Assembly: GCF_036227205.1 (NCBI RefSeq)
Contig: NZ_CP109442.1
Location: 3,720,001 to 3,784,000, forward strand
Direction: 5' to 3'
Length of the DNA: 64,000 nucleotides
From: Amycolatopsis sp. NBC_01480
GTDB lineage: Bacteria > Actinomycetota > Actinomycetes > Mycobacteriales > Pseudonocardiaceae
The translations under genes and the position numbers were made by a program. A model generated the notes under the pieces. It searched no databases and had not been told where the DNA came from. It saw nothing but the letters and a program-made list of their open reading frames with translations. Shown in pieces: positions 1-64,000 of the stretch (positions are counted from its first letter, which is position 1; each line of letters opens with the position of its first letter).

Positions 1-1286
1 GGGATCTGCGCGCCCGCCTCGTCGAACAGCGCGAGCATGGTGCTGGGGACGCCGATCAGGTCGGCCGGGGTCAGGCCGAGGATGCGGCCGGCCGCCGGGT
101 TGGCCGACTCGAGCCGCCCGGTCGGGCCCATCACCATCACGCCTTCGTCGAGCGCGCCGACGACCGTGCGGTAGCGCTGCTCCGCACGGCGGCGGGCCGT
201 CTCGTCGGCGCAGACGAGAACGTAGCCGTCATACATCTCAGCTGCGGAAACGCGGACCGAGAGGGCCGTGCCGGTCCGGTTCCGGTGCGCCTGCTCGACC
301 ACGCCGCCCGCGCGCAGCACGGCCTCGGGGTCGAGTTCGGCGCCGACCAGCTCAGCCGCGGGCCGCCCGACGGCCTCGGTCGCGGACCAGCCGTACACGG
401 CCGCGGCGGCCGGGTTCCAGCTGGTCACGATGCCCGCGCCGGTGGTGGCGATGATGGCGTCGCTGACGTGCGTCACCAGCGCGGCCTGCGTGCGCAGCGC
501 GTCGGCCACGGCCCGGCGGCCGGTCACGTCGCGGATCACGACCTGGAACGACGGCGTGTTCTCACCGCTGGTCCGCACGGTGATCGTTTCCACGGCGAGC
601 TTGCTGCCGTCGACGCGCTTGAGCACGGCCTCGACCGTCCCGGTCCCGGCGCCCGGCTCGGTGAGCGCTCGCACGCCGCCGGCCAGCCGCTCGGCCGAGC
701 CGTCGGTGAGGAAGTCGGTGAACGGGCGGCCGACGACCTCCGCCGCCGAACCGGCGCCGAGCAGGTCGAGCGCCGCGCGGTTCACGTAGCTGACGAAGCC
801 GCCCTCGTGCACGCAGATCGCGTCCGGGCTCAGCTCCACCAGCACGCGGTAGCGGTCGGCCAGCTCAGCCAGCTCCGACTTGCCCGGCTGCTCGTCCGGC
901 ACCGCGTACACGACGCCCAGCAGTCCGGTGGTGCGGGAGCGCTCGCCGACCGTGCGTGCCCGCAGCCGGATCCGGCGCGGCTGCCCGGTCGCGGTCTCCA
1001 GCGATTGCTCCAGCTCGAAGTCCCGGGCGGGGAGCACGGCGCGCAGGTTCGCGGTGAGCGGGCGGAGCAGGGCGAGCAGCTGTTCGCACAGGTCTTCCCC
1101 GGGGGCGCCGGGCAGGCCGAGCACGGCGTCGAGGCCGGGCAGCCAGGTGAGGGTGGTGTCGGTGGCGTCGAAGGAGAAGATCACGCCGGTGCCGCCTTCC
1201 GGGGCCAGACCGGCCAGCCGCGCACGCAACGCCGTCGCCGCGGCGTCACCCGCCGGTTCGCCCGCGGTGGCGGCGTCGGCCTCCAT
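1..1286 (-). CDS. Multi-PAS-domain sensor protein (C-terminus cut by window edge)
   Basis: This is an open minus-strand frame of about 428 codons with no stop before base 1, so the output domain lies outside the window. The ATG at 1286 follows a G-rich ribosome-binding stretch. Read in frame, it shows serial PAS domains: a divergent N-terminal module, then units beginning near YRVLVELSPDAICVHEGGF, near VTHVSDAIIATTGAGIVTSW, and a third near YRTVVGALDEGVMVMGPTG. Each has the typical PAS features (N-P/R-A-A, G-x-x, then a PAC-like end such as RDVTGRRAVADAL). No membrane segment is seen, so it is probably a cytoplasmic sensor. A histidine kinase, GGDEF/EAL or PP2C output is likely for the family but cannot be seen. 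The PAS assignment is firm; the ligand is unknown. Confidence 0.85.
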   Translation of the reverse strand, partial: MEADAATAGEPAGDAAATALRARLAGLAPEGGTGVIFSFDATDTTLTWLPGLDAVLGLPGAPGEDLCEQLLALLRPLTANLRAVLPARDFELEQSLETATGQPRRIRLRARTVGERSRTTGLLGVVYAVPDEQPGKSELAELADRYRVLVELSPDAICVHEGGFVSYVNRAALDLLGAGSAAEVVGRPFTDFLTDGSAERLAGGVRALTEPGAGTGTVEAVLKRVDGSKLAVETITVRTSGENTPSFQVVIRDVTGRRAVADALRTQAALVTHVSDAIIATTGAGIVTSWNPAAAAVYGWSATEAVGRPAAELVGAELDPEAVLRAGGVVEQAHRNRTGTALSVRVSAAEMYDGYVLVCADETARRRAEQRYRTVVGALDEGVMVMGPTGRLESANPAAGRILGLTPADLIGVPSTMLALFDEAGAQI

Positions 1287-1406
1287 GATGCGTCCCGGTC
1301 CCCCCGTATCGGCGTATGGCCCGTCGATTACACCACCCGGGGATCTCGCTGTATACGCACAGATACGAGCGGACTTTCCATGGTCAGCCGCACTGGTGAA
1401 CTGACC

Positions 1407-2159
1407 TCAGGTTTCGGCGCCGGCCCCGACCAGCTCGGGCCGGACGAGCGGCGGTTCGACGGGCGGGGCGGGCGGCTGGGCCCGGCGCAACCGGGCACCC
1501 CAGAAGAAGAGGCCGAACTGGGCCGCGCACAGGTGGCCGAGCACCGTCACGATCGACTCCAGGCTGCTCGGGTCGTCGGTGACGTAGATGAGCGCGATGA
1601 ACAGCTCCAGCGCCGCCACCGCCGCGAGCCGCAGCCGGCCGCGCAGCTGGAAGACGAGCGCGCCCGCGGTGGTGAAGAAGCCGTAGCTGACGCCGATGTC
1701 GAGCCAGCGGCCCGCGGACGTCGGCAGCACCCCGTTGCTGATCAGGGCCATCACCGGCAGCTCGGTGGCGAGCGTGGCCAGCACGTGGCCGCTGAAGAAC
1801 ACCAGCGCGGTCCGGCCCGCGCCGAAGCGGCGTTCGAGCGGGGCGACGAGGACGGCGAAGATGGCGGCGTAGGTGAGCCAACCGCCGTCGGCCAGCCACA
1901 ACGCGCTGGTCAGCAGCGAGGTCAGCGGACGGCGCCACAGGTTGTGCGCGTCGGTGCTGGAGAGCAGCAGGAGCTTGTTCGTCAGCGTCGCGCTGGCGAA
2001 GCGCAGCAGCAGCGTGGTGCCGAGCAGGACCACCAGGTAGCCGAACGTGAACGGGGTCCGGCGCGGAGTGGGCACCCACTGGAACCAGAACGACCAGCGC
2101 GATCGCAGGGGAACCGGCTGGGGGGCGCGCAGCAGCATGGTTCCAGGCTGGCTGGTCAT
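1407..2159 (-). CDS. Rhomboid-like polytopic membrane protein
   Basis: The product is 250 aa with about six hydrophobic segments. It starts at an ATG giving MTSQPGTMLLRAPQPVP; longer in-frame readings extend into unrelated sequence. The topology and spacing resemble actinobacterial rhomboid-like proteins: a first helix near residues 40-58, an RRPLTSLLTSALW segment, GRTALVFFSGHVLATLATE, then GVSYGFFTTAG at the usual position of the GxSG serine motif, and a late GHLCAAQFGLFFWG helix with the expected histidine. The serine motif is degenerate (GVSYG), so proteolytic activity is uncertain. It lies divergently from the gene at 2307 across about 147 bp of promoter sequence. It may be a non-catalytic rhomboid relative. 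Confidence 0.7.
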   Translation of the reverse strand: MTSQPGTMLLRAPQPVPLRSRWSFWFQWVPTPRRTPFTFGYLVVLLGTTLLLRFASATLTNKLLLLSSTDAHNLWRRPLTSLLTSALWLADGGWLTYAAIFAVLVAPLERRFGAGRTALVFFSGHVLATLATELPVMALISNGVLPTSAGRWLDIGVSYGFFTTAGALVFQLRGRLRLAAVAALELFIALIYVTDDPSSLESIVTVLGHLCAAQFGLFFWGARLRRAQPPAPPVEPPLVRPELVGAGAET

Positions 2160-2306
2160 GCTGGGATTTTTACTAAGGGCAGCTGTGAAAGCGCTGTGAC
2201 TCTCACCCGCTAGGGTGACATACACAGTGTAGGAATTTCTGTCAGTCTTCACCCGTTCGGTGGCCTTCTGCGGTAAGAATGGCTCACTCTGGTGAAAGGT
2301 CCGCTG

Positions 2307-2858
2307 GTGAACGAAGAGGTTTCGGTCGCCGATCTGCTGGTGCGCGAGGGCTGGGGCGAGCGCGTCCCACCGCCGTCGAGGTCGCGCTGGCGCATGGTCG
2401 CCGTGATGCTCGCCGTCGTGGTCGGCTGTGGTGCCGCGGCGGTCCTCGTCGGCTTCGGGACCACGGCGAACGACACGGCCTCGCACGTCACCGAGATGAA
2501 GGTGATCGAGATGCCGGACCGCACCGGGGGTGCGGGAGGCGTCAGCGAGACCAACCCGCCCACCGTCGGCGGCACCAGCGGCGGCGAGGGACAGCAGTCG
2601 TCCTCGACCGGGGAGACCGGTGACCGGCCTCGCTCGTCGGACGTCACCTCGGTCCTGGACCCGCTGAACCCGCGCGGCGGCTCGCCGCACGACTCGCCGT
2701 CGCCGCACGACTCCGCCCCGCCGCAGCACAGCGACTCCTCGACGCCGACCGGCGATCCGTCCTCCCCGGACCCGTCCACCTCCGCGCAGCCGCCGACGCA
2801 CTCGTCGACCCCGAAGCCGCCGCCTCCGCCGTGCCTGCTGGGCATCCTGTTCTGCTGA
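2307..2858 (+). CDS. Single-pass membrane protein with Pro/Ser/Thr-rich exterior
   Basis: I do not recognise a family. The product is 183 aa from GTG 2307, which has GAAAGG just upstream; an in-frame GTG at 2292 is the alternative. A cytosolic head of about 28 residues (VNEEVSVADLLVREGWGERV) is followed by basic residues and one transmembrane helix (about residues 30-48, VAVMLAVVVGCGAAAVLVGF). The remainder is low-complexity and rich in Pro, Ser, Thr, Asp and Gly, ending in PPPPCLLGILFC with two cysteines. The tail looks like an extracellular spacer. It ends 6 bp from the convergent permease gene. Function unknown. Confidence 0.65.
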   Translation: MNEEVSVADLLVREGWGERVPPPSRSRWRMVAVMLAVVVGCGAAAVLVGFGTTANDTASHVTEMKVIEMPDRTGGAGGVSETNPPTVGGTSGGEGQQSSSTGETGDRPRSSDVTSVLDPLNPRGGSPHDSPSPHDSAPPQHSDSSTPTGDPSSPDPSTSAQPPTHSSTPKPPPPPCLLGILFC

Positions 2859-2864
2859 GCCGCT

Positions 2865-4214
2865 TCACGGCGCCGACAGCAGGTCCGGTTCCGCGCGCCG
2901 GCCGAGGTGGTTGAACAGCAGGTTCAGCACGAAGGCCAGCAACGCGGCGACCGTGATCGGGCTGCCGCAGATCGTCTGCAGCCACGCCGGGAAGTGCTGG
3001 AAGAACACCGAGTTGCCGAAGCGGTCGAGCCCGAACGCCGGCAACAGCCCGACGCCCAGCGCCACGGCGACGACAAAAGTGTTGTGGTTGCCGGAAAACT
3101 CGACCTTCTTCAGGTTCTGCACACCGACCGCGGCGACCATCGCGAACATCACCACCGCCACGCCGCCGACCACCGGCTCCGGGATCGCCGCGATGAACGC
3201 GCCGACCTTCGGCACCAGCCCCATCACCACGAGCAGGCCGCCGGTCACCGCGACCACCCAGCGGCTGCGCACGCCGGTCATCTGCACCAGGCCGACGTTC
3301 TGCGCGAAAGCCGTGTCGGGGAACGAGTTCATGAAGCCGCCGAGGATTGCGGACAGGCCGTCGGTGGCCAGTCCGCGCGCCAGGTCGGAGTCGGTCGCCG
3401 GCCGCCCGGTGATCTCGCCGACGGCGATCAGGTCCGCGGTGGACTCGGTGAACGTCACCAGCATCACCACGCACATCGACAGCACCGCGGCGATCGGGAA
3501 GGTCGGCGCGCCGAAGTGGAACGGCGACCCGAGCCCGAACCAGCTCGCCTGCGCGACCCCGCCGAAATGGGTCAGCCCCAACGGAATCGCGGCCAGCAGC
3601 CCGATCACGAGCGCGATCAGCGGGCCGAGCTGGTTGGCGAACCCGCGCAGCACGCGCGTGCACAGCACCACCAGCGCCACCACACCGAACGCCAGCCCGA
3701 TGTGCGACGGCGAGCCGTAGTCCGGCGCCTCGGTGTCGTGCCCCGCGATCATCGCCGCGCCCGGGCCGAGTAGCGAGATGCCGATGACCAGCAGCAGCGT
3801 GCCGGACACCAGCGGCGGGAAGAACCGGATCATCTTCGCGAACGGCTTCGCGATCACCAGCCCGAACACCCCGGAGACGAGCATGGCGCCGTAGACCGCG
3901 GTCAGCCCGTACTGCGAGGCGATCAGGATCATCGGGTTCACCACGGTGAAGGTCGCGCCCGCCACCACCGGCAGCCGGATGCCGAGCAGCCGGCCGATCC
4001 CGATGGCCTGGACCAGCGTGGCGAGACCGGCTACGAACAGGTCGGCGTTCACCAGCAGGGCGACGGTCGCGCCGTCGAGCTTCAGCGCGCTGCCGACGAT
4101 CAACGGCACGGCGACGGAGCCCGCGTACATGATCGCCATGTGCTGCAGGCCGAGCAGGAGCAGCCGGCCGGCGGGCAGCCGCTGGTCCACCGGGTGCGGG
4201 ACGGGTTCGGTCAT
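2865..4214 (-). CDS. NCS2-family xanthine/uric acid permease
   Basis: This 449-aa polytopic protein belongs to the nucleobase:cation symporter-2 family, which imports purines (xanthine or urate) by proton symport. The ATG at 4214 is chosen because GAAAGG lies about 8 nt upstream and the protein then opens with the usual N-terminus (RLLLLGLQHMAIMYAGSVAVPL). About 12-14 hydrophobic segments are visible. The diagnostic motif NSFPDTAFAQNVGLVQMTGV (about residues 290-310) matches the urate/xanthine branch rather than the uracil branch. It is divergent from the MetE-like gene at 4360. No purine catabolic genes lie next to it, so the exact substrate is inferred only from the family motif. Confidence 0.9.
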   Translation of the reverse strand: MTEPVPHPVDQRLPAGRLLLLGLQHMAIMYAGSVAVPLIVGSALKLDGATVALLVNADLFVAGLATLVQAIGIGRLLGIRLPVVAGATFTVVNPMILIASQYGLTAVYGAMLVSGVFGLVIAKPFAKMIRFFPPLVSGTLLLVIGISLLGPGAAMIAGHDTEAPDYGSPSHIGLAFGVVALVVLCTRVLRGFANQLGPLIALVIGLLAAIPLGLTHFGGVAQASWFGLGSPFHFGAPTFPIAAVLSMCVVMLVTFTESTADLIAVGEITGRPATDSDLARGLATDGLSAILGGFMNSFPDTAFAQNVGLVQMTGVRSRWVVAVTGGLLVVMGLVPKVGAFIAAIPEPVVGGVAVVMFAMVAAVGVQNLKKVEFSGNHNTFVVAVALGVGLLPAFGLDRFGNSVFFQHFPAWLQTICGSPITVAALLAFVLNLLFNHLGRRAEPDLLSAP

Positions 4215-4359
4215 GTGGGGCCCTTTCACGCGATTTCCGGGCAACAGCCAACGCGTCGCGGATGACAGTGGCAAGTCCCCGGCATGATCTTCGTGTTTCC
4301 CGGCGGCCGGGCCGGATCGGCGGTCGGCACGGGGCACCAGGCTGTGTGACGATGCCGGT

Positions 4360-5481
4360 ATGACCCCACGTCCCCCGTTCCGCGCCGACCATGTCGGGAG
4401 CCTGCTGCGACCAGCCGTCCTGCGCGAGGCGCGGCGACGGCACGCCGAGGGTGAGATCACCGCCGAACAGCTCGGCGCCGTCGAGGACGACACGATCCGC
4501 GACGTGGTGAAGATGCAGCGGGCCGCGGGCCTGGCCTCGGCCACGGACGGGGAGTTCCGCCGGTCCTCGTGGCACATGGACTTCATCTACGCGCTCGGCG
4601 GCGTCTCGCGCAGTGACGAGCGGCTGCACGTGAAGTTCCACAACCTCGCCGGGGACCTCGAGTTCAGCCCGCCGGGACTCCAGGTGGACGGGAAGGTCCG
4701 GCTCGAGGAGCCGATTTTCGCGCGGCACTTCGAGTTCCTGAAGGCGCACGTCGACGCGGGCGTGACACCGAAGCTCACCATCCCGTCGCCCAGCATGGTT
4801 TATTACCGCGGCGGGCGGGCGGCGGTGAGCGAGACCGTCTACCCGGACCTGGACGAGTTCTTCACCGACCTCAGCGCGGCGTACGCGGCGCAGCTGGCGG
4901 CGATGGGCGAGCTGGGCTGCACCTACCTGCAACTCGACGACACCAGCCTGGCGTACCTGAACGACCCGGCCCAGCGCGAGCTCGTCGCCCGCATGGGCGG
5001 CGACCCGGACACCCAGCACCTGCGCAACATCAAGCAGATCAACGCCGCGCTCGCCGGGAAGCCCGAAGGCATGACCGTCACGACCCACCTGTGCCGCGGC
5101 AACTTCCGCTCCTCGTGGGCGGCCGAGGGCAGTTACGAGTTCGTCGCCGAGGCGTTGTTCGGCGAGCTGGGCGTGGACGGCTTCTTCCTGGAGTTCGACG
5201 ACGAGCGCTCCGGCGGCTTCGAGCCGTTGCGCTTCGTGCCGCGGGACAAGCGCGTGGTGCTCGGCCTGGTCACCACGAAACGGCCCGAGCTGGAGGACCC
5301 GGACGCGCTGGTGCGGCGGATCGAGGAGGCCTCGCGGTTCGTCGACGTCGACCAGCTCTGCCTTTCCCCGCAGTGCGGTTTCTCCTCGACCGAGGAGGGC
5401 AACGAGCTGACTGTGGACGACCAGGTGCGGAAGCTGGAGCTGATCGTCTCGACCGCCGAGCGGGTGTGGGGCCGCGAATGA
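4360..5481 (+). CDS. MetE C-terminal-like (YxjG-type) methyltransferase family protein
   Basis: The 373-aa protein resembles the catalytic half of cobalamin-independent methionine synthase, as in the short YxjG/YxjH group. Visible landmarks are PFRADHVGSLLRP at the N-terminus, ATDGEFRRSSWH, THLCRGNFRS (metal-ligand His and Cys) and DQLCLSPQCGFSSTEEGN with the second Cys ligand region. It lacks the N-terminal half of full MetE, so methyl transfer from methyltetrahydrofolate to homocysteine cannot be assumed. Members of this group probably use other methyl donors or thiols. Its stop overlaps the start of the NIPSNAP gene (ATGA), so the two are translationally coupled. No SAM or B12 riboswitch is recognisable upstream. 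Confidence 0.85.
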   Translation: MTPRPPFRADHVGSLLRPAVLREARRRHAEGEITAEQLGAVEDDTIRDVVKMQRAAGLASATDGEFRRSSWHMDFIYALGGVSRSDERLHVKFHNLAGDLEFSPPGLQVDGKVRLEEPIFARHFEFLKAHVDAGVTPKLTIPSPSMVYYRGGRAAVSETVYPDLDEFFTDLSAAYAAQLAAMGELGCTYLQLDDTSLAYLNDPAQRELVARMGGDPDTQHLRNIKQINAALAGKPEGMTVTTHLCRGNFRSSWAAEGSYEFVAEALFGELGVDGFFLEFDDERSGGFEPLRFVPRDKRVVLGLVTTKRPELEDPDALVRRIEEASRFVDVDQLCLSPQCGFSSTEEGNELTVDDQVRKLELIVSTAERVWGRE

Positions 5482-5831
5482 TCACCTGCGTCGTCGACTA
5501 CGTGATCGACCCGGCGAAGATCGCCGACTTCGAACGCTTCGCCGCCGAGTGGATGCGGCTGGTGGACCGCGAGGGCGGCGTTCACCACGGCTACTTCCTG
5601 CCCGCTGAGGGCGCCAGCGACGAGGCCCGCGCCCTGTTCAGCTTCGAGAGCCTCGCGGCCTACGAGCGCTACCGCACGCTGTTCGGCGTCGACCCGGAGT
5701 TCGTTGCGGCGGACCGGATCCGCGAGGAGTCCGGCTGTGTGCTGCGGTACCGGCGGACGTTCATGCGGCCGTTCCTGCCGGACTGGCCCGAGGCCGAGGC
5801 CGAGACCGAGACCGAGACCGAAACCGGCTGA
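5478..5831 (+). CDS. NIPSNAP-family small protein
   Basis: The 117-aa product starts at the ATG overlapping the stop of the MetE-like gene. It has the ferredoxin-like alpha/beta-barrel pattern of NIPSNAP proteins: MITCVVDYVIDPAKIADFERFAAEWM, GGVHHGYFLP, ALFSFESLAAYERYR and the C-terminal CVLRYRRTFMRPFLP. The last dozen residues are an acidic EAEAETETETETG tail encoded by a short tandem GAGACC repeat, probably produced by slippage. Proteins of this family often accompany enzymes as small accessory subunits, but the biochemical role here is unknown. Confidence 0.8.
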   Translation: MITCVVDYVIDPAKIADFERFAAEWMRLVDREGGVHHGYFLPAEGASDEARALFSFESLAAYERYRTLFGVDPEFVAADRIREESGCVLRYRRTFMRPFLPDWPEAEAETETETETG

Positions 5832-5879
5832 CGGCCGCGCGTCGAGCCGGATCCGGCGCGATGCGCTTGACTGGCCCCC

Positions 5880-6677
5880 ATGCGGCACAACGCGCGGCGG
5901 CCGCCGTCGGTGGCAGGGCGGGTGCTGGACGTGCTGGGCGCGTTCACCTCCGACCGGCCTGTGCTCACGCTGTCCGAGCTGAGCCGGCGCGCCGGGCTGC
6001 CGCTGTCGACCACGCACCGGCTCGCGGCGGAGCTGGTGAGCCGCGGGGCACTGCAGCGGGACGGCGACGGGAAGTTCCGCGTCGGGCTCTGGCTGTGGGA
6101 AGTGGCCTCGCTCGCGCCGCACGGGGCGCAGCTGCGGGAGAGCGCGATGCCGTTCCTGGAAGACCTCTACGAGGCCACGCACCAGAACGTGCAGCTGGCC
6201 GTGCTCGACGGCGCCGAGGTCGTGTACATCGAACGCCTCTCCGGCCGGGACGCGGTGAACGTGATCTCCCGCGTCGGCGGCCGGCTGCCGGTCCACGCGA
6301 CGGCGGTGGGGCTGGTGCTGCTGGCCCACGCGCCCGCCGACGTCCAGGAGCAGATCCTCGCGCGCCCGCTCAAGCGGTACACGGACCGGACCATCGCGTC
6401 GCCCGAGCAGCTGCGGCGCGTGCTGGCCGACGTGCGGCATCAGGGTTACGCGGTCAGTGACGGCCAGATCGAGCTGGTCGCGTTGTCCGTCGGCGCGGCC
6501 GTGCACGGACCGGATGACACCGTCGTCGCGGCAATTTCCGTGGTCGTGCCCGCGCAGGGAACGGATCCGCTCACGCTGGTGCCCGCCGTACGGGCCTCGG
6601 CGCGTGGGATCTCGCGTGCGCTGGGTGCCCCTCGCGCGCTGCGGCTCCCCGAAGACGTCCGCCGCGAGACGCGGTAA
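5880..6677 (+). CDS. IclR-family transcriptional regulator
   Basis: The 265-aa protein has an N-terminal winged helix-turn-helix (residues about 12-70, with LSELSRRAGLPLSTTHRLAAEL) and an IclR effector-binding domain (about 85-250, with QLAVLDGAEVVYIERLSG and GRLPVHATAVGLVLLAH). IclR proteins commonly control aromatic catabolism; the nearby ferredoxin reductase and pobA make 4-hydroxybenzoate or another aromatic acid a plausible effector. That link is inferred from position only. The gene reads toward them, separated by a decayed ferredoxin. Confidence 0.9.
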   Translation: MRHNARRPPSVAGRVLDVLGAFTSDRPVLTLSELSRRAGLPLSTTHRLAAELVSRGALQRDGDGKFRVGLWLWEVASLAPHGAQLRESAMPFLEDLYEATHQNVQLAVLDGAEVVYIERLSGRDAVNVISRVGGRLPVHATAVGLVLLAHAPADVQEQILARPLKRYTDRTIASPEQLRRVLADVRHQGYAVSDGQIELVALSVGAAVHGPDDTVVAAISVVVPAQGTDPLTLVPAVRASARGISRALGAPRALRLPEDVRRETR

Positions 6678-6767
6678 AGCTTCCACTGAGTGGAAGTCGG
6701 CACGCGCCGGGCCGCCCGGATCCGCAGGCTGACGGACGTCCGGAAGCGCGGCCGCCGTGACCGTTTG

Positions 6768-6957
6768 TGTGCGGCCCGTCACGTCCGCGTCGATCCCGCG
6801 CGCCTCGACGATCACCGGGTGTTGTGCTCAGATGAAGGGGAGAAATTTGGACTGCATGGCCAGCCCGCGGGAGGCCACCAGCAGGCTGTCGTGTCAGCTA
6901 CCGGTGACCGAGGTGAACGACGGTCTGGTCCTGCGCTGGCCGGAGGAGCAGGAATGA
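6768..6957 (+). pseudogene. Remnant of an adrenodoxin/putidaredoxin-type [2Fe-2S] ferredoxin
   Basis: Two frames together recover the C-terminal half of a [2Fe-2S] ferredoxin. One frame (from 6768) reads CAARHVRVDPARLDDH, matching the family's CATCHVYVDPxxLD but with the third cluster cysteine changed to Arg. After about base 6840 homology continues in another frame with NLDCMASPREATSRLSCQ, including the fourth ligand Cys, then VTEVNDGLVLRWPEEQE. The beta-grasp N-terminus and the first cluster cysteine are not recognisable in any frame before 6768. The remnant stop overlaps the reductase ATG, so the original ferredoxin-reductase coupling is still visible. Either a true pseudogene or, for the frameshift alone, a sequencing error; the lost N-terminus and Cys-to-Arg change favour decay. 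Confidence 0.75.
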
Positions 6958-8195
6958 GCAGTGCCGTGGAGTCCTCGTCGGAAACCGTGCTGGTGGTCGG
7001 AGGCGGGCAGAGCGGCTTCCAGGCCGTGGCGTCGTTGCGGGACAAGGGATTCCCCGGCCGCGTGGTCCTGGTCGGCGATGAGCCGGGGGTGCCGTACCAG
7101 CGACCGCCGCTGTCGAAGGCGTACCTGAAGGGCACGGCGGGCGACGAGGCGCTGCGGCTGCGGCCGGAGGACTTCTTCGCCGAGAAGGACATCCAGCTCG
7201 TGGCCGGACGGGTGCGCTCGCTCGACCGCGCCGAGGGCCAGGCCGTGCTGGAGGACGGTTCGAAGCTCGGTTACGACCACCTGGTGCTGGCCACCGGCGC
7301 GCGCAACCGGACGCTGCCCGTGCCCGGCGCGGACCTCGAGGGCGTGCTCATGCTCCGCACCCGGGACGACGCCGACCGGCTGCGCGCCGAGCTGGAGGCC
7401 GCCCGCGACGTCGTGGTCATCGGGGGCGGGTTCATCGGGCTGGAGTTCGCGTCGCACGCCGGGCGGCCGGTGACGGTCGTCGAGGCGCAGGACCGGCTGC
7501 TGGCCCGCGTCGCCTCGCCCGAGGTGTCGGAGTTCTTCGCCCGGCTGCACCGCGACGCCGGGCACACCGTGCTGCTCGGCACCGGCGTCACCGCGCTGCA
7601 CGGCGAGGGCCGGGTCGAGTCGGTGGAGCTGTCCGACGGCCGCCGGCTGCCCGCCGACCTGGTCGTGGTCGCCGTGGGCGTGGTGCCGGAGACCGGGCTG
7701 GCCGAGGCGGCCGGGCTGCCGGTGACCAACGGCGTGGTGGTCGACGAGCACCTGCGCACCGAGGACCCGAAGATCTTCGCGATCGGCGACTGCGCCAACT
7801 TCCCGTGTGTGCAGGCCGGCGCCCCGACCCGGCTGGAGTCCGTGCAGAACGCCGTGGACCAGGCCCGTTCCGTCGCCGCCTCGATCACCGGCGGCTCCGC
7901 GCCGTACGACAGCCTGCCGTGGTTCTGGACCGACCAGACCGCCGCGAAGCTGCAGATTGTCGGCATCCTCGCGAACGCCGACCAGACCGTGGTCACCGGC
8001 GACCTCGCCGAGGGCAAGTTCTCCGTGCTGTCGTTCCGCGACGGCGTGCTCATCGCAGTCGAGTCGGTGAACCGGCCGGCCGACCACATCGCCGCCCGGC
8101 GCCTGTTCACCGCCGAGCAGCGTCCGTCCTATGCGGACCTCAAGGCCAGCGCGTTCGACCTGAAAGCCCATGTGAAGTCGCGTTCCGCGGCTTAG
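6954..8195 (+). CDS. FAD-dependent ferredoxin reductase (rhodocoxin/putidaredoxin reductase type)
   Basis: The 413-aa flavoprotein transfers electrons from NAD(P)H to a [2Fe-2S] ferredoxin, usually for a P450 or ring oxygenase. An FAD-binding GGGQSGFQA lies at residues about 16-24; PYQRPPLSKAYL, LATGARNR, a second Rossmann motif GGGFIGLEFA (about 157), the FAIGDCANFP motif (about 280) and the C-terminal reductase domain all fit. The helix after GGGFIGLE is a few residues shorter than usual (FASHAGRPVTVVE), which could weaken NADH binding. It overlaps the decayed ferredoxin upstream, so its native partner appears lost and it may use a ferredoxin encoded elsewhere, or be decaying itself. Confidence 0.9.
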   Translation: MSSAVESSSETVLVVGGGQSGFQAVASLRDKGFPGRVVLVGDEPGVPYQRPPLSKAYLKGTAGDEALRLRPEDFFAEKDIQLVAGRVRSLDRAEGQAVLEDGSKLGYDHLVLATGARNRTLPVPGADLEGVLMLRTRDDADRLRAELEAARDVVVIGGGFIGLEFASHAGRPVTVVEAQDRLLARVASPEVSEFFARLHRDAGHTVLLGTGVTALHGEGRVESVELSDGRRLPADLVVVAVGVVPETGLAEAAGLPVTNGVVVDEHLRTEDPKIFAIGDCANFPCVQAGAPTRLESVQNAVDQARSVAASITGGSAPYDSLPWFWTDQTAAKLQIVGILANADQTVVTGDLAEGKFSVLSFRDGVLIAVESVNRPADHIAARRLFTAEQRPSYADLKASAFDLKAHVKSRSAA

Positions 8196-8218
8196 ACCCG
8201 ACCTCGGAGGTACCCCCG

Positions 8219-9391
8219 TTGCGCACTCAGGTCGCCGTGATCGGCGCCGGTCCCGCCGGCCTGCTGCTGTCCTACCTCCTGCACCAGGCCGGGGTGGACG
8301 CCGTGGTGCTGGAGGCCCGCGACCGCGAGTACGTGCGGCAGCGGGTGCGCGCGGGGGTGTGCGAGCAGCCGACGGTGGAGCTGCTCACCGAGATCGGGCT
8401 CGGCGACCGGCTGGCACGGGAAGGCCTGCCGCATGAAGGGTTTTCCCTGCGCTTCGACGGCGCCGACCACCGCATCGCGCTGACCGAGCTGACCGGCCGG
8501 GCGATCACGGTGTACGGCCAGCAGGAGATCGTCAAGGACCTCGTGGACGCGCACGAGGAGCGCGGGCTGCCGCTGCACTTCGAGGTTTCCGGCATCGAAA
8601 TGTCCGATGTGGACACCGAGCGGCCGGTGGTGCGCTACCGGGACGCGTCGGGCACGCTGCAAACCCTGGAATGCGACGCGATCGCGGGCTGCGACGGGTT
8701 CCACGGCGTCTCGCGTCCGTCCATTCCGGACGGTGTGCTGGGCGTTTTCGAGCGCGAGTACCCTTTCGCCTGGCTCGGCGTGCTGGCGCAGACGCCGCCC
8801 TCGCACGAGGAGCTGATCTACACCCACCACGAGCGCGGGTTCGCGCTGCACAGCATGCGCTCGCCGGAGATCACCCGGCTGTACCTCCAGGTGGACCCGG
8901 CTGAAGACCTGGCCGCGTGGTCCGACGACCGGATCTGGTCCGAGCTGGCCCAGCGCCTGGCCGTCGACGGCGAGTTCACCCTGCGCGAGGGCCCGATCCT
9001 GGACAAGGGCATCACGCCGATGCGCAGCTTCGTCGCCGAGCCGATGCGCCACGGCCGCCTGTTCCTCGCGGGTGACGCCGCGCATATCGTGCCGCCGACC
9101 GGCGCCAAGGGTATGAACCTCGCGGTGGCCGACGTCCGCGTGCTCTCTCGCGCGCTTATTGCATTGTCCAAAGGAGACGCCTCGCTCGCGGAGTCCTATT
9201 CGGACACTTGCCTGCGCCGCGTGTGGCGGGCCGAGCACTTCTCCTGGTTCATGACCACGATGCTGCACACCGATCCGCACGCGGACCCGTTCGCCCGCCG
9301 GCTCCAGCTTTCGCAGCTGCGCTATACCGCCGCGTCGAGGGCGGCGGCGACCAGCCTGGCCGAGAACTACGTCGGGCTGCCGTTCGCCTGA
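8219..9391 (+). CDS. pobA: 4-hydroxybenzoate 3-monooxygenase
   Basis: PobA hydroxylates 4-hydroxybenzoate to protocatechuate using FAD, NADPH and O2. The 390-aa product starts at TTG 8219, eight nt after a clear GGAGG, which gives the standard MRTQVAVIGAGPAGLLLS N-terminus. The GxGxxG motif, the DG motif (GCDGFHGVSRPSIP), YPFAWLGVLAQTPP, HERGFALHSMRS (substrate-binding Ser and Arg), TRLYLQV with the active-site Tyr, and GDAAHIVPPTGAKGMN are all present. Length matches the family (about 394 aa). It lies 23 bp after the reductase, but PobA itself needs no ferredoxin. No protocatechuate genes are in the window. Confidence 0.95.
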   Translation: MRTQVAVIGAGPAGLLLSYLLHQAGVDAVVLEARDREYVRQRVRAGVCEQPTVELLTEIGLGDRLAREGLPHEGFSLRFDGADHRIALTELTGRAITVYGQQEIVKDLVDAHEERGLPLHFEVSGIEMSDVDTERPVVRYRDASGTLQTLECDAIAGCDGFHGVSRPSIPDGVLGVFEREYPFAWLGVLAQTPPSHEELIYTHHERGFALHSMRSPEITRLYLQVDPAEDLAAWSDDRIWSELAQRLAVDGEFTLREGPILDKGITPMRSFVAEPMRHGRLFLAGDAAHIVPPTGAKGMNLAVADVRVLSRALIALSKGDASLAESYSDTCLRRVWRAEHFSWFMTTMLHTDPHADPFARRLQLSQLRYTAASRAAATSLAENYVGLPFA

Positions 9392-9392
9392 T

Positions 9393-9445
9393 GCAGCGGA
9401 TGACGCTTTCGCCTCGCTGAGTGCAGCGCGAGCGTCATCCGCTGC
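9393..9445. terminator. Long hairpin after pobA
   Basis: Perfect 15-bp arms GCAGCGGATGACGCT and AGCGTCATCCGCTGC are separated by a 23-nt loop that contains a further CGCTG/CAGCG stem. It begins one base after the pobA stop and has no U-tract, as is usual for actinobacterial terminators. Confidence 0.7.
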
Positions 9446-9455
9446 GTCGATTAGC

Positions 9456-9500
9456 GTCAACCCGAGGTTGACGACGTCGGATCGTCAACCTACAGTTGAC
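9456..9500 (+). promoter_or_regulatory. Tandem inverted-repeat operator overlapping a leaderless promoter
   Basis: Two 17-bp inverted repeats of form GTCAAC-N5-GTTGAC lie at 9456-9472 and 9484-9500. They enclose a good promoter: TTGACG (9468-9473), a 17-nt spacer and TACAGT (9491-9496). The start codon follows seven nt after the -10, so the mRNA is predicted to be leaderless. The same arrangement occurs before the gene at 28274, which suggests autoregulation by the HTH of these proteins. Confidence 0.8.
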
Positions 9501-9503
9501 GGC

Positions 9504-10235
9504 ATGACCTACCCAGTGAAGCTCGACGACCTGATCTCCGCCATCAAGTCCAACCAGGACCACGACGCGCTCGGCCAGCTGTCCGACGCGGTTTACCTCG
9601 GCGAGCACCTCGGTGAGCTCGCCGATCACCTGATCGGCCACTTCGTCGACCAGGCCCGCCGGTCCGGCGCCTCCTGGACCGAAATCGGCGCCAGCATGGG
9701 CGTTTCCAAACAGGCGGTGCAGAAACGGTTCGTGCCGAAGATCGACCCCGGCGGCGATTCCGGGGGAGTGATCCAACGGCTCTACGGCCGCTACACCGTC
9801 CGCGCCCGGCACGTGGTCGTCGAAGCGAAGGACGCGGCGATCAAGGCCAAGAGCCCCGGCATCGACACCACGCACCTGGTGCTCGGCCTGCTTTCCGAGC
9901 CGGCCGCGCTGGCGGCGGGGGTGATCGTGTTCCAGGGCGTCTCGCTCGACGCCGTTCGCGAGGCGGCCGAGGCCCGGCTGCCCGAGCCGGTGGACGACGT
10001 GCCGGACCCGATGCCGTTCACCGCGGCGGCGAAGAAGACGCTGGAGCTGACCCTGCGGGAAGGCCTTCGCCTCGGCCACAACTACATCGGCACCGAGCAC
10101 CTTTTGCTGGCCCTGCTGGAACAAGGCGAGGGCGCGGGGTACGAGGTGCTCACCGGGCTGGGCATCACGAAGGAGCCGGCGGAGACGAAGATCAAGGAGG
10201 CGCTGGCGGAGATCCTGGCCGCCCGGGCGCAGTAA
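9504..10235 (+). CDS. HTH - Clp_N fusion protein (ClpA/C N-domain-like)
   Basis: The 243-aa protein joins an N-terminal helix-turn-helix (residues about 50-78, ASWTEIGASMGVSKQAVQKRF) to double Clp N-terminal repeats (about 90-240), recognisable from HVVVEAKDAAIKAKSPGIDTTHLVLGLL and KKTLELTLREGLRLGHNYIGTEHLLLALL. There is no AAA+ ATPase domain. Clp N-domains recognise substrates or adaptors, so this may be a DNA-binding protein whose activity responds to proteolytic stress. It is paralogous to the two-gene locus at 28274-29025, where HTH and Clp_N are separate. ATG 9504 is chosen because it lies seven nt after the -10 box and the upstream in-frame ATG would sit inside the promoter. Confidence 0.85.
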   Translation: MTYPVKLDDLISAIKSNQDHDALGQLSDAVYLGEHLGELADHLIGHFVDQARRSGASWTEIGASMGVSKQAVQKRFVPKIDPGGDSGGVIQRLYGRYTVRARHVVVEAKDAAIKAKSPGIDTTHLVLGLLSEPAALAAGVIVFQGVSLDAVREAAEARLPEPVDDVPDPMPFTAAAKKTLELTLREGLRLGHNYIGTEHLLLALLEQGEGAGYEVLTGLGITKEPAETKIKEALAEILAARAQ

Positions 10236-10237
10236 AC

Positions 10238-10283
10238 CTCGTGAGTGGCTATGCCGGTTAGAACCGGCATAGCCACTCACGAG
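10238..10283. repeat. 46-bp palindromic element, family A copy 1 (perfect)
   Basis: Perfect palindrome with 22-bp arms and a 2-nt centre: outer CTCGTGAGTG/CACTCACGAG, inner GCTATGCC/GGCATAGC, core GGTT-AG-AACC. It lies between two convergent genes, so it probably acts as a bidirectional terminator. Other copies are at 28174, 56553 and 63867. Confidence 0.9.
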
Positions 10284-10289
10284 TCTTGG

Positions 10290-11729
10290 TCAGGACGGGG
10301 ATTCGGTCCGGTCCTCGGTGGCCCAGGCCGTGTGGAACGAGCCTTCGCGGTCCACCCGGCGGTAGGTGTGCGCGCCGAAGTAGTCGCGCTGCCCCTGGAC
10401 GAGCGCGGCCGGCAGGCGGTCCGCACGCAGGCCGTCGTAGTAGGCCAGCGCGGTGGAGAAGCCCGGCGTCGGGATGCCGAGCTGGACGGCGGTGGAGATG
10501 ACCGAGCGCCAGGAGTCCTGGGCGTCCTCGACGGCCTTGCGGAAGCCGCCGGAGGTGAGCAGGGTCGGCAGGCCCGGCTCGTCGGCGTAGGCCGCGGTGA
10601 TGTCGTTGAGGAACTTGGCCCGGATGATGCAGCCGCCGCGCCAGATGGAGGCGACGCGGCCGAGGTCGATGTCCCAGCCGTACTCGCTCGCGCCGGCCTG
10701 GATCTGGTTGAAGCCCTGGGCGTACGCGACCACCTTGGACGCGTACAGCGCCTGCTCGACGTCGTCCGCGAAGGTCTCCAGCGCGGCACCGGTGAGCGGC
10801 GCGCGCGAAGGCCCGCCGAGACCGTGCGCCGCCGAGCGCAGCGGCTTCGAGCCCGAGAGCGAGCGGGCGAACACGGCTTCGGCGATCCCGCTGATCGGCA
10901 CGCCGAGGTCGAGTCCGATCTGGACGGTCCAGCGGCCGGTGCCCTTCTGCTCGGCGGCGTCCTCGACGATGTCGACGAACGGCTTGCCGGTGGCCGCGTC
11001 CACGTGCTTGAGCACGTCGGCGGTGATCTCGATCAGATACGAGTCGAGGCGGCCGGTGTTCCAGGTCTGGAACACGTCGGCGATCTCGGCCGGCGCGTAG
11101 CCCGCGGCGCCGCGCAGCAGGTCGAACGACTCGGCGATCAGCTGCATGTCGGCGTACTCGATGCCGTTGTGCACCATCTTCACGAAGTGGCCCGCGCCGT
11201 CCGCGCCGATGTGCGTGCAGCAGGGCTCGCCGTCGACCTTCGCCGAGATGTCCTCGAACAGCGGGCCGAGCGACTCGTACGACTCCTTGGAGCCGCCGGG
11301 CATGATGCTCGGGCCGTTGAGCGCGCCCTCCTCGCCGCCGGAGACGCCGGTGCCGACGAAGTGCAGCCCGCGCTCACGAAGCGCCTTCTCACGACGGCGG
11401 GTGTCCGCGAAGTGCGCGTTGCCGGCGTCGACGATCACGTCGCCCCGCTCCAGCAGCGGCGCGAACTCCTCGATGACGGCGTCGGTCGGCCCGCCCGCCT
11501 TGACCATGATCACGATCTGCCGCGGCCGTTCGAGCGCGTCGACGAACTCCTGCGCGGAGTACGCCGGGATGAAGTCGCCCTCGTCGCCGAACTGCTCGAC
11601 GAGGGAGCGGGTGCGCTCCTCGGAGCGGTTGTGCAGGGCGACGGTGTGCCCGTGCCGGGCGAGGTTCCTGGCCAGGTTGCGGCCCATGACCGCCAGGCCG
11701 GTGACCCCGATGCTCGCCTTCTTGCTCAT
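10290..11729 (-). CDS. gnd: 6-phosphogluconate dehydrogenase, decarboxylating
   Basis: Converts 6-phosphogluconate to ribulose 5-phosphate and CO2 with NADP+ in the oxidative pentose phosphate pathway. At 479 aa it matches the long (gram-negative/NADP) class. The Rossmann motif GVTGLAVMGRNLARNLARHG lies at residues 8-27, with VHNR-like ALHNRSEERTR specifying NADP. The catalytic region FVGTGVSGGEEGALNGPSIM and KMVHNGIEYADMQ supplies the Lys and Glu, and the C-terminal substrate loop HTYRRVDREGSFHTAW is intact. It is transcribed toward the HTH-Clp_N gene across palindrome A1, so it terminates there. Confidence 0.97.
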   Translation of the reverse strand: MSKKASIGVTGLAVMGRNLARNLARHGHTVALHNRSEERTRSLVEQFGDEGDFIPAYSAQEFVDALERPRQIVIMVKAGGPTDAVIEEFAPLLERGDVIVDAGNAHFADTRRREKALRERGLHFVGTGVSGGEEGALNGPSIMPGGSKESYESLGPLFEDISAKVDGEPCCTHIGADGAGHFVKMVHNGIEYADMQLIAESFDLLRGAAGYAPAEIADVFQTWNTGRLDSYLIEITADVLKHVDAATGKPFVDIVEDAAEQKGTGRWTVQIGLDLGVPISGIAEAVFARSLSGSKPLRSAAHGLGGPSRAPLTGAALETFADDVEQALYASKVVAYAQGFNQIQAGASEYGWDIDLGRVASIWRGGCIIRAKFLNDITAAYADEPGLPTLLTSGGFRKAVEDAQDSWRSVISTAVQLGIPTPGFSTALAYYDGLRADRLPAALVQGQRDYFGAHTYRRVDREGSFHTAWATEDRTESPS

Positions 11730-11835
11730 CCGAACCCTTTCCGAAGTCTCTGCCGGAGTCCGACACTAGTCCGCGCGCCCGCCCGTGACGTCCGAGAGAA
11801 CACTCACGGGGCAGGCGGGAATGAACCGGGCCGCT

Positions 11836-12753
11836 TCAGGAGAAGCAGCGGATCGGCGCCCCGTTGTAGGCGATCATGTCGGTGATGGCCGCGACCAGGT
11901 CGATCGGCGCGCCCCACTCGGCGCCGTCCAGCTCGGCGTACGCGCGGTGGAGGTTGCCGGCCAGCCGCTCCTGCTCGGACATCTCCGCGAACGCGCCGAG
12001 GTCCGTCTCCTTCGCCAGCTCCAGCGGCGACCGCCCGGCCGCCTTGCCCCGCGATGCCGTGTCCTGCACGAAAGCCAGGTACGCGTCGACGGTGTCGATC
12101 ACCTCCGGCCCGCACGCCGGCCCGTGCCCGGGCAGGATCACGGCCGGCTCCAGCTCGCGGATCACGTCCAGCGCGGCGCGCCAGCCCGCGACCGAGCCCA
12201 TCAGCGCGAACGGGCTGCCGCCGTTGAAGATCAGGTCGCCGGTGTAGAGCACGCGCTGCTCGGGCAGCCAGGCGAGCACGTCGTTGGTGGTGTGCGCGGC
12301 GTGGCCGGGGTGGATCAGGTCAACGCGGGTCTCGCCCGCGTACACGGTCAGCCGGTCTTCGAAGACGACATCCGGCACGCGCAGCTCGAGGTGGCCCCAG
12401 TCGTTGCCGGGGAAGATGCCTTCGTACAGCTGGATGCCCTCGGCGAGCATCACCTCGCGCGTCTTGCGCTGGCCGACGATGGTGGCGCCCTCGACGAGGT
12501 AGTTGCCGTTGGTGTGGTCGCCGTGGTGGTGGGTGTTGACCAGGGTCGTGACCGGGCCGGTCGCGGCCGCGACGGTCTCCAGCATCGCGCGCGTGCGCCG
12601 TTCGGTGGAGCAGGTGTCGATGAGGACGGTGTGGCCGCCCGCGTCGAGGAAGCCGCAGTTGTTGATGAACCACGAGCCGTCGGGCTGCACGTACCCGAAG
12701 GCGCCATCGGCCAGGCGTTCGACGCCGGCCGCGGCGGGGGAGCGATCGATCAT
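11836..12753 (-). CDS. MBL-fold metallo-hydrolase
   Basis: The 305-aa protein has the metallo-beta-lactamase fold. The metal motif THHHGDHTNGNYLVEGA lies at residues about 94-110, with further ligands in HPGHAAHTTNDVLAWLP, YTGDLIFNGGSP and ILPGHGPACG. It resembles the cyclase/quinoprotein-relay group of MBL hydrolases rather than a true beta-lactamase, since there is no signal peptide. Substrate unknown. It lies about 105 bp upstream of gnd on the same strand and divergently from the XRE regulator at 13000, with about 246 bp between them containing a tandem AAGTGACAAC repeat (12821-12840). Confidence 0.85.
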   Translation of the reverse strand: MIDRSPAAAGVERLADGAFGYVQPDGSWFINNCGFLDAGGHTVLIDTCSTERRTRAMLETVAAATGPVTTLVNTHHHGDHTNGNYLVEGATIVGQRKTREVMLAEGIQLYEGIFPGNDWGHLELRVPDVVFEDRLTVYAGETRVDLIHPGHAAHTTNDVLAWLPEQRVLYTGDLIFNGGSPFALMGSVAGWRAALDVIRELEPAVILPGHGPACGPEVIDTVDAYLAFVQDTASRGKAAGRSPLELAKETDLGAFAEMSEQERLAGNLHRAYAELDGAEWGAPIDLVAAITDMIAYNGAPIRCFS

Positions 12754-12999
12754 GCGGTCGACTATGCCCTATTCGGAGCAACGGCCGGGCCCGGAATGCC
12801 GCTTATCGGCTGGTCCGGCCGAGTGACAACAAGTGACAACCGGGGTGACTGGCGTTTCGCGTCATTTCCTGGAACGCTGCGCAGTGTCATCATCGAACCC
12901 CGTTGGGTCAAGCACTAGCCTGGGTGGTTCGAACGTTCGCGCGCCGGTGGGGCTTCAGGGCAGCTGCCGGCGATTTAGTGGTCCGGGAGAGCAAGGCTG

Positions 13000-13854
13000 A
13001 TGGCGAGCACCGTCACCTCGCGCCGGAAGCAGCTCGGCAACGAGCTCCGGCATGCCCGCAACGCCGCGCGGATGACACAACAGCAAGTCGCCGAGGTTCT
13101 CGGCTGCACCCAGGGCAAGGTCAACAAGATCGAGTCCGGTGCCGTCGGAGTCAAGCTCGGGGATGTGCGCTCCATGCTGAACGCGTTCGGGATCAACGGC
13201 GAAGAGGCCGACACCCTGATGAACCTGGCGCGGGCCGCCGCCGGGCAGCGCGGCCACTGGTCGGGCTACCGGTCCGTGGTGCCGCACTGGTTCCGCACCT
13301 TCACGGACCTGGAGCCCGCGGCCGCGGAGATCCTCACCTGGCACGGCGAGCGCGTCCCGGGGCCGTTGCAGTCCGAGCACTACATGCTCAAGCAGTTCAC
13401 CGAGGCGGGCGCCACGGACGTCACGGCGCTGGTGCGCAACCGGCTCGACCGCAAGGCCGTTTTCGAGCAGCAGCAACCGCCGTACTACCGGTTCATCATC
13501 AGCGAGGGCGCCCTGCGGCGAGCCCCCGGCGGGTTCGCCCCGGCGGTGATGCTGGACCAGGTGGAGCACCTGCTCGCCCTCGACCGGCACCCGCGCGTGT
13601 ACGTGCACGTGCTCCCCTTCGGCGCCCGGCTCGCCGCCGTGCCCAACGACTTCACGATCATGCGCTTCCCGGACCGCACCAGGGATTTCGTCTACATCGA
13701 ACACTCGGCCGGCGGCCTGTACCTCGACGACGTCAAGGACTTCAACATCTTCGTCGACTCCTGGGACCGGTTGCGCGGGGCCGCGCTGGAACGACAGGAG
13801 ACTCGGCAGTTTCTCAAGGAGCTGGCTGAGGGGTATAGGGCACAGATGCAGTGA
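13000..13854 (+). CDS. XRE-family regulator with DUF5753 domain
   Basis: The 284-aa protein has an N-terminal Cro/C1 helix-turn-helix (residues 10-65, with MTQQQVAEVLGCTQGKVNKIE) and a DUF5753 domain (about 90-275, with WHGERVPGPLQSEHYM and YVHVLPFG). This is the actinomycete BldB/AbaA-orfA-type regulator class that usually pairs with a small DUF397 protein; a DUF397 gene is found about 2 kb downstream at 15809 rather than adjacent. ATG 13000 follows GGGAGAG. Such pairs influence development and secondary metabolism in streptomycetes; the role here is inferred. Confidence 0.9.
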   Translation: MASTVTSRRKQLGNELRHARNAARMTQQQVAEVLGCTQGKVNKIESGAVGVKLGDVRSMLNAFGINGEEADTLMNLARAAAGQRGHWSGYRSVVPHWFRTFTDLEPAAAEILTWHGERVPGPLQSEHYMLKQFTEAGATDVTALVRNRLDRKAVFEQQQPPYYRFIISEGALRRAPGGFAPAVMLDQVEHLLALDRHPRVYVHVLPFGARLAAVPNDFTIMRFPDRTRDFVYIEHSAGGLYLDDVKDFNIFVDSWDRLRGAALERQETRQFLKELAEGYRAQMQ

Positions 13855-14110
13855 CTCGCTGTGCCCGGTCTTGGTGCGGCTGCTTTCGGGGGCGATTTTC
13901 CTTGGGGTACAAAGCATTCCACGCACAGGTGGTCCGACTGCGGGCCGAAGCCGGCCGCCGGTGAAGGTGAAGAGGAAGCGCATTCACGGCAAGGTAGTGG
14001 GTGGCGGAGTGACGTCCGGCACGGTTTTGCGCGCCCCGGATGTCACCCATACGGGGGGCGGTCGGCAGACTGGACCCCACACGCGCCCCGGGTGAAAGGG
14101 AGAACAGCTG

Positions 14111-14968
14111 ATGACGCAGGTACCGGACCCCGCCGATCCACAGGCCCCGGAAGGCGTTGACCTCGAACGGCCCAACGCGGCGCGGATCTACGACTGGTTC
14201 CTCGGCGGCACGGCGAACTGGGCGATCGACCGCGAGTTCGGCGAGCGGGCCGTCAAGACGTTCCCGACGATCAAGAGCATCGCGCAGCTCGGCCGGCAGT
14301 TCCTCGGGCGCGGCGTGGAGTACATGGCGCGCCAGGGCATCGACCAGTTCCTCGACCTCGGCTCGGGCGTGCCGACGGTCGGCAACGTGCACGAGATCGC
14401 CGTGTCGGTGAACCCCGACGCGCGCTGCGTGTACGTCGACAACGAGCCCGTCGCGGTCGCGCACTCGCAGATCCTGCTGGAGCGTGAGGGCGTCGCCGAC
14501 CGGCACGCGGTGCTGCACGGCGACCTGCGTCAGCCTGGCGACATCTGGCCGCGGGCGCTCGACACCGGCGTGCTCGACCCGAAACGGCCGATCGGGCTGA
14601 TCATGTGCGGCGTGCTGTACTTCGTCGGGCCGGACGAGGACGCGCCCGGCATCGTGCGCAAGTACCTGTCACTGCTGCCGTCCGGGTCGTACTTCCTGGC
14701 TTCGCACCTGACGAACGACGGCGTCAAGGCGCCCGACGGGGAGAGCCGCGACGAGATCCAGGAGCAGTACAAGCAGTCCAGCACGCCGTTCTACCACCGC
14801 ACCCGCGAGGAGTTCGCGGAGTTCTTCGAAGGGCTGGAGCTGGTCAAGCCCGGCATCACCTGGATTCCGGAGTGGCACCCGGACGAAGCCGCGGAGAGGC
14901 TGGTCAACCGGATCGCTGAGGACCCGTCGTTCAGCGGCGGCCTCGGCGCGATGGGCCGCAAGCCCTAG
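14111..14968 (+). CDS. SAM-dependent methyltransferase (DUF574/SAM_MT family)
   Basis: The 285-aa protein belongs to the actinobacterial S-adenosylmethionine methyltransferase family formerly called DUF574. It shows the hallmark N-terminus PNAARIYDWFLGGTANWAIDRE, the SAM-binding motif FLDLGSGVPTVGNVHEIA (residues about 80-97), the acidic VYVDNEPVAVAH, and IMCGVLYFVGPDEDAP. The acceptor substrate of this family is not established. AAAGGGAG precedes the ATG. These genes commonly lie close to XRE/DUF397 pairs in actinomycetes, as here. Confidence 0.9.
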   Translation: MTQVPDPADPQAPEGVDLERPNAARIYDWFLGGTANWAIDREFGERAVKTFPTIKSIAQLGRQFLGRGVEYMARQGIDQFLDLGSGVPTVGNVHEIAVSVNPDARCVYVDNEPVAVAHSQILLEREGVADRHAVLHGDLRQPGDIWPRALDTGVLDPKRPIGLIMCGVLYFVGPDEDAPGIVRKYLSLLPSGSYFLASHLTNDGVKAPDGESRDEIQEQYKQSSTPFYHRTREEFAEFFEGLELVKPGITWIPEWHPDEAAERLVNRIAEDPSFSGGLGAMGRKP

Positions 14969-14972
14969 ACAG

Positions 14973-15007
14973 CAACGCGCCCCGGGTCACTGGCCCGGGG
15001 CGCGTTG
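14973..15007. terminator. Strong bidirectional terminator hairpin
   Basis: A perfect 14-bp GC-rich stem (CAACGCGCCCCGGG with its complement) closes a 7-nt loop between the convergent genes ending at 14968 and 15030. Confidence 0.85.
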
Positions 15008-15029
15008 TGTGGTGGGAGCGGTGGATCAG

Positions 15030-15284
15030 TCAGACCCTGGACGAGCCAAGGCCGTGCAGCAGCGGGGTCAGGTCGACCCTCGCTTCGAGCGGTCGCGTCG
15101 CGCGGACCAGGTCCGGCTGGCGCGGCGTGGGGAGGTCGACGTCGGTGTCCCATCGCATGGGCGTGCGCAGCGGCGCCTGGATCAGGCTGCGACCGAAGCG
15201 GCTGCGCAGTTCGTGACCGATCCCACGCCGGACGCGAGTGTGTTCGTCCTCACGGCGAAAGAGCGTGGTGAGCCGGACGGCCAT
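15030..15284 (-). CDS. Small basic hypothetical protein
   Basis: No family recognised. This 84-aa Arg-rich protein (MAVRLTTLFRREDEHTRVRRGI) starts 4 bp after the stop of the small gene at 15289 and reads the same way, so the two look like one operon. It contains no cysteines or membrane segments. Support is position, direction and the tight spacing; it sits inside a cluster with an XRE regulator, methyltransferase and DUF397 protein. Confidence 0.5.
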   Translation of the reverse strand: MAVRLTTLFRREDEHTRVRRGIGHELRSRFGRSLIQAPLRTPMRWDTDVDLPTPRQPDLVRATRPLEARVDLTPLLHGLGSSRV

Positions 15285-15288
15285 GGGA

Positions 15289-15558
15289 TCACACCCCCAG
15301 TTCGGGTAGCAGCGGGTACCGGGGCTGGTCAGCTCCGGTCAGACCGAGGCAGCGCTCGCACGGCATACCCGTGCCCGGCACCACCCACTCCACGTCGGCG
15401 AGGGGAAGCTTCTCCCCGCACCGGGCGAGCACCCGGTCGCCGGACCTGCCGGCGTCCACCTCGAAGACATGCGCGACGCGGCGGGCCTCGCCCGTGGTCC
15501 CGGGCGCGAGCCGGCCGGTCACCAGCAGTTTCGCTGTCATGTCGTCTTGGATGAGCAC
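15289..15558 (-). CDS. Small hypothetical protein with a CxxC pair
   Basis: An 89-aa protein, GTG 15558 chosen because GAGAGGG lies just upstream; an internal ATG at 15540 is the alternative. It reads VLIQDDMTAKLLVTGRL and carries GMPCERCLGL near the C-terminus, possibly half of a zinc site, with a further Cys at RCGEK. The adjacent 84-aa gene follows after 4 bp. Divergent from the DUF397 gene at 15809 across about 250 bp of relatively AT-rich sequence. Function unknown. Confidence 0.55.
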   Translation of the reverse strand: MLIQDDMTAKLLVTGRLAPGTTGEARRVAHVFEVDAGRSGDRVLARCGEKLPLADVEWVVPGTGMPCERCLGLTGADQPRYPLLPELGV

Positions 15559-15808
15559 GCTTTCCCTCTCCCGAGGTCCGCGAGTGGCCGGGGCGGCTGA
15601 GCGGGTTGGGCCGAATGCAGCAAGCCATTCACCCACCATCAGCGCCCCGATCGGTACGATTAATCCTACTCCTGGAATAATCTTCATGTCGAGATCGGGC
15701 CGAGTTGATCACCCGCTTGGCCCTGCGGTTTGCTCCGTAGTGACAGAAAGAAGCCGGGGACGTGCGCCGCGACCGCACGCCGTGGCCGAAGACTCGGAGG
15801 TACGACCC

Positions 15809-16069
15809 ATGGCGGATTATCCGTCGTCCCCGGATTACGACCCGAACGCCGTCAAATCGCTGTTCGAGGACGCCGCCTGGGGGAAGTCGTTCGCCAGCGA
15901 GCCCAACGGCGGCAACTGCGTGGAGGTCAACCTGGGCCGGGAAGGCCTGGTGGGCGTCCGTGACACCAAGCTCGCGCAGAGCCCGGTGCTGGTCTTCGAC
16001 GCCGGCGAGTGGGCGGCGTTCCTGGTGGCGGTCAAGGCGGGGCAGTTCGACCTGCCGCCCAGCACCTGA
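15809..16069 (+). CDS. DUF397 domain protein
   Basis: An 86-aa DUF397 protein: the core FEDAAWGKSFASEPNGGNCVEV, VGVRDTK and the terminal SPVLVFDAGEWAAFLVAVKAGQF are all typical. The start ATG at 15809 lies nine nt after CGGAGG. DUF397 proteins act with XRE-DUF5753 regulators, apparently as antagonists or partners; the likely partner is the gene at 13000. The pair is split here by a methyltransferase and two small minus-strand genes. Confidence 0.9.
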   Translation: MADYPSSPDYDPNAVKSLFEDAAWGKSFASEPNGGNCVEVNLGREGLVGVRDTKLAQSPVLVFDAGEWAAFLVAVKAGQFDLPPST

Positions 16070-16153
16070 ATTCGGCCACGCCGTGGGAAGTTCACCAAAT
16101 GTCACCCGATGGGGTGAGTCTGAGTGACCCACCGTGGCGAGTCTGGAGCTGAC

Positions 16154-16206
16154 GCCGTTAAGGCCTCCTTACCCGCGTCGGACGCGGGTAAGGAGGCCTT
16201 AACGGC
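16154..16206. repeat. 53-bp palindromic element, family B copy 1 (perfect)
   Basis: Two perfect 26-bp arms around a single G, outer GCCGTTAAGGCCTCCTTACC then CGCGTC. It sits between the convergent genes ending at 16069 and 16225. Family members at 44372 and 51693 also lie in convergent junctions, consistent with bidirectional termination. Confidence 0.9.
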
Positions 16207-16224
16207 TTGGCAGGTGGGGGCGGG

Positions 16225-16776
16225 TCAGGCGGCGGCAGCCGGAATCCCGCCACCGCGCAGCCGCGACCGGGTGCGCCGCCAGGCGAGCACCACCAGCACC
16301 GCCAGCACGATCAGCGGCAGGGTGCTGATCGCCCAGCTCAGCCCCATCGGCGGCCCCGGCTGGGGCAGCACGGTCAGGTTCTTCAGGTCCCCGGTGCCCG
16401 GGCCCTGGGGTCCGTTGACCGCGAACCGGAACGTCCACGCGCCCTCGGCCGGCAGCGACCGGATGTCCAGCCCCCACACGTCGCGTTTACGGGGGTGCCG
16501 GGCCAGCGGCTGGGGCCGGGTGAAGTGGTTGGATTCCGGGTTGTACATGGACAGCGTGCCGGTTTTGGTGCCGATGCCGCCGTCCGGGATGAAGGTGAAG
16601 TCCAGCGACTGCATCGCACGCACCGGCCAGGTCGAGAAGCCGATGGTCAGCCCGTACGGCCCGGCCTGCACCCGCTCGGTGTGGACGATGTTGACGGGTT
16701 CGTAGGCGTTCGCGGGCGCGGCGGAGAGGAACAGCAGTCCCACCACGGCGCACAACGCCAGCAAGGTCTTACGCAT
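16225..16776 (-). CDS. Secreted, C-terminally anchored envelope protein
   Basis: A 183-aa protein with a clear Sec signal peptide (MRKTLLALCAVVGLLFLSAAPANA, cleavage near residue 24), an extracellular beta-rich domain, and a C-terminal transmembrane helix (about 150-168) followed by a basic tail. ATG 16776 follows GAAGGGGAA and overlaps the stop of the upstream membrane-protein gene, so it is the last gene of a four-gene operon. No family named with confidence. Context (YtkA-like and His-rich partners) suggests a role in a membrane complex, possibly in metal handling. Confidence 0.75.
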   Translation of the reverse strand: MRKTLLALCAVVGLLFLSAAPANAYEPVNIVHTERVQAGPYGLTIGFSTWPVRAMQSLDFTFIPDGGIGTKTGTLSMYNPESNHFTRPQPLARHPRKRDVWGLDIRSLPAEGAWTFRFAVNGPQGPGTGDLKNLTVLPQPGPPMGLSWAISTLPLIVLAVLVVLAWRRTRSRLRGGGIPAAAA

Positions 16777-17935
16777 CGGTGTTCCCCTTCGCCGTGGCAC
16801 CCAAGTCACTCGATTGGCCCGTGGCGGGGGCCAGCAGCCGCAGCATCCCGCCGAACCGCCACCCGGCGAACCCACCGAGCAGCCCCAGCACGCCCGCCAC
16901 CGCCCCGGTGGCCAGCACGGTCGGCAGGTCGACGACCCGGAGCGGGTAGATCCAGACGTCCTGCAACGGCATGCTCACCCCGATCAGCAACCCGCCGATC
17001 CCGCCGGCCACCACCGACACCCGGCCCGGCTGCCAGCTCCGCCGCCGGGACAGCACGAACAACACCTCCAGCACCGCGGCGATCGGCAGCAGCAGCATCG
17101 GCATCAGCGCGGGCATGTCCGGCACGCCGTTCACGTAGTCGCGCACCGGCAGCCCGACGAGGTCCGCGTACGCCCGCGCCGCCCAGGGCGAGAACCACCA
17201 GAACAGCGCCTGGATCACGGCCAGGATCGCGGCCGTCAGCACCGCGCCGCCCGGACGGCGCAGGAAGCCCGCGCCCGCGGTGATCATCAGCACCGCGAGG
17301 AACGCCGTGCCCACCGAGGTCGCCGAAACCGGCTCGATGTTGACCTGTTGCAGCCCCAGCACCGTGACCGCGCTGAACGCGATCAGCACCGCCAGCGAGC
17401 CGAACACCCCGACCCGGCCCCAGCGGTGCTCGCGCGCCGCGGCGAAGACCATGGTGGTGCCGATGATCGACAGCGTGATCGAGAGCAGCAGCCCGATGTG
17501 CGGCGGCGAGTCGATCACCGCGTCGAAGCCGTACAGCCCGTGCCACCACTGGTCCCACAGCCCGTAGAGCAGGAAGGCCGCGGCGCCGACGCCGGACACG
17601 AGATACCCCGCCGGCGCGGCGAAAGTCCGGCCGAACACGTTGATCGCGCGCCCGCCGATCCGCGCGTCCACCGGCCGCCCGGCGCGCTGCGCGGCCGTGG
17701 TCAGCAGCACCACGGCGAGGCTCGCCAGCCCGACGATCGCGCTGCCCGCGTACAGGAACAGGTGCGGCAGCGTGAAAAACGTGTCCGGGCCGACGTCGCT
17801 GTGCCACTGCACGTCCCAGGTGAGCCCGATCATCGAGATCACCGAGCCCCCGAGCACGGTGCTCGCGGGCACGAGCCCCGGGCGTGCCCTTTTTGTCGTG
17901 ACGGCCACGCGGGCCCCCGACGCGGTGAGATCCAT
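16769..17935 (-). CDS. Polytopic membrane protein of the envelope operon
   Basis: The 388-aa protein has about ten transmembrane segments and conserved-looking polar spots within them: GLTWDVQWHSDVGPDTFFTLPHLFLYAG near residues 38-65, WDQWWHGLYGFDAVIDSPPHIGLLL near 125-150. Paired histidines and tryptophans at membrane boundaries are consistent with metal or haem interaction, which is speculative. It lies 13 bp downstream of the YtkA-like gene and overlaps the next gene by 8 bp. No named family recognised. Confidence 0.75.
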   Translation of the reverse strand: MDLTASGARVAVTTKRARPGLVPASTVLGGSVISMIGLTWDVQWHSDVGPDTFFTLPHLFLYAGSAIVGLASLAVVLLTTAAQRAGRPVDARIGGRAINVFGRTFAAPAGYLVSGVGAAAFLLYGLWDQWWHGLYGFDAVIDSPPHIGLLLSITLSIIGTTMVFAAAREHRWGRVGVFGSLAVLIAFSAVTVLGLQQVNIEPVSATSVGTAFLAVLMITAGAGFLRRPGGAVLTAAILAVIQALFWWFSPWAARAYADLVGLPVRDYVNGVPDMPALMPMLLLPIAAVLEVLFVLSRRRSWQPGRVSVVAGGIGGLLIGVSMPLQDVWIYPLRVVDLPTVLATGAVAGVLGLLGGFAGWRFGGMLRLLAPATGQSSDLGATAKGNTDA

Positions 17936-17948
17936 TCCCGTCCCCTCC

Positions 17949-18380
17949 TTATTGGTTGACCAACACGGGAAAAACGACTTGGGCGGCGCCGGCGGGCCCG
18001 CGCAGGGAGACCGTGATCTCCCACTGCCCGGACATCGGCAGGCCGACGTCGGCGGCGCGGAAGCGGCCCGGCCCGTCGGCCGTCGCGGGCACCGGCGTGA
18101 TCGCGTGGCCCATCTGCGGCATCACCGGCTCCACGGTGACGCCTTCGGGCGCCGGGCCGGTGACGTCGAAGGCGAACGTGTTGCCGCCGACGCGCGGCGA
18201 GTCCGTGGACAGCTGCACGGTGTACGGCCCGGACGTCGAGCGCTGCACCGTGGGCCCGGTCGTGCCGCCCCCGCCCCAGAGCAGCCAGCCGAGCAGCACG
18301 GCCGCCACCACGACGACCACGGCGATCAGCAGCACCGGACGGCGTCTTTGCCTTGGCGCGGCTGGGATTTCGGCGGTCAC
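17949..18380 (-). CDS. YtkA-like membrane-anchored protein
   Basis: A 143-aa protein from GTG 18380, which overlaps the upstream stop (GTGA) and follows AGGAGGGGG. A basic N-terminus and one transmembrane helix (about 17-36) anchor an extracellular beta-sandwich resembling YtkA/FixH-like domains, with the motif VEPVMPQMGHAI and MSGQWEITVSLRGPAG. Proteins with this domain occur beside copper-transport genes. The Met/His cluster (MPQMGH) would suit Cu(I) binding, which is inferred. Confidence 0.8.
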   Translation of the reverse strand: MTAEIPAAPRQRRRPVLLIAVVVVVAAVLLGWLLWGGGGTTGPTVQRSTSGPYTVQLSTDSPRVGGNTFAFDVTGPAPEGVTVEPVMPQMGHAITPVPATADGPGRFRAADVGLPMSGQWEITVSLRGPAGAAQVVFPVLVNQ

Positions 18381-19927
18381 TGTCCCCCTCCTTCCGCGGC
18401 CGGCACGTCGAGCACCACCGGGACGGTGACGACGGACCAGTCGCGCTCGGCCTGCAGCCACAGCCGGTATCGGCCGGGCGTGGTGAACGTGTAGGTGAAC
18501 GGCACGTCGGGCCCGTAGGCGGCGACGGTCTCGTCCGGGATCCCGGTCAGCCCTGGGACGTACGGCGGCATCGCGTGCGCGTGGGCCCAGGTCGGCGCCG
18601 TCGCCGCGGCCGCGCCCACGCCGTCGGCCGAGGGCAGCGGGCCGATGACGATCAGGTGGCCCAGCATTCCGAGCCACGGTTGGAGGTCGCCTTCCGGGAA
18701 GTGCGCGGTGACCGTGACCGGGACGCCGGTGGAGAGTGGTGTGGTGGTGACGTCGACCGGAACCCCGTCGACCACTCGTTTTCCCGGCCCGGCGGGGACC
18801 GCGGCGGCCGCGCCCGACCCACCGGTCAGGTCCACAGTGGACCGGGCCAGCTGCACCCCGCCACCCCGGCGTTCAAGCTCCGCGGACACCGCGTACGTGC
18901 CGGATTCCGGCGGGGCGAGCGGCACGCGGTACTCGCCGGGCGCGACGCGCACCGGGTGCAGGTGCCACAGCCGTCCCGACGGTGAGACGACGATCAGGTG
19001 CACCAGCGCGTCGTCGTGGATCACCAGGTCGTCGGCCGGGCGGCCGGTGGAGCCGTCGGTGAAGCGCAGGTCCAGCTCGGCCGGAGTTCCTTTGGTGGCA
19101 AGGTTTTTCGCGGTGAAGTTGACCGGCGGGCGCGAGTAGTCCGTGACCGGCAGCCGGGACAGCGCGTACGGGTCGGTGACGTTGTCGACGGTCGGGTCCA
19201 GCTGGCTGCCGGGCGCGGGCGGCGGGGGCGTGCCGGCTGACAGCAGCGCGCCGGTGACCGCGACGGCCAGCGCCGCGACCATCCCGCCCGCCGGAACCAG
19301 CGCGTACGCGGTCCTTCGCGAGCGAAGCGCGACGCCGAGTGCGAGAAGCAGGAAGACGCCGGCCGCGACGAAGCCGCCGTACGTCGCCTTCTCCCACGGC
19401 GGCACGACGCGCGCCGGGATGACAAACGGGATCGTCGCGGTGGGCCCGCCGGCGGCGTCGGTCAGCCCCAGCTCCCACGGCCCGGGCTGGTCGGCCTGCA
19501 GCGTCCCGGAGTAGATGCCGGGCGTCGCGCCGAGCGTGACGTCGCCGCGCGAGACGACCACGCCGGCGGCCGCGGCCTGCAGGTGGATCGTGCCCGGGGT
19601 GGTCCCGGCGTGCGTGACGACGTCGACGTGCAGCGGCCCCGGCGTCACGTCGATCCGCCGGATGATCACGGTCAGCTCGCGTGCGCCGAGCGTCTGCGCC
19701 ACCTGGATGTCGTTCCCGACCGGCGCGCCGTCGGCGTGCGCGGTGCCGCCGCCGAGCGCGATCCCCAATGCGCACAGCAGCCCCAGCAGCGCCGCGCGCC
19801 GCCCCCTCGGTACCAATCCGACCGGAAGTAGGCGGACACGGGCTGCAGCCGATCCGCTTGCCGGAACCCGTTTCCGCCGTGGCTGTAGTCGGATTGGTAC
19901 CGAACTGCGCAGTGTGGTCCCCATCAC
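18377..19927 (-). CDS. Large secreted/membrane protein with His-rich metal-binding-like domains
   Basis: A protein of about 516 aa, first gene of the 19.9-16.2 kb operon. GTG 19927 or the adjacent ATG 19924 are possible starts; neither has a strong ribosome site. A signal-like segment RRAALLGLLCALGIALGGGTAHA (residues about 43-65) is followed by a beta domain, two transmembrane helices (about 165-220) and a long exterior region. That region has VIHDDALVHLIVVSPSG then RLWHLHPV, and later MLGHLIVIG then AHAHAMPPYV. Such H-x-H-P motifs occur in secreted copper-associated proteins. A 14-bp inverted repeat (GGTACCAATCCGAC) brackets the start of the coding region. Function as copper handling is inferred. 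Confidence 0.75.
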   Translation of the reverse strand: MMGTTLRSSVPIRLQPRRKRVPASGSAAARVRLLPVGLVPRGRRAALLGLLCALGIALGGGTAHADGAPVGNDIQVAQTLGARELTVIIRRIDVTPGPLHVDVVTHAGTTPGTIHLQAAAAGVVVSRGDVTLGATPGIYSGTLQADQPGPWELGLTDAAGGPTATIPFVIPARVVPPWEKATYGGFVAAGVFLLLALGVALRSRRTAYALVPAGGMVAALAVAVTGALLSAGTPPPPAPGSQLDPTVDNVTDPYALSRLPVTDYSRPPVNFTAKNLATKGTPAELDLRFTDGSTGRPADDLVIHDDALVHLIVVSPSGRLWHLHPVRVAPGEYRVPLAPPESGTYAVSAELERRGGGVQLARSTVDLTGGSGAAAAVPAGPGKRVVDGVPVDVTTTPLSTGVPVTVTAHFPEGDLQPWLGMLGHLIVIGPLPSADGVGAAAATAPTWAHAHAMPPYVPGLTGIPDETVAAYGPDVPFTYTFTTPGRYRLWLQAERDWSVVTVPVVLDVPAAEGGGQ

Positions 19928-20009
19928 GATCGAAAGTAGCGGCCCGGCGGGGCCCGAATCGTCACGGCGGCGGGGGAAGATCCGTCCCCAACACGGGGGA
20001 GGGGGACCC

Positions 20010-20867
20010 TTAGGTGCCCAGGAACTCGCGAAGGTGGGCGAGCACGGCGTCCGGCTGTTCCTCGGGCAGGAAATGGCCGCATTCGGCCAGCGCGGCGCCG
20101 GTCACCTGCTCGCCGTACTCGCGCCAGATGTCGAGCGTCGGGAGCTTGCCGAGCAGGCCGTTCCGGCCCCAGAGGGCGAGCAGCGGCTGGGTGACGCGGC
20201 GGCCCGCGGCGAAGTCGGCGTTGTCGAGGTCCGCGTCGTGCGGGAAGGACGCGCGGTAGTCGTCGAAGCCGGCGCGCAGGGCGCCCGGGGCGGAGAAGGC
20301 GCGGACGTACTCGGCGACGTCCTCGGCGGCCAGGCCCTGGCGTTGAAAGGTCCAGCGTTCGAAGAAGTAGCCCAGGTACGCGGCGATGTTCTGGCCCGCG
20401 AGCAGCTCCGGCAGATCGGGCTGGAGGTGGAACAGCCAGTGCCAGTAGCCGTTCGCGATGTCGCTGTCGAGGCGGCGCCACATCTCGCGGGTCGGCGCGA
20501 TGTCCAGCACGGCCAGCCGTTCGACCTGGTCGGGACGGTCCAGCGCCCACCGGTGGCCGACGCGCCCGCCGCGGTCATGCCCGACGACCGCCACGCGTTC
20601 GAAGCCGAGCTGCTCCGCGAGCCCCGCGACGTCGGCGGCCATGGTGCGTTTGTCATAGCCGCCAACGGGTTTGTCGGTGCGGCCGTAACCACGCAGATCG
20701 GGCGCGATCACCGTGTGCGTCTCGGCCAGCGGCCCGGCGACGCGGTGCCAGCAGTGCGACGTCTGCGGCCAGCCGTGCAGCAGGAAAACCGGCGGGCCGT
20801 CGCCGCCACGGAGGTAGTGCATCCGGAGGCCGCCGACCTGGGTGGTGCTTGGTTCTAACTGGCTCAT
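20010..20867 (-). CDS. Alpha/beta hydrolase resembling fluoroacetate (haloacetate) dehalogenase
   Basis: The 285-aa hydrolase carries the oxyanion motif LLHGWPQTSHCWHRV and the nucleophile elbow VVGHDRGGRVGHRWALD, where Asp replaces Ser as in haloalkane/haloacetate dehalogenases. Residues that bind fluoroacetate in known dehalogenases all have equivalents: Asp-Arg and the second Arg in HDRGGR, the His-Trp pair in GYWHWLF, the Tyr in DDYRAS, and the catalytic His in ECGHFLPEE. EC 3.8.1.3 or a related epoxide hydrolase activity is therefore likely; the substrate is inferred. It is divergent from a CGNR regulator (start 20923) across 55 bp with repeated GGTTAG sites. Confidence 0.85.
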   Translation of the reverse strand: MSQLEPSTTQVGGLRMHYLRGGDGPPVFLLHGWPQTSHCWHRVAGPLAETHTVIAPDLRGYGRTDKPVGGYDKRTMAADVAGLAEQLGFERVAVVGHDRGGRVGHRWALDRPDQVERLAVLDIAPTREMWRRLDSDIANGYWHWLFHLQPDLPELLAGQNIAAYLGYFFERWTFQRQGLAAEDVAEYVRAFSAPGALRAGFDDYRASFPHDADLDNADFAAGRRVTQPLLALWGRNGLLGKLPTLDIWREYGEQVTGAALAECGHFLPEEQPDAVLAHLREFLGT

Positions 20868-20868
20868 A

Positions 20869-20912
20869 GGGTTAGACGGTAGCCGTCGAGCCTAACCGGT
20901 GGCAACGGTTAG
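20869..20912. promoter_or_regulatory. GGTTAG/CTAACC operator cluster between hydrolase and CGNR regulator
   Basis: GGGTTAG (20869-20875) and CCTAACC (20891-20897) form an inverted repeat, and a third GGTTAG lies at 20907-20912, running into the TAGAAT -10 of the CGNR gene (20910-20915). The start codon follows seven nt later, so that transcript is probably leaderless. The position suits joint control of the divergent pair. Confidence 0.6.
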
Positions 20913-20922
20913 AATCAGCCGC

Positions 20923-21468
20923 ATGGACTGGGTCTTCGACGGCGGGCGCCCGTGCCTCGACCTCGTCAACACGCTCCGCTCGCGGCACCTCGCCGAGCCG
21001 GTGGAGCTGCTGACGTCGCCGGCGGCGCTGGCCGAATGGCTGGGGCTGGCGGGCTTCGCCATCGGCCGCAGGTCTGTGACCAGCGCAAACGTGACCGCGG
21101 CGAAGACGCTGCGCGAGGCCGTCAACCGGCTGCTCACGGCGCCACCACGCGCGGCCGACGTACTGATCGTCAACAGGACTGCGGCGTCCCCGCCTCCCGC
21201 CCGCCTGCGCCTCGACGACGGCGTCCTGCACCGCGAGGTCCCCGCCCCACCGGACTGGGTGGCGACGGCGTTGGGTGCCATCGCCTCGGACGCCGTTGAC
21301 TTGGCGGCCTCGGACGCCCTGGTCCGAATCTGCGCGGCGGACGACTGCGGGCTGCGTTTCCACGACGTTTCGCCGCGTCGGACGCGGCAGTGGTGCTCGA
21401 TGTCCCGTTGCGGGAACCGGGCGAAGGCGCGGGCGCACTATGCGCGGGTTCAGGGGAGGAGCCGGTAG
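20923..21468 (+). CDS. CGNR zinc-finger (ABATE-domain) regulator
   Basis: The 181-aa protein has the N-terminal ABATE stress-response domain (MDWVFDGGRPCLDLVNTLRSR) and a C-terminal CGNR zinc finger: ICAADDCGLRFHD then RQWCSMSRCGNRAKARAHYAR, giving the four-Cys arrangement. Start 20923 is chosen from the -10 spacing. CGNR proteins are presumed DNA-binding. It probably regulates the divergent dehalogenase-like gene. Its 3' end overlaps the convergent gene at 21450 by 19 bp. Confidence 0.9.
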   Translation: MDWVFDGGRPCLDLVNTLRSRHLAEPVELLTSPAALAEWLGLAGFAIGRRSVTSANVTAAKTLREAVNRLLTAPPRAADVLIVNRTAASPPPARLRLDDGVLHREVPAPPDWVATALGAIASDAVDLAASDALVRICAADDCGLRFHDVSPRRTRQWCSMSRCGNRAKARAHYARVQGRSR

Positions 21469-22295
21469 GCCCAGGGGTGTGCGCGTAGCCAGACGTTCAG
21501 CTTCCCGACCCAGCGCATGTGCGCGGTGCGCAGCGGCGGCGGGACCAGTGCGCCGAGGATCCTGACCACCCGGCGGAAACGGGTGAACCGCCGTTGATCG
21601 GCCAAAGTCCACTGTAGACCAAGGCGGGAACGGAACTCCGGTGGCAACGTCGCTCGCAGCAGGAAGAGCTGGGCCTGCGCCTGACGCCGCCGCAACGGCC
21701 ACCACCAGCGGTCCGGCAGCCACCGCACGGGTTTGCGGACGGTGCGGATCGTGTGCAGGAGCGTGGTGATCGTGTCGTTCGGCTCGAAGCTCGCGACCAT
21801 GTCGGCGTAGTACTGCTCGAACGCGGCCCAGTCCGGCGGCAGGTCCCGCTGGCGGACGCCGAGCGTTCGGCCGATGTCGCACATCTGCGCGTAGTACTCG
21901 TCGAGCTCCAAAGCAGACAGTGGACGGCCGAAAAAACGTTGTACGTCAACGGGAACCTTGACCAGCGTCGCGTGCACCCAGGCGTAGGCGGCCGGGTCGA
22001 GGGCGCTGTAGCGGTGGCCGTGGTCGATGCCGGTGAACGTCCGGTGCAGCTTCCGCAGCCGCGCAGCCTCGACGCGGGCACCATCAGCGCCGCCGTAGAC
22101 GTAGATCGAGAGCGAGGCGGCGGTGCGCATCAGGCGGGTCCACGGGTCCTCGGTGTAGTCCGAGTGGTCGCGCACGCCGGCCGCGACCACGGGGTGCGCG
22201 ACCTGCAGCACCAGCACCTGGCCGGCGAGCAGCACGTCGCGGAAGTCGCCGAAGTACCGCCACACGGCGGTCCCCCTCACGACCGGCGGCGCCAC
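21450..22295 (-). CDS. Oxygenase MpaB family (DUF2236) protein
   Basis: The 281-aa protein belongs to the DUF2236/MpaB family, which includes the haem protein latex-clearing oxygenase and mycophenolic-acid oxygenase MpaB. Visible features are a helical N-terminus with WRYFGDFRDVLLAGQVLVLQVAHPVVAAGVRDHS, the motif RTAASLSIYVYGG, KLHRTFTGIDHGHRYSALDP and WVHATLVKV. Its GTG start lies one base past the TetR stop, so it is the last gene of the amidase-TetR-MpaB operon. Substrate unknown. Confidence 0.85.
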   Translation of the reverse strand: MAPPVVRGTAVWRYFGDFRDVLLAGQVLVLQVAHPVVAAGVRDHSDYTEDPWTRLMRTAASLSIYVYGGADGARVEAARLRKLHRTFTGIDHGHRYSALDPAAYAWVHATLVKVPVDVQRFFGRPLSALELDEYYAQMCDIGRTLGVRQRDLPPDWAAFEQYYADMVASFEPNDTITTLLHTIRTVRKPVRWLPDRWWWPLRRRQAQAQLFLLRATLPPEFRSRLGLQWTLADQRRFTRFRRVVRILGALVPPPLRTAHMRWVGKLNVWLRAHPWAYRLLP

Positions 22296-22296
22296 C

Positions 22297-22875
22297 TCAC
22301 ACCTGCGCGCCGCGCAGCAGCATCATCAGCGGCTCGGCGGCCGGGACGTCGACGCCGGTCGAGAACCGGCGTAGCTGCAAGCCGGCGATCAGCGCGACTA
22401 CGTGGCCGGCCAGCCGCTCCGGCTCTGCGACGCCGAGCGCGCGCAGGATCGCGATGGCCAGGTCGTCGTACGCGGCGAAGCAGCGCGAGGACGCTTCGCG
22501 CAGCGCGGGATCACGCGCGGCCTGGAGGTACAACTCGTGCGGCGCCAGCTCGTCGGTGCCGAAGGGCAGCTGCTTGATGACCTGCTCGACGACGGCGGCG
22601 CCCTGCTCGAGGTTCAGGCCGTCGGCGCGGTGCGCGTCGACGATCGCCGTGAGCTTCGCCGTCTCGTCCTCGGCGAACAGCAGCATGGCCTCGCGCAGTA
22701 GCTCGGTCTGGCTGGGGAAGTGGTAGGTCAGCGTGCCGAGCGAGACGCCCGCCGCGGCCACGATCCGCCGGTTGGTCAGGCCGCCGACGCCGACCTCGCC
22801 GACCACTTTCAGCGTCGCGCGCAGGATCGAGTCGCGGGTGCTCACCACACCGTCGCGGGCCGGCGCTCCTGCCAT
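22297..22875 (-). CDS. TetR-family transcriptional regulator
   Basis: The 192-aa repressor has an N-terminal HTH (STRDSILRATLKVVGEVGVGG then LTNRRIVAAAGVSLGTLTYHF) and an all-helical ligand domain. ATG 22875 is preceded by GGAAGAGG and lies inside the amidase 3' end, overlapping it by 34 bp. The operon promoter carries an 18-bp perfect palindrome (24242-24259), a good candidate for its operator, so the gene is probably autoregulated and responds to a substrate of the amidase or MpaB protein. Confidence 0.9.
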   Translation of the reverse strand: MAGAPARDGVVSTRDSILRATLKVVGEVGVGGLTNRRIVAAAGVSLGTLTYHFPSQTELLREAMLLFAEDETAKLTAIVDAHRADGLNLEQGAAVVEQVIKQLPFGTDELAPHELYLQAARDPALREASSRCFAAYDDLAIAILRALGVAEPERLAGHVVALIAGLQLRRFSTGVDVPAAEPLMMLLRGAQV

Positions 22876-24224
22876 CGTTCGACCTCTTCCAGTTGCGCGG
22901 CAACGGAGATCAGCCGCTCTTCCGCGTGCGACGGGCCGAGCAGCTGCGCGCCGAGCGGCAGCCCGCCGGCGGTCCGCCCGGCCGGGACGTTGACGCCCGG
23001 CCAGCCCAGCACGTTCCACGGCCAAGCGTAGGGGCAAGCGGCGATCATCGTCTGGTCGGTGCGCCAGCCGGTGAGGCCGTCGAACGTGCCGACGGCGGGC
23101 GGCGGGGTCGCGGTGGTCGGGGTGAGCAGCACGTCGACGCGGCCGAAGACCGAGCCGATCCGGCGTTGCAGCGCGGGTTCGAAGGCGCGCGCGAGCTTCA
23201 GCGCCGGCCCGGCGAGCAGGCGGCCCTGTTGCGCGTTGCTGCGGGTGCGCGGGTCGAGCGCGGCCACGGCGGGGACGCGACGGGTCCAGTCGCGCACCCC
23301 GGTGAGCGAGCGCGGCAGGAAGGTCAGGCCGACCAGTCCGTAGTCCGGCTCCAGCTCGACGATCTCGTGGCCGAGCGCGGCCAGCTTCTCGGCGGTGTCC
23401 CGCACGGCGGCCTCGACCACCGGGTCGAGCCGGGTTTTCGTTGCCGTGAAAGGAATCCTGGTGGACAGGCCGATGCGCAGCCGTCCCGGTTCCCGCTTCG
23501 CGGCGGTCTGGAACGCGGTGCCGGTGCCCGCGGTGACGTCGAGCAGCAGCGCGGCGTCGCCGACCGTGCGGGCCAGCGGGCCGAGCACCGTCAGGCCGTG
23601 GAACAGCTCGCCGCCGGTGGGGATGCGGCCGCGCTGGGGCTTGATGCCGACCAGGCCGGTCCACGCGGCGGGGATGCGCACCGAGCCCGCGCCGTCGGAG
23701 CCGAGCGCGCCCGCCACGATGCCCGCGGCGACGGCGGCGGCCGACCCGCCGGAGGAGCCGCCGGGCGTGTGGCCGGGGTCCCACGGGTTGCGTGTCGCGC
23801 CGAACGCGGCACCCTCGGTGAACGGCCATTGGCCCAGCTCAGGCGTGTTCGTCTTGCCGACGATCACCGCGCCGGCCTGCTTGAGCCGGGCGACCGCGGG
23901 CGCGTCGGCGATGGCCACGGGGAAGTCCCCGGGGCAGCCGAACGCGGTGGGCTGGCCGGCCAGGTCCACGTCGTCCTTGATCGCGACGGGCACGCCGAGC
24001 AGCGGGGCGCGCTCGCCGTTCGCGAGGCGGCGGTCGGCCTCGGCTGCTTCGGCGAGCGCGTCCTCGTCACGGATCCGGCGGAACGCGTTGAGCACCGGCT
24101 GGCTCGCGTTCGCCTGGTCCAGCGCGGTGGCGGTGAGCTGGGCGGACGTGACCGAACCGGCGGCGAGCGCGGTGGACTGCGCGGCCAGGCCGGCGAAGGC
24201 GGTCGTCTCGGGGCTGACGGTCAT
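22842..24224 (-). CDS. Amidase signature family hydrolase
   Basis: The 460-aa enzyme has the full amidase signature: catalytic Lys in GVPVAIKDDVDLAGQPTAFG, the Ser-rich loop TPGGSSGGSAAAVAAG with cis-Ser, and the nucleophile region ALGSDGAGSVRIPAAWTGLVG, plus the structural KPQRGRIPTGG. It hydrolyses an amide bond; GatA is excluded by the absence of GatB/C context. ATG 24224 follows GGGAG. It heads the operon with TetR and the MpaB-type gene. Substrate not predictable. Confidence 0.92.
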   Translation of the reverse strand: MTVSPETTAFAGLAAQSTALAAGSVTSAQLTATALDQANASQPVLNAFRRIRDEDALAEAAEADRRLANGERAPLLGVPVAIKDDVDLAGQPTAFGCPGDFPVAIADAPAVARLKQAGAVIVGKTNTPELGQWPFTEGAAFGATRNPWDPGHTPGGSSGGSAAAVAAGIVAGALGSDGAGSVRIPAAWTGLVGIKPQRGRIPTGGELFHGLTVLGPLARTVGDAALLLDVTAGTGTAFQTAAKREPGRLRIGLSTRIPFTATKTRLDPVVEAAVRDTAEKLAALGHEIVELEPDYGLVGLTFLPRSLTGVRDWTRRVPAVAALDPRTRSNAQQGRLLAGPALKLARAFEPALQRRIGSVFGRVDVLLTPTTATPPPAVGTFDGLTGWRTDQTMIAACPYAWPWNVLGWPGVNVPAGRTAGGLPLGAQLLGPSHAEERLISVAAQLEEVERWQERRPATVW

Positions 24225-24241
24225 CAGCGGCTCCCGTCTCT

Positions 24242-24259
24242 CGTTCGTTCGAACGAACG
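24242..24259. promoter_or_regulatory. 18-bp perfect palindrome, likely TetR operator
   Basis: CGTTCGTTCGAACGAACG is perfectly self-complementary and lies 17 bp before the amidase start. A TAACGT -10-like hexamer abuts it on the transcribed strand. The TetR encoded two genes downstream is the obvious candidate ligand. Confidence 0.75.
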
Positions 24260-24286
24260 TTACCACGCCGACCTGAGAGAACCGGC

Positions 24287-25399
24287 TCAGAAGAACAGGT
24301 CGACCAGCTCCTGGGGCGGGTTGTCGCCGAAGAGCTGCACCAGGAACTCCCTGCCGTCGGTGGGCGTGGCATTGCGGCGGAACATGGCCTGCTCGAACTC
24401 GCGGAGCGCGGCGTCGACGTCGCCGGGGTGCGCGGCGATGGCCTGGGCGAGTTCGGCGCCGTCGAGCATCGCGTTGTTGGCGCCCTCGCCGTCCGGCGGC
24501 GCGAGGTGGGCGGCGTCGCCGATGAGGGTCACGCCGGGACGCGGGTCCCATCGGTGCCCGGCCGGCAGCCCGAAGAGGGGCCGCAGGATCGGCGGGGTGT
24601 CGGCGTCGGTGATCAGCGAGGTGAGCACCGGGTCCCAGCCGTCGAACTCGGCCGCGATCCGCGCGGTGGCCGCGGCCGGGTCGGTGAAGTCGATGCCGGC
24701 GAACCACTCCTGGGACCGGGTGAGGATCACGTAGGTGTGCAGGGTCGCGTCGCGCTCCCGGTGCGCGTTGATCGAACCGGCCTTCCCGGTCGTGCTCAGG
24801 GTTCCGCCGCCGACGGCCTTCGCGGCAGCTGGGTGGCGCGCATCGGCGTCGTACAGCCAGGTTTCGACAAACGAGTCGCCGGTGTACTCGGGCACCGCGT
24901 CGGACACCAGCGGCCGGACGCGGGACCAGGCTCCGTCGGCGCCGACCAGCAGGCCGGTGCTGATGGTGGTGCCGTCGGTGAAAGCCACCTCGTGACGGCC
25001 TTCGCCCAGGCTGCGGACGTCGCTGACCTTGCGTCCCCAGTGGACGGTGCCCGGCGGGAGCGAGTCGAGCAGCAGCTGGCGCAGTTCGCCCCGCTGCACC
25101 TCGGGACGGCCGCCGGTGCCGTCGTCGGCCTTCTCGAACAGCACCTTGCCGTGCTGGTCGACGATCCGCATCGCCTGGCGGCCCTCCAGCACCAGCTCGC
25201 GGAACTCGGCCATGAGGCCGGCGGCCTCGACGGCGAGCTGGCCGTTGTAGTCGTGGATGTCGAGCATCCCGCCCTGGGCGCGTGCGGCAACCGAGGGCTC
25301 GGCCTCGTAAACGGCGGCCGGGATGCCTTGGCGGTGCAGGACCCGCGCCAGGGTGAGGCCGGCGAGGCCCGCGCCGATGATGGTGACCGGAGTGGACAT
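24287..25399 (-). CDS. FAD-dependent monooxygenase, TetX-like
   Basis: The 370-aa flavoprotein monooxygenase has GAGLAGLTLARVLHRQGI (FAD), GGMLDIHDYNGQLAVEAAGL, the FAD/NADPH motif LVGADGAWSRVRPL and the distal GDAAHLAPPDGEGANNAMLD. These, and FEKADDGTGGRPEVQRGELR, follow the TetX (tetracycline-destructase) pattern closely. Whether it inactivates tetracyclines or oxidises another phenolic compound cannot be told. It ends 62 bp before the amidase start, with the palindromic operator between, so it may be co-regulated. ATG 25399 follows GAAGAG. Confidence 0.88.
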   Translation of the reverse strand: MSTPVTIIGAGLAGLTLARVLHRQGIPAAVYEAEPSVAARAQGGMLDIHDYNGQLAVEAAGLMAEFRELVLEGRQAMRIVDQHGKVLFEKADDGTGGRPEVQRGELRQLLLDSLPPGTVHWGRKVSDVRSLGEGRHEVAFTDGTTISTGLLVGADGAWSRVRPLVSDAVPEYTGDSFVETWLYDADARHPAAAKAVGGGTLSTTGKAGSINAHRERDATLHTYVILTRSQEWFAGIDFTDPAAATARIAAEFDGWDPVLTSLITDADTPPILRPLFGLPAGHRWDPRPGVTLIGDAAHLAPPDGEGANNAMLDGAELAQAIAAHPGDVDAALREFEQAMFRRNATPTDGREFLVQLFGDNPPQELVDLFF

Positions 25400-25578
25400 G
25401 TTCGCTCTTCTCGTGCTCGGTGATGGTGACCTGCTCAGGCTGCCGGCGGGCGCTGTCGGGCCGCGCACACGCGGCTGGCACGGGCCTGGCAGCCCGGCGC
25501 GGGCGGTGTCAGCCATCCGGCGTTTTGCCGGGCAACGGTTACGGTGAACCGAGAACCGCCTCAGCCCACGGAGGATCG

Positions 25579-26607
25579 ATGACGTTCGACTTCGACCGGT
25601 TTCCCGCTCTCGAAGTTTTCCCGCGGGCCGGGCTGGGCGGGTGGCCGACGCCGCTGGTCCCGGCGCCGCGGCTCGGCGAAGCACTGGGGCTGCCGAACCT
25701 GCTGCTCAAGCGCGACGACGTGCACCCGCTCGGCCTCGGCGGCAACAAGCTGCGCAAGCTCGACTTCCACCTCGGCGCGGCGCTGGCTTCCGGCGCCGAC
25801 ACCGTGATCACGTTCGGCGCGCTGCAGACCAATCACGGCCGTCAGACGGCCGCCGCGTGCGCGCGCCTCGGCCTGCGCTGCGAGCTGGTGCTCACCGCGA
25901 AAGTCCCGCGCTCGGGCGAGGCGTACGAGCGCTCCGGCAACATCCCGCTGGACCTGCTGTTCGGCGCGCGGGTGCACGTCTGCGCCGACGACGAGGAGAC
26001 CGGGCGGACGTACGACGAGCTGGTGGCCGAGGCCGCGGCGGAGGGCCGGAAGGTGGCGACCATCCCCGTCGGCGGCTCGGATGCCTTGGGCGCCTTGGGT
26101 TATCTGGACGCGACGCGCGAGCTGGCTCACCAGCTTTCGGCCGCGGGCATCAGCCGGGCCCGCGTCGTCGGCCCGCACGCGAGCGGCGGCACGGCGGCGG
26201 GCATCGCGCTCGGGACGGCGCTGCTCGGCTCGCTGGGCGCGGACTTCGCGTGCGTCAGCCATCCGATCGGCGAGGCCACGGAGAACCTGACGCACCTGGT
26301 CACCTCGACCGCGCAGCTCCTCGGCATCGACACCCCGGTGCTGGACCACGTGTGGATGAGCGACTCCACCCTCGGCGAGGGCTACGGCATCCCGGCGCCC
26401 GAGACCTGGGGCGCGCTACGGCTGTTCGGCCGCACCGAGGGCGTGGTCCTGGACCCGGTCTACACCGGCAAAGTCGCGGCCGCGCTGGTGGAATGGTCGG
26501 CGGCCGGCCGGTTCGACCCGGACGAGACGGTGGTCTTCGTCCACACCGGAGGCCTGCCCGGGCTGTACGGCTACGCCCCGGAATTCGCGGCCGCCATGGA
26601 GGAGTGA
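25579..26607 (+). CDS. PLP-dependent D-cysteine desulfhydrase / ACC deaminase family enzyme
   Basis: The 342-aa protein is of fold type II, with the PLP lysine in GLGGNKLRKLDFHLG (residues about 50-64), FGALQTNHGRQTAAACARLG, the phosphate-binding GPHASGGTAAG loop (about 195) and a late VFVHTGGLPGLYGY. The pattern matches D-cysteine desulfhydrase (pyruvate, H2S and NH3 from D-Cys) and ACC deaminase, which share a fold and are hard to separate by eye. Start ATG 25579 follows GAGG. It converges on the DUF998 gene with only 2 bp between stops. Confidence 0.88.
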   Translation: MTFDFDRFPALEVFPRAGLGGWPTPLVPAPRLGEALGLPNLLLKRDDVHPLGLGGNKLRKLDFHLGAALASGADTVITFGALQTNHGRQTAAACARLGLRCELVLTAKVPRSGEAYERSGNIPLDLLFGARVHVCADDEETGRTYDELVAEAAAEGRKVATIPVGGSDALGALGYLDATRELAHQLSAAGISRARVVGPHASGGTAAGIALGTALLGSLGADFACVSHPIGEATENLTHLVTSTAQLLGIDTPVLDHVWMSDSTLGEGYGIPAPETWGALRLFGRTEGVVLDPVYTGKVAAALVEWSAAGRFDPDETVVFVHTGGLPGLYGYAPEFAAAMEE

Positions 26608-26609
26608 AG

Positions 26610-27302
26610 TCAGCTTCGCTCGGGCTCGAGCTGCGAAACTGCCGGAACCAGGGCCTTGGCCGCGTCGGTCCGGACCGCGATGCGGACCAGGCCCAGCAGC
26701 AGGAGGACGTCGGCGATCAGCATCAGGCGCTGCGTCACCCCGATCGGCACGGCGTCGGCGAGCACGTGGAACGGCGCGATGCCCGCCTCGTCCAGCCGGA
26801 CGAACAGGAAGCTCAGCCCGAACAGCCCCAGCACCACCACGCCGAGCCGCAGCCAGCGCACCACGATCGCGCGGTACGGGCTGTCGCGCAGCGGGTCGAG
26901 CAGGGTGATGGCCGCGCCGGGCAAGCTGGTGAACGCCACCAGGCACGAGTACATGTGGATGTCGCCGCTCAGCGGGTTCGGGTTCGGCGGGTAGCTGGCC
27001 GGGAAGACCGCCGCCGTCGCCAGCCCCAGTGACCAGAGCGTGAGCAGCACCCGGGTGGTCCGCGGCAGCGGCACGCCCGCCGCCACCAGCGTGCCGAGCA
27101 CCGCGAGCGAGCCGATGGCCAGCGAGAGCACGCTCGCGCCGAGCATGCCCTGGCCGCGGTCGGTGATGATGTAGCTCGACAACGTGTCGTACACCGGGTT
27201 CCGCGAGCTGATGATGTGCAGCACGGTGATGGTGAACATGCCCCACGCGATCGCCGCGAGCGCGGCCAGCCGCCAGATCCGGACCCCCCGTGAATTCCCC
27301 AT
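26610..27302 (-). CDS. DUF998 family membrane protein
   Basis: The 230-aa protein has about six transmembrane helices. Typical DUF998 features include the N-terminal helix, an outward SSRNPVYDTLSSYIITDRG segment, FPASYPPNPNPLSGDIHMYSCLVAF and SLPGAAITLLDPLRD. ATG 27302 is chosen; a GTG two codons upstream is possible. Function of the family is unknown. It is followed by the convergent desulfhydrase gene and preceded, on the same strand, by the PP2C gene (52 bp away). Confidence 0.8.
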   Translation of the reverse strand: MGNSRGVRIWRLAALAAIAWGMFTITVLHIISSRNPVYDTLSSYIITDRGQGMLGASVLSLAIGSLAVLGTLVAAGVPLPRTTRVLLTLWSLGLATAAVFPASYPPNPNPLSGDIHMYSCLVAFTSLPGAAITLLDPLRDSPYRAIVVRWLRLGVVVLGLFGLSFLFVRLDEAGIAPFHVLADAVPIGVTQRLMLIADVLLLLGLVRIAVRTDAAKALVPAVSQLEPERS

Positions 27303-27354
27303 GATCACAGGGTTCCGGTTCCGGGCCCTCCCGTGATCCGGGAAAACCCTGAAT

Positions 27355-28134
27355 TCACCCCTGGTCGCGACAGGGGTTGAACTCCGCGACGACCAGTGCT
27401 TGGTCGTCGTGCCGCTTCGCGCGCGGCCAGCGTTCGCCCTGCGGGTCCTGCTTCTCCGCGGTGCGGACGGCGTCCAGCACCGCGTCCGGCCCGCTCGCCC
27501 GGGCCAGCCGCAGCACGTCCGGCCAGCCGAAGAGGCGGTACTCGTCGACGCCGATGGAGACGCCGTCGGTGGCCAGCAGCACCGCGTCGACCTCCGCGCG
27601 CGGCCACCGGCGTCGCACGGCCTTCTCCGCCGCGACCGGGTCGGCCTCCGCGACCCAGAAGCCGCCCTCGGCGTTGCGCCGCCGTCGGACGTCAGCGCCG
27701 GTCTGCAGCAGGCCGCCGTCGCGCAGGGAAAGCAGCCGGTCGTCGGAGACCACATCGGTGCCGAACTGTCCGAACGCGACAATCGGACTGTCCGCCAGGA
27801 CAAGGGCTTCCACCTGCTCGGCGTCCCAGCGCACGATCGAGACGGTGCTCGACGGCGAGTTGCGCGGAGTCAGCTGCTGCGCCTCCGCGACGCCGGCGAT
27901 GGCCGATGCCAGCGCGTCACCCAGGTCGGCAGTGGGCTGCGCGCTCAGCTCGGTGGCCAGCTCCCGCACCAGCAGCCCCGCGTACCAGCCGCCGGGCGGC
28001 AGGTCCGGGCTCGGCGACGTCGCGCCGTCCAGCACCAGCACGGCGTTGTCCAGCACGACGACGTGGTCTTCGGTCGGCCGGGGCAGGCCGTCCGCACCGA
28101 CCCCGGCCCGCTCGGCGATCGCGATCTCGGGCAT
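27355..28134 (-). CDS. PP2C-type serine/threonine phosphatase-like protein
   Basis: The 259-aa protein resembles a PP2C/SpoIIE-like phosphatase domain: TEDHVVVLDNAVLVLDGATSP near the N-terminus supplies an Asp equivalent, SSTVSIVRWDAEQVEALVLADSPIV the middle strand pair, and VDAVLLATDGVSIGVDEY the DG motif, with KRHDDQALVVAEF near the C-terminus the terminal Asp. The first canonical R-x-x-N-E-D metal motif is only partly kept, so activity is uncertain. It is divergent from the HTH gene at 28274, with palindrome A2 between. Confidence 0.75.
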   Translation of the reverse strand: MPEIAIAERAGVGADGLPRPTEDHVVVLDNAVLVLDGATSPSPDLPPGGWYAGLLVRELATELSAQPTADLGDALASAIAGVAEAQQLTPRNSPSSTVSIVRWDAEQVEALVLADSPIVAFGQFGTDVVSDDRLLSLRDGGLLQTGADVRRRRNAEGGFWVAEADPVAAEKAVRRRWPRAEVDAVLLATDGVSIGVDEYRLFGWPDVLRLARASGPDAVLDAVRTAEKQDPQGERWPRAKRHDDQALVVAEFNPCRDQG

Positions 28135-28173
28135 CAGCCGACTCTAACCCGGGACCCACGGCCGTCCTCAACC

Positions 28174-28219
28174 CTCGTGAGTGCCTATGCCGGTTCTAAC
28201 CGTCGTGAACACTCACGAG
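28174..28219. repeat. 46-bp palindromic element, family A copy 2 (hybrid arms)
   Basis: The outer decamers CTCGTGAGTG/CACTCACGAG and the GGTT-CT-AACC core are intact, but the inner arms do not match: left CCTATGCC resembles copy 1 and right GTCGTGAA resembles copy 4. It lies between divergent promoters rather than in a convergent junction. Confidence 0.85.
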
Positions 28220-28226
28220 TCCTCCC

Positions 28227-28269
28227 GTCAACCAAGGTTGACACGGCCGGCTTGTCAACCTAGATTGAC
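28227..28269 (+). promoter_or_regulatory. Second copy of the HTH/Clp_N operator-promoter
   Basis: Inverted repeats GTCAACCAAGGTTGAC (28227-28242) and GTCAACCTAGATTGAC (28254-28269) overlap the promoter TTGACA (28238-28243), 17-nt spacer, TAGATT (28261-28266). The start codon is seven nt after the -10. Layout is the same as at 9456-9500, to within one base. Confidence 0.8.
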
Positions 28270-28273
28270 AGGC

Positions 28274-28483
28274 ATGACGGAAGCAACAGACCTGGCCGCA
28301 CGGGCCGGCGACCGCGATCCCCGCGTGGGGCTTCGCGCGGTCGCGGCGCTCCGTCGGCTGGTGGAGCAACTCGAGGCCGTCCAGGTGCGCAGCGCGCGGA
28401 TGCACGGCTGGTCCTGGCAGGAGATCGCCGCCGAGCTGGGGGTCAGCCGGCAGGCAGTGCACAAGAAGCACGGGAGGAACTGA
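28274..28483 (+). CDS. Small HTH DNA-binding protein (stand-alone HTH of the Clp_N pair)
   Basis: A 69-aa protein of which the last third is a helix-turn-helix, GWSWQEIAAELGVSRQAVHKKH, closely resembling the HTH of the fused protein at 9504 (ASWTEIGASMGVSKQAVQKRF). The N-terminal half is helical (RVGLRAVAALRRLVEQLEAVQ). The start is set by the leaderless promoter. It overlaps the next gene by one base (TGATG), so the two products are likely made in equal amounts and probably work together. Confidence 0.85.
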   Translation: MTEATDLAARAGDRDPRVGLRAVAALRRLVEQLEAVQVRSARMHGWSWQEIAAELGVSRQAVHKKHGRN

Positions 28484-29025
28484 TGTTCGAACGGTTCACC
28501 ATCGACGCGCGGATGGCCGTGGTCGAGGCGCAGATCGTGGCCCGGGAGCTGGGTTCGCGGGAGGTCTCGCCGCAGGAGGTGTTCGCCGGCCTCGCCAGAG
28601 CGGAAAACGGCGACGCGCGGCGGCTGCTGGAACAGCTGGGCGTTTCGCAGGCCGAGTTGCTCGCCGAGCTGGAGCGAATCCGGCGCCGCGGCGGGATCAG
28701 CGACGCCGACGTCGAGGCGCTCACGGAGTTCGGCATCGACGTCGACCAGATCGTCGAGCGCATCGAGCAGACGCACGGCGAGGGCGCGCTGGCGGGCGGC
28801 GGGAAACGCGGCCGCCGCGGCCACATCCCGTTCACCGGCGAGGCCAAGAAAACGCTGGAGCTGAGCCTGCGCGAAGCCGTCAAGCTCGGCGACAAGCACC
28901 TGGGCCAGGAGCACATGCTGCTCGCGCTGGTGCAGCAGAAGGGCGCGGTCGCCGACCTGCTGGCCGCGCGCGGCGTCGACTACCTGAGCGTGCGCCGGGC
29001 AGTCGGTCAGCGCGCGGCGGGCTGA
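28483..29025 (+). CDS. Clp N-domain protein without ATPase
   Basis: The 180-aa protein is a Clp_N double-repeat domain: MFERFTIDARMAVVEAQIVARELGS then VSPQEVFAGLARAE for the first repeat, and FTGEAKKTLELSLREAVKLG then DKHLGQEHMLLALV for the second. It lacks Walker motifs, so it is not a Clp ATPase. It is translationally coupled to the HTH gene; together they correspond to the single fused protein at 9504. A role in sensing unfolded or protease-bound protein is inferred from the domain only. Its 3' end overlaps the convergent YczE gene by 19 bp. Confidence 0.85.
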   Translation: MFERFTIDARMAVVEAQIVARELGSREVSPQEVFAGLARAENGDARRLLEQLGVSQAELLAELERIRRRGGISDADVEALTEFGIDVDQIVERIEQTHGEGALAGGGKRGRRGHIPFTGEAKKTLELSLREAVKLGDKHLGQEHMLLALVQQKGAVADLLAARGVDYLSVRRAVGQRAAG

Positions 29026-29663
29026 TGCTGTTCCTGCTGGCGGTGCCCGGACCGCCACGTGACGAGCGGCAGGAGCGCGTGGGTCAGGGGGCCGATCGAC
29101 GCCGCGTAGAGCACGGTCCCGACGCCGACACTGCCGCCGAGCAGCCAGCCGGCGGCCAGCACCGTCACCTCGATCCCGGTGCGGACCAGCCGCACCGATC
29201 GGCCGGTGCGCGCGGTGAGCCCGGTCATCAGCCCGTCGCGCGGGCCGGGGCCCAGGCGGGTGCCGACGTAGACGGCGGTCGCGATGGCGTTCAGGAGCAC
29301 GCCGCCGGCCAGCAGCACGATCTGCCAGGTGAGCACGTGCTGGTCGGGCAGCACGGCGCGGACGGCGTCGACGGTCACGGAGATCACCGCGATGTTCGCG
29401 ACCGTCCCGATGCCGGGGCGCTGGCGTAGCGGGATCCAGAGCAGCAGCACGAACACCGACACGATCCCGCTGACCGTGCCGAAGCTCAGCCCGGTGATCT
29501 TCGTGACGCCGTCGTTGAGCACGTCCCACGGGTCGAGGCCGAGGCCCGCGCGGGTGAGCATCGCCATGCTGGCGCCGTAGAGCGAGAGCCCGCCGAGGAG
29601 CTGGAGGCCGCGGAGCGCGGGGGCCCGGCGGAGGCTGAGCGGACTGAGATCGATTGTTGCCAC
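29007..29663 (-). CDS. YczE/YitT-like membrane protein
   Basis: A polytopic protein with about five transmembrane helices; GTG 29663 gives 218 aa and the usual start (VATIDLSPLSLRRAPALRG). An ATG at 29726 would overlap the divergent MocR start and leave no promoter. Family features include LYGASMAMLTRAGLGLDPWDVLNDG and GTRLGPGPRDGLMTGLTARTG. YczE proteins are regularly divergent from MocR-type regulators, as here, and are thought to be transporters or accessory membrane proteins in their regulon. Confidence 0.85.
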   Translation of the reverse strand: MATIDLSPLSLRRAPALRGLQLLGGLSLYGASMAMLTRAGLGLDPWDVLNDGVTKITGLSFGTVSGIVSVFVLLLWIPLRQRPGIGTVANIAVISVTVDAVRAVLPDQHVLTWQIVLLAGGVLLNAIATAVYVGTRLGPGPRDGLMTGLTARTGRSVRLVRTGIEVTVLAAGWLLGGSVGVGTVLYAASIGPLTHALLPLVTWRSGHRQQEQHQPAAR

Positions 29664-29689
29664 TTCTGCACTATCCGGCACAACTGGTC

Positions 29690-29720
29690 TGGTAAACCAT
29701 GGCCAATTCTGGATAATTGG
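29690..29720. promoter_or_regulatory. Divergent YczE/MocR control region
   Basis: Between the divergent starts lie TGGT-AA-ACCA (29690-29699) and CCAATT-N6-AATTGG (29703-29720). These inverted repeats are candidates for MocR binding. The MocR ATG is only five bp from the second repeat, which fits autoregulation. Confidence 0.5.
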
Positions 29721-29724
29721 ACTC

Positions 29725-31170
29725 ATGGAATCGCAGGTACCGCTGGGGAGTCGAGTCTCCGGTCAGAGATTGGCCGTGTTGCTGGGGGAGTGGCGGCGCC
29801 GGGGCTCCCGCCAGGGCGCGGCCGACCTCGCCGCGGCCGTCGAGCTGCAGGTGCTCGACGGCCAGCTCCCCATCGGCACCCGGCTGCCCGCGGAGCGGGA
29901 GCTGGCCGAAGCGCTGGCCGTCAGCCGGACGCTCATCGGCGCGGCCCTCGACCGGCTGCGTGAAGACGGCCTGGTAGCCAGCCGTCGCGGCGCCGGTTCC
30001 TGGATCGCCGGCAACGGACGGCGGGGACACGAGCCCGCGCTGCCGTCCGGCGAAGGCCTGCTCGACCTGGCGCGCGCCGCGCCGGCCGCGTTGCCTGGGC
30101 TGATGTCCGCGATCGACGACGCGCGGCGCGACATGGCCGAGTACGTCACCGGCAACGGCTACCTCACCGGCGGACTGCCATTGCTGCGTGAGCGGATCGC
30201 CGAGCGCTACACCGCGCGTGGCTTGCCGACGTCGCCGGAGCAGGTGGTGGTGACCGGCGGCGCGTACTCGGCTTTTGTGCTCTGCCTGCGGATGCTCGCC
30301 GGCCCGGGCGACCGGGTGCTGGTCGAGCAGCCGACCTATCCCAACGCGCTCGACGCCATCCGCGCCGCCCACGCCCTGCCCGTCCCGGTGGCGCTCGACC
30401 CGGTGCGCGGCTGGGACCTGGCCGGGATCGAGGCCGCGCTGCGCCAGGCGTCGCCGCGGTTCGGCTACCTGGTGGTCGACTTCCAGAACCCCACCGGCCT
30501 GCGGCTGGACGCGGCGGCCCGCGAGCGGCTCGGCGGGCTGCTGGCCCGTTCGCGGACCCCGGTGGTCGTCGACGAATCGTTGGTGGAGCTGGATTACGAG
30601 GGCGATCCGGTGGACGGGCCGCCGCCGCTGGCCGCGTTCGCCGGCGACCTGTCGCTGACCGTCGGCTCCGCCGCGAAGTCCCACTGGGGCGGGCTGCGGC
30701 TGGGCTGGATCCGGGCGTCCGCGGACCTGGTGGACCGGCTGACTTCGTCGCGGTTCGCGGTGGACCTGGGCGCGCCGGTCTTCGAGCAGCTGGTGCTGGC
30801 GTCGCTGCTGGAGCCGGCGGGCTACGAGGCGCTGGCGCGTCGCCGGGAGGAGCTCAAGGGACAGCGGGACGCGCTGGTCGGGGCGCTGAAGTGGTACTGC
30901 CCGGAATGGACGTTCGAGGTGCCGTCCGGCGGGCTCTCACTGTGGTGCCGGCTGCCGGAGCCGATGAGCACCCGGCTGGCGGTCTCGGCGGCGAACCACG
31001 GCGTGCAGCTGGCGCCGGGCTCGCGATTCGGCGTGCAGGGTGGTTTGGAGCGGTGGCTGCGGGTGCCGTTCGGGTTGCCGCCGGACCAGCTGTTCGAGGC
31101 CGTCCGCCGGCTGAGCGCGGCGGCGGGCTCGGTGCGGGGACTGCCGGCCGTGAATGTGCCGGTGACGTAA
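29725..31170 (+). CDS. MocR/PdxR-type PLP-dependent regulator
   Basis: The 481-aa protein fuses a GntR winged HTH (residues about 30-95, with LPIGTRLPAERELAEALAVSRT) to an aminotransferase-like domain (about 120-475). PLP-site features include VVTGGAYSAFVLCLRML, DFQNPTGLRLDAAARERL and the SAAKSHWGGLRLGW lysine. MocR proteins bind PLP and regulate rather than transaminate. The adjacent divergent YczE gene is the usual target. The exact effector amino acid is unknown. Confidence 0.92.
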   Translation: MESQVPLGSRVSGQRLAVLLGEWRRRGSRQGAADLAAAVELQVLDGQLPIGTRLPAERELAEALAVSRTLIGAALDRLREDGLVASRRGAGSWIAGNGRRGHEPALPSGEGLLDLARAAPAALPGLMSAIDDARRDMAEYVTGNGYLTGGLPLLRERIAERYTARGLPTSPEQVVVTGGAYSAFVLCLRMLAGPGDRVLVEQPTYPNALDAIRAAHALPVPVALDPVRGWDLAGIEAALRQASPRFGYLVVDFQNPTGLRLDAAARERLGGLLARSRTPVVVDESLVELDYEGDPVDGPPPLAAFAGDLSLTVGSAAKSHWGGLRLGWIRASADLVDRLTSSRFAVDLGAPVFEQLVLASLLEPAGYEALARRREELKGQRDALVGALKWYCPEWTFEVPSGGLSLWCRLPEPMSTRLAVSAANHGVQLAPGSRFGVQGGLERWLRVPFGLPPDQLFEAVRRLSAAAGSVRGLPAVNVPVT

Positions 31171-31184
31171 GGCTTTTGACGATA

Positions 31185-31255
31185 AACAGCCGGTGCACCG
31201 GATGGTCCTGGCCACTCCAGGGAGGGTGGCGGTCACATCCGGCGCACCGGCTGTT
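31185..31255. terminator. Imperfect long inverted repeat after the MocR gene
   Basis: Arms of 20 bp with one mismatch, separated by about 30 nt. It begins 15 bp after the MocR stop. Confidence 0.6.
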
Positions 31256-31260
31256 CGTCA

Positions 31261-31283
31261 CCCGCTCCGCAGAACGGAGCGGG
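31261..31283. terminator. GC-rich hairpin
   Basis: A 9-bp perfect stem, CCCGCTCCG/CGGAGCGGG, with a 5-nt loop, just after the long inverted repeat. Confidence 0.6.
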
Positions 31284-31633
31284 CACCGTGGCGGCTTTCT
31301 GGCACAGCCCCTCGACGTGCCGGGAAGCGCCGACGGCTCAGGCGGGCTTCGGTTGGCGCAGGTTCTCGCTCGGCGCGGTGAGCGAGGACCTCCGGAGCAC
31401 GCCCGTTGTGGGTCCCGGCGCCGCAGGGGCAGCGCGGCGCCGGGACCGGGACCCGATCCGGCCGGGCGCGGTCGGCCGGTCGGGAAGCAGGAAGGTGTGC
31501 ATGGATCTGCCCCTGTGTTTCGTCAGCGGGTAACAGCGCTTTCAGGGGAGGGCGCGGCGCAGCCGCACAGGGCGCGCGAACAAGAAGTTGATCTTGATTT
31601 GGACGCGGCTCTCCCCGGAGGACCAGGTGCCGG

Positions 31634-33322
31634 TCAGTCCGGGGAGGTGGTGGGCAGGGCCGCTTCCCGGCCCGCGCCGTCGACCTCGTGGTCGCGGCTG
31701 ACCCCGATCAGCTTGAGCTGAGTGGTGGTGGCGCAGTCGCCGGAAACGGCGAACGCCTGCCGCGCGCCGCCGGAGCCGTCGTGCCCCGGGGTGGCGGTGG
31801 TGGTCGGTGCCATCGGCGCGCTGGGCGCGGCCGGGAGCCCGCCGCCACCCCCGCCGCCGCTGCCGCCGCCGTTGATCGCGTGGGTGTCGGAGTCGCGCTG
31901 CTGATGCCGCTGCGCGCTGTTGCCGGACAGCCCGTTCGTCGTCGTCCCCGTCGGCTCGGCGAGGCTGTTGCGGTTCGAGATGACGGTGGTCGTCGTGGCC
32001 GGTGCCCCCGGCGTGGTCACGGCGGGGGCAGTAGCACTGGCCGGCGCGACGGTCGTCCCGATCAGCGTCGGCACGGTCGCGGTGACGCCCCCGCTGACGG
32101 AGCCGCCGGACAACACCGGCCCGAGCACCCCGTCGATCGGCAACAACGGCGGCAGGTCGGTGCCGTTCCCCGGCGTCGACGGCGGCAACACGGTCTGCCC
32201 GACGGTGTTGACGGTCCCGAGGACCCCGCCGACGGTGGTGAGCGCGGTGTTCAGCGTTGTGTCGACTACATCGACCAGGCCGCCGACCAGGCCGCCCACT
32301 AGACCACCGAGGAGGCCGCCGCTCTGCTTGGGCGCGGTCGGTTGGGTTTGCTGGGTCGTTTGGTCCGGCTGGGCCGCGGGCTTCTCGACGGGCTGCTGGA
32401 CCAGGGGCTGCTGGACGACCATCAACGGCCGCACGACGGCAGTGCTGGTGCTGCCCGTGCTGCCGCTGCCTGTGCTGGCGCTGCTGCTGGTGCCGGTGCT
32501 GGCGTTGCTGCTGGTGCCCGTGCTGTTGTTGCTGCCGTCGGTGATGCCATCGCCCGCGCTGCCGCCGGCGGTGTTGCTGCTGCTCGCGCTGCCGCCCGTG
32601 CCGGTCTCGGCGTTGCCGCAGGTGCCCGTGCTGCCGTCAGCGGTGTTGCCGGCGCTGCTGTTGCCGTTGTTGGCGGTGCTGGCACTGCCGTCGGCGCTGG
32701 ACCCGTTGGCCGAGTCGCTGCTGGACGAGGCGGCATCGCTGCTCGGCGAAGTGGTTCCGGTAGCCGAGTTGTCGGTGGCCGAGCTGTCCGGGGCGGTGGT
32801 CGCCGGTGCCGTCGAGCCGGTGTGGCTGGGCCTGCTCGAGCTGGAGGTGCCCGTGGCTCTCGATCCGCGGCTGGTCGCGGCTGTGCCGGGGTGGGTTGCT
32901 TCGCGGTCGCCGGGGGTGGTTGAGCCGCGGGGGCCGTCGGCGGCCTGGTGGTGCCGGGCGGGTGAAGAGTCGGTGGCGTGTTTTCCGGCGTGGGCGGAGG
33001 CCGTGGCGACAGCGTCACCGGAAGAAGAATCAGCGGCATTCCGCTCATCGGCCGACGCGCTCGTATTCGCGAGTACCGCCCCGAGTAGCCATCCGGCCAG
33101 CGCCAGCCCACCCGCCAACGCGATCCGCGCGGTCGGCCGCGCGATCGGACCAGCCCAAGCCCTCGGACGGTGCGCCCTCGCCCCACCCGCCGACGTCGCC
33201 GGAACCGAGGCAACCTTCAGCTCAGCAGCCGCAGCCTGGGCAGCCGCAGCGCGAGAATCCGGAGCTTCCCCAGTCATGGTTTGCGCAGGCACAGTGGGGT
33301 GCACGGGAATCGTGTCGATCAC
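31634..33322 (-). CDS. Large Ser/Thr/Gly-rich single-pass surface protein
   Basis: A 562-aa protein of unknown function. An Ala-rich cytosolic head of about 65 residues precedes one transmembrane helix (IALAGGLALAGWLLGAVLA, about 67-85). Next is a roughly 220-residue Ser/Thr/Asn/Gly low-complexity stretch. A Val/Leu/Gly-rich block follows (GGLLGGLVGGLVGGLVDVVD), like chaplin-type or self-assembling segments, then a GGGSGGGGGGGLP linker and a tail containing one Cys near SGDCATTTQL. GTG 33322 is the start used; ATG (MTGEAPDS) 15 codons in is an alternative. The opposite strand also reads open over most of this, a by-product of the biased composition. Confidence 0.7.
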   Translation of the reverse strand: MIDTIPVHPTVPAQTMTGEAPDSRAAAAQAAAAELKVASVPATSAGGARAHRPRAWAGPIARPTARIALAGGLALAGWLLGAVLANTSASADERNAADSSSGDAVATASAHAGKHATDSSPARHHQAADGPRGSTTPGDREATHPGTAATSRGSRATGTSSSSRPSHTGSTAPATTAPDSSATDNSATGTTSPSSDAASSSSDSANGSSADGSASTANNGNSSAGNTADGSTGTCGNAETGTGGSASSSNTAGGSAGDGITDGSNNSTGTSSNASTGTSSSASTGSGSTGSTSTAVVRPLMVVQQPLVQQPVEKPAAQPDQTTQQTQPTAPKQSGGLLGGLVGGLVGGLVDVVDTTLNTALTTVGGVLGTVNTVGQTVLPPSTPGNGTDLPPLLPIDGVLGPVLSGGSVSGGVTATVPTLIGTTVAPASATAPAVTTPGAPATTTTVISNRNSLAEPTGTTTNGLSGNSAQRHQQRDSDTHAINGGGSGGGGGGGLPAAPSAPMAPTTTATPGHDGSGGARQAFAVSGDCATTTQLKLIGVSRDHEVDGAGREAALPTTSPD

Positions 33323-33709
33323 GCCACCACCACCGTCCGCGCCTGAAGCTCATGCGGTCACCGCACGAAGCTGATCTTGCTGGGGTTCTCTTCCGGCCAG
33401 GTCGCAGTTACCCCGGGGCTGCACTCTTTCTAGCACCGCTCGCGAGTGTTTCATCTCTCCCGCGTTCGATCCACCCCGTACGGCGGAACAGCCTCACCGG
33501 CTCTGGTGTCCGAACGGCCGAAGTTGATCACCGTGTGTGCTCCCGGACGGTCGCGCCAGGGCCATCCGGGCCCCTCCTTCGACCGTCCCCGCAGGCGTTT
33601 GACCTGATGTCTCGAGCCGGACAACCACTCAGGGTATCGCGTGATCAACGCTGGGTACCGGCCCGCGACTGTACTGAAAGGACAGCCCGCCGGCCGCGAC
33701 GTGAAGTGG
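33323..33709. other. 387-bp leader/intergenic region upstream of the low-complexity protein
   Basis: No gene is seen. The region precedes the minus-strand gene at 33322 and follows the stop of the minus-strand dapC-like gene. It contains a set of nested inverted repeats (33523-33649) that could fold as a branched RNA on either strand, about 200 nt before the start codon of the downstream gene. Confidence 0.6.
33523..33649 (-). ncRNA. Candidate structured leader RNA (three-helix junction)
   Basis: A 9-bp outer pairing GTTGATCAC (33523-33531) with GTGATCAAC (33641-33649) encloses two hairpins. The first is GGACGGTCG/CGACCGTCC (33545-33553 with 33580-33588), whose loop contains GGGCC/GGCCC. The second is CCTGATGTC/GACA..TCAGG (33603-33633). 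On the minus strand this would lie in the 5' leader of the low-complexity protein gene. It does not match a riboswitch class I recognise. Alternatively the TGATCA-centred ends could be protein-binding sites. Confidence 0.4.
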
Positions 33710-34876
33710 TCAGACGAGTGACCGCAATCGCTGGACGGCGTCGTCGATGACCTCGTTGCGCTTGCAGAACGCGAAGCGCAGCAGGTGTTTCCACTCTTCC
33801 GGGTGATCGGTGAACACCTTTACGGGGACGGCCGCGACACCCACACGCTCCGGCAGCTCCCACGCCAGCTCGGCGGCGTCGGTGAAGCCGAGCGGCCGGA
33901 CGTCGACGCAGACGAAGTACGTGCCCTCGCTCGGGCGCACCTCGAAACCGGCGTCCGCGAGGCCCGCGGAGAGCCGGTCGCGCTTGTCCTGCAAGCTCGT
34001 GCGCAGGCCTTCGACCCACTCCAGCTCGTTGTCCAGCGCGTACGCGACCGCCGGTTGCAGCGGCCCGCCCGAGACGAACGTGATGAACTGCTTCGCCGCC
34101 TTCACGGCCGCGACCAGCTCCGGCGTCGAGCAGACCCAGCCGATCTTCCAGCCGGTGCAGTTGAACGTCTTGCCGGCGCTCGAGATCGACACCGTCCGCT
34201 CGCGCATGCCCGGCAGCGTCGCCAGCGGGATGTGCTCGGCGCGGTCGAAGACGAGGTGCTCGTAGACCTCGTCGGTGATCGCGATCAGGTCGTGCTCCAC
34301 GCACAACGCGGCGACGGCCTCCAGCTGCCCGCGCGTGAACACCGTCCCGGTCGGGTTGTGCGGCGAGTTCAGCAGCACCGCGCGCGTCCGCGGGGTGATC
34401 GCGGCGCGCAGGGCGCCGAGGTCCAGCTCCAGGCGCCCGTCGGGATTCTCGACGAGGCCGATCACCCGCCGCTCGGCCCCGGCCATGGCGACCGCCGCGG
34501 CGTACGAGTCGTAGTACGGCTCCACGACGATGACCTCGTCGCCGCGCTCGGTCAGCGCGATGAGCGCGGCGGTGATGGCCTCGGTGGCGCCCGCGGTGAC
34601 CAGGATCTCCGTGTCCGGGTCGTACTCGGTGCCGTACCGCAGCCGGTGCCGGGCGATCGCCGCGCGCAGCTCGGGCCGTCCGGGGCCGGGCGGGTACTGG
34701 TTGGAGCCGCCGAACAGCGCGTTCTTCGCGGCTTCGAGCATCCCGGCGGGCCCGTCGGTGTCGGGAAAGCCCTGGCCGAGGTTCACGGCGTTGTGCTTCA
34801 CGGCGAGTGCCGTCATCTCCGCGAAGATCGTCGCGGTGAACGGGCGGAGGCGGGGGACAAGAGCTGGTTCGCGCAC
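33710..34876 (-). CDS. dapC: PLP-dependent aminotransferase, probably N-succinyldiaminopimelate aminotransferase
   Basis: A 388-aa class I aminotransferase from GTG 34876. It shows NLGQGFPDTDGP, NQYPPGPGRPELRAAIA, VTAGATEAITAALIAL, LNSPHNPTGTVFTR, ITDEVYEHLVFD and the PLP lysine in SISSAGKTFNCTGWKIGW, with the carboxylate-binding RFAFCKR near the C-terminus. This matches actinobacterial DapC of lysine/meso-diaminopimelate synthesis; kynurenine or methionine aminotransferases are close relatives. It is divergent from the DUF445 gene across 29 bp. Confidence 0.82.
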   Translation of the reverse strand: MREPALVPRLRPFTATIFAEMTALAVKHNAVNLGQGFPDTDGPAGMLEAAKNALFGGSNQYPPGPGRPELRAAIARHRLRYGTEYDPDTEILVTAGATEAITAALIALTERGDEVIVVEPYYDSYAAAVAMAGAERRVIGLVENPDGRLELDLGALRAAITPRTRAVLLNSPHNPTGTVFTRGQLEAVAALCVEHDLIAITDEVYEHLVFDRAEHIPLATLPGMRERTVSISSAGKTFNCTGWKIGWVCSTPELVAAVKAAKQFITFVSGGPLQPAVAYALDNELEWVEGLRTSLQDKRDRLSAGLADAGFEVRPSEGTYFVCVDVRPLGFTDAAELAWELPERVGVAAVPVKVFTDHPEEWKHLLRFAFCKRNEVIDDAVQRLRSLV

Positions 34877-34905
34877 GAAAACGCATCCTCACGGACAATG
34901 GCGTT

Positions 34906-36204
34906 GTGGAGCAACTCACGCCAGCCAACCTCACCCCGGCAGACCCGCCCGGCGGCGCCGCCGGGGAAGCGGAAAAACAACGCGGCTTGCGCAAGATGAA
35001 GCTGGTCGCGCTTGCTTTCCTGCTCGGCGCGACGGTCATCTTCCTGCTCACGGCCTGGGCGGAATCCTCGGGCTGGCCCGGCTGGGTCGGCTACGTCCGC
35101 GCGGCCGCCGAAGCGGGCATGGTCGGCGCGCTCGCCGACTGGTTCGCCGTCACGGCGCTGTTCCGGCATCCGCTGGGCCTGCGGATCCCGCACACGGCGA
35201 TCATCCCGAACAAGAAGGACCAGCTGGGCAACAGCCTCGGCGAGTTCGTCGGGTCCAACTTCCTGTCCGAGGGCGTCATCCGCGACAAGCTGCGGCGCGT
35301 CGAAATCGCTCGGCGCCTCGGCGGCTGGCTCCGGCAGCCGGCGAACGCGGAGCGCGTGACGTCCGAGCTGGCCACGGTCGTGCGCGGCGCCATCACGGTC
35401 CTGCGGGACGAGGACGTGCAGGCGATCATGGAGCAGGCCGTGGTCAAGCGCATCGTCGACCGGCCGTGGGGCCCGCCGCTGGGCAAGATCCTGGCCGGCG
35501 TCTTCGAGGACGGCGCGCACCACAAGCTCGTGGACCTCATGTGCGACCGCGGTTACGAATGGGTCCGCGACAACCACAACACGATGCTGCGCGTGGTCTC
35601 GGACCGCGCGCCGAGCTGGTCGCCGAAGTTCGTCGACGAGATGCTGGCGGACAAGGTGTACGGCGAGGTCCTGGCCTTCACCTGGGCGGTGAAGACGGAC
35701 GTCAACCACCCGATGCGGCTCGCGCTGGACAAGTTCCTCGGCGAATTCGCGCAGGACCTGCAGCACGACCCGCAGACGATGGAGCGCGCCGAGCAGGTCA
35801 AGGGCCAGATCGTCAGCCACGCCGAGGTGCAGAAGCTGATCGGCTCGGCCTGGGCGACGGCGAAGGAGATGCTGCTCAACGCCGCGGAGGACCCGTCGAG
35901 CGAGCTGCGCCGCCGCGTCCGCGCGAGTCTGGAGGCCCTCGGCGAGCGCCTCATCACGGAGGACACCCTGGCGGGCAAGGTCGACGGCTGGGTCGAGAGC
36001 GCCGCGGTGTACCTGGTCTCCAACTACTCCAAGGAGATCACCACGATCATCACCGACACCGTGGAACGCTGGGACGCGGAGGAGACCTCGCGGAAGATCG
36101 AACTGCAGGTCGGCCGGGACCTCCAGTTCATCCGGATCAACGGCACTGTGGTGGGGGCGCTGGCCGGGCTGGTGATTTACACGGTGGCACAGCTGCTGTT
36201 CTGA
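34906..36204 (+). CDS. DUF445 family membrane protein
   Basis: A 432-aa protein from GTG 34906, six nt after a GACAAT hexamer, so possibly leaderless. An N-terminal transmembrane helix (about 35-52) and the diagnostic motif AAAEAGMVGALADWFAVTALFRHPLGL then RIPHTAIIPNKKDQLGNSLGEFV are followed by long amphipathic helices and a C-terminal membrane helix (INGTVVGALAGLVIYTVAQLLF). DUF445 proteins (YjiN type) are thought to act at the membrane; function unknown. Confidence 0.9.
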   Translation: MEQLTPANLTPADPPGGAAGEAEKQRGLRKMKLVALAFLLGATVIFLLTAWAESSGWPGWVGYVRAAAEAGMVGALADWFAVTALFRHPLGLRIPHTAIIPNKKDQLGNSLGEFVGSNFLSEGVIRDKLRRVEIARRLGGWLRQPANAERVTSELATVVRGAITVLRDEDVQAIMEQAVVKRIVDRPWGPPLGKILAGVFEDGAHHKLVDLMCDRGYEWVRDNHNTMLRVVSDRAPSWSPKFVDEMLADKVYGEVLAFTWAVKTDVNHPMRLALDKFLGEFAQDLQHDPQTMERAEQVKGQIVSHAEVQKLIGSAWATAKEMLLNAAEDPSSELRRRVRASLEALGERLITEDTLAGKVDGWVESAAVYLVSNYSKEITTIITDTVERWDAEETSRKIELQVGRDLQFIRINGTVVGALAGLVIYTVAQLLF

Positions 36205-36252
36205 GCGGTGGCTGCTGTTTCGCGGCAGCTGTGGTTCTGCGTTTTCCGGCGG

Positions 36253-36493
36253 CGGTCCACAGCCGCCGCGGCCTGTCCACAGGGCGCATCCCCAGGTGGA
36301 GGGCGGGGCGAAACATGAACGAACCGCTATACCACACCCGAGGGAGCCTCAAACCAGTTGTCCACAGGAAGCTGAGTTATCCCCGGGGTTATCCACAGCT
36401 TTTCACGGTGATGGCCTAACGGGCGTCCACAAGTTGTGGGGATCCGGTGCGTCTGCACGTGCACATGTGGTGGCTGTGCACTAGTTGTCCACA
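36253..36493. promoter_or_regulatory. Cluster of DnaA-box-like sequences
   Basis: Within 241 bp on one strand are TTGTCCACA (36358-36366), TTATCCACA (36389-36397) and TTGTCCACA (36485-36493), all exact box matches. One-mismatch CTGTCCACA lies at 36273-36281, and weaker CGGTCCACA (36253), TTATCCCCG (36377) and GCGTCCACA (36423) are nearby. The region is between the end of DUF445 and the end of a CGNR gene, without dnaA, dnaN or rpmH, so it is not evidently oriC. A DnaA-titration or replication-control site is possible. Confidence 0.6.
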
Positions 36494-37095
36494 GGGCTTG
36501 AGTTGTGCACACCGGCCGTGCGGGCCCGCCAGGAGCGGGCCTTTTCGCGGTTGCCGCAGACGCGCATGGAGCACCAGGTGCGGGAGCGGTTGCGGGACTC
36601 GTCGTAGAAGGCCCAGAGGCAGTCGTCCGCAGGGCAGATCTTGAGGCGGACCCAGTCGCCGCGGATGGCGAGGCGGGTGGCGGCGGCCAGTACGGCGGTG
36701 ATGACGTCGGGGGCCAGCAGTGCCGGGCCGTCGGCGGTCAGGGCGAGGTGGAGCGGGACGTCCAGTGGCCGGGGCGGCAGGCGAGGATCGCCGATCGCGG
36801 CACGGAGTGCGTCACGGACGGCGCGGGCTGCCTCAGGCGTGGCGCGGGCATCGGCGGGCACGGTGCGGGCAGGCGTGACGGGGGCGGGGTCGCGCATGGC
36901 GCGGGCGTCGGCAGGTGCGGCGCGGAGGGTGGCAGGCGTGGTGCGGGCGTCGGCGGGCTTGTCGGGGGCGATCGCGTGCCCGGCGTGCTCGGCGGACCAG
37001 CGGTGCCAGAGCTCCGGGTCGTCCAGTAGGTCCTCGTTCCGTTCGACGTCGACGGTGTTGAGGAAGGCGACCACCAGGGAAGCGTCGGTGTGCAC
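36481..37095 (-). CDS. CGNR zinc-finger regulator with an Ala/Arg/Pro-repeat insert
   Basis: A 204-aa ABATE/CGNR protein. The N-terminus VHTDASLVVAFLNTVDVERN and the C-terminal zinc finger ICPADDCLWAFYDESRNRSR then TWCSMRVCGNREKARSW are standard. Between them lies an unusual insert (about residues 45-95) of imperfect PADARTTPA/PADARAMRD/PADARATPE units, apparently an expanded tandem repeat. GTG 37095 follows a TACACT -10 by six nt, so the message is probably leaderless. Its 3' end carries the last DnaA box of the cluster. Confidence 0.85.
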   Translation of the reverse strand: MHTDASLVVAFLNTVDVERNEDLLDDPELWHRWSAEHAGHAIAPDKPADARTTPATLRAAPADARAMRDPAPVTPARTVPADARATPEAARAVRDALRAAIGDPRLPPRPLDVPLHLALTADGPALLAPDVITAVLAAATRLAIRGDWVRLKICPADDCLWAFYDESRNRSRTWCSMRVCGNREKARSWRARTAGVHNSSPVDN

Positions 37096-37182
37096 ACAAC
37101 CAGTGTACGGGGAATGGCGGTTGCGGACCGCCTTGCTAACTTCCATACTCCCTACGACGGTTATCCGACTGGAGGGACGTGG

Positions 37183-37551
37183 ATGAAAATGGGTGCGATA
37201 CCGACGTTCGGCAGCGTGTGCCTCGACTGTCCGGACCCGGCGGCGCTCGCCGGCTTCTACCGGGTGCTGCTTGATTGGGACGAACCCAAGATCGAGGACG
37301 GATGGGTCACGCTCGTCAATCCACAGGGTGGTCCGCGCATCGAATTCCAGCGGGTGGACGACTATCGGGCGCCCGAGTGGCCGTCGCCGGACAAGCCGCA
37401 GCAGGCGCACCTCGACCTCGACGTCACCGACCTCGAAGCGGCGCACGAGCGCGCGCTGGGCCTCGGCGCGCGGCTCCTCGACGCCTCGCCCAAGACCTTC
37501 CGGGTGTACGCCGATCCGGCGGGTCACCCGTTCTGCCTGTGCGCCTGCTGA
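37183..37551 (+). CDS. VOC/glyoxalase-like family protein
   Basis: A 122-aa vicinal-oxygen-chelate protein: GSVCLDCPDPAALAGFYRVLLDWDE opens the first beta-alpha-beta unit, IEFQRVDDYRAPEWP and HLDLDVTDLEAAHERALGLGA the second, and VYADPAGHPFCLC the end. Potential metal ligands are the His in AHLDLDV and residues in the last strand. GGAGGG precedes ATG 37183. Substrate unknown; these proteins often confer small-molecule resistance. Confidence 0.85.
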   Translation: MKMGAIPTFGSVCLDCPDPAALAGFYRVLLDWDEPKIEDGWVTLVNPQGGPRIEFQRVDDYRAPEWPSPDKPQQAHLDLDVTDLEAAHERALGLGARLLDASPKTFRVYADPAGHPFCLCAC

Positions 37552-37584
37552 CGCGGTGCGCGAAAAATGCGTAGGCTCTGATAC

Positions 37585-37959
37585 GTGATTTGTCCGAAGT
37601 GTCAGAATCAGATGCGGACCGTCGACAAGAACGGGATCCACATCGACCAGTGCGACGGCTGCCGCGGCATCTTCCTGGACCGCGGTGAGCTGGAGCAGAT
37701 CGTCGGCGCCGAAAGCTCTTACTACGGACGGCAGCAGCAGCCACCGCCGTACGGAGCGGCCGGGCCCCACGGGCGGCCGGACTCGCCGCAGCCCTACCGC
37801 GGCGGCGGTTACGCCGATTCGCCACGGCCTCACCGCGGCTACTCGGATTCGCCCCGCCCCTACGGCGGCCACGGCTACTCCGACTCCCCGCGCCCGTACG
37901 GCGGCGGCAACCACGGCGGACGCCGCAAGCGCAGCTTCCTCGAGAACCTCTTCGACTGA
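37585..37959 (+). CDS. TFIIB-type zinc-ribbon protein with YSDSPRPYGG repeats
   Basis: A 124-aa protein. Residues 1-40 form a zf-TFIIB ribbon (MICPKCQNQMRTVDKNGIHI then DQCDGCRGIFLDRGELEQI), with two CxxC pairs. After a Gln/Pro linker come four imperfect repeats of the form YxDSPRPYxGG, then a basic RRKRSFLENLFD tail. GTG 37585 lies seven nt after TAGGCT, with CTGACG 18 nt further up, a leaderless promoter. The next gene starts 8 bp downstream. Function unknown. Confidence 0.85.
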   Translation: MICPKCQNQMRTVDKNGIHIDQCDGCRGIFLDRGELEQIVGAESSYYGRQQQPPPYGAAGPHGRPDSPQPYRGGGYADSPRPHRGYSDSPRPYGGHGYSDSPRPYGGGNHGGRRKRSFLENLFD

Positions 37960-37967
37960 ACCAGTCG

Positions 37968-38636
37968 GTGCTTGATCTCAGGATCTGCCCAGCCTGTGGC
38001 GACCGTGCCGAACAGCCGATCGCCGACGGGGAAACGTTGGTGTGCGGGCGATGCGGGCATCGGTGGCCGTTCCGGCGGCTGCCGCTGTTCGCGCTCACCG
38101 GGCCCAGCGGGGCGGGCAAGTCGACCGTCGGGCCCGCGCTCGCGGCGAGGATGGCCGGTGACGTTGTGGTCCTGGAACAGGACGTGCTCTGGACCGGTGC
38201 CCTGCGCGACGACGTCCCCGGCCACCCTGCGTTCCGCGCGGCCTGGTTGCGGATGGCGGCCATGCTCCACCAGAACGGCCGCCCGGTCGTGTTGTGCGGG
38301 ACCGTCGCGCCGCCCGAGCTGGAACCCTTACCGGAGCGGGTTTTCTTCGACGACGTGCACTACCTCGCGTTGGTCGCCGAGCCCGAGACGCTACGGCGTC
38401 GGCTGCGGGCCAGGCCCGCTTGGCGGGAGTGGGACGAGGCGCGGATCGACGAGATGCTCGGCTTCAACGACTGGATTCGCGGCCAAGTCGACCACTTCGA
38501 CACCACCGACGTGCCGTTGGACAGCACCGTCGCGTACGTCGAGGAGTGGGTTCGCGCCGGGCTCAAGCCACCAGGGGCCACCGCAGGCCGTCCGGTTCGT
38601 CGAGCCAGAACTCCTGGTGCGGCCCGTCCACGGTGA
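37968..38636 (+). CDS. Zinc-ribbon P-loop kinase-like ATPase
   Basis: A 222-aa protein with an N-terminal double-CxxC zinc ribbon (ICPACGDRAEQPIADGETLV then CGRCGHRW, residues 6-33) fused to a nucleotide-kinase-like P-loop domain (LFALTGPSGAGKSTVGPALA, Walker A; VVLCGTVAPPELEPLP; YLALVAEPETLRRRLRARPAW, LID-like). It resembles shikimate/gluconate-kinase-like proteins that phosphorylate small molecules, but with an unusual zinc module. It starts 8 bp after another zinc-ribbon gene, and its 3' end overlaps the convergent methyltransferase gene by 74 bp. Confidence 0.75.
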   Translation: MLDLRICPACGDRAEQPIADGETLVCGRCGHRWPFRRLPLFALTGPSGAGKSTVGPALAARMAGDVVVLEQDVLWTGALRDDVPGHPAFRAAWLRMAAMLHQNGRPVVLCGTVAPPELEPLPERVFFDDVHYLALVAEPETLRRRLRARPAWREWDEARIDEMLGFNDWIRGQVDHFDTTDVPLDSTVAYVEEWVRAGLKPPGATAGRPVRRARTPGAARPR

Positions 38637-39735
38637 GCCCGAAGCGGTCGCGCTCGGGTTTGCCCAGTGACTCCCACAGCACGTACGCGCGTTCGGCCAA
38701 GTCCCACAACGCGCGCGGGCCGCCCTGGGCGACCTCGAACGTCCCGCCCGCTTTGCGGCAGCGGACCCACGAGCCGTCGGGATGGGTCAGCGCCACCGGG
38801 CCCGGATCGGCGCGGGTGAGGATCACCGACGTGCCGCTGGACGGCTTCTCTCGGACCGGGTGGACGTCCGGCAGTTCCAGCGAAGCGAAGAACTCGAACT
38901 GGTGCTTCGGCTTCACCAGCAACGACATCGGCAGCCGGGTGGGGCGCCAGTCCGAGTCGTCCGGGATCGGCAGGGGCGCGGGTTCGGGGCGGCGGTGGGC
39001 GCGCAGCGGCATGAACCGGCCGTCGCGGGCCAGGACGCGGCCGGTGCCCTTCGCGCCTTCGCCCGCGACCAGGCGCACCAGGCCCGCGCCCAGCGGCCGG
39101 TTCAACGTCGTCACCACGAGCCCGCCCGGCACGGTCTGCTCCAGCCAGGCCGGCGGGATCACCGAGACCGAAGCCGTGCACAGCACCCGGTCGAACAGCA
39201 CGCCCGCCGGGAAGCCGAGCGCGCCGTCGCCCACCGCGCAGGACGGGGCGTAGCCGCAGGCTTGCAGGTGCTCGCGCGCCGCGGCCACCAGATCCGCATC
39301 GATGTCCACAGTGGACACCTGGCCGGATCCGCAGCGGTGGCTCAGCAGCCCCGCGTTGTACCCGGTGCCGGTGCCGACCTCCAGCACCCGCTGCCCGTCG
39401 CGCACGCGCAGCTCCTCCAGCATGATCGCCATGATCGCGGGCATGCTCGACGAGCTGGTGGGTATCCCGGGAACGGGGCCGCGGCGGGCCTCGGCCCAGC
39501 GCGACGGGTCGTCGTCCAGCTGGGTGACCAGCACTTCCGGTGAGTAGACGTGCTCCAGCCAGCCCGGGTCGCCGGAGTCCACCGCGGTCCAGCCCTCGCC
39601 GGACGGCAGGAAGAACCGCGGCAGGAACACGTGCCGCGGCACCGAGCGGAAGGCCTCGGCCCAGCGGTCGTCGTGCAGCGCGTCCTGTTCGACGAGGTGC
39701 TTGACCAGCCGGCGGCGCAGCCGTTGCGTGCCCAT
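38563..39735 (-). CDS. Protein-L-isoaspartate methyltransferase-like (PCMT) protein
   Basis: A 390-aa protein. The first 200 residues are PCMT-like: VEQDALHDDRWAEAFRSVPR, HVFLPRFF, SSSMPAIMAIMLEELRVRDG, the SAM motif VLEVGTGTGYNAGLL, VSTVDIDADLVAAAREHL and FDRVLCTASVSVIPPAWLEQ. The C-terminal 170 residues are the extension found in actinomycete PCMT-like enzymes that modify ribosomal peptides (fuscimiditide/lanthipeptide type). No precursor peptide or cyclase is seen beside it, so repair or another role is equally possible. ATG 39735 chosen. Confidence 0.82.
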   Translation of the reverse strand: MGTQRLRRRLVKHLVEQDALHDDRWAEAFRSVPRHVFLPRFFLPSGEGWTAVDSGDPGWLEHVYSPEVLVTQLDDDPSRWAEARRGPVPGIPTSSSSMPAIMAIMLEELRVRDGQRVLEVGTGTGYNAGLLSHRCGSGQVSTVDIDADLVAAAREHLQACGYAPSCAVGDGALGFPAGVLFDRVLCTASVSVIPPAWLEQTVPGGLVVTTLNRPLGAGLVRLVAGEGAKGTGRVLARDGRFMPLRAHRRPEPAPLPIPDDSDWRPTRLPMSLLVKPKHQFEFFASLELPDVHPVREKPSSGTSVILTRADPGPVALTHPDGSWVRCRKAGGTFEVAQGGPRALWDLAERAYVLWESLGKPERDRFGLTVDGPHQEFWLDEPDGLRWPLVA

Positions 39736-39774
39736 GGACTCCACCGTAGCCGGGTGAGGGGCAACACACCCGAT

Positions 39775-39809
39775 AGTTGCAAGCAGAGTGCTTGCAACTG
39801 CTAGCACTC
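39775..39809. promoter_or_regulatory. Overlapping palindromes upstream of the XRE/HBHA operon
   Basis: AGTTGCAAGCA-GAG-TGCTTGCAACT (39775-39799) is a perfect 11-bp inverted repeat; overlapping it, GAGTGCT (39786-39792) and AGCACTC (39803-39809) form a second. The pair lies between the divergent PCMT-like and XRE genes and is a likely operator for the XRE protein. Confidence 0.65.
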
Positions 39810-39846
39810 CCGCGTAACGTCGAAGGTGTCGCGAGGAGGTGACCGG

Positions 39847-40287
39847 ATGACAGAACCCGGCGGAGCCCAGAACCCGATGGAGAAGGTCGCGGACATCGCT
39901 TCCGACATCGGCGAGTACATCCGGCAGCAGCGCAGCAGCGCGAAGATCTCGTTGCGGCAGCTGTCGAAACTCGCCGGAGTGTCCAATCCGTACCTGAGCC
40001 AGATCGAGCGCGGGGTCCGCAAGCCCAGCGCGGAGATCCTGCAGCAGATCGCCAAGGGCCTGCGCATCTCGGCCGAGGCGCTCTACGTGCAGGCGGGAAT
40101 CCTCGACCTGCCCACGGGCGGCCCGGTGGGCGACTCGATCCGAGCCGACACCGAGCTGACCGAGCGGCAGAAGCAGGTCCTGCTCGACGTCTACGAGTCC
40201 TTCCGACGCGAGAACGCCGCGGCCCGTCCAGCCGCGGAGGCACCCCCAACACAGACCACTGAAGACATCACTGAGGAGTCGGCATGA
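39847..40287 (+). CDS. XRE-family regulator (Rv0474-like)
   Basis: A 146-aa DNA-binding protein with a Cro/C1 HTH (residues about 25-80: LRQLSKLAGVSNPYLSQIER then GVRKPSAEILQQIAKGL). GAGGAGGTGA precedes ATG 39847. Its stop overlaps the HBHA-like start (ATGA). The order HTH - HBHA - DUF2516 is the same as M. tuberculosis Rv0474-Rv0475-Rv0476, so this is the probable orthologue. It likely controls its own operon through the palindromes upstream. Confidence 0.9.
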   Translation: MTEPGGAQNPMEKVADIASDIGEYIRQQRSSAKISLRQLSKLAGVSNPYLSQIERGVRKPSAEILQQIAKGLRISAEALYVQAGILDLPTGGPVGDSIRADTELTERQKQVLLDVYESFRRENAAARPAAEAPPTQTTEDITEESA

Positions 40288-40973
40288 CCACACCCACCAC
40301 CAAGGACGTCCGCAAGGCCGTCGACACCGCCCTCGAGCAGGTCCGCACCCCGCTGCTCGCCGCGCTCGGCGCCGGCAACCTGGCCAGCCAGGCCGTGGTG
40401 GACGCCGTCGCCAAGGCCCGCGAGAACGTGACCAAGAGCGGCGAGGCGGCCCGCAAGAACCTCGAGGAGATCCCGACCGACGTCGAGGGCCTGCGCGAGA
40501 AGCTGGACCCGGCCGAGCTGCGCAAGGTCATCGACGAGTACACCGAGGCCGCGCTCAAGCTGTACAACAAGCTGGCCGAGTCCGGCGAGCAGGCCTGGGA
40601 CAAGATCGCCGCGCAGCCGCAGGTCAAGAAGGCCATCGAGCAGCTGGAGGACGCGCTGTCCACCGCGCAGGAGCGCGTGGACGGGCTGACCGGCGAGACC
40701 CGTGAGCGCGTGGACGGCGTGCTGGCCAAGGTGACCAAGCGCACCCGCTCGGCCGGCGAGAAGGCCGCCCGCAAGGTGACCGAGGTCGCCGGCGAGACCG
40801 CGGACGCCGTCGAGGAGCTGGGTGGCGAGCTCGCCCACGAGACCCGCTCGGCCACCCGCAAGGTCGCCAACCGCACGGCGCCGAAGACCACCAGCCCGGC
40901 GGCGCGTCGCACCACCACGACCGCCAGCACCACCGCGGCCAAGAAGCCGGCCGCGCCGAAGACCGACAAGTAA
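40284..40973 (+). CDS. Heparin-binding haemagglutinin (HBHA)-like protein
   Basis: A 229-aa, almost entirely helical protein: KDVRKAVDTALEQVRTPLLAALGAG, long coiled-coil heptads through residue 190, then a Lys/Ala/Pro/Thr-rich basic tail (AAKKPAAPKTDK). It resembles mycobacterial HBHA, but with a longer Thr-rich tail. In mycobacteria it binds sulfated glycans and lipid inclusions; in a non-pathogen it may have a structural or lipid-droplet role. Coupled to the upstream XRE gene. Terminated by the hairpin at 40988. Confidence 0.85.
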   Translation: MTTPTTKDVRKAVDTALEQVRTPLLAALGAGNLASQAVVDAVAKARENVTKSGEAARKNLEEIPTDVEGLREKLDPAELRKVIDEYTEAALKLYNKLAESGEQAWDKIAAQPQVKKAIEQLEDALSTAQERVDGLTGETRERVDGVLAKVTKRTRSAGEKAARKVTEVAGETADAVEELGGELAHETRSATRKVANRTAPKTTSPAARRTTTTASTTAAKKPAAPKTDK

Positions 40974-40987
40974 ACGGCACCGCCCTG

Positions 40988-41023
40988 CTGGCCCCGGCAC
41001 CCCGCGAGGAGTGCCGGGGCCAG
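40988..41023 (+). terminator. Terminator hairpin after the HBHA-like gene
   Basis: A perfect 13-bp stem, CTGGCCCCGGCAC with its complement, around a 10-nt loop, 14 bp after the HBHA-like stop codon. Confidence 0.85.
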
Positions 41024-41057
41024 AGTCGTCCCGGCGGCCTGCCGTAAGCTGGAAAAC

Positions 41058-41351
41058 GTGCTGGTTGCCACTTGGATCCTCGGGGTCATCCACTGGGGCA
41101 GCGCCTTGGTCGGGCTCTTCGCCTTCGTACACGCGCTGTTCCAGCGGTCGGACGCCTTCTCGGCCGCTGATCGCCGGACCAAGCCGATCTGGTCGCTGAT
41201 CACCTTCGGCGCCACCCTCGCGCTGGCGCTGTTCTGGCTCCAGGACGCGGGGTTCATCTTCTGGGTGCCCGCGATGGCCGCGGTGCTGGTCTACCTGGTC
41301 GACGTGCGGCCGCGGCTGAACGAGGTCCAGCGCGGCAAGCGCAACTGGTAA
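41058..41351 (+). CDS. DUF2516 membrane protein (Rv0476-like)
   Basis: A 97-aa protein with three transmembrane helices (about 5-25, 45-62, 68-85) and typical FALVHALFQRSDAFSAADRRTK-type loop (here FVHALFQRSDAFSAADRR). GTG 41058 is seven nt after TAAGCT, suggesting a leaderless mRNA despite the upstream terminator. Function unknown; conserved in synteny with HBHA. Confidence 0.85.
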   Translation: MLVATWILGVIHWGSALVGLFAFVHALFQRSDAFSAADRRTKPIWSLITFGATLALALFWLQDAGFIFWVPAMAAVLVYLVDVRPRLNEVQRGKRNW

Positions 41352-41368
41352 AGCAGTAGCGTGGCGAA

Positions 41369-41914
41369 GTGACCACCTGGAGCATTGCCGGGACCCTCAC
41401 CGTCGTTCCCGCGCCCACCCGCACCGACCTGCTCGCCGAACCCGTCGCGAAGGCGCTGGCGGCGCTCGCTTCGCCGGATGCCGTCGGCGTCACGGAGATC
41501 GATCCCGAGCTGGCCGACACCGCCGCGTTCTGTGAGGCGTACGGCTCGCCGCTCGACGCGTCCGCGAACTGCGTGGTCGTCGCCGGCAAGCGCGCCGGCG
41601 AGGTCCGGTTCGCCGCAGCGATGGTGCTCGCCACCACCCGCGCCGACGTCAACGGGGTGATCAAGCGCCGCCTCGACGTGCGCAAGGCGTCGTTCGCGCC
41701 GATGGACGAGGCCGTTTCGCTCACCGGCATGGAGTACGGCGGCATCACGCCCGTCGGCCTGCCCGCGGAGTGGCCGATCCTGATCGACGCCGCGGTCGCC
41801 GCCGCGCCGGAACTGGTGATCGGCAGCGGGATCCGCGGCAGCAAGCTGCTGATCTCCGGTGCCGCGCTCGCGTCGCTGCCCAACGCGGAGGTCATCGAGG
41901 GCCTCGCCCGGTGA
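41369..41914 (+). CDS. YbaK/EbsC-type aminoacyl-tRNA deacylase-like protein
   Basis: A 181-aa YbaK-domain protein: CVVVAGKRAGEVRFAAAMVL, TTRADVNGVIKRRLDVRKAS and GMEYGGITPVGLPAEWPILI match the family, including the Lys in the position of the catalytic K and the GGITP loop. YbaK proteins hydrolyse mischarged aminoacyl-tRNAs. GTG 41369 is six nt after TAGCGT (leaderless). The stop overlaps the start of the ornithine-cyclodeaminase-like gene, so the three genes 41369-44366 form a translationally coupled operon. Confidence 0.88.
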   Translation: MTTWSIAGTLTVVPAPTRTDLLAEPVAKALAALASPDAVGVTEIDPELADTAAFCEAYGSPLDASANCVVVAGKRAGEVRFAAAMVLATTRADVNGVIKRRLDVRKASFAPMDEAVSLTGMEYGGITPVGLPAEWPILIDAAVAAAPELVIGSGIRGSKLLISGAALASLPNAEVIEGLAR

Positions 41915-42918
41915 CGTCCGTCTGGATGCGGTACCTGAGCGGCGCGGACATCGACTCACTCGGCGTCACGCACGCGGACATCGTCGGCGCGGTCGAGGAC
42001 GTGCTGGTCGACCACGGGCACGGCGACGTCGTGTTCGAGCCGCGCACGCACCTCGTGCCGGACAACGGCGGCAAGGGGCACTTCAACATCCTGCGCGGGC
42101 ACCTGTCGGCGAAGCAGGTCAGCGGCGTGAAGGTGGTCGGCGACTTCGTCTCGAACTTCGAGCGCGGGCTGCCCAGCGAGATGGCGCTGATCCTGCTGCT
42201 CGACCCGGAGACGGGCATGCCGCGCGCGATCGTCGACGGCACCATGATCACCGAGGCCCGCACCGGCGCGATGACCGCCGTGGGCGCGAAATACCTGGCG
42301 CGGCCCGGTTCGAAGGTGCTCGGGCACGTCGGCGCGCGCGGCACGGCCTGGTGGAACGTGGTGCTGCTGGACTCGATCTTCGACTTCGACGAGATCCGCG
42401 TGACCAGCAAACGGCCCGAGTCGCGCGAGGACTTCGGGCGGCGGCTCTCGGCGGAGCTCGGCAAGGAGGTCCGCGTCTGCGCCGACGCCGCCTCGACCCT
42501 CGACGGCGCCGACGTGCTCGTGGAGGCCTCGCGGCTGAACGAGCCGGAAGCGTTGGTGCGCAAGGATTTCCTGCGTCCGGGCACGTTCCTCGTCCCGTAC
42601 GGCACGATCAGCGCGCTGGAGCTGACGCTGCTCGACGCCGTGGACAAGCTCGTGGTCGACAACTGGCGCGAGTCGCAGTCCGGCAACCCCCGGTTCGGCG
42701 CGCTGCGGCCGCAGCTGAACGCGGGCCTGCTCACCGAGGACGGCGTGTACGCGGAGATCGGCGATATCGTGGCCGGCAGCAAACCCGGCCGGGAGAACGA
42801 CGACGAGCGCATCCTGTTCTGGCACCGCGGACTGTCCACAACGGACGTCGCCGTGGCGAACATGATCCTGCAGCGGGCCGAAGCGGCGGACGTCGGCACG
42901 ATGCTGCCGTACCGATGA
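41911..42918 (+). CDS. Ornithine cyclodeaminase / mu-crystallin family protein
   Basis: A 335-aa NAD(P)-dependent enzyme. The family signature appears as VSGVKVVGDFVSNFERGLPS, ILLLDPETGMPRAIVDGTMI, TEARTGAMTAVGAKYLA, the Rossmann motif LGHVGARGTAWWNV and DVLVEASRLNEPEALV. Members include ornithine cyclodeaminase, alanine dehydrogenase and ketimine reductases. GTG 41911 overlaps the YbaK stop (GTGA), and its own stop overlaps the lyase start (ATGA). Being coupled to an aromatic-lyase relative, it may act on an imino or amino acid in the same pathway. Substrate not inferable. Confidence 0.85.
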   Translation: MTSVWMRYLSGADIDSLGVTHADIVGAVEDVLVDHGHGDVVFEPRTHLVPDNGGKGHFNILRGHLSAKQVSGVKVVGDFVSNFERGLPSEMALILLLDPETGMPRAIVDGTMITEARTGAMTAVGAKYLARPGSKVLGHVGARGTAWWNVVLLDSIFDFDEIRVTSKRPESREDFGRRLSAELGKEVRVCADAASTLDGADVLVEASRLNEPEALVRKDFLRPGTFLVPYGTISALELTLLDAVDKLVVDNWRESQSGNPRFGALRPQLNAGLLTEDGVYAEIGDIVAGSKPGRENDDERILFWHRGLSTTDVAVANMILQRAEAADVGTMLPYR

Positions 42919-44366
42919 TCGCCCGCGAGCCGGGCGACGTGGTGCGCGCCGAGGTCGAGCGGATCGAGCTGGACCCGGCGCTGCTGGCGTCGGTGCGCGC
43001 GAACCGTTCGGCGATGCTGGCCGCGCTGGACTCCGCCGAGGGCCCGATCTACGGCGTCAACACCGGCATGGGGCGGCTCGCGGGCGTGCGGCTTTCCGCC
43101 GCGCAGCAGGCCGAACACCAGCGGAACCTGCTGGTGGGCCGGGCCGTCGGAGGCCCGCCGTGGCTCTCGCCGGAGCTGACGCGCGCGCTGATGATCATGC
43201 GGCTGCGGAGTTTCCTGCGGCCGGAGGCTGCGGTGAGCGCCGAACTGGTCTCGTTCCTCGTCGACCGGCTGAACGACGGGTTCACCCCCGCCGTGCCGCG
43301 CGGTGGGCTGGGCAGCTCCGGCGAGATCATCCCGCTGGCGCACGCGTTCCAGACCTTCATCGGCCTCGGTTCGGTGCTGGAGGACGGGGCCGTGGTGTCC
43401 GCGGCGGAAGCGTTGCGACAGCGCGGGGTGCAGCCGTTCGAACTGGGGCCGAAGGAGGGCGCGAGCCTGATCCAGGGCTCGCCGCTGGCGCAGGCGTACG
43501 CGTGGCAGCTGAGCGGGAGCGTGCACCAGCTCGTCGACCTGCAGACGCTGTGCGCCGCGATCGCGGTCGACGTCATGGGCGCGCCCCGCGCGGTGTACCA
43601 GTACTCGATCCCGAACCCGCACGTCACGGCGGTGCTCGCGGACGTGACCAGGCTGACCTGGGGTGCGGCCGCGCGGCCGGGTGTGGTGCAGGCGCCGGTG
43701 TCCGTGCGGGTCGGCCCGCGGGTGATCGGCTTCCTGGACCAGGTGTCCGCCGATCTCGTGGCCACGCTGCGCGAGTCCTGGGACACGCCGGGCGACTCAC
43801 CGTCGTTTGTGGACGGTGCCTTCGTGCCGACCACCGGGTACCACGCGGCCGACCTCGGGCTGCGGATGGACGCGGTGAAGGCCGCGGTGGTGCACGTCGG
43901 CGAGGTCGCGGTGCAGCGGCTGCACCGGCTGCTGGACCCGCAGTTCAGCGGGCTGCCGGCGCAGCTGGCCGTGGACCCTGGGCCGCAGGCCGGGCTGACG
44001 CCGTTGCACAAACGCGCGGTGGGGGAGCTGCATGCGTTGCGGCGCTTGGCCGCGCCGGCGACGATCGGCTCGCTCGACACGTCGGCGGGGCAGGAGGACG
44101 TGCAGGCGTTCGCGTGGGCGGCCGGGGCCGAGCTGGAAACGGCGATCGAGCACCTGTTCGCCATCACGGCGTGTGAGCTGATCGCCGGTGCGCAGGCGCG
44201 GCATCTCGCCGAAGGTGACGGCGCCCAGGGCTTAGCCGGGGCGTACCGCTGGATCGCCGCGACCGTCCCGCCGGTGCTGGTGGACCGTCCGCTGGGGCCG
44301 GACGTCGAGCGGCTGGTGGCGGTCTGCCGGGAGACCTACCTCGACGACTTGTCGGACCTGGCCTGA
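42915..44366 (+). CDS. Divergent aromatic amino acid lyase (HAL/PAL, MIO-type) family protein
   Basis: A 483-aa protein of the histidine/phenylalanine ammonia-lyase superfamily. IYGVNTGMGRL (Tyr46) and the TSAGQEDVQAFAW region (equivalent of NQDHVS) are kept. The MIO tripeptide is Ser-Ser-Gly at 134-136 (GLGSSGEIIPLAH) instead of the usual Ala-Ser-Gly, followed by Glu rather than Asp. The second active-site motif, usually QDxYSxRCxPQ, is VQAPVSVRVGPRVIG, so Asp, Tyr and Gln are lost. MIO can form from other first residues, but altered chemistry or loss of activity is possible. Last gene of the coupled operon; terminated at palindrome B2. Confidence 0.85.
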   Translation: MIAREPGDVVRAEVERIELDPALLASVRANRSAMLAALDSAEGPIYGVNTGMGRLAGVRLSAAQQAEHQRNLLVGRAVGGPPWLSPELTRALMIMRLRSFLRPEAAVSAELVSFLVDRLNDGFTPAVPRGGLGSSGEIIPLAHAFQTFIGLGSVLEDGAVVSAAEALRQRGVQPFELGPKEGASLIQGSPLAQAYAWQLSGSVHQLVDLQTLCAAIAVDVMGAPRAVYQYSIPNPHVTAVLADVTRLTWGAAARPGVVQAPVSVRVGPRVIGFLDQVSADLVATLRESWDTPGDSPSFVDGAFVPTTGYHAADLGLRMDAVKAAVVHVGEVAVQRLHRLLDPQFSGLPAQLAVDPGPQAGLTPLHKRAVGELHALRRLAAPATIGSLDTSAGQEDVQAFAWAAGAELETAIEHLFAITACELIAGAQARHLAEGDGAQGLAGAYRWIAATVPPVLVDRPLGPDVERLVAVCRETYLDDLSDLA

Positions 44367-44371
44367 AAAGT

Positions 44372-44422
44372 CCGTCAAGGCCTCCTTACCCGCGTCGGAC
44401 GCTGGTAAGGAGGCCTTGACGG
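44372..44422. repeat. 51-bp palindromic element, family B copy 2
   Basis: CCGTCAAGGCCTCCTTACC arm paired with its complement; one mismatch in the ACCCGCGTC/GACGCTGGT segment. Lies between convergent genes ending at 44366 and 44426. Confidence 0.9.
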
Positions 44423-44425
44423 GCT

Positions 44426-45139
44426 TCAGGACTCGCGGCGCGCGTTCTGCAGGGCGAGGCCCTTCGGCGTGGCCCAGCGCGTCAGTAGCGAGAAAATGCC
44501 CTCGCACACCAAAGCCAGGATGATCACGGCGATGCCGCCGCCGAAGATCTCGCCGTAGCCCTGCGCGCCTTCGGCGAAACCGTCGACGATGTACCGGCCG
44601 AGGCCGCCGCCGTCGTTCACGATGGCGCCGATCGCGACGGTGGCCACGAGCTGCAGGAAGGCCACGCGCGCGCCCGCCACGATCACCGGCGACGCCAGCG
44701 GCAGCTCCAGTTTCAGCATGATCTGCCACTCGCGGTAGCCGGTGCCGCGCGCGGCGTCCACCGTTTCCTGCTCCAGCTGGACGACGCCCGCGTACGTGTT
44801 CGTGAACAGCGGCGGCAGCGCCAGGCCGACCAGCGCCAGCAGCAGCGGCCAGAAGTTCGTGTCCGCGCCCCACCGGCTGGCCAGGAACCAGAACAGGATG
44901 ATCAGCCCGAAGCTCGGGATCGCGCGCCCGATGTTCACCGCGCTGCTGGCCAGGAACGCGCCGCGCCGGTAGTGCGCGAGCCAGACGGCCGCCGGGATCG
45001 TCAGCACGGCCGCGACGAGCAGGGACAGCACGGAGAACCAGAGGTGCTCGACCGTCCGGTACGGGATGCCGGCCGGGTCCGTCCAGCTCCACCGGTTCGG
45101 ATCGGACAGCCACTGGCCCAGCTGTGTGAAGACGTTCAT
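44426..45139 (-). CDS. ABC transporter permease, betaine/osmoprotectant type
   Basis: A 237-aa inner-membrane permease with about six helices. The EAA loop appears as QLEQETVDAARGTGYREWQIMLKL, followed by LASPVIVAGARVAFLQLVATVA. It is the second of two OpuCB/OpuCD-like permeases; it overlaps the first by 4 bp. The binding protein is divergent at 45972. No ATPase gene is found next to these genes in the window. Confidence 0.9.
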   Translation of the reverse strand: MNVFTQLGQWLSDPNRWSWTDPAGIPYRTVEHLWFSVLSLLVAAVLTIPAAVWLAHYRRGAFLASSAVNIGRAIPSFGLIILFWFLASRWGADTNFWPLLLALVGLALPPLFTNTYAGVVQLEQETVDAARGTGYREWQIMLKLELPLASPVIVAGARVAFLQLVATVAIGAIVNDGGGLGRYIVDGFAEGAQGYGEIFGGGIAVIILALVCEGIFSLLTRWATPKGLALQNARRES

Positions 45140-45834
45140 CGGGCCCGCACCTTCCGCGCCCACGGGGCGAGCGCGCGTTCGCTCAGCCACAGGAGCAGGT
45201 CGACGACCACGGCGAGCACCACCGAAAGCACGATGCCGACGATGATCGGGCTCGGGTTGGGCGTGGTGGTCTGGATGCCGGCGCGGATGAAGTAGCCGAG
45301 GCCGCCCATGCCGAGCAGCGAGGTCACCGTCACCAGGCCGATGGTCGTCACCGCGGCCACGCGCAGGCCCGCGATCACCACCGGCAGCGCCAGCGGCAGC
45401 TCGACCTGCCAGAGCAGCCGCCGCCGGGTGAAGCCCATGCCGATCGCGGCCTCGCGGACCTCGGTGGGCACCTGCTGGACGCCGGTGACGATGTTGCGGA
45501 TCAGGATCAGCAGCGTGTACGTCGCCAGCGGGATCACCGCCGTGGTGAAGGAAAGCCCGAAGAACGGCACCAGCAGCGCGAACGCCCCGAGGCTCGGGAT
45601 CACGTACAGCGCGCCGGTCGCGCCGAGCACCAGCGGGTAGAACCAGCGGTAGCGCAGGCACAGGGTGGACAGGACCAGCGAGACGACCAGCCCGATGCCG
45701 AGCGCCGCGGCGGTCAGGGCGATGTGCTCGCCGAGCCGCTGGACGATGGCGTCGGAATTGCGCTCGACCCACCGCCACTCGAAGATCGGCCGGCTGCTCT
45801 CGGCGAGCAGCGGGGTCACCGAAGGCGCATGCAC
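45136..45834 (-). CDS. ABC transporter permease, betaine/osmoprotectant type
   Basis: A 232-aa permease. The helices from about residue 38 on and the EAA loop GVQQVPTEVREAAIGMGFTR then RRLLWQVELPLALPVV are typical of the OpuBB/ProW branch for glycine betaine, choline or proline betaine. It precedes the second permease and is divergent from the substrate-binding lipoprotein, with 137 bp between that should carry both promoters. Confidence 0.9.
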   Translation of the reverse strand: MHAPSVTPLLAESSRPIFEWRWVERNSDAIVQRLGEHIALTAAALGIGLVVSLVLSTLCLRYRWFYPLVLGATGALYVIPSLGAFALLVPFFGLSFTTAVIPLATYTLLILIRNIVTGVQQVPTEVREAAIGMGFTRRRLLWQVELPLALPVVIAGLRVAAVTTIGLVTVTSLLGMGGLGYFIRAGIQTTTPNPSPIIVGIVLSVVLAVVVDLLLWLSERALAPWARKVRAR

Positions 45835-45971
45835 TGGCCGACCTTACCCCGTTCGGGGCGCCGGATTCCGGTTGTTGAGATCAGGTAGCGGTTGAATCCC
45901 AATGCGTGGTTTCTGTCGTGGCTCACGGTTAAGGTCCAATCCTCTGTTCGAGGAAAGAGGAGTGTGGGGAC

Positions 45972-46898
45972 GTGCGCTGGACCCGGAACATCCGAGCGGC
46001 GGCACTGGTGACGGTCGCCGCTTTGAGCCTGACCGCCTGCGGGGGTGGCAGCGGGGGCTCCGGCCAGCCCGCCGCCCCGAGCAAGGGCGGTGCGCCGATC
46101 GTCGTCGCCTCGTTCAACTTCACCGACAGCCAGATCCTGGCCGAGATCTACGCGGCCGCGCTGGAGGCCAAGGGCTACCCGGTCACCCGCAAGCTCAACC
46201 TGGGCTCGCGGGAGCTGATCTACCCGTCGCTGAAGTCGGGCGAGCTGCAGTTCCTGCCCGAGTACCAGGGGTCGGCGATCACCACCGGCTTCGGCAAGGA
46301 CCCGGTCAAGGACGCCGCCGGCGAGCACGACCAGCTGGCCAAGCTGTTCGAGCCGTCCGGCATCTCGCTGCTGAACTACGCGGCGGCCGAGGACAAGAAC
46401 ACCTACATCGTGAAGGCCGACCTGGCCAAGTCCAAGGGCCTGACCAGCATCAGCGACCTGAAGAAGCTCGACAAGGTCGTGATGGCCGGCCCGCCGGAGT
46501 GCGAGAAGCGGCTGCCCTGCTTCCAGGGCTTCAAGGACGTGTACAAGCTCACCAACGCGACCTTCCAGACCGTGCAGGAGGCCGGGCCGCGGGTGCAGCA
46601 GCTCAATTCTGGCGCCGTCACGGTGATCCCGGTCGACTCGGTGAGCCCGCTGGTCGGCGACTCGCAGTACGTGGCGCTGAAGGACGACCTCACCATCGTG
46701 CCCACCGAGAACGTGGTGCCCGCGGTGAACAAGAAGGTGCTCGACGCGCGCGGCGCCGACTTCGCGGCAGTGGTCAACGCGGTCAGCGCGAAGCTGACCA
46801 CCGAGGGCATGCGCGAGCTGAACAAGCGCGTGGATTCCGACGGCGAAGTGGCGGCGGACGTGGCGAAGGACTGGCTGAAGCAGCAGGGCCTCGCCTGA
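45972..46898 (+). CDS. Betaine/osmoprotectant-binding lipoprotein (OpuAC/ProX type)
   Basis: A 308-aa lipoprotein from GTG 45972. The signal peptide RWTRNIRAAALVTVAALSLT ends in the lipobox LTAC (Cys about 22), followed by a Gly/Ser linker. The domain shows VVASFNFTDSQILAEIYAAA, LNLGSRELIYPSLKSGELQ and LPEYQGSAITTGFG, the pattern of OpuCC/ProX-type proteins, with LKDDLTIVPTENVVPAVNKKV near the end. It captures a quaternary amine for the divergent permeases. Terminated by the hairpin at 46914. Confidence 0.92.
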   Translation: MRWTRNIRAAALVTVAALSLTACGGGSGGSGQPAAPSKGGAPIVVASFNFTDSQILAEIYAAALEAKGYPVTRKLNLGSRELIYPSLKSGELQFLPEYQGSAITTGFGKDPVKDAAGEHDQLAKLFEPSGISLLNYAAAEDKNTYIVKADLAKSKGLTSISDLKKLDKVVMAGPPECEKRLPCFQGFKDVYKLTNATFQTVQEAGPRVQQLNSGAVTVIPVDSVSPLVGDSQYVALKDDLTIVPTENVVPAVNKKVLDARGADFAAVVNAVSAKLTTEGMRELNKRVDSDGEVAADVAKDWLKQQGLA

Positions 46899-46913
46899 GG
46901 CGTTTCGACAGGT

Positions 46914-46952
46914 CGAACGGGCCGCCCGGGGTTCTCCCGGGCGGCCCGTTCG
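46914..46952 (+). terminator. Strong terminator hairpin
   Basis: A perfect 17-bp stem (CGAACGGGCCGCCCGGG with its complement) and a 5-nt loop, 15 bp after the binding-protein stop. Confidence 0.9.
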
Positions 46953-47005
46953 TTGTGTGTGCGAAGGTAGCGACGGCGGAACACGAGGAGAAGCTGAGGA
47001 GCGAG

Positions 47006-47440
47006 ATGGGAAAGGTCACGGCCACCGCGGAGCGCACGATCGACGCGCCGGTGGACAAGGTTCGCGAACTGGTCGCCGACTACGCCGAGACCCGGCCGAA
47101 GCTGCTCACCGAGCACTACCGCGACTACGAGGTGACCGCGGGCGGGCACGGCGCCGGCACCGAGGCGAGCTGGAAGCTGCAGGCGACGTCGAAGCGCGTC
47201 CGCGACGTGGCGGCCACTGTGAGCGAGCCGTCGCCGGGCACCCTGGTCGAGACCGACGCGAACTCCAGCATGGTCACCACCTGGACGGTGGCGTCCGCCG
47301 GCGAGCGCTCCGTGGTGCGCATCGAGACCAGCTGGGACGGCGCCGGCGGCATCGGCGGCTTCTTCGAGAAGACGTTCGCCCCGGGCGGGTTGAAGAAGAT
47401 CTACGACGGCGTGCTCGGCAAGCTCGAAGAGATCGTGTAG
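47006..47440 (+). CDS. SRPBCC (START/polyketide-cyclase-like) family protein
   Basis: A 144-aa protein with the SRPBCC pattern: TATAERTIDAPVDKVRELVADY at the N-terminus, alternating strands in the middle (ASWKLQATSKRVRDVAATVS, MVTTWTVASAGERSVVRIET) and a C-terminal helix FFEKTFAPGGLKKIYDGVLG. A hydrophobic cavity binding a small molecule or lipid is expected. ATG 47006 has GAGGAG nearby. Stand-alone gene. Confidence 0.85.
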   Translation: MGKVTATAERTIDAPVDKVRELVADYAETRPKLLTEHYRDYEVTAGGHGAGTEASWKLQATSKRVRDVAATVSEPSPGTLVETDANSSMVTTWTVASAGERSVVRIETSWDGAGGIGGFFEKTFAPGGLKKIYDGVLGKLEEIV

Positions 47441-47553
47441 CGCTCACCACAGGTCCCCGCGAAATCGGAATGATCGCCCCGGTTGGCTCGTTGGCCGGGT
47501 ATATGCGGGGCGAACGCCCCGGTTGACTCAGTCCCACGAAACGGAGTTCAGCG

Positions 47554-48564
47554 GTGAACGCACCGACCCAGGCCACGGAGATCCGGCTCGCCTCCCGTCC
47601 GCACGGCGTCCCGACGCAGGACAACTTCGACATCGTCGACACCGAGGTCCCCACGCCCGGCGCGGGGCAGATCCTGGTGCGCAACCTGTTCATGAGCGTC
47701 GACCCGGCCATGCGCGGCCGGATGAGCGACGCGAAGTCGTACGCGCCGCCGTTCGGGGTGGGCGAGGTCATGTCCGGCGGCGCGGTGGGCGAGGTCATCG
47801 AGTCCACTGTGGACGACTTCAAGCCGGGTGACCACGTGCTGCACCAGGCCGGCTGGCGCACCCACGTCGTGCTCGACGCGGCGAAGAGCGTGAAGGTGGA
47901 CGCCTCGGCGGCGCCGCTTTCGACCTACCTTGGCGTGCTCGGCATGCCGGGCCTCACCGCGTACGCCGGGCTGCTGGTGAGCGCGGAGTTCAAGCCGGGC
48001 GACACCGTGTTCGTGTCCGGCGCCGCGGGCGCGGTCGGCTCCCTGGTCGGGCAGCTGGCCAAGCTGAAGGGCGCCAAGCGCGTGATCGGCAGCGCCGGCT
48101 CGGCCGAGAAGGTGCGGCACCTGATCGACGACCTCGGCTTCGACGCGGCGTTCAACTACAAGGACGGTCCCGTCGCCGAGCAGCTGGCGGCGGCCGCGCC
48201 CGAGGGCATCGACGTCTACTTCGACAACGTCGGCGGCGAGCACCTCGAGGCCGCCATCGCGTCGATGAACCTGCACGGCCGCATCGCCGTCTGCGGGATG
48301 ATCTCGGTGTACAACGCCACCGAGCCGACCCCGGCGCCGCGCAACCTCCCGCAGATCATCGCCAAGCGCCTCACCATCCGCGGCCTGCTGGTGATCGACC
48401 ACTGGAGCCTGCGCGAGCAGTTCGTCACCGAGATCGCGCCGCTGGTGGCCTCGGGCGAGATCAAGTACTCCGAGACGTTCGTCGACGGCATCCGCAACGC
48501 GCCCGAGGCGTTCATCGGCCTGCTCGGCGGGGCCAACACCGGCAAGATGCTGGTCCGGCTCTGA
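47554..48564 (+). CDS. NADP-dependent zinc-less MDR oxidoreductase (CurA/PTGR-like)
   Basis: A 336-aa medium-chain reductase without zinc-binding cysteines. N-terminal VRNLFMSVDPAMRGRMSD and FGVGEVMSGGAVGEVIES identify the CurA/prostaglandin-reductase group, and VFVSGAAGAVGSLVGQLAKL is the NADP Rossmann AAxGxxG motif. Such enzymes reduce enone double bonds. GTG 47554 is used. Transcribed toward the HAD gene, 11 bp between the stops. Confidence 0.92.
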   Translation: MNAPTQATEIRLASRPHGVPTQDNFDIVDTEVPTPGAGQILVRNLFMSVDPAMRGRMSDAKSYAPPFGVGEVMSGGAVGEVIESTVDDFKPGDHVLHQAGWRTHVVLDAAKSVKVDASAAPLSTYLGVLGMPGLTAYAGLLVSAEFKPGDTVFVSGAAGAVGSLVGQLAKLKGAKRVIGSAGSAEKVRHLIDDLGFDAAFNYKDGPVAEQLAAAAPEGIDVYFDNVGGEHLEAAIASMNLHGRIAVCGMISVYNATEPTPAPRNLPQIIAKRLTIRGLLVIDHWSLREQFVTEIAPLVASGEIKYSETFVDGIRNAPEAFIGLLGGANTGKMLVRL

Positions 48565-48575
48565 GCTTCTGAGTT

Positions 48576-49223
48576 TCAGTCGAAGGACAGTTCGGGCAGG
48601 CTCGCCGCCGTGTGATCGGGGGCGGGCGTGCCCGGCAACGGCCGGACGCCGGGCCGCGTGAGCAGCGCGGTCCGCAGTCCGGCCGCCTCCGCGCCCGCGA
48701 TGTCCCAGCCGTGCGCCGCGACCATCACGGCCTGGCAGGGCTCGATCCCGTAGGCGTCGAGCACCTGCCGGTACGGCTCGGGCGCGGGCTTGAGCCGGCT
48801 GACCTGCTGCGCGGAGAAGATCCGGTCGAGCACCGTGGCGACCCCCGCGTGCTGCAGCTGGGCCTCGACGGTGGCCAGCGGCGAGTTCGTCAGCGCGACG
48901 ACGGTGTGCCCGTCCTGCTTGAGTTTCTTCAGTCCTGGCACCACATCGGCGTGCGCGGAAAGTGACAGCAGGGCGTCGCGGAACCGGGCCAGCTCGGCTT
49001 CGGTGAGATCGTGCCCGTAGCGCGCCACGGTGTCGACGGCCGCCGCGCCGGCGATCTCCGCGAAGTCCCGGTAGCCCCCGGTCGCCGTGGTGGCCAGCGC
49101 GGTGTGGATGGCGAGGTCGAACCACTCCCGCCGCGCCCGCGCCGTCCCGGTCAGCTCGGCGAACCACGGGTCGAGGCCCGCGAGGTCGAGCAGGGTTTCG
49201 TTGACGTCGAAGACACAGAGCAC
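48576..49223 (-). CDS. HAD-superfamily hydrolase, haloacid dehalogenase type II-like
   Basis: A 215-aa HAD protein. Motif I is FDVNETLLDL with the nucleophilic Asp at residue 5, motif II VVALTNSPLATVEAQLQHAG, motif III SRLKPAPEPYRQVLDAYG (Lys), and VMVAAHGWDIAGAEAAGLRT near the C-terminus. The FDVNETL variant is typical of the type II haloacid dehalogenase group. It follows the PPOX gene on the same strand (19 bp), which suggests an operon. Actual substrate unknown. Confidence 0.85.
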   Translation of the reverse strand: MLCVFDVNETLLDLAGLDPWFAELTGTARARREWFDLAIHTALATTATGGYRDFAEIAGAAAVDTVARYGHDLTEAELARFRDALLSLSAHADVVPGLKKLKQDGHTVVALTNSPLATVEAQLQHAGVATVLDRIFSAQQVSRLKPAPEPYRQVLDAYGIEPCQAVMVAAHGWDIAGAEAAGLRTALLTRPGVRPLPGTPAPDHTAASLPELSFD

Positions 49224-49242
49224 GGTTTCTCCCTACAGCGGG

Positions 49243-49863
49243 TCAGTACTGCTGGGTGGCGGAGCGGTGGTCGAGGTCGGCGTCGAGCTGGTCCGCGGGC
49301 TCGGCGAGGTTCAGCTGGTCACGCAGGATGCAGCCGAGCGTCGGCAGCTCCGAGCGCTCCGGCCAGGTCTCCGGCCGCCACAGCGACGAGCGCAGGAAAG
49401 CCTTGGCGCAGTGCATGTACAGCTCCCGCACCTCGATCACGATCGCGAGCTGCGGGCGCTTTCCCTTGACCAGGAGGTCGTCGAAGAAGGGCGCGTCGGA
49501 GACGATCGTGGCGCGGCCGTTGACCCGCAGGGTTTCGTTCATGCCGGGGATGAGGAACAGCAGGCCGGCGTGCGGGTTGTCGACGATGTTGCGGAAGCTG
49601 TCCGCGAGCTTGTTGCCCGGCCGGTCCGCGAGCACGAGGGTCTTGTCGTCCAGCACCAGCACGGAGCCGGCGGGGTCGCCGCGCGGGGAGACGTCGCAGC
49701 TGCCGTCGGGCGCGGACGTCGCCAGCAGGCAGAACGGCGAGTGCGCGATCAGCGTCCGCGCGTGCTCGTCGATGGAGCCGAGGATCTTCCTGGCCGTCGT
49801 CGCGCGCGGTTCGCCGATCACGTCGCGCAGGGCCTCGTGGGTGGAGATCACCGTTGTCGCCAT
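49243..49863 (-). CDS. Pyridoxamine 5'-phosphate oxidase-family flavoprotein (MSMEG_1061 type)
   Basis: A 206-aa split-barrel protein: SPFCLLATSAPDGSCDVSPR then GDPAGSVLVLDDKTLVLADR and NIVDNPHAGLLFLIPGMNET follow the PPOX FMN- or F420-binding pattern. The C-terminal ELYMHCAKAFLRSSLWRPET is characteristic of the subgroup. It probably binds FMN and reduces or oxidises a small molecule; not the PdxH enzyme itself. It may be in the TetR regulon, being 43 bp downstream of that gene on the same strand. Confidence 0.88.
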   Translation of the reverse strand: MATTVISTHEALRDVIGEPRATTARKILGSIDEHARTLIAHSPFCLLATSAPDGSCDVSPRGDPAGSVLVLDDKTLVLADRPGNKLADSFRNIVDNPHAGLLFLIPGMNETLRVNGRATIVSDAPFFDDLLVKGKRPQLAIVIEVRELYMHCAKAFLRSSLWRPETWPERSELPTLGCILRDQLNLAEPADQLDADLDHRSATQQY

Positions 49864-49906
49864 GAGTCCAGTGAACCGCGCCGGGACGGGCCGGCGACAG
49901 GGCTTT

Positions 49907-50518
49907 TCAGGCCTGGGCCGGCCCGTGCCCGTCGCGGTGGGCTTCGATCACGATGCGGGCCGCGGTGGTGGACTTGGCGGTCACCTGGGCGGCGGTGTAG
50001 TCCAGGCGGCGGTAGTGGCCGTTGAGGAACAGTTCGCCGTAGCCGTGGCCCTGCGCGTGGACCTGCTCCATCAGCTCCAGCGCGGCCGGCGGGTACGGGC
50101 AGACGGCCAGGCACAGCGTCAGGTACGTGTCGATCAGGGCGCGGCGGGTGTCGTGCAGCTCGGTGTACTTCGGGTCTTCGAGGCCGTCGGCGAAGATCGC
50201 CTGGAAGCCGATGCGGCGGTCGATCAGGAAGCCGGTGTAGGCGCCGGACGCGGCGGCCAGCTGGGCGACGGCGTCGGGCCCGGCGCCGGCCACAGCGGCC
50301 TCCACCTGTTCGCGCAGCTGGCAGGCGGTGTTCGTCGCGACGGCCGCCAGCAGGCTGCTGCGGTCCGGGAAGTGCCGGTACGGCGCGGCGGGCGAGACCT
50401 TCGCGCGTTTCGCCACCTGCGCCACCGAGAAGCCGTCCATGCCCAGCTCCGCGATCAGGTCCACCGACACCCGGACGAGCTCGTCGCGCAGATCGCCGTG
50501 GTGGTACTTGCCGCCCAT
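49907..50518 (-). CDS. TetR-family regulator divergent from an alcohol dehydrogenase
   Basis: A 203-aa TetR protein; the ATG at 50518 gives the typical MGGKYHHGDLRDELVR start (a GTG four codons upstream is possible). HTH residues lie at about 28-50 (SVAQVAKRAKVSPAAPYRHF). The ligand domain is of the TetR_C_33/WHG group (GYGELFLNGHYR). The shared promoter with the ADH gene holds two palindromes, so it likely represses both genes until an aldehyde or alcohol appears. Confidence 0.9.
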   Translation of the reverse strand: MGGKYHHGDLRDELVRVSVDLIAELGMDGFSVAQVAKRAKVSPAAPYRHFPDRSSLLAAVATNTACQLREQVEAAVAGAGPDAVAQLAAASGAYTGFLIDRRIGFQAIFADGLEDPKYTELHDTRRALIDTYLTLCLAVCPYPPAALELMEQVHAQGHGYGELFLNGHYRRLDYTAAQVTAKSTTAARIVIEAHRDGHGPAQA

Positions 50519-50552
50519 GCGCTGAATCACATCCGATCACACTCGCGCATAT

Positions 50553-50594
50553 GTAAGAGGCCTCTTACTATAGTCATGTGAGAGAGGTCTTACA
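50553..50594. promoter_or_regulatory. Two related operator palindromes between TetR and ADH genes
   Basis: GTAAGAGGCCTCTTAC (50553-50568) is a perfect 16-bp palindrome; TGTGAGAGAGGTCTTACA (50577-50594) is an imperfect second site with the same half-site. Both lie between the divergent starts. Confidence 0.8.
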
Positions 50595-50636
50595 TCCAAA
50601 ACCCGGGCAGTCGCCCGGACTTGTCGGGAGGGTTTC

Positions 50637-51686
50637 ATGACCACGACCACGCACGCCATCGCCGCACCGGCGCCGGGCGCCCCGCTCGAGCCGACGACGA
50701 TCGAGCGCCGGGACCTGCGCCCGGACGACGTGCTGATCGACATCGCGTTCGCGGGCATCTGCCACAGCGACCTGCACCAGGCCAAGGAGGACTGGGGCTC
50801 GGCCACGTTCCCCATGGTCCCCGGCCACGAGATCGCCGGCGTGGTCGCCGCGGTCGGCTCCGGCGTGACGAAGTACCAGGTCGGCGACCGGGTCGGCGTC
50901 GGCTGCATGGTCGACTCGTGCGGTGAGTGCGAGTACTGCCTGGCCGGCACCGAGCAGTTCTGCCTGAAGGGCAATGTCCAGACGTACAACGGCGTCGGCT
51001 TCGACGGCGAGGTCACGTACGGCGGTTACAGCCGCCAGGTCGTGGTGAAGGACGCGTTCGTCTGCCGGATCCCGGAGGGCATCGAGCTCGACGTCGCCGC
51101 GCCGCTGCTCTGCGCGGGCATCACCACCTACTCGCCGCTGCGCCACTGGGGCGCCGGGCCGGGCAAGAAGGTCGCCGTGGTCGGCCTCGGCGGGCTCGGG
51201 CACATGGCGGTCAAGCTCGCGGTGGCCATGGGCGCCGAGGTCACGGTGCTCAGCCAGAGCCTGAAGAAGCAGGAAGACGGTCTGAAACTCGGCGCGAAAG
51301 ACTACTTCGCGACCGGCGACGAGGCCACCTTCGACGTGCTCCGCGGCCGCTTCGACGTCATCATCAACACCGTCTCGGCGAAGCTCCCGATCGACGCGTA
51401 CCTCGGCATGCTGCGCGTCGGCGGTGCGATGGTGAACGTCGGCGCGCCGCCGGAGTCCTTGTCCTACAACGCTTTCTCGCTGCTCGGCGGCAACAAGGTG
51501 CTGGCCGGCTCGATGATCGGCGGCATCGCCGAGACGCAGGAGATGCTCGATTTCTGCGCCGAGCACGGCCTCGGCGCCGAGATCGAGACGATCTCCGCGG
51601 ACCAGGTCAACGCGGCGTACGAGCGGGTCGAGAACAGCGACGTGCGGTACCGCTTCGTGATCGACGCCTCGACCATCGGCGCCTGA
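50637..51686 (+). CDS. Zinc-dependent NADP(H) alcohol dehydrogenase (YahK/CAD type)
   Basis: A 349-aa MDR enzyme with catalytic zinc ligands in [18 protein letters not shown] and [13 protein letters not shown], four structural-zinc cysteines ([15 protein letters not shown]), and the Rossmann [13 protein letters not shown]. It belongs to the cinnamyl-alcohol/aldehyde-reductase group with broad aldehyde specificity. Divergent from the TetR gene and followed by palindrome B3. Confidence 0.94.
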
Positions 51687-51692
51687 GAAAAG

Positions 51693-51743
51693 CCGTCAAG
51701 GCCTCCTTACCCGCGTGGGACGCGGGTAAGGAGGCCTTGACGG
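51693..51743. repeat. 51-bp palindromic element, family B copy 3
   Basis: CCGTCAAGGCCTCCTTACC arms with complement and a short centre; near-perfect. Located between convergent genes ending at 51686 and 51751. Confidence 0.9.
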
Positions 51744-51750
51744 TGTCCGC

Positions 51751-52632
51751 CTAGAACACGACGGTTCGGTTGCCGTGCACCAGAACGCGGCCTTCGAGGT
51801 GCCACCGCAGGCCGCGTGCCAGCGTCACCTTCTCGATGTCGCGGCCCTTGCGCACCATGTCCTCCACCGAGTCCCCGTGGTCCACGCGGATCACGTCCTG
51901 CTCGATGATCGGCCCGGCGTCGAGGTCGGCGGTCACGTAGTGGCAGGTGGCGCCGACCAGCTTGACGCCGCGCGTGTAGGCCTGGTGGTACGGCTTCGCG
52001 CCGGCGAAGGACGGCAGGAAGCTGTGGTGGATGTTGATCGCTCGCCCGGCCCATTCTGCGCACAGGTCGGCGGGCAGCACCTGCATGAACCGGGCCAGCA
52101 CCACGGCGTCCGGAGTGTGCTCGTCGACGAGTTTCCGCACCTGAGCAAACGCTTGCGCCTTGCCCTCGGGGTCCCCGGCCGGGAACGGCACGTGGTGGAA
52201 CGGGATGCCGTGCGCGCGGGTGATGTCCGCGAGTGAGGCGTGGTTGCCGATCACCGCGGCGATGTCGACGTCCAGCTCGCCGGACGCGACGCGGCCCAGC
52301 AGGTCGTACAGGCAGTGCCCGGCCTTCGAAACCAGCACGACCGCGCGCGGCCGCTCGCCGGTGTCGCGCACTGCCCAGCTGGACTCCGCGGACAATTCCG
52401 CCGCCACCGCGCCGAACCGCTCGCGCAGGCCCGCGGCGTCGAACGGCAGGGAGTCGGCGCGGACCACCTGGCGCGTGAAGAACCAGCCCGTGTCCGGGTC
52501 GGTGTGGTACGCGGCTTCGCCGATCATGCCGCCGTGCTCGGCCAGGAATCCCGAGATGCGGGCGATGATGCCGGTGCGGTCGGGGCAGCCGAAGGTCAGG
52601 ACGTAACGCTGGGGATCAGGCACGCCGTCCAT
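51751..52632 (-). CDS. purU: Formyltetrahydrofolate deformylase
   Basis: PurU hydrolyses 10-formyl-THF to formate and THF, feeding purine synthesis and balancing one-carbon units. The 293-aa protein has an N-terminal ACT domain (VLTFGCPDRTGIIARISGFL) and a formyltransferase-like C-domain with LARFMQVLPADLCAEWAG, NIHHSFLPSFAGAKPYHQA and YVTADLDAGPIIEQD, containing the catalytic Asn, His and Asp. Full length. Confidence 0.95.
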   Translation of the reverse strand: MDGVPDPQRYVLTFGCPDRTGIIARISGFLAEHGGMIGEAAYHTDPDTGWFFTRQVVRADSLPFDAAGLRERFGAVAAELSAESSWAVRDTGERPRAVVLVSKAGHCLYDLLGRVASGELDVDIAAVIGNHASLADITRAHGIPFHHVPFPAGDPEGKAQAFAQVRKLVDEHTPDAVVLARFMQVLPADLCAEWAGRAINIHHSFLPSFAGAKPYHQAYTRGVKLVGATCHYVTADLDAGPIIEQDVIRVDHGDSVEDMVRKGRDIEKVTLARGLRWHLEGRVLVHGNRTVVF

Positions 52633-52647
52633 TCTCGCCGGTGCTGG

Positions 52648-53349
52648 TCAGGGTGCCGCGAGGGGCTCCAGCAGGGTGGTGTCGCCGGTGGTGGCGGCGT
52701 GGTTCGGGCGGCCCCAGAGGGCGCGGTAGACGTCGTCGGCCGGGCCGCTGAGCGTAACGTCCGGGCGGCCGTCGTCGACGAGCGCGGGTGGCTCGCTTTC
52801 CCGCAGCACGACGGTCCACAAACGACCTTCGGCCTCGACGCGGACGGTCCCGCCCCGGTTCGACGGCCGGGAGCGCCGGGGCATCAGGAAGGTGAGGAAC
52901 TCGTCGACGCCGTCGGCGGCGAACGCGGCGGCGTACCGGGTCGGCGGCGGCTCGGGCAGCGCGCTTTCGGCGTCCAGCCGGTGGATCGCCATCTCGTGCG
53001 CCAGTCGCCGAGTCAGCTCGCCGCTGGTGATGGTGGCGCCGCCGCGCGGGAACGGCGAGCGGACGGGGCTGTCGGCGGGCCGGCGCAGCGCCTCGCGCAG
53101 GGCGAGCCGCTCGCCGTCCCAGCAGCCGAGCAGGTCTGTCCAGTCCGCCGGTGCGGACGGTTCAGCAGCCCGGCCCGTGATCACCGCGACGCTGGAGGAG
53201 AGCACCCTCGCCAGGTGGGTCACCAGGTCGTGCACCGTCCATTTCGGACAGTTCCGGACCCGCGCCGCCGGGCCCGCCGTCAGCACGGCCGTCTTCAGCC
53301 GGTCGCTGTGGATGTCGATCGTCTCCAGCAGGGGGTGCACTCGGTCCAT
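52648..53349 (-). CDS. Maleylpyruvate isomerase-family, mycothiol-dependent enzyme (MDMPI)
   Basis: A 233-aa DinB-fold protein. The N-terminal NCPKWTVHDLVTHLARV and the HEMAIHRLDAE motif give the metal ligands His, His and Glu of the MDMPI family, and a C-terminal sterol-carrier-like domain includes DVTLSGPADDVYRALWGR. Members transfer or isomerise using mycothiol, whose biosynthetic gene mshA is in this window. The 5' end overlaps the DedA reading frame by 188 bp, which is unusual. Confidence 0.88.
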   Translation of the reverse strand: MDRVHPLLETIDIHSDRLKTAVLTAGPAARVRNCPKWTVHDLVTHLARVLSSSVAVITGRAAEPSAPADWTDLLGCWDGERLALREALRRPADSPVRSPFPRGGATITSGELTRRLAHEMAIHRLDAESALPEPPPTRYAAAFAADGVDEFLTFLMPRRSRPSNRGGTVRVEAEGRLWTVVLRESEPPALVDDGRPDVTLSGPADDVYRALWGRPNHAATTGDTTLLEPLAAP

Positions 53350-53962
53350 GCGCCGAACGTAGCGCGCGCAGCCGGAGCCGCCGGACCGATTCGATGAAGC
53401 TGACCAGCAGCAGCCCCAGCAGGAACGACAGCAGCAGGCCCTTGACCGGCTCGTCCGCGAAGGCCGCGCCGCCGGCCAGCCCGATCAGCACGCTGTAACA
53501 CGCCCAGAGCGCGGCGCCCAGTGCGTCGAGCGGCACGAACCGGCGCGGCGGGTACCCGAGGCTGCCGCACGCCAGCGCGCTCGCCACCCGCCCGCCGGGC
53601 AGATACCGCGCGGCGACGATCAGCAACGGCGCCTGCCGCTGCACTTGCGCGCGGGCCCACTCGTACCGCTGCCGCCCCGACGGCCCCCGCTGCAATCGGG
53701 CCAGCGCCCGCGGACCCGCCGCCCGGCCGACCGAGTAGGCCAGGCAGTCCCCGGCCCACGCCCCGGCCGCCGCGACCAGTGCCAGCGTCGCCAGCCACCG
53801 CGGATCCGGCCCGAGCAGCACCGCGACCGTGACCACAGTCGTCTCACTCGGCATGAAAGGCAGCAGCGCATCGAGCCCCGCCACAGCGAAGACGAGCACC
53901 CACAGCCACGGCGAGCCCAGCGCGCCGCGCAGCAGCTCGGTGACGTGCTCCAGCAGTTCCAC
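53162..53962 (-). CDS. DedA-family membrane protein with an overlapping C-terminal extension
   Basis: A 266-aa protein from GTG 53962. The DedA core (about residues 1-195) shows ALLPFMPSETTVV, GAWAGDCLAYSVGRAAG and AARYLPGGRVASALACGSLG, with about five membrane segments. Family members act as membrane scramblase or flippase proteins. A normal protein would end after VRRLRLRALRSAHG; here the frame continues about 65 codons into the MDMPI gene, giving a Pro/Asp/Gly-rich tail with no family likeness. Either a lost stop codon or a genuinely long overlap. Confidence 0.75.
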   Translation of the reverse strand: MELLEHVTELLRGALGSPWLWVLVFAVAGLDALLPFMPSETTVVTVAVLLGPDPRWLATLALVAAAGAWAGDCLAYSVGRAAGPRALARLQRGPSGRQRYEWARAQVQRQAPLLIVAARYLPGGRVASALACGSLGYPPRRFVPLDALGAALWACYSVLIGLAGGAAFADEPVKGLLLSFLLGLLLVSFIESVRRLRLRALRSAHGPSAPPAGDDRHPQRPAEDGRADGGPGGAGPELSEMDGARPGDPPGEGALLQRRGDHGPGC

Positions 53963-54160
53963 CCGCTCATGGTGATCACCGCAGGTCGACGGCGGGTGAC
54001 GCACCGGCATTCGCCCGGTGAACAGGTGGGTTTCGTACCCGGATGCAGGGCTTCGGGGCGCGCTCCGGCCCTGGCGGTCACCCTCGGTAATGTGGCGACG
54101 TTTCGCGCCTTATTGTCCAGATAATGACGGTCGCTATTTCTTGCCGGAGAAGGTGAACCG

Positions 54161-54265
54161 ATGGCCAAGCGGAAATTATCAAAAGGATGGATTGAGATGA
54201 ACTTCGCGGCCAGGTTCTCCGAATGGCCAGCTAATCCCGCCCGTACAACGAACCTGAGTCTTTAG
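54161..54265 (+). CDS. Possible 34-aa small protein with a TTA codon
   Basis: ATG 54161 is preceded by an excellent ribosome site (GGAGAAGGTGA, 54146-54156) and opens MAKRKLSKGWIEMNFAARFS, ending at TAG. It lies in an unusually AT-rich stretch with no other gene. A TTA leucine codon (bldA-type rare codon) is used at position 6. No homologue can be named. It may be a leader peptide for the transporter-like gene at 54403 or an independent small protein. Confidence 0.45.
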   Translation: MAKRKLSKGWIEMNFAARFSEWPANPARTTNLSL

Positions 54266-54282
54266 GGCAGAAGAATTCGGCT

Positions 54283-54296
54283 GGGTGGCACCGCGG
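54283..54296 (+). promoter_or_regulatory. T-box-antiterminator-like sequence
   Basis: GGGTGGCACCGCGG matches the T-box consensus AGGGTGGNACCGCG at 13 of 14 positions counted from its second base, on the same strand as and 107 nt before the downstream gene. Flanking CTGGG/TCCAG can pair across it. I cannot identify a Stem I or specifier loop, so a complete T-box is not shown. Confidence 0.35.
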
Positions 54297-54402
54297 GTCC
54301 AGCACCGATAATTTGACGTCGGAGGCCATTTCCCGGTCATTCCTCGTGTCGCCGATCACCATGAACCATCGGCATCTCTGTTGGTAAAGGTTGGTCTTCG
54401 CC

Positions 54403-55242
54403 GTGCTCATCCTGGAAGCGATCGGCATCGTCGGATGCGCGTTCGCCGGGGCCGTCGACGCCGTCCGGGCACGGCTGGACCTGTTCGGGGCGGTGCTGGT
54501 GGCGATCGTCACCGCGCTCGGCGGCGGCACCCTCCGTGACGTGCTGCTGGGCGTGTTCCCGCCGGTTCCGCTGGTCACGCCCTGGTACTTCGTGGTCTGT
54601 GCCACGACCGCGCTGCTGGTGTGCGCCTTCCGTTCGAAGCTCGCGCGGCTGCGGCTGCCGATGGAGGCCGCGGACGCGGTCGCGCTCGCGTTGTTCACCG
54701 TCACCGGTGCGACCAAAGCGATGCAACACGGGACGCCGTACTACACCGCCGCGGTGATCGGGCTGGTCAACGGGATCGGCGGCGGCCTCGTGCGTGATGC
54801 GATCCTGGGGCGGGTGCCGGCGGTGGTGCGCGGGGAGATCTACGCGATCCCCGCGTTCGGCGGGGCGCTGCTCTTGGCGCTGAGTGATCTGAACCACCTG
54901 CCGCACGCGGTGCTGGCGCCCGTCACGCTGGTCGTCATCTTCGGCACGCGGATGGCGGCGGTGCTGTTCGGCTGGCACCTGCCCACGATCCGGGCCAAAG
55001 CCGCCCCGGCGGAGCCGGCCAAGTTCATTCCGGAGGAGAGCGCCGCCGAGCGCACTGTGCGGATCCCCGTGTATCCGGGCAAACACGCGGCGCGTCCCCA
55101 CCCGGCGCCGTCACGACCCGGTCCGGCTCCGGCCGGGGTACGGCCGCCGCACATGCGCGACCATCGGTTCCCCGCAGTCGATCCCGATGCTGCCACGCGA
55201 AGCGGGACTCTTCGGGCGCGCCTCAACGGATCGACGACGTGA
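54403..55242 (+). CDS. TRIC-channel/UPF0126 (Gly_transporter) family membrane protein
   Basis: A 279-aa protein of two UPF0126 repeats: VGCAFAGAVDAVRARLDLFG, VTALGGGTLRDVLLG and NGIGGGLVRDAILGRVPAVVRG are the repeated GGGxxRD motifs, with about seven membrane segments in the first 205 residues. The family includes prokaryotic trimeric cation channels and proteins annotated as glycine transporters. The last 75 residues are a Pro/Arg-rich cytosolic tail. GTG 54403 is chosen; a TTG at 54391 is also in frame. The stop abuts the convergent methyltransferase stop. Confidence 0.88.
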   Translation: MLILEAIGIVGCAFAGAVDAVRARLDLFGAVLVAIVTALGGGTLRDVLLGVFPPVPLVTPWYFVVCATTALLVCAFRSKLARLRLPMEAADAVALALFTVTGATKAMQHGTPYYTAAVIGLVNGIGGGLVRDAILGRVPAVVRGEIYAIPAFGGALLLALSDLNHLPHAVLAPVTLVVIFGTRMAAVLFGWHLPTIRAKAAPAEPAKFIPEESAAERTVRIPVYPGKHAARPHPAPSRPGPAPAGVRPPHMRDHRFPAVDPDAATRSGTLRARLNGSTT

Positions 55243-56043
55243 TCACTTCGGCGCGACGGCGGCCCACGGGACGGTCAGCTCGCCGAGCCGCGGCGGGTCC
55301 GGGCGGCCCAGTGGGGGCCAGCCGCGGGCGGTGAGGCGGCGCACCGTTTCCGTCCAACGAGCGCGGACGCCGAACGAGCGCTGCGGCGCCGCAGCTGCCC
55401 AACAGGAGTCCATAGTGGACAACAGTTCGTGGATGCGCTCACCGGGAACATTGCGATGGATCAGCACTTTCGGCAACCGTTCAGCCACAGTGGACGGACG
55501 ATCCAGGTCGGCCAGTCGCATCGAGAGGGTCAGTGACACCGGGCCGTCTGCCGCGACGGTGACCCAAGTGGACAGCCGGCCGATCTCGTCGCAGGTGCCC
55601 TCCACAAGTAGTCCATCGGCGGGCATGTTCGCCAGCATCAGCGCCCACGCACCGGGCACCTCGTGCTCGGCGTACTGCCGCAGGACGTTGAACGCGCGCA
55701 CCAGGATCGGGCGCGTGCCGGCGAGTTCGAAGCCGCCGCGGCGGAAGTCCAGGCGTGGTGGGTCGGCGGCCGGGCGGGCGTAGGCGACGCGGTCCGGGTC
55801 GAGTTCCAGCCCGAGCACGCGGACGTCCGTCCGCACCCGGCGCAGCCAGCGGGCCAGCTCGACGGTGGTGACCGGCGAGGCGCCGTAGCCGAGGTCGACC
55901 ACCAGCGGGTCCGCGGCCCGGCGCAGCAGCCGGGTGACGGCTGCGTCACCGGCCAGCCAGCGGTCGACGCGCCGGAGCCGGTTCGGGTTGGTGGTGCCCC
56001 GCGTCGGGGCGCCCACCGGGTTCAGGCGTGCTCGGCCAGCCAT
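55243..56043 (-). CDS. Class I SAM-dependent methyltransferase-like protein
   Basis: A 266-aa protein: NRLRRVDRWLAGDAAVTRLL then VVDLGYGASPVTTVELARWL (SAM motif I), VLGLELDPDRVAYARPA (acidic loop), and FNVLRQYAEHEVPGAWALML. It lies in the position next to the DUF2505 gene and murB, a conserved actinobacterial neighbourhood. ATG 56043 overlaps the upstream DUF2505 stop by 22 bp. Substrate unknown. Confidence 0.82.
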   Translation of the reverse strand: MAGRARLNPVGAPTRGTTNPNRLRRVDRWLAGDAAVTRLLRRAADPLVVDLGYGASPVTTVELARWLRRVRTDVRVLGLELDPDRVAYARPAADPPRLDFRRGGFELAGTRPILVRAFNVLRQYAEHEVPGAWALMLANMPADGLLVEGTCDEIGRLSTWVTVAADGPVSLTLSMRLADLDRPSTVAERLPKVLIHRNVPGERIHELLSTMDSCWAAAAPQRSFGVRARWTETVRRLTARGWPPLGRPDPPRLGELTVPWAAVAPK

Positions 56044-56522
56044 CGCGCGGTGAACTCGGCCTCGCGCCGCAGGAGGGTGGTCACCTGCTCCGCCACCACG
56101 CTCTCGATCTTGCCGCCGAACAACGGGATCCGGACCGTGACCTCGCCGTCGGTGCGGTACCGCACGCGCTCGCCCTCGGGCTTGAGCGAGGTCCGCGCGG
56201 TGATCTCGCCGGGCACCCCGCTGACGTTCACGTCGATGCGGCCCGCGTAGCCGTCGCCGTCGGGCCGCCATTCCTCGGTCCGCCGGACGATCAGGTCGCC
56301 CTTGTGCAGCGCGCGCACGGCTTGCGGCAGCCGCGACGCGTTGATGCCGTGCTGCAGTTCGAAGCGCGCGCCGCTGTCGTCGGCGGTGTACGAGAGGAGC
56401 TTGGCGTTGTCGCCGCCCAGCTCCTCGAGGCGCGCCAGCAGGGCCTCCTCACCCGACACCGCGGCCACGACGGCCGCGAGTCCGGCGGAGAACTCTGCAC
56501 GGTGCTCGATCCGGGATCCCAT
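56022..56522 (-). CDS. DUF2505 family protein (Rv0481c-like)
   Basis: A 166-aa SRPBCC-like protein of the DUF2505 family: RIEHRAEFSAGLAAVVAAVS, FELQHGINASRLPQAVRALH, YAGRIDVNVSGVPGEITART and a C-terminal RIPLFGGKIESVVAEQVTTL. ATG 56522 lies seven nt after TACTGT, so it is probably leaderless. Divergent from murB with palindrome A3 between, as Rv0481c lies beside murB in M. tuberculosis. Confidence 0.88.
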   Translation of the reverse strand: MGSRIEHRAEFSAGLAAVVAAVSGEEALLARLEELGGDNAKLLSYTADDSGARFELQHGINASRLPQAVRALHKGDLIVRRTEEWRPDGDGYAGRIDVNVSGVPGEITARTSLKPEGERVRYRTDGEVTVRIPLFGGKIESVVAEQVTTLLRREAEFTARWLAEHA

Positions 56523-56552
56523 TCGCCGGACAGTACCGTCAGGCCTGAAAGA

Positions 56553-56598
56553 CTCGTGAGTGTTCCGGACGGTTAGAACCGGCATAAACACTCACAAG
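56553..56598. repeat. 46-bp palindromic element, family A copy 3 (hybrid arms)
   Basis: Outer arms CTCGTGAGTG and CACTCACAAG (one mismatch) and core GGTT-AG-AACC are kept; inner arms TTCCGGAC and GGCATAAA do not pair fully. It lies between the divergent DUF2505 and murB starts, and the murB -10 box begins one base after it. Confidence 0.85.
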
Positions 56599-56611
56599 TA
56601 TCTTGGCCAGC

Positions 56612-57673
56612 GTGAACCCCGCCGATCCCGCCGCCCAGCCCCGCCTCGCCGAGCACACGACGCTGCGGCTCGGCGGGCCCGCCCGCCGGTTCGTGCGGGC
56701 CGGGACCAGCGAAGACCTCGTCGCCGCCGTGCGGGCGGCCGACGAGGCCGGCGAACCGGTGCTGCTGCTCGGCGGCGGGTCGAACCTGGTGGTGGCCGAC
56801 GAGGGCTTCGCGGGCACGCTCGTCCAGGTCGCGAACACCGGCTGGACCCGCGACGGCGACGTGGTCGAGGTGGCCGCCGGGCAGGGCTGGGACGAGTTCG
56901 TCGCGGGCCTGGCCGAGGCGGGCCTCGGCGGGCTCGAGTGCCTGTCCGGCATCCCCGGCTCGGTCGGTGCGACGCCGATCCAGAACGTCGGCGCGTACGG
57001 CTGCGAGGTGGCCGAATCCCTCGTCTCGCTGGAGCTTTACGACCGAGCTGCGCGCGAGGTACGCACGGTCAAGGCCGACGAACTCGGCTTCGCCTACCGC
57101 ACCAGCGTGCTCAAGGGCACCGACGCCGGCGTGGTGCTGAGCGTGCGGTTCCGGGTGGACCCCAGCGGCGAGTCCGCGCCCGTCCGGTACGCCGAGCTGG
57201 CGCGCACGCTGGGCGTCGAGATCGGCGCGAGGGTCCCCGCCGCGGCCGCGCGCGACGCCGTCCTCGGCCTGCGCCGCGGCAAGGGCATGGTGCTCGACCC
57301 GGCCGACCACGACACGTGGAGCGCGGGCTCGTTCTTCACCAATCCGATCGTGCCGTCCGGGGACGTCGAGGCGGTGCTGGCGCGCATCGGCGAAGCGGTC
57401 GGAGCGGACGTCGCGATCCCGCAGTACCCGGCCGAAGGCGGCGCGAAGCTGTCCGCGGCCTGGCTGATCGAGCGCGCGGGCTTCGCGAAGGGCCACCCCG
57501 GCCCAGGCGGCCGCGTTTCGCTGTCGACGAAGCACACGCTCGCCCTCACGAACCGCGGCGGCGCCACGACGGCGGACCTGCTCGCGCTCGCCCGCGAAGT
57601 CCGCGACGGCGTCGAGGCGCGCTTCGGCGTCACGCTGCACCCCGAGCCGCTGCTGATCGGCTGCACGCTCTAA
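56612..57673 (+). CDS. murB: UDP-N-acetylenolpyruvoylglucosamine reductase
   Basis: MurB reduces UDP-GlcNAc-enolpyruvate to UDP-MurNAc with FAD and NADPH, in peptidoglycan synthesis. The 353-aa protein has HTTLRLGGPARRFVRAGTSE, the FAD motif VLLLGGGSNLVVAD, LSGIPGSVGATPIQNVGAYG, the catalytic AGSFFTNPIV (Ser) and GAKLSAAWLIERAGFAKGH. GTG 56612 is set by TATCTT (56599-56604) seven nt before; a TTG at 56603 would overlap the -10. Confidence 0.96.
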   Translation: MNPADPAAQPRLAEHTTLRLGGPARRFVRAGTSEDLVAAVRAADEAGEPVLLLGGGSNLVVADEGFAGTLVQVANTGWTRDGDVVEVAAGQGWDEFVAGLAEAGLGGLECLSGIPGSVGATPIQNVGAYGCEVAESLVSLELYDRAAREVRTVKADELGFAYRTSVLKGTDAGVVLSVRFRVDPSGESAPVRYAELARTLGVEIGARVPAAAARDAVLGLRRGKGMVLDPADHDTWSAGSFFTNPIVPSGDVEAVLARIGEAVGADVAIPQYPAEGGAKLSAAWLIERAGFAKGHPGPGGRVSLSTKHTLALTNRGGATTADLLALAREVRDGVEARFGVTLHPEPLLIGCTL

Positions 57674-57861
57674 GCCCCGAGAACCAGCCGTGAAATCCGC
57701 CTGAAATCCGGCATCACCGGCAACCCGGGCAGCCGCCAAGACGTCTTGTCGACAAGGGCGGGAGCGGGTGATCTCCCACCCGGCAGGTAACGTCGAGTCG
57801 CTCACCGGCGCTGATCAGCGTGGAAGCTTCGGCCGGTGCGGGGGTTATGGGAGGTTTTTCG

Positions 57862-59043
57862 GTGATCGAACGGCGCTCGGTGTTCAAAGCCGCGCTCGCC
57901 GCGGGGGCGGCCGCGCTGGTGGCGGCGTGTTCCGGGAGCAACGACGGCAACGCGGTGCCGCAGGGCGGCAGCGGGGACGACGGGGGCAAGCCGGTCGCAC
58001 CGGTGGCGAAGATCACCGCGACCCCGGCCGTCGACGCCCAGGACGCGAGCGTGCGCGAGCCGGTGGTGGTCAAGGTGGCCGAAGGCAAGCTCACCGAGGT
58101 GAAGGTCACCAACTCCGACGGCGAGGACGTCAAGGGCGATCTGACGGCTGACGGCCTGACCTGGACCAGCTCCGAGCAGCTCGGCTACGGCAAGACCTAC
58201 ACGTACGCGGCGAAGGCGACCGGCACCGACAACCGCCCGGCCGAGTTCACGGGCTCGTTCAAGACCGTCGCGCCGGCCAAGCAGCTGCGCGCCACGCTGA
58301 ACCCCGCCGACAACGCGCACGTGGGCGTCGCGATGCCGATCAGCGTCAAGTTCGCTTCGGCGCCGAAGGACCGCGCGGCCGTCGAGAAGGCGCTGAAGGT
58401 GACCACCGACTCCAACGTCGAGGGCTCGTGGGGCTGGCTGTCGGCGACGCAGGTCGACTGGCGCCCCAAGGAGTACTGGCCGGAGAACATCACCGTGAGC
58501 GTGGAGGCGAACCTCTACGGCGTCGACCTGGGCGGCGGCTCGTACGGCAAGGCCGACGTCACCACGAAGTTCAAGATCGGCCGCAACCAGGTGGTCAAGG
58601 TGAACACCCCGGACCACACGATGAAGGTCTACCGCGGCGGCGCCGAGCACAAGAGCTACCCGTGCAGCAACGGCCTGGACAGCGACGTGGACCGCAACAC
58701 CCCCAACGGCACGTTCATCGTGATGTCCAAGGAGCCGACCGCTCGGTTCGACAACGCGCGCTACGGCTACACGAACGTCAACAAGAAGTGGGCCTGCCGG
58801 ATCTCCAACCACGGCGAGTACATCCACGAAAACCAGGACAACGCCGCGGCCATCGGCAAGACCAACAACTCCCACGGCTGCGTCAACCTGCTCGACGCGG
58901 ACGCCAAGGACTTCTTCGACTCGGCGCTGATCGGCGACCCGGTGGAGGTCACCGGCTCGCGGCTGTCCAGCCCGACCGGCTCCGACGTCAAAGACTGGTT
59001 CTACGACTGGTCCGCCTGGCGGGGTCTGTCTGCTAACAAGTAA
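57862..59043 (+). CDS. Lipoprotein L,D-transpeptidase (Ig-like + YkuD; LprQ/Ldt type)
   Basis: A 393-aa lipoprotein forming 3-3 peptidoglycan crosslinks. GTG 57862 has GGGAGG seven nt upstream; the signal peptide ends in LVAAC (Cys about 23). Two Ig-like domains (about 50-240) are followed by the YkuD domain with VVKVNTPDHTMKVYRGG, NTPNGTFIVMSKEP and the catalytic ISNHGEYIHENQ then NNSHGCVNLLDADAKDF (His, Ser-His-Gly-Cys). Position after murB matches M. tuberculosis Rv0483 (LprQ). A CTTGTCGACAAG palindrome (57745-57756) lies upstream. Confidence 0.94.
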   Translation: MIERRSVFKAALAAGAAALVAACSGSNDGNAVPQGGSGDDGGKPVAPVAKITATPAVDAQDASVREPVVVKVAEGKLTEVKVTNSDGEDVKGDLTADGLTWTSSEQLGYGKTYTYAAKATGTDNRPAEFTGSFKTVAPAKQLRATLNPADNAHVGVAMPISVKFASAPKDRAAVEKALKVTTDSNVEGSWGWLSATQVDWRPKEYWPENITVSVEANLYGVDLGGGSYGKADVTTKFKIGRNQVVKVNTPDHTMKVYRGGAEHKSYPCSNGLDSDVDRNTPNGTFIVMSKEPTARFDNARYGYTNVNKKWACRISNHGEYIHENQDNAAAIGKTNNSHGCVNLLDADAKDFFDSALIGDPVEVTGSRLSSPTGSDVKDWFYDWSAWRGLSANK

Positions 59044-59046
59044 GGC

Positions 59047-59868
59047 GTGAACACCGAAGTCGTCGGCACCAGCGGAGTGCGCATCGCGCTGCGCGTCGAA
59101 GGTGCCCAGAACTCGCGTCCCCTGGTCTTCGTGCACGGCTGGGCGCAGTCGTCCCGGGCGTGGGCCGCGCAGTTCGCGGATCCCGCGCTCACCGAGCGGT
59201 TCCGCCTGGTCGCGATGGACCTGCGCGGTCACGGCGCGTCCGACGTGCCGGCCGCGGGCTACGACGATCCGCGCCAGTGGGCTGACGACCTGGCCGCGGT
59301 CCTCGACTTCGCGGGCCCCGGCGCGATCGTCGTCGGCTGGTCCTACGGCGGCCTGGTGCTCACCGACTACCTGCGGGTGCACGGGTCCGCCGGGCTGGCC
59401 GGGATCGTGCTGGTCGGCGCGATCACCGAGATCGGCCGCGGCCGGGCGGGCGGCAAGACCGGCGCCGTTATGCGGGCCGCGCTGCCTGCCGCGCTGTCCG
59501 ACGACCCCGAGGTCGCGGTACCCGCGCTGGTCGAGTTCACCCGGTCCATGGCGACCGGCCCGGTGCCCGGCACCTATGCGCAGGACCTGCTCGGCGCGTC
59601 GCTGGCCGTGCCGCCGGCCGTCCGGGCCGCGCTGTTCAAGCGGGACGTCGAGAGCGCCGGGGTGCTCCAGGCGGTGGACAAGCCGGCGCTGGTCGTCCAC
59701 GGCACGGCGGACGCGGTGGTCGACCCGGCGGCGGCGGAATATTCGGCCGGGAAGATTCCGGGGGCGGTTCAGCGTTGGTTCGTTGAGGCCGGGCATCTGC
59801 CGTTCGTGGAGGCCGCGGGGGAGTTCAACTCCGCGCTGCGGCAGTTCGCCGGCCAGACAGGCCAGTAG
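59047..59868 (+). CDS. Alpha/beta hydrolase
   Basis: A 273-aa hydrolase starting 3 bp after the transpeptidase stop, so in one operon. Oxyanion motif VFVHGWAQSSRAW, nucleophile elbow VVGWSYGGLVL (Ser about 101), acid region VHGTADAVVDP and catalytic His in VEAGHLPFVEA are all present. Substrate unknown; esterase or lactonase activity is plausible. Confidence 0.9.
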   Translation: MNTEVVGTSGVRIALRVEGAQNSRPLVFVHGWAQSSRAWAAQFADPALTERFRLVAMDLRGHGASDVPAAGYDDPRQWADDLAAVLDFAGPGAIVVGWSYGGLVLTDYLRVHGSAGLAGIVLVGAITEIGRGRAGGKTGAVMRAALPAALSDDPEVAVPALVEFTRSMATGPVPGTYAQDLLGASLAVPPAVRAALFKRDVESAGVLQAVDKPALVVHGTADAVVDPAAAEYSAGKIPGAVQRWFVEAGHLPFVEAAGEFNSALRQFAGQTGQ

Positions 59869-59898
59869 CCGCCAGCCGCACAGGAAAGTAGTGACCAG

Positions 59899-61203
59899 GT
59901 GACCATCTCCCTTCAGGGATTTCGCCGTGCGCCGCGCCGGATCGCGGTGCTGTCGGTGCACACCTCGCCGTTGGAGCAGCCCGGCACGGGCGACGCCGGC
60001 GGGATGAACGTGTACGTCAGCCAGACCGCGCAGGAAATGGCGCGCCGCGGCGTCGAGGTCGAGGTGTTCACCCGGGCGACGTCCTCGGACCAGCCGCCGC
60101 TCGCGGAGCTGGCGCCGGGGGTCACCGTGCGGCACGTGCAGGCCGGGCCGTTCGAGCCGCTGGGCCGTGACGAGCTGCCGGCGCAGCTGTGCGCGTTCAC
60201 CTCCGGCGTGCTGCGGGCGGAGGCGTTCCACGAGCCGGGTTACTACGACCTGATCCACTCGCACTACTGGCTCTCGGGCCAGGTCGGCTGGCTCGCGCGC
60301 GACCGCTGGGGCGTGCCGCTGGTGCACACCGCACACACCCTGGCGAAGGTCAAGAACGCCGCGCTCGCCGACGGCGACAAGCCGGAGCCGCGTACCCGCG
60401 TGATGGGCGAGGAGCAGGTGGTCGCCGAGGCCGACTGCCTGGTGGCGAACACCCCGGTGGAGGCCCGCCAGCTGGTCGAGCTGTACGGCGCCGAGCCGCA
60501 CGCCGTGCACGCCGTGCCGCCGGGAGTGGACCTCGAACGGTTCACCCCGGGTTCGCAGGCGCTCGCGCGGCAGGCGCTCGGGCTGCCGCAGGACGCGGTG
60601 GTGCTCGCGTTCGCCGGCCGGATCCAGCCGTTGAAGGCGCCGGACGTGCTGCTCCACGCGGCCGCCGAGCTGCTGCGCAAACGGCCGGAGCTGGCCCCGC
60701 GGCTGGTGGTGCTGGTGGTCGGCGGGCCGTCCGGCACCGGGCTGGAGCAGCCGCAGGCGCTGCGCGAGCTGGCCGTCTCGCTCGGCATCCGGGACCAGGT
60801 GCGGTTCCTGCCGCCGCAGCCGGGGGCGGCGCTGGTGGACGTCTACCGCGCGGCCGACCTGGTCGCGGTGCCGAGTTACAACGAGTCGTTCGGCCTGGTC
60901 GCGCTGGAGGCCCAGGCGTGCGGGACGCCGGTGGTCGCCGCCGAGGTCGGCGGGCTGCCGGTCGCGGTGGTGCACGGCGTCTCCGGGCTGCTGGTGCCCT
61001 CGCACGGCGCGGCCGAGTGGGCGGACGCGCTGGCCGCGCTCGCGCTGCGCCCGGACCGGCGCCGTGAGCTGGCCGCGAACGCCGTCGAGCACGCGCGCCG
61101 GTTCTCCTGGCGCCGGACCACGGACTCGCTGCTGGACATCTATGCTCAGGCCACCCTGGCGTTCCGCAACGCCCTCGACCTGCGCACGGAGGTGGCGGTG
61201 TGA
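59899..61203 (+). CDS. mshA: D-inositol-3-phosphate glycosyltransferase
   Basis: MshA catalyses the first committed step of mycothiol synthesis, joining UDP-GlcNAc to 1L-myo-inositol 1-phosphate. The 434-aa GT4 enzyme has [66 protein letters not shown] and the E-x7-E motif in [20 protein letters not shown]. Its stop overlaps the YbjN start. The MDMPI enzyme at 52648 presumably uses its product. Confidence 0.96.
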
Positions 61204-61712
61204 GCCTGGACGCGACGATCAAGTCTACTTTGGACGATTCGGGGCTGAAGTACGACCGCCGCGGCGAGGGCAAGTACTTCGTCACCCTGCCCGGGACCAA
61301 GAAGCTGCAGACCAACTGCTGGCTGGTGGACGGCGACCACGCCTTCTCCGTGGAGGCGTTCGTCTGCCGCCGCCCGGACGAGGAGCACGAGGCCGTCTAC
61401 CGATTCCTGTTGCAGCGCAACGCCAGGCTCTACGGCGTGCACTACACAGTGGACGGTATGGGGGACATCTACCTGGTCGGCCGCTTCGGCAAGGAGACCG
61501 TCACCGAGGCCGAGCTGGACAAGATCCTCGGCCAGGTGCTGGAGGCCGCCGACGGCGACTTCAACACGATCCTGGAGATCGGCTTCGCCACCTCGATCAA
61601 GCGCGAGTGGGACTGGCGGGTCTCGCGCGGCGAGTCGCTGGCGAACCTCCAGGCGTTCAAGCACCTGATGGCGCCCGCGACCCCGCACGAGCCCGGCTTG
61701 ACCGAGTCGTGA
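61200..61712 (+). CDS. YbjN-domain protein (Rv0487-like)
   Basis: A 170-aa YbjN (type III secretion chaperone-like fold) protein: [60 protein letters not shown] and a C-terminal [23 protein letters not shown] 61200 overlaps the mshA stop (GTGA). The mshA-YbjN order is conserved in mycobacteria. Function unknown, probably a partner or regulator. Confidence 0.9.
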
Positions 61713-61778
61713 CCCCCGGCGTGCAACGGCGCTGAACCGCGCCGCCGTCCCACCCCCGCCTACTGGAGGGAGAGACGG

Positions 61779-62681
61779 ATGAGCAGCCGATGGAGACGCT
61801 CGCTGGTGGTCGCCGGCGCCGGGCTGGCGCTGGTGCTCGCCGGGTGCACCAGCACCAGCGCGCCGCAGAGCGCGAGCAGCGGGATGCCGGCCACGGGCGG
61901 CGGGGTCTCCGCGAACGAGGGCGCGGCGCCCGCCGTGCCGAAGCCGGGTGCGTCGAAAGCCCCGGCGCCGACGGCCGGCCAGCCGGGGACCACCGACCGC
62001 AAGCTCGCCCGCAGCGCGCGGCTCGACGTCAAGACCCCGAAGCTGGACGACCTCGTCAGCCAGGCGCGCGCGATCGCGGCGGGCGCCGGGGGTTACACCG
62101 GGCAGGAGAGCACGGTCGCGTCTTCGGCGACGCTGAGCCTCGCCGTGCCGGCCGAGAAGCTCGACGGGGTGCTCGACCAGCTCGCCGCGCTCGGGACGGT
62201 GACCCGGCGTGAGCTGAGCGCGCAGGACGTCACCGCTCAGGTCGTGGACACCGATGCGCGGCTGGCGACGCAGCGCGCGAGCGTCGAGCGGATCCGGGCG
62301 CTGCTGGCGAAGGCGACTTCGGTCTCGGAGATCGCCTCCGTGGAGAGCGAGCTGACCGACCGCGAGGCGACGCTGGAATCACTCGAGCAGCAGCAGAAGT
62401 CCCTGTCCGGCAGCGTCGCGATGGCCACGGTCGCGCTGTCCGTGACGGCCGAGACCGCCGGGGTGCCTTCGACCTCAACCGACGATTCGAGCGGGTTCCT
62501 GGGCGGGCTGGCCGGCGGCTGGGACGCGTTCCTCGGCTTCGGCGGCGGGCTGCTGACCGTGCTCGGTGCGGTGGCGCCGTTCGCCGTGCTGATCGGCCTG
62601 CCACTCGGGCTGCTGGGCTGGTGGCTGCGGAAGCGGCGGCGGGCGGGAGCCGGGGAGTACCCGCCGGAACCCGTTGAGTGA
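61779..62681 (+). CDS. DUF4349 lipoprotein
   Basis: A 300-aa lipoprotein. The signal peptide SSRWRRSLVVAGAGLALVLA ends in LAGC, then an Ala/Pro/Ser-rich linker, the DUF4349 domain (KLARSARLDVKTPKLDDLVS, GYTGQESTVAS, LSLAVPAEKLDGVLDQLA), a helical coiled coil (about 160-215, with EIASVESELTDREATLESLE) and a C-terminal membrane helix with basic end WWLRKRRRAG. TACTGGAGGGAGAG precedes the ATG. Function unknown. Confidence 0.9.
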   Translation: MSSRWRRSLVVAGAGLALVLAGCTSTSAPQSASSGMPATGGGVSANEGAAPAVPKPGASKAPAPTAGQPGTTDRKLARSARLDVKTPKLDDLVSQARAIAAGAGGYTGQESTVASSATLSLAVPAEKLDGVLDQLAALGTVTRRELSAQDVTAQVVDTDARLATQRASVERIRALLAKATSVSEIASVESELTDREATLESLEQQQKSLSGSVAMATVALSVTAETAGVPSTSTDDSSGFLGGLAGGWDAFLGFGGGLLTVLGAVAPFAVLIGLPLGLLGWWLRKRRRAGAGEYPPEPVE

Positions 62682-62690
62682 ACGGGAAAG

Positions 62691-62738
62691 GCGGAGCGGC
62701 TCGAGGGAGGGGGGAGTCGCGATCTCGAGCCGCTCCGC
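62691..62738 (+). terminator. Hairpin terminator
   Basis: GCGGAGCGGCTCGAG pairs with its complement around 18 nt, starting 9 bp after the DUF4349 stop. Confidence 0.8.
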
Positions 62739-63110
62739 TGAAGTTCCCGCCGATGGACCCGGTGACGAGGGGGATGCCAACGGGGCCGGCGGGCCGCGGC
62801 TCGGCAGGGGGGGAGACGAGCCGCGGTCGTAGCCCGCCGTCAGCCGGGGAGTGCGTGGAATCCAGCTGAGCGGGACATGTCAAACCTGTCAGATGTCCAC
62901 CTGTAATCACAAGACTACTGGTTACGCCGTTCGAGTGAACTTTGTATCTGGCGATAACGGTGCGCATCGCGTTGCACCCGTTTGCGCCCTTGTTGGCAGA
63001 CCGAATTCTGGTCGGGTGAGGTGTTACCCTCGGGTAACACACTCTGCGTAGAACATCGTTCAATCGACGTGCCAGTCGGGGTCCTGGTCCGCTCTGGCAG
63101 GCTGTGGGCT
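62739..63110. other. 372-bp promoter region before gpmA
   Basis: No gene seen. Relatively AT-rich from 62870. Contains a GGACAT/ATGTCC inverted repeat (62873-62898) and the perfect 20-bp palindrome at 63021-63040. The gpmA promoter should be here. Confidence 0.6.
63021..63040. promoter_or_regulatory. 20-bp palindrome upstream of gpmA
   Basis: GTGTTACCCTCGGGTAACAC has perfect 9-bp arms and a 2-nt centre, 70 bp before the gpmA start. It may be an operator for an unidentified regulator. Confidence 0.6.
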
Positions 63111-63860
63111 ATGGCCGAACTTGGGACGTTGGTGCTGCTGCGTCACGGGCAGAGCACGTGGAACGCGGAAAACCTGTTCACCGGCTGGGTGGACGTGCCG
63201 CTTTCGGAGACGGGTGAACGCGAAGCCCGCCAGGGCGGGCAGCTGCTCGCCGAGGCGGGGCTGCTGCCGGACGTCGTCCACACCTCGCTGCTGCGCCGCG
63301 CGATCAGCACCTCGAACATCGCGCTGGACGCCGCCGACCGCCACTGGATCCCGGTGAAGCGGGACTGGCGGCTCAACGAGCGCCACTACGGCGCGTTGCA
63401 GGGCAAGAACAAGAAGCAGACGCTGGACGAGTTCGGCGAGGAGCAGTTCATGCTCTGGCGCCGCTCGTACGACACGCCGCCGCCGGCGATCGACCCGGCC
63501 GACGAGTTCAGCCAGGCCGGCGACCCGCGGTACGCCGATCTCGGCGACACCGCCCCGCTGACCGAGTGCCTGAAGGACGTCGTCGCGCGCCTGCTGCCGT
63601 ACTGGGAGTCCGCGATCGTGCCGGACCTGCGCGCGGGCAAGAACGTGCTGGTCGCCGCGCACGGCAACTCGCTGCGCGCCCTGGTCAAGCACCTCGACGG
63701 CATCTCCGACGCGGACATCGCGGCGCTGAACATCCCGACCGGGATCCCACTGCGCTACGACCTGACCGACGAGCTGAAGCCGGTCAAGCCGGGCGGGCTG
63801 TACCTCGACCCGGAAGCCGCCGAAGAGGCCGCCGCCGCGGTCGCCAACCAGGGCCGCTGA
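63111..63860 (+). CDS. gpmA: 2,3-bisphosphoglycerate-dependent phosphoglycerate mutase
   Basis: Interconverts 3- and 2-phosphoglycerate in glycolysis. The 249-aa enzyme has the histidine phosphatase motif [18 protein letters not shown] (phospho-His about 13), [36 protein letters not shown], and the second catalytic His in [17 protein letters not shown]. Length equals other dPGMs. ATG 63111 gives the normal N-terminus. Confidence 0.97.
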
Positions 63861-63866
63861 TACCCG

Positions 63867-63912
63867 CTCGTGAGTGTTCATGACGGTTCTAACCGTCATG
63901 AACACTCACGAG
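63867..63912. repeat. 46-bp palindromic element, family A copy 4 (perfect)
   Basis: Perfect 22-bp arms, outer CTCGTGAGTG/CACTCACGAG, inner TTCATGAC/GTCATGAA, core GGTT-CT-AACC. Lies between gpmA and the convergent partial gene. Confidence 0.9.
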
Positions 63913-63920
63913 CTTTTCAG

Positions 63921-64000
63921 TCAGGAGCCCTGGGCCACGGTGTTGAGCCCGGACACCTTCCAGGTCGCGCCCTGTTTGACCATGGTCAGCCGCGCCGGGA
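63921..64000 (-). CDS. C-terminal end of an unidentified protein (cut by window edge)
   Basis: The last 25 codons of a minus-strand gene are visible, reading PARLTMVKQGATWKVSGL then NTVAQGS and a TGA at 63921. The pattern (strand, Gln-Gly, Trp-Lys-Val) resembles the last strands of NTF2-like or Mce-associated proteins, but this is too short to assign. Confidence 0.5.
   Translation of the reverse strand, partial: PARLTMVKQGATWKVSGLNTVAQGS

What the first reader, a model, noticed from the sequence alone, without database searches (positions are those of the whole stretch)
9456..29025. Two HTH/Clp_N loci, one fused and one split, driven by the same double-operator leaderless promoter
At 9456-10235 a single gene encodes HTH + Clp_N. 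At 28227-29025 two overlapping genes encode the HTH and the Clp_N separately. Both are preceded by two GTCAAC/GTTGAC inverted repeats set 27-28 bp apart, which embed identical-geometry -35 and -10 boxes (17-nt spacer) and place the start codon seven nt after the -10. The Clp N-domain normally recruits substrates to a ClpC/ClpA ATPase, so these could be transcription factors whose activity or stability is read through the Clp system. It looks like a small undescribed regulon with gene fission or fusion.
Basis: partly seen in the sequence, partly recalled or inferred. Interest (0 to 1): 0.78.

Follow-up and report, generated by a model that had tools for sequence, protein, structure and literature searches.

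The report
Split and fused ClpC2-type autorepressors
Two gene sets in this soil bacterium each appear to switch themselves off through the same paired DNA site; one is a known drug-sensing decoy protein (ClpC2), the other a widespread two-gene version that seems undescribed and points to a different DNA-reading domain than the published one.

Summary
Locus 1 (gene 9504-10235) is a clpC2 orthologue; its tandem GTCAAC-n5-GTTGAC operators, embedded -35/-10 and leaderless start were published for ClpC2 in 2023, so that half is known. Locus 2 (28274-28483 + 28483-29025) is a two-gene version for which I found no description in my searches. It is not a local fission: the short HTH is in 139 of 200 genomes of the order, mostly followed by a separately started Clp_N gene. 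Among loci with a clear double site, fused ones have a 5-nt loop (39 of 40) and split ones 4 nt (138 of 138). The tandem operator follows the HTH, not Clp_N: it also precedes HTH genes coupled to a beta-lactamase-family hydrolase or an ABC transporter. Recognition-helix residues track operator bases: A/G versus S/T after the conserved Gln predicts base 5 in 179 of 180 loci. This indicates that the HTH reads DNA, whereas the published model uses the Clp_N domain; the ClpC2 crystal fragment ends just before the recognition helix. Most likely: HTH autorepressor plus Clp_N ligand sensor/decoy, fused or in trans. Trans-sensing is inferred.

The parts
9456..9472 (+). Operator 1A of locus 1, GTCAACCCGAGGTTGAC (5-nt loop); its right arm supplies the -35
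   Evidence: same site type shown bound by mycobacterial ClpC2 in PMC10030653
9468..9473 (+). -35-like TTGACG
   Evidence: read from sequence
9484..9500 (+). Operator 1B of locus 1, GTCAACCTACAGTTGAC (5-nt loop)
9491..9496 (+). -10-like TACAGT, 17 nt after the -35, 7 nt before ATG (leaderless start inferred)
9504..10235 (+). clpC2 orthologue: N-terminal HTH fused to Clp_N (243 aa)
   Evidence: (8ADA 1.1e-25)
9708..9731 (+). Predicted recognition helix of locus 1 (residues 69-76), beyond the end of the solved fragment 8ADA
9759..10232 (+). Clp_N part of locus 1 (residues 86-243)
28227..28242 (+). Operator 2A of locus 2, GTCAACCAAGGTTGAC (4-nt loop)
28238..28243 (+). -35-like TTGACA
28254..28269 (+). 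Operator 2B of locus 2, GTCAACCTAGATTGAC (4-nt loop, one arm mismatch)
28261..28266 (+). -10-like TAGATT, 17 nt after the -35, 7 nt before ATG
28274..28483 (+). Stand-alone HTH gene (69 aa), split counterpart of the ClpC2 N-domain
28448..28471 (+). Predicted recognition helix of the split HTH (residues 59-66)
28472..28477 (+). Shine-Dalgarno-like GGGAGG for the Clp_N gene, inside the end of the HTH gene
28483..29025 (+). Separate Clp_N gene (180 aa) with an insert between the two Clp_N repeats

Best explanation
Both loci are autoregulated sensor/decoy units. A small HTH (the N-domain in fused ClpC2, the first gene in the split form) dimerises and reads GTCAAC half-sites through its recognition helix. 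It occupies two tandem palindromes that overlap -35 and -10 and so shuts off its own leaderless promoter. The Clp_N part, fused or made from the next gene, has the ClpC1-type ligand pocket. When it captures a ClpC1-directed peptide antibiotic or an unfolded client, repression is lifted and the Clp_N protein accumulates and shields ClpC1. In the split form the Clp_N protein would act on the HTH in trans. The 4- versus 5-nt loop and the H/Q difference in the helix would keep the two paralogous circuits apart. Shown by others for mycobacterial fused ClpC2: operator binding, autorepression, cyclomarin binding and derepression. Shown here by sequence: HTH-operator linkage, covariation and spread of the split form. 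Inferred: DNA reading by the HTH rather than Clp_N, trans-sensing in the split form, insulation.
For: Tandem palindromes found without a motif (loops of 4 or 5 nt) upstream of 196 of 217 HTH records (score 24 or more of 36; shuffled control 1 of 190); among records fetched by HTH homology alone, 85 of 106. Of those with a clear double site, loop 5 in 39 of 40 fused and loop 4 in 138 of 138 split (146 split in all). In 180 loci with operator and Clp_N: residue after Gln A/G with base A5 163 of 164, S/T with G5 (in two or more of four half-sites) 16 of 16; residue before Gln R/K with G1 171 of 173, A/P with A1 7 of 7; helix residue H with loop 4 141 of 141, Q with loop 5 39 of 39. Corrected mutual information, best HTH versus best Clp_N column, 71 representatives: base 5 0.83 vs 0.51, base 6 0.64 vs 0.33, base 1 0.93 vs 0.80, base 2 0.85 vs 0.70, loop 0.99 vs 0.88. 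The operator is present with other partners: L048-L050 Pfam Beta-lactamase, L333 Pfam ABC_membrane, L012 C-term without Pfam family. 8ADA ends at the HTH turn. Published: R57A in the N-domain derepresses 4.6-fold, the Clp_N double Arg mutant 2.0-fold. Pocket residues in 141 loop-4 loci: F2 113, F80-like 102, E89-like 97. Clp_N gene has a Shine-Dalgarno-like motif in 117 of 137, background 8.8%.
Against: The published R185A/R189A Clp_N mutant binds DNA less well, so Clp_N may contribute contacts. Covariation is partly shared ancestry: on the tree base 5 and its residue change 5 times each, base 1 and the loop only once; independent pairs on supported branches are 3 for base 5 (2 same way, 0 opposite, 1 no difference) and 2 for base 6, too few for a sign test. 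With 43 representatives (70% identity) base 2 ties at 0.79 and base 1 and the loop are nearly tied (0.90 vs 0.84, 0.98 vs 0.95); for base 1 the top HTH column is not the residue before Gln. No direct evidence that the split HTH and Clp_N proteins touch, or that any split unit answers a drug. 21 of 106 HTH-fetched records lack a clear double site, 8 of them split. The recognition helix of locus 1 lies in a stretch of middling model confidence (mean pLDDT 76 for residues 71-80).
Confidence: 0.65

Rival explanations
1. DNA is read by the Clp_N domain, as the 2023 paper proposed; the N-terminal part only dimerises.
For: R185A/R189A lowers DNA binding and the matching M. smegmatis mutant derepresses 2-fold; both Arg are near-invariant in the fused family, 38 of 39 each.
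Against: In 141 loop-4 loci the second Arg is R in only 45 (A 25, D 22, E 12) although the operator persists; operators occur with HTHs that have no Clp_N partner; bases 5 and 6 track helix residues more than any Clp_N column; R57A in the N-domain derepresses more, and the paper uses the Clp_N-only variant and R57A in gel shifts to argue that dimers are needed for high affinity.
Confidence: 0.1
2. In the split operon the HTH is a plain autorepressor and Clp_N is only its cargo (a decoy or adaptor for ClpC); the inducing signal enters another way, for instance through turnover of the HTH.
For: In locus 2 the HTH ORF ends three residues after the recognition helix, leaving little obvious contact surface for Clp_N; other partners (hydrolase, transporter) are not Clp_N domains.
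Against: Frequent pairing with Clp_N (146 of 218 by a narrow profile, 76 of 80 named loci) and the working fused paralogue suggest a joint function.
Confidence: 0.3
3. Locus 2 makes a fused protein by ribosomal frameshifting, so it is not truly split.
For: Stop and start overlap by one base.
Against: Clp_N lies in all three frames relative to the HTH across loci (83/31/23) and has a Shine-Dalgarno-like motif in 117 of 137.
Confidence: 0.03

Closest known systems
ClpC2 (Rv2667 / M. smegmatis ClpC2), Taylor et al. 2023, PMC10030653
   Same: N-domain (HTH by my reading) plus Clp_N; tandem CGTCAAC-n5-GTTGACG operators over -35/-10; leaderless start; locus 1 is an orthologue.
   Different: Locus 2 is two genes with a 4-nt operator loop, a Clp_N insert and Lys at the second Arg position; I place DNA reading in the HTH, the paper in Clp_N.
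RelI antitoxin (Rv2664), Han et al. 2026, PMC13284704
   Same: HTH region related to the ClpC2 N-domain; the split-HTH profile hits RelI in PDB 9SDC at 5.2e-8.
   Different: RelI pairs with the RelS toxin; that paper found no inverted repeats upstream and no evidence of DNA binding. The window loci have clear operators and Clp_N partners.
ClpC3 (small Clp protein of mycobacteria; Hoi et al. 2023, not held)
   Same: Small Clp protein said to bind cyclomarin and ecumicin and to share the ClpC1 ligand site, according to a review (PMC10864484, passages).
   Different: I could not read the primary paper, so whether ClpC3 sits in a split HTH operon is unknown.
ClpC1 N-terminal domain
   Same: The split Clp_N matches it best in the PDB (2e-21), including MFERFT and GHIPFT segments.
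   Different: No ATPase domains; insert of about 35 residues between repeats.

Membership tests
ClpC2 (locus 1) | N-domain homologous to 8ADA | tested here: met
   phmmer 1.1e-25, residues 2-67
ClpC2 (locus 1) | C-terminal Clp_N domain | tested here: met
   Pfam 1.3e-19; ClpC2 chain 9P2P 5.5e-39
ClpC2 (locus 1) | GTCAAC-n5-GTTGAC operator at the start codon, tandem | tested here: met
   9456-9472, 9484-9500
ClpC2 (locus 1) | Pocket residues F2/F80/E89 of ClpC1 kept | tested here: inconclusive
   locus 1 has Y, F, E at these columns; residue roles partly recalled
ClpC2 (locus 1) | Binds its operator and represses itself; binds cyclomarin | not testable with these tools
   published for mycobacterial ClpC2 only
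ClpC2 (locus 2) | Single polypeptide with HTH and Clp_N | tested here: not met
   two genes; Shine-Dalgarno-like motif and varied frames across loci
ClpC2 (locus 2) | Operator loop of 5 nt | tested here: not met
   4 nt, as in 138 of 138 split loci with a clear double site
ClpC2 (locus 2) | HTH homologous to the ClpC2 N-domain | tested here: met
   hhalign 97% probability, E 2.9e-11; 8ADA 2.4e-4
ClpC2 (locus 2) | Clp_N with ClpC1-type pocket residues | tested here: met
   F2, F5, F80-like, E89-like all present in locus 2; residue roles partly recalled, binding untested
RelS-RelI toxin-antitoxin | HTH gene beside a RelS toxin gene | tested here: inconclusive
   downstream neighbour of the HTH gene is Clp_N; the upstream side was not searched for RelS

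The most novel reading that the evidence does not exclude
ClpC2 is one member of a modular actinobacterial platform. One small leaderless HTH autorepressor family, with a readable residue-to-base code and tandem operators, is paired fused or in trans with different effectors: a mimic of a drug target (Clp_N), a beta-lactamase-family hydrolase, or an ABC transporter. Each would form a self-contained stress or antibiotic response unit, kept apart by operator spacing and sequence.
Probability: 0.42. Interest if true: 0.76.

Novelty: new variant of a known kind. Interest (0 to 1): 0.62.

Why it matters
ClpC2 blunts ClpC1-directed antitubercular leads, so knowing which domain reads DNA decides how induction works. 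The published structures leave out the recognition helix, and the split family separates the two functions into two proteins, which makes the question directly testable. The family also offers a natural set of operator-specificity variants and a two-gene candidate sensor found in Actinomycetota, including Streptomyces and Amycolatopsis, which make many peptide antibiotics (the last point is general knowledge).

Tried and rejected

Errors of mine: the split HTH was first queried in the wrong frame (window:28276-28480) (protein 2); I use none of those HTH results except that fetched loci L051-L079, which later scripts read in all six frames. One search read those loci without regard to strand and is not used. 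One search failed on a bad pattern. One search printed its counts and then stopped with an error at the tree drawing, so no drawn tree was seen. The Clp_N profile used for classing rests on four sequences, so 'other' includes at least three loci with a Pfam Clp_N neighbour (L021, L023, L213). Operator loops other than 4 or 5 were not tried, so L012 (loop 6) is mis-set there. Start codons were chosen as those nearest the HTH stop. L319 counts as lacking an operator only because its match began at residue 2. L223 (fused, loop 4) may be a sequencing frameshift or a second fusion; not resolved. One search translated L048 from upstream of the hydrolase start; one search repeats it from the start. 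Names of the partner genes were first given by eye and then checked with Pfam; the gene beside Clp_N in L003, which I first called MerR-like, has no Pfam family.

Full report
What is there. Both loci are as described. Locus 1 is a single gene at 9504-10235; locus 2 is an HTH gene at 28274-28483 and a Clp_N gene at 28483-29025. Each promoter has two palindromes; the right arm of the first gives TTGAC, the second covers the -10 after a 17-nt spacer, and ATG follows 7 nt later. The single-site motif occurs 3 times in the window against 0.01 expected and at 6 places in the 10.1-Mb genome: two at locus 1, one at locus 2 (whose second site has a mismatch), two at a further locus (L012) and one alone.

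Locus 1 is known. Its N-part matches the solved ClpC2 N-domain 8ADA (1.1e-25, residues 2-67), and its C-part matches a ClpC2 chain (5.5e-39). Taylor et al. 2023 (PMC10030653; outline, passages and sections 7 and 11 read) showed for mycobacterial ClpC2 autorepression, operator CGTCAAC-n5-GTTGACG one or two bases before the ORF, tandem copies overlapping the putative -35 and -10, a position that suggests leaderless transcripts, and derepression by cyclomarin, which ClpC2 also soaks up.

Locus 2 belongs to a second, two-gene lineage. In the correct frame the 69-aa HTH finds relatives (E 1e-3 or better) in 139 of 200 genomes of the order, 51 of 60 genera. The exact double site is in 110 of the 200, with no hit of the backwards control in any row. 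In 252 fetched loci I found 218 distinct HTH records: 146 with a separate Clp_N gene downstream, 40 fused, 31 other, 1 cut; 52 regions plus 30 loci of these had been fetched by the operator itself. In named genomes the 80 best loci (589 were confirmed) are Amycolatopsis, Streptomyces and one Embleya; 76 of 80 have Clp_N next and 79 of 80 a 4-nt-loop double operator. A phylum-wide scan for the exact double site hit 32 of 296 genomes; of 30 loci fetched, 29 held an HTH within the 3-kb locus: 12 fused, 15 split, 2 other (recounted). The own genome holds a third HTH/Clp_N unit, also split, at C1:8825467-8826413, with a different operator pair, GTCAGCATATGTTGAC and GTCAGCATATGCTGAC, in the same geometry.

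The Clp_N gene appears separately translated. A Shine-Dalgarno-like motif precedes it in 117 of 137 split loci (background 8.8%), and its frame relative to the HTH varies, 83/31/23. So it looks neither like a frameshift product nor like a broken gene.

Which domain reads the DNA. The 2023 paper proposes the Clp_N domain (R185, R189) and gives the N-domain dimerisation; the words HTH and helix-turn-helix do not occur in its main text. Five lines point to the N-domain instead. (1) The operator travels with the HTH. A motif-free search finds tandem palindromes at 196 of 217 HTH records against 1 of 190 shuffled controls, and at 85 of 106 records fetched by HTH homology alone. (2) It is there when Clp_N is not: perfect double sites precede HTH genes that overlap a beta-lactamase-family hydrolase gene (L048-L050; Pfam 1.5e-36, 8.1e-32, 7.1e-35), or are fused to a C-terminal part without a Pfam family (L012); a double site with one mismatch in 24 arm bases precedes an HTH gene followed by an ABC transporter gene (L333; Pfam ABC_membrane 2.7e-42). 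(3) Operator spacing splits by HTH class: of loci with a clear double site, loop 5 in 39 of 40 fused, loop 4 in 138 of 138 split. (4) Helix residues and bases go together in 180 loci that have operator and Clp_N: after Gln, A/G with A5 in 163 of 164 and S/T with G5 in 16 of 16; before Gln, R/K with G1 in 171 of 173 and A/P with A1 in 7 of 7. With 71 representatives under 80% identity, corrected mutual information for the best HTH and best Clp_N column is 0.83 and 0.51 (base 5), 0.64 and 0.33 (base 6), 0.93 and 0.80 (base 1), 0.85 and 0.70 (base 2), 0.99 and 0.88 (loop). (5) The solved N-fragment stops at residue 72, which aligns to locus-1 residue 67, and the other construct starts at 94; AlphaFold2 of locus 1 (mean pLDDT 91, but 76 over residues 71-80) puts the recognition helix at 69-76. 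The helix thus falls between the two published structures. The paper's own mutants fit: R57A in the N-domain derepresses 4.6-fold, the Clp_N double mutant 2.0-fold.

Limits. Part of the covariation is common descent. On a tree of 87 representatives base 5 and its residue each change 5 times, base 1 and the loop once each; supported independent pairs are 3 for base 5 (2 agree, 0 oppose, 1 neutral) and 2 for base 6, too few to test. With 43 representatives base 2 ties (0.79 and 0.79), and base 1 and the loop are nearly tied; only bases 5 and 6 keep a clear margin (0.69 vs 0.46, 0.50 vs 0.31). For base 1 the top HTH column is not the residue before Gln. The published loss of binding in R185A/R189A means Clp_N may help. 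In the 141 loop-4 loci the second of these positions is R in 45 and otherwise often A, D or E.

How the split pair may work. The loop-4 Clp_N proteins mostly keep the pocket residues of ClpC1 (F2 113, F80-like 102, E89-like 97 of 141; the roles of these residues are partly recalled) and have an insert between the repeats with a motif in 111 of 141, against 0 of 39 fused. I take Clp_N as the ligand sensor and sponge acting on the HTH in trans; that contact is untested. A plain autorepressor with Clp_N as cargo is the main rival.

Prior art on the HTH. Han et al. 2026 (PMC13284704; abstract, outline and passages) noticed that the RelI antitoxin resembles the ClpC2 HTH region and that relatives are fused to DUF3887 or DUF2812. 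They report no inverted repeats upstream of relSI and no evidence of DNA binding. My split-HTH profile hits RelI at 5.2e-8. I found no description of the split HTH/Clp_N operon in the listings of searches of an open-licence library, nor in the passages read; the ClpC3 paper is not held, so this is not proof of absence.

Verdict. Half known, half a new and widespread variant that turns an assumed mechanism into a testable question. The confidence of the best explanation was set down by 0.01 on rechecking, because the margin for bases 1, 2 and the loop narrows with fewer representatives.

Noticed in passing
L012 (own genome C1:5144858-5147875), 874-1534 minus strand: Third GTCAAC double operator (6-nt loops) before a gene with a ClpC2-like HTH (hhalign E 1.8e-7) fused to a C-terminal part without a Pfam family; a full-length relative was seen in no other of the 150 order genomes searched.
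   Followed up: partly
L017 (own genome C1:8823987-8827166), 1434-2427: Second split HTH/Clp_N unit of this genome, with GTCAGC-type operators and Gln-Thr in the recognition helix.
   Followed up: yes
L003 (own genome C1:9939997-9943290), 992-2391: Gene with Clp_N repeats (323 aa, Pfam 3.2e-38) divergent from a short gene without a Pfam family, with a GTCAATATCAGTGTATTGAC palindrome between them.
   Followed up: partly
L011 (own genome C1:5077187-5080203), 1501-1517: Single GTCAACAAGTTGTTGAC site about 30 bases upstream of a gene on the minus strand that looks TetR-like by eye.
   Followed up: no
   Followed up: partly
   Followed up: partly
L225, L235, L237, L333: HTH genes followed by ABC transporter genes (Pfam in L225, L237, L333; L235 by eye); double operator clear in L333 and L237, weak in L225, not found in L235.
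   Followed up: partly
L221, L232, L239, and L238, L240-L244, L246: HTH lineages with AGCAAC half-sites (first three) or ATCAAC half-sites (the rest); the latter have Ala or Pro in place of the Arg/Lys before Gln.
   Followed up: partly
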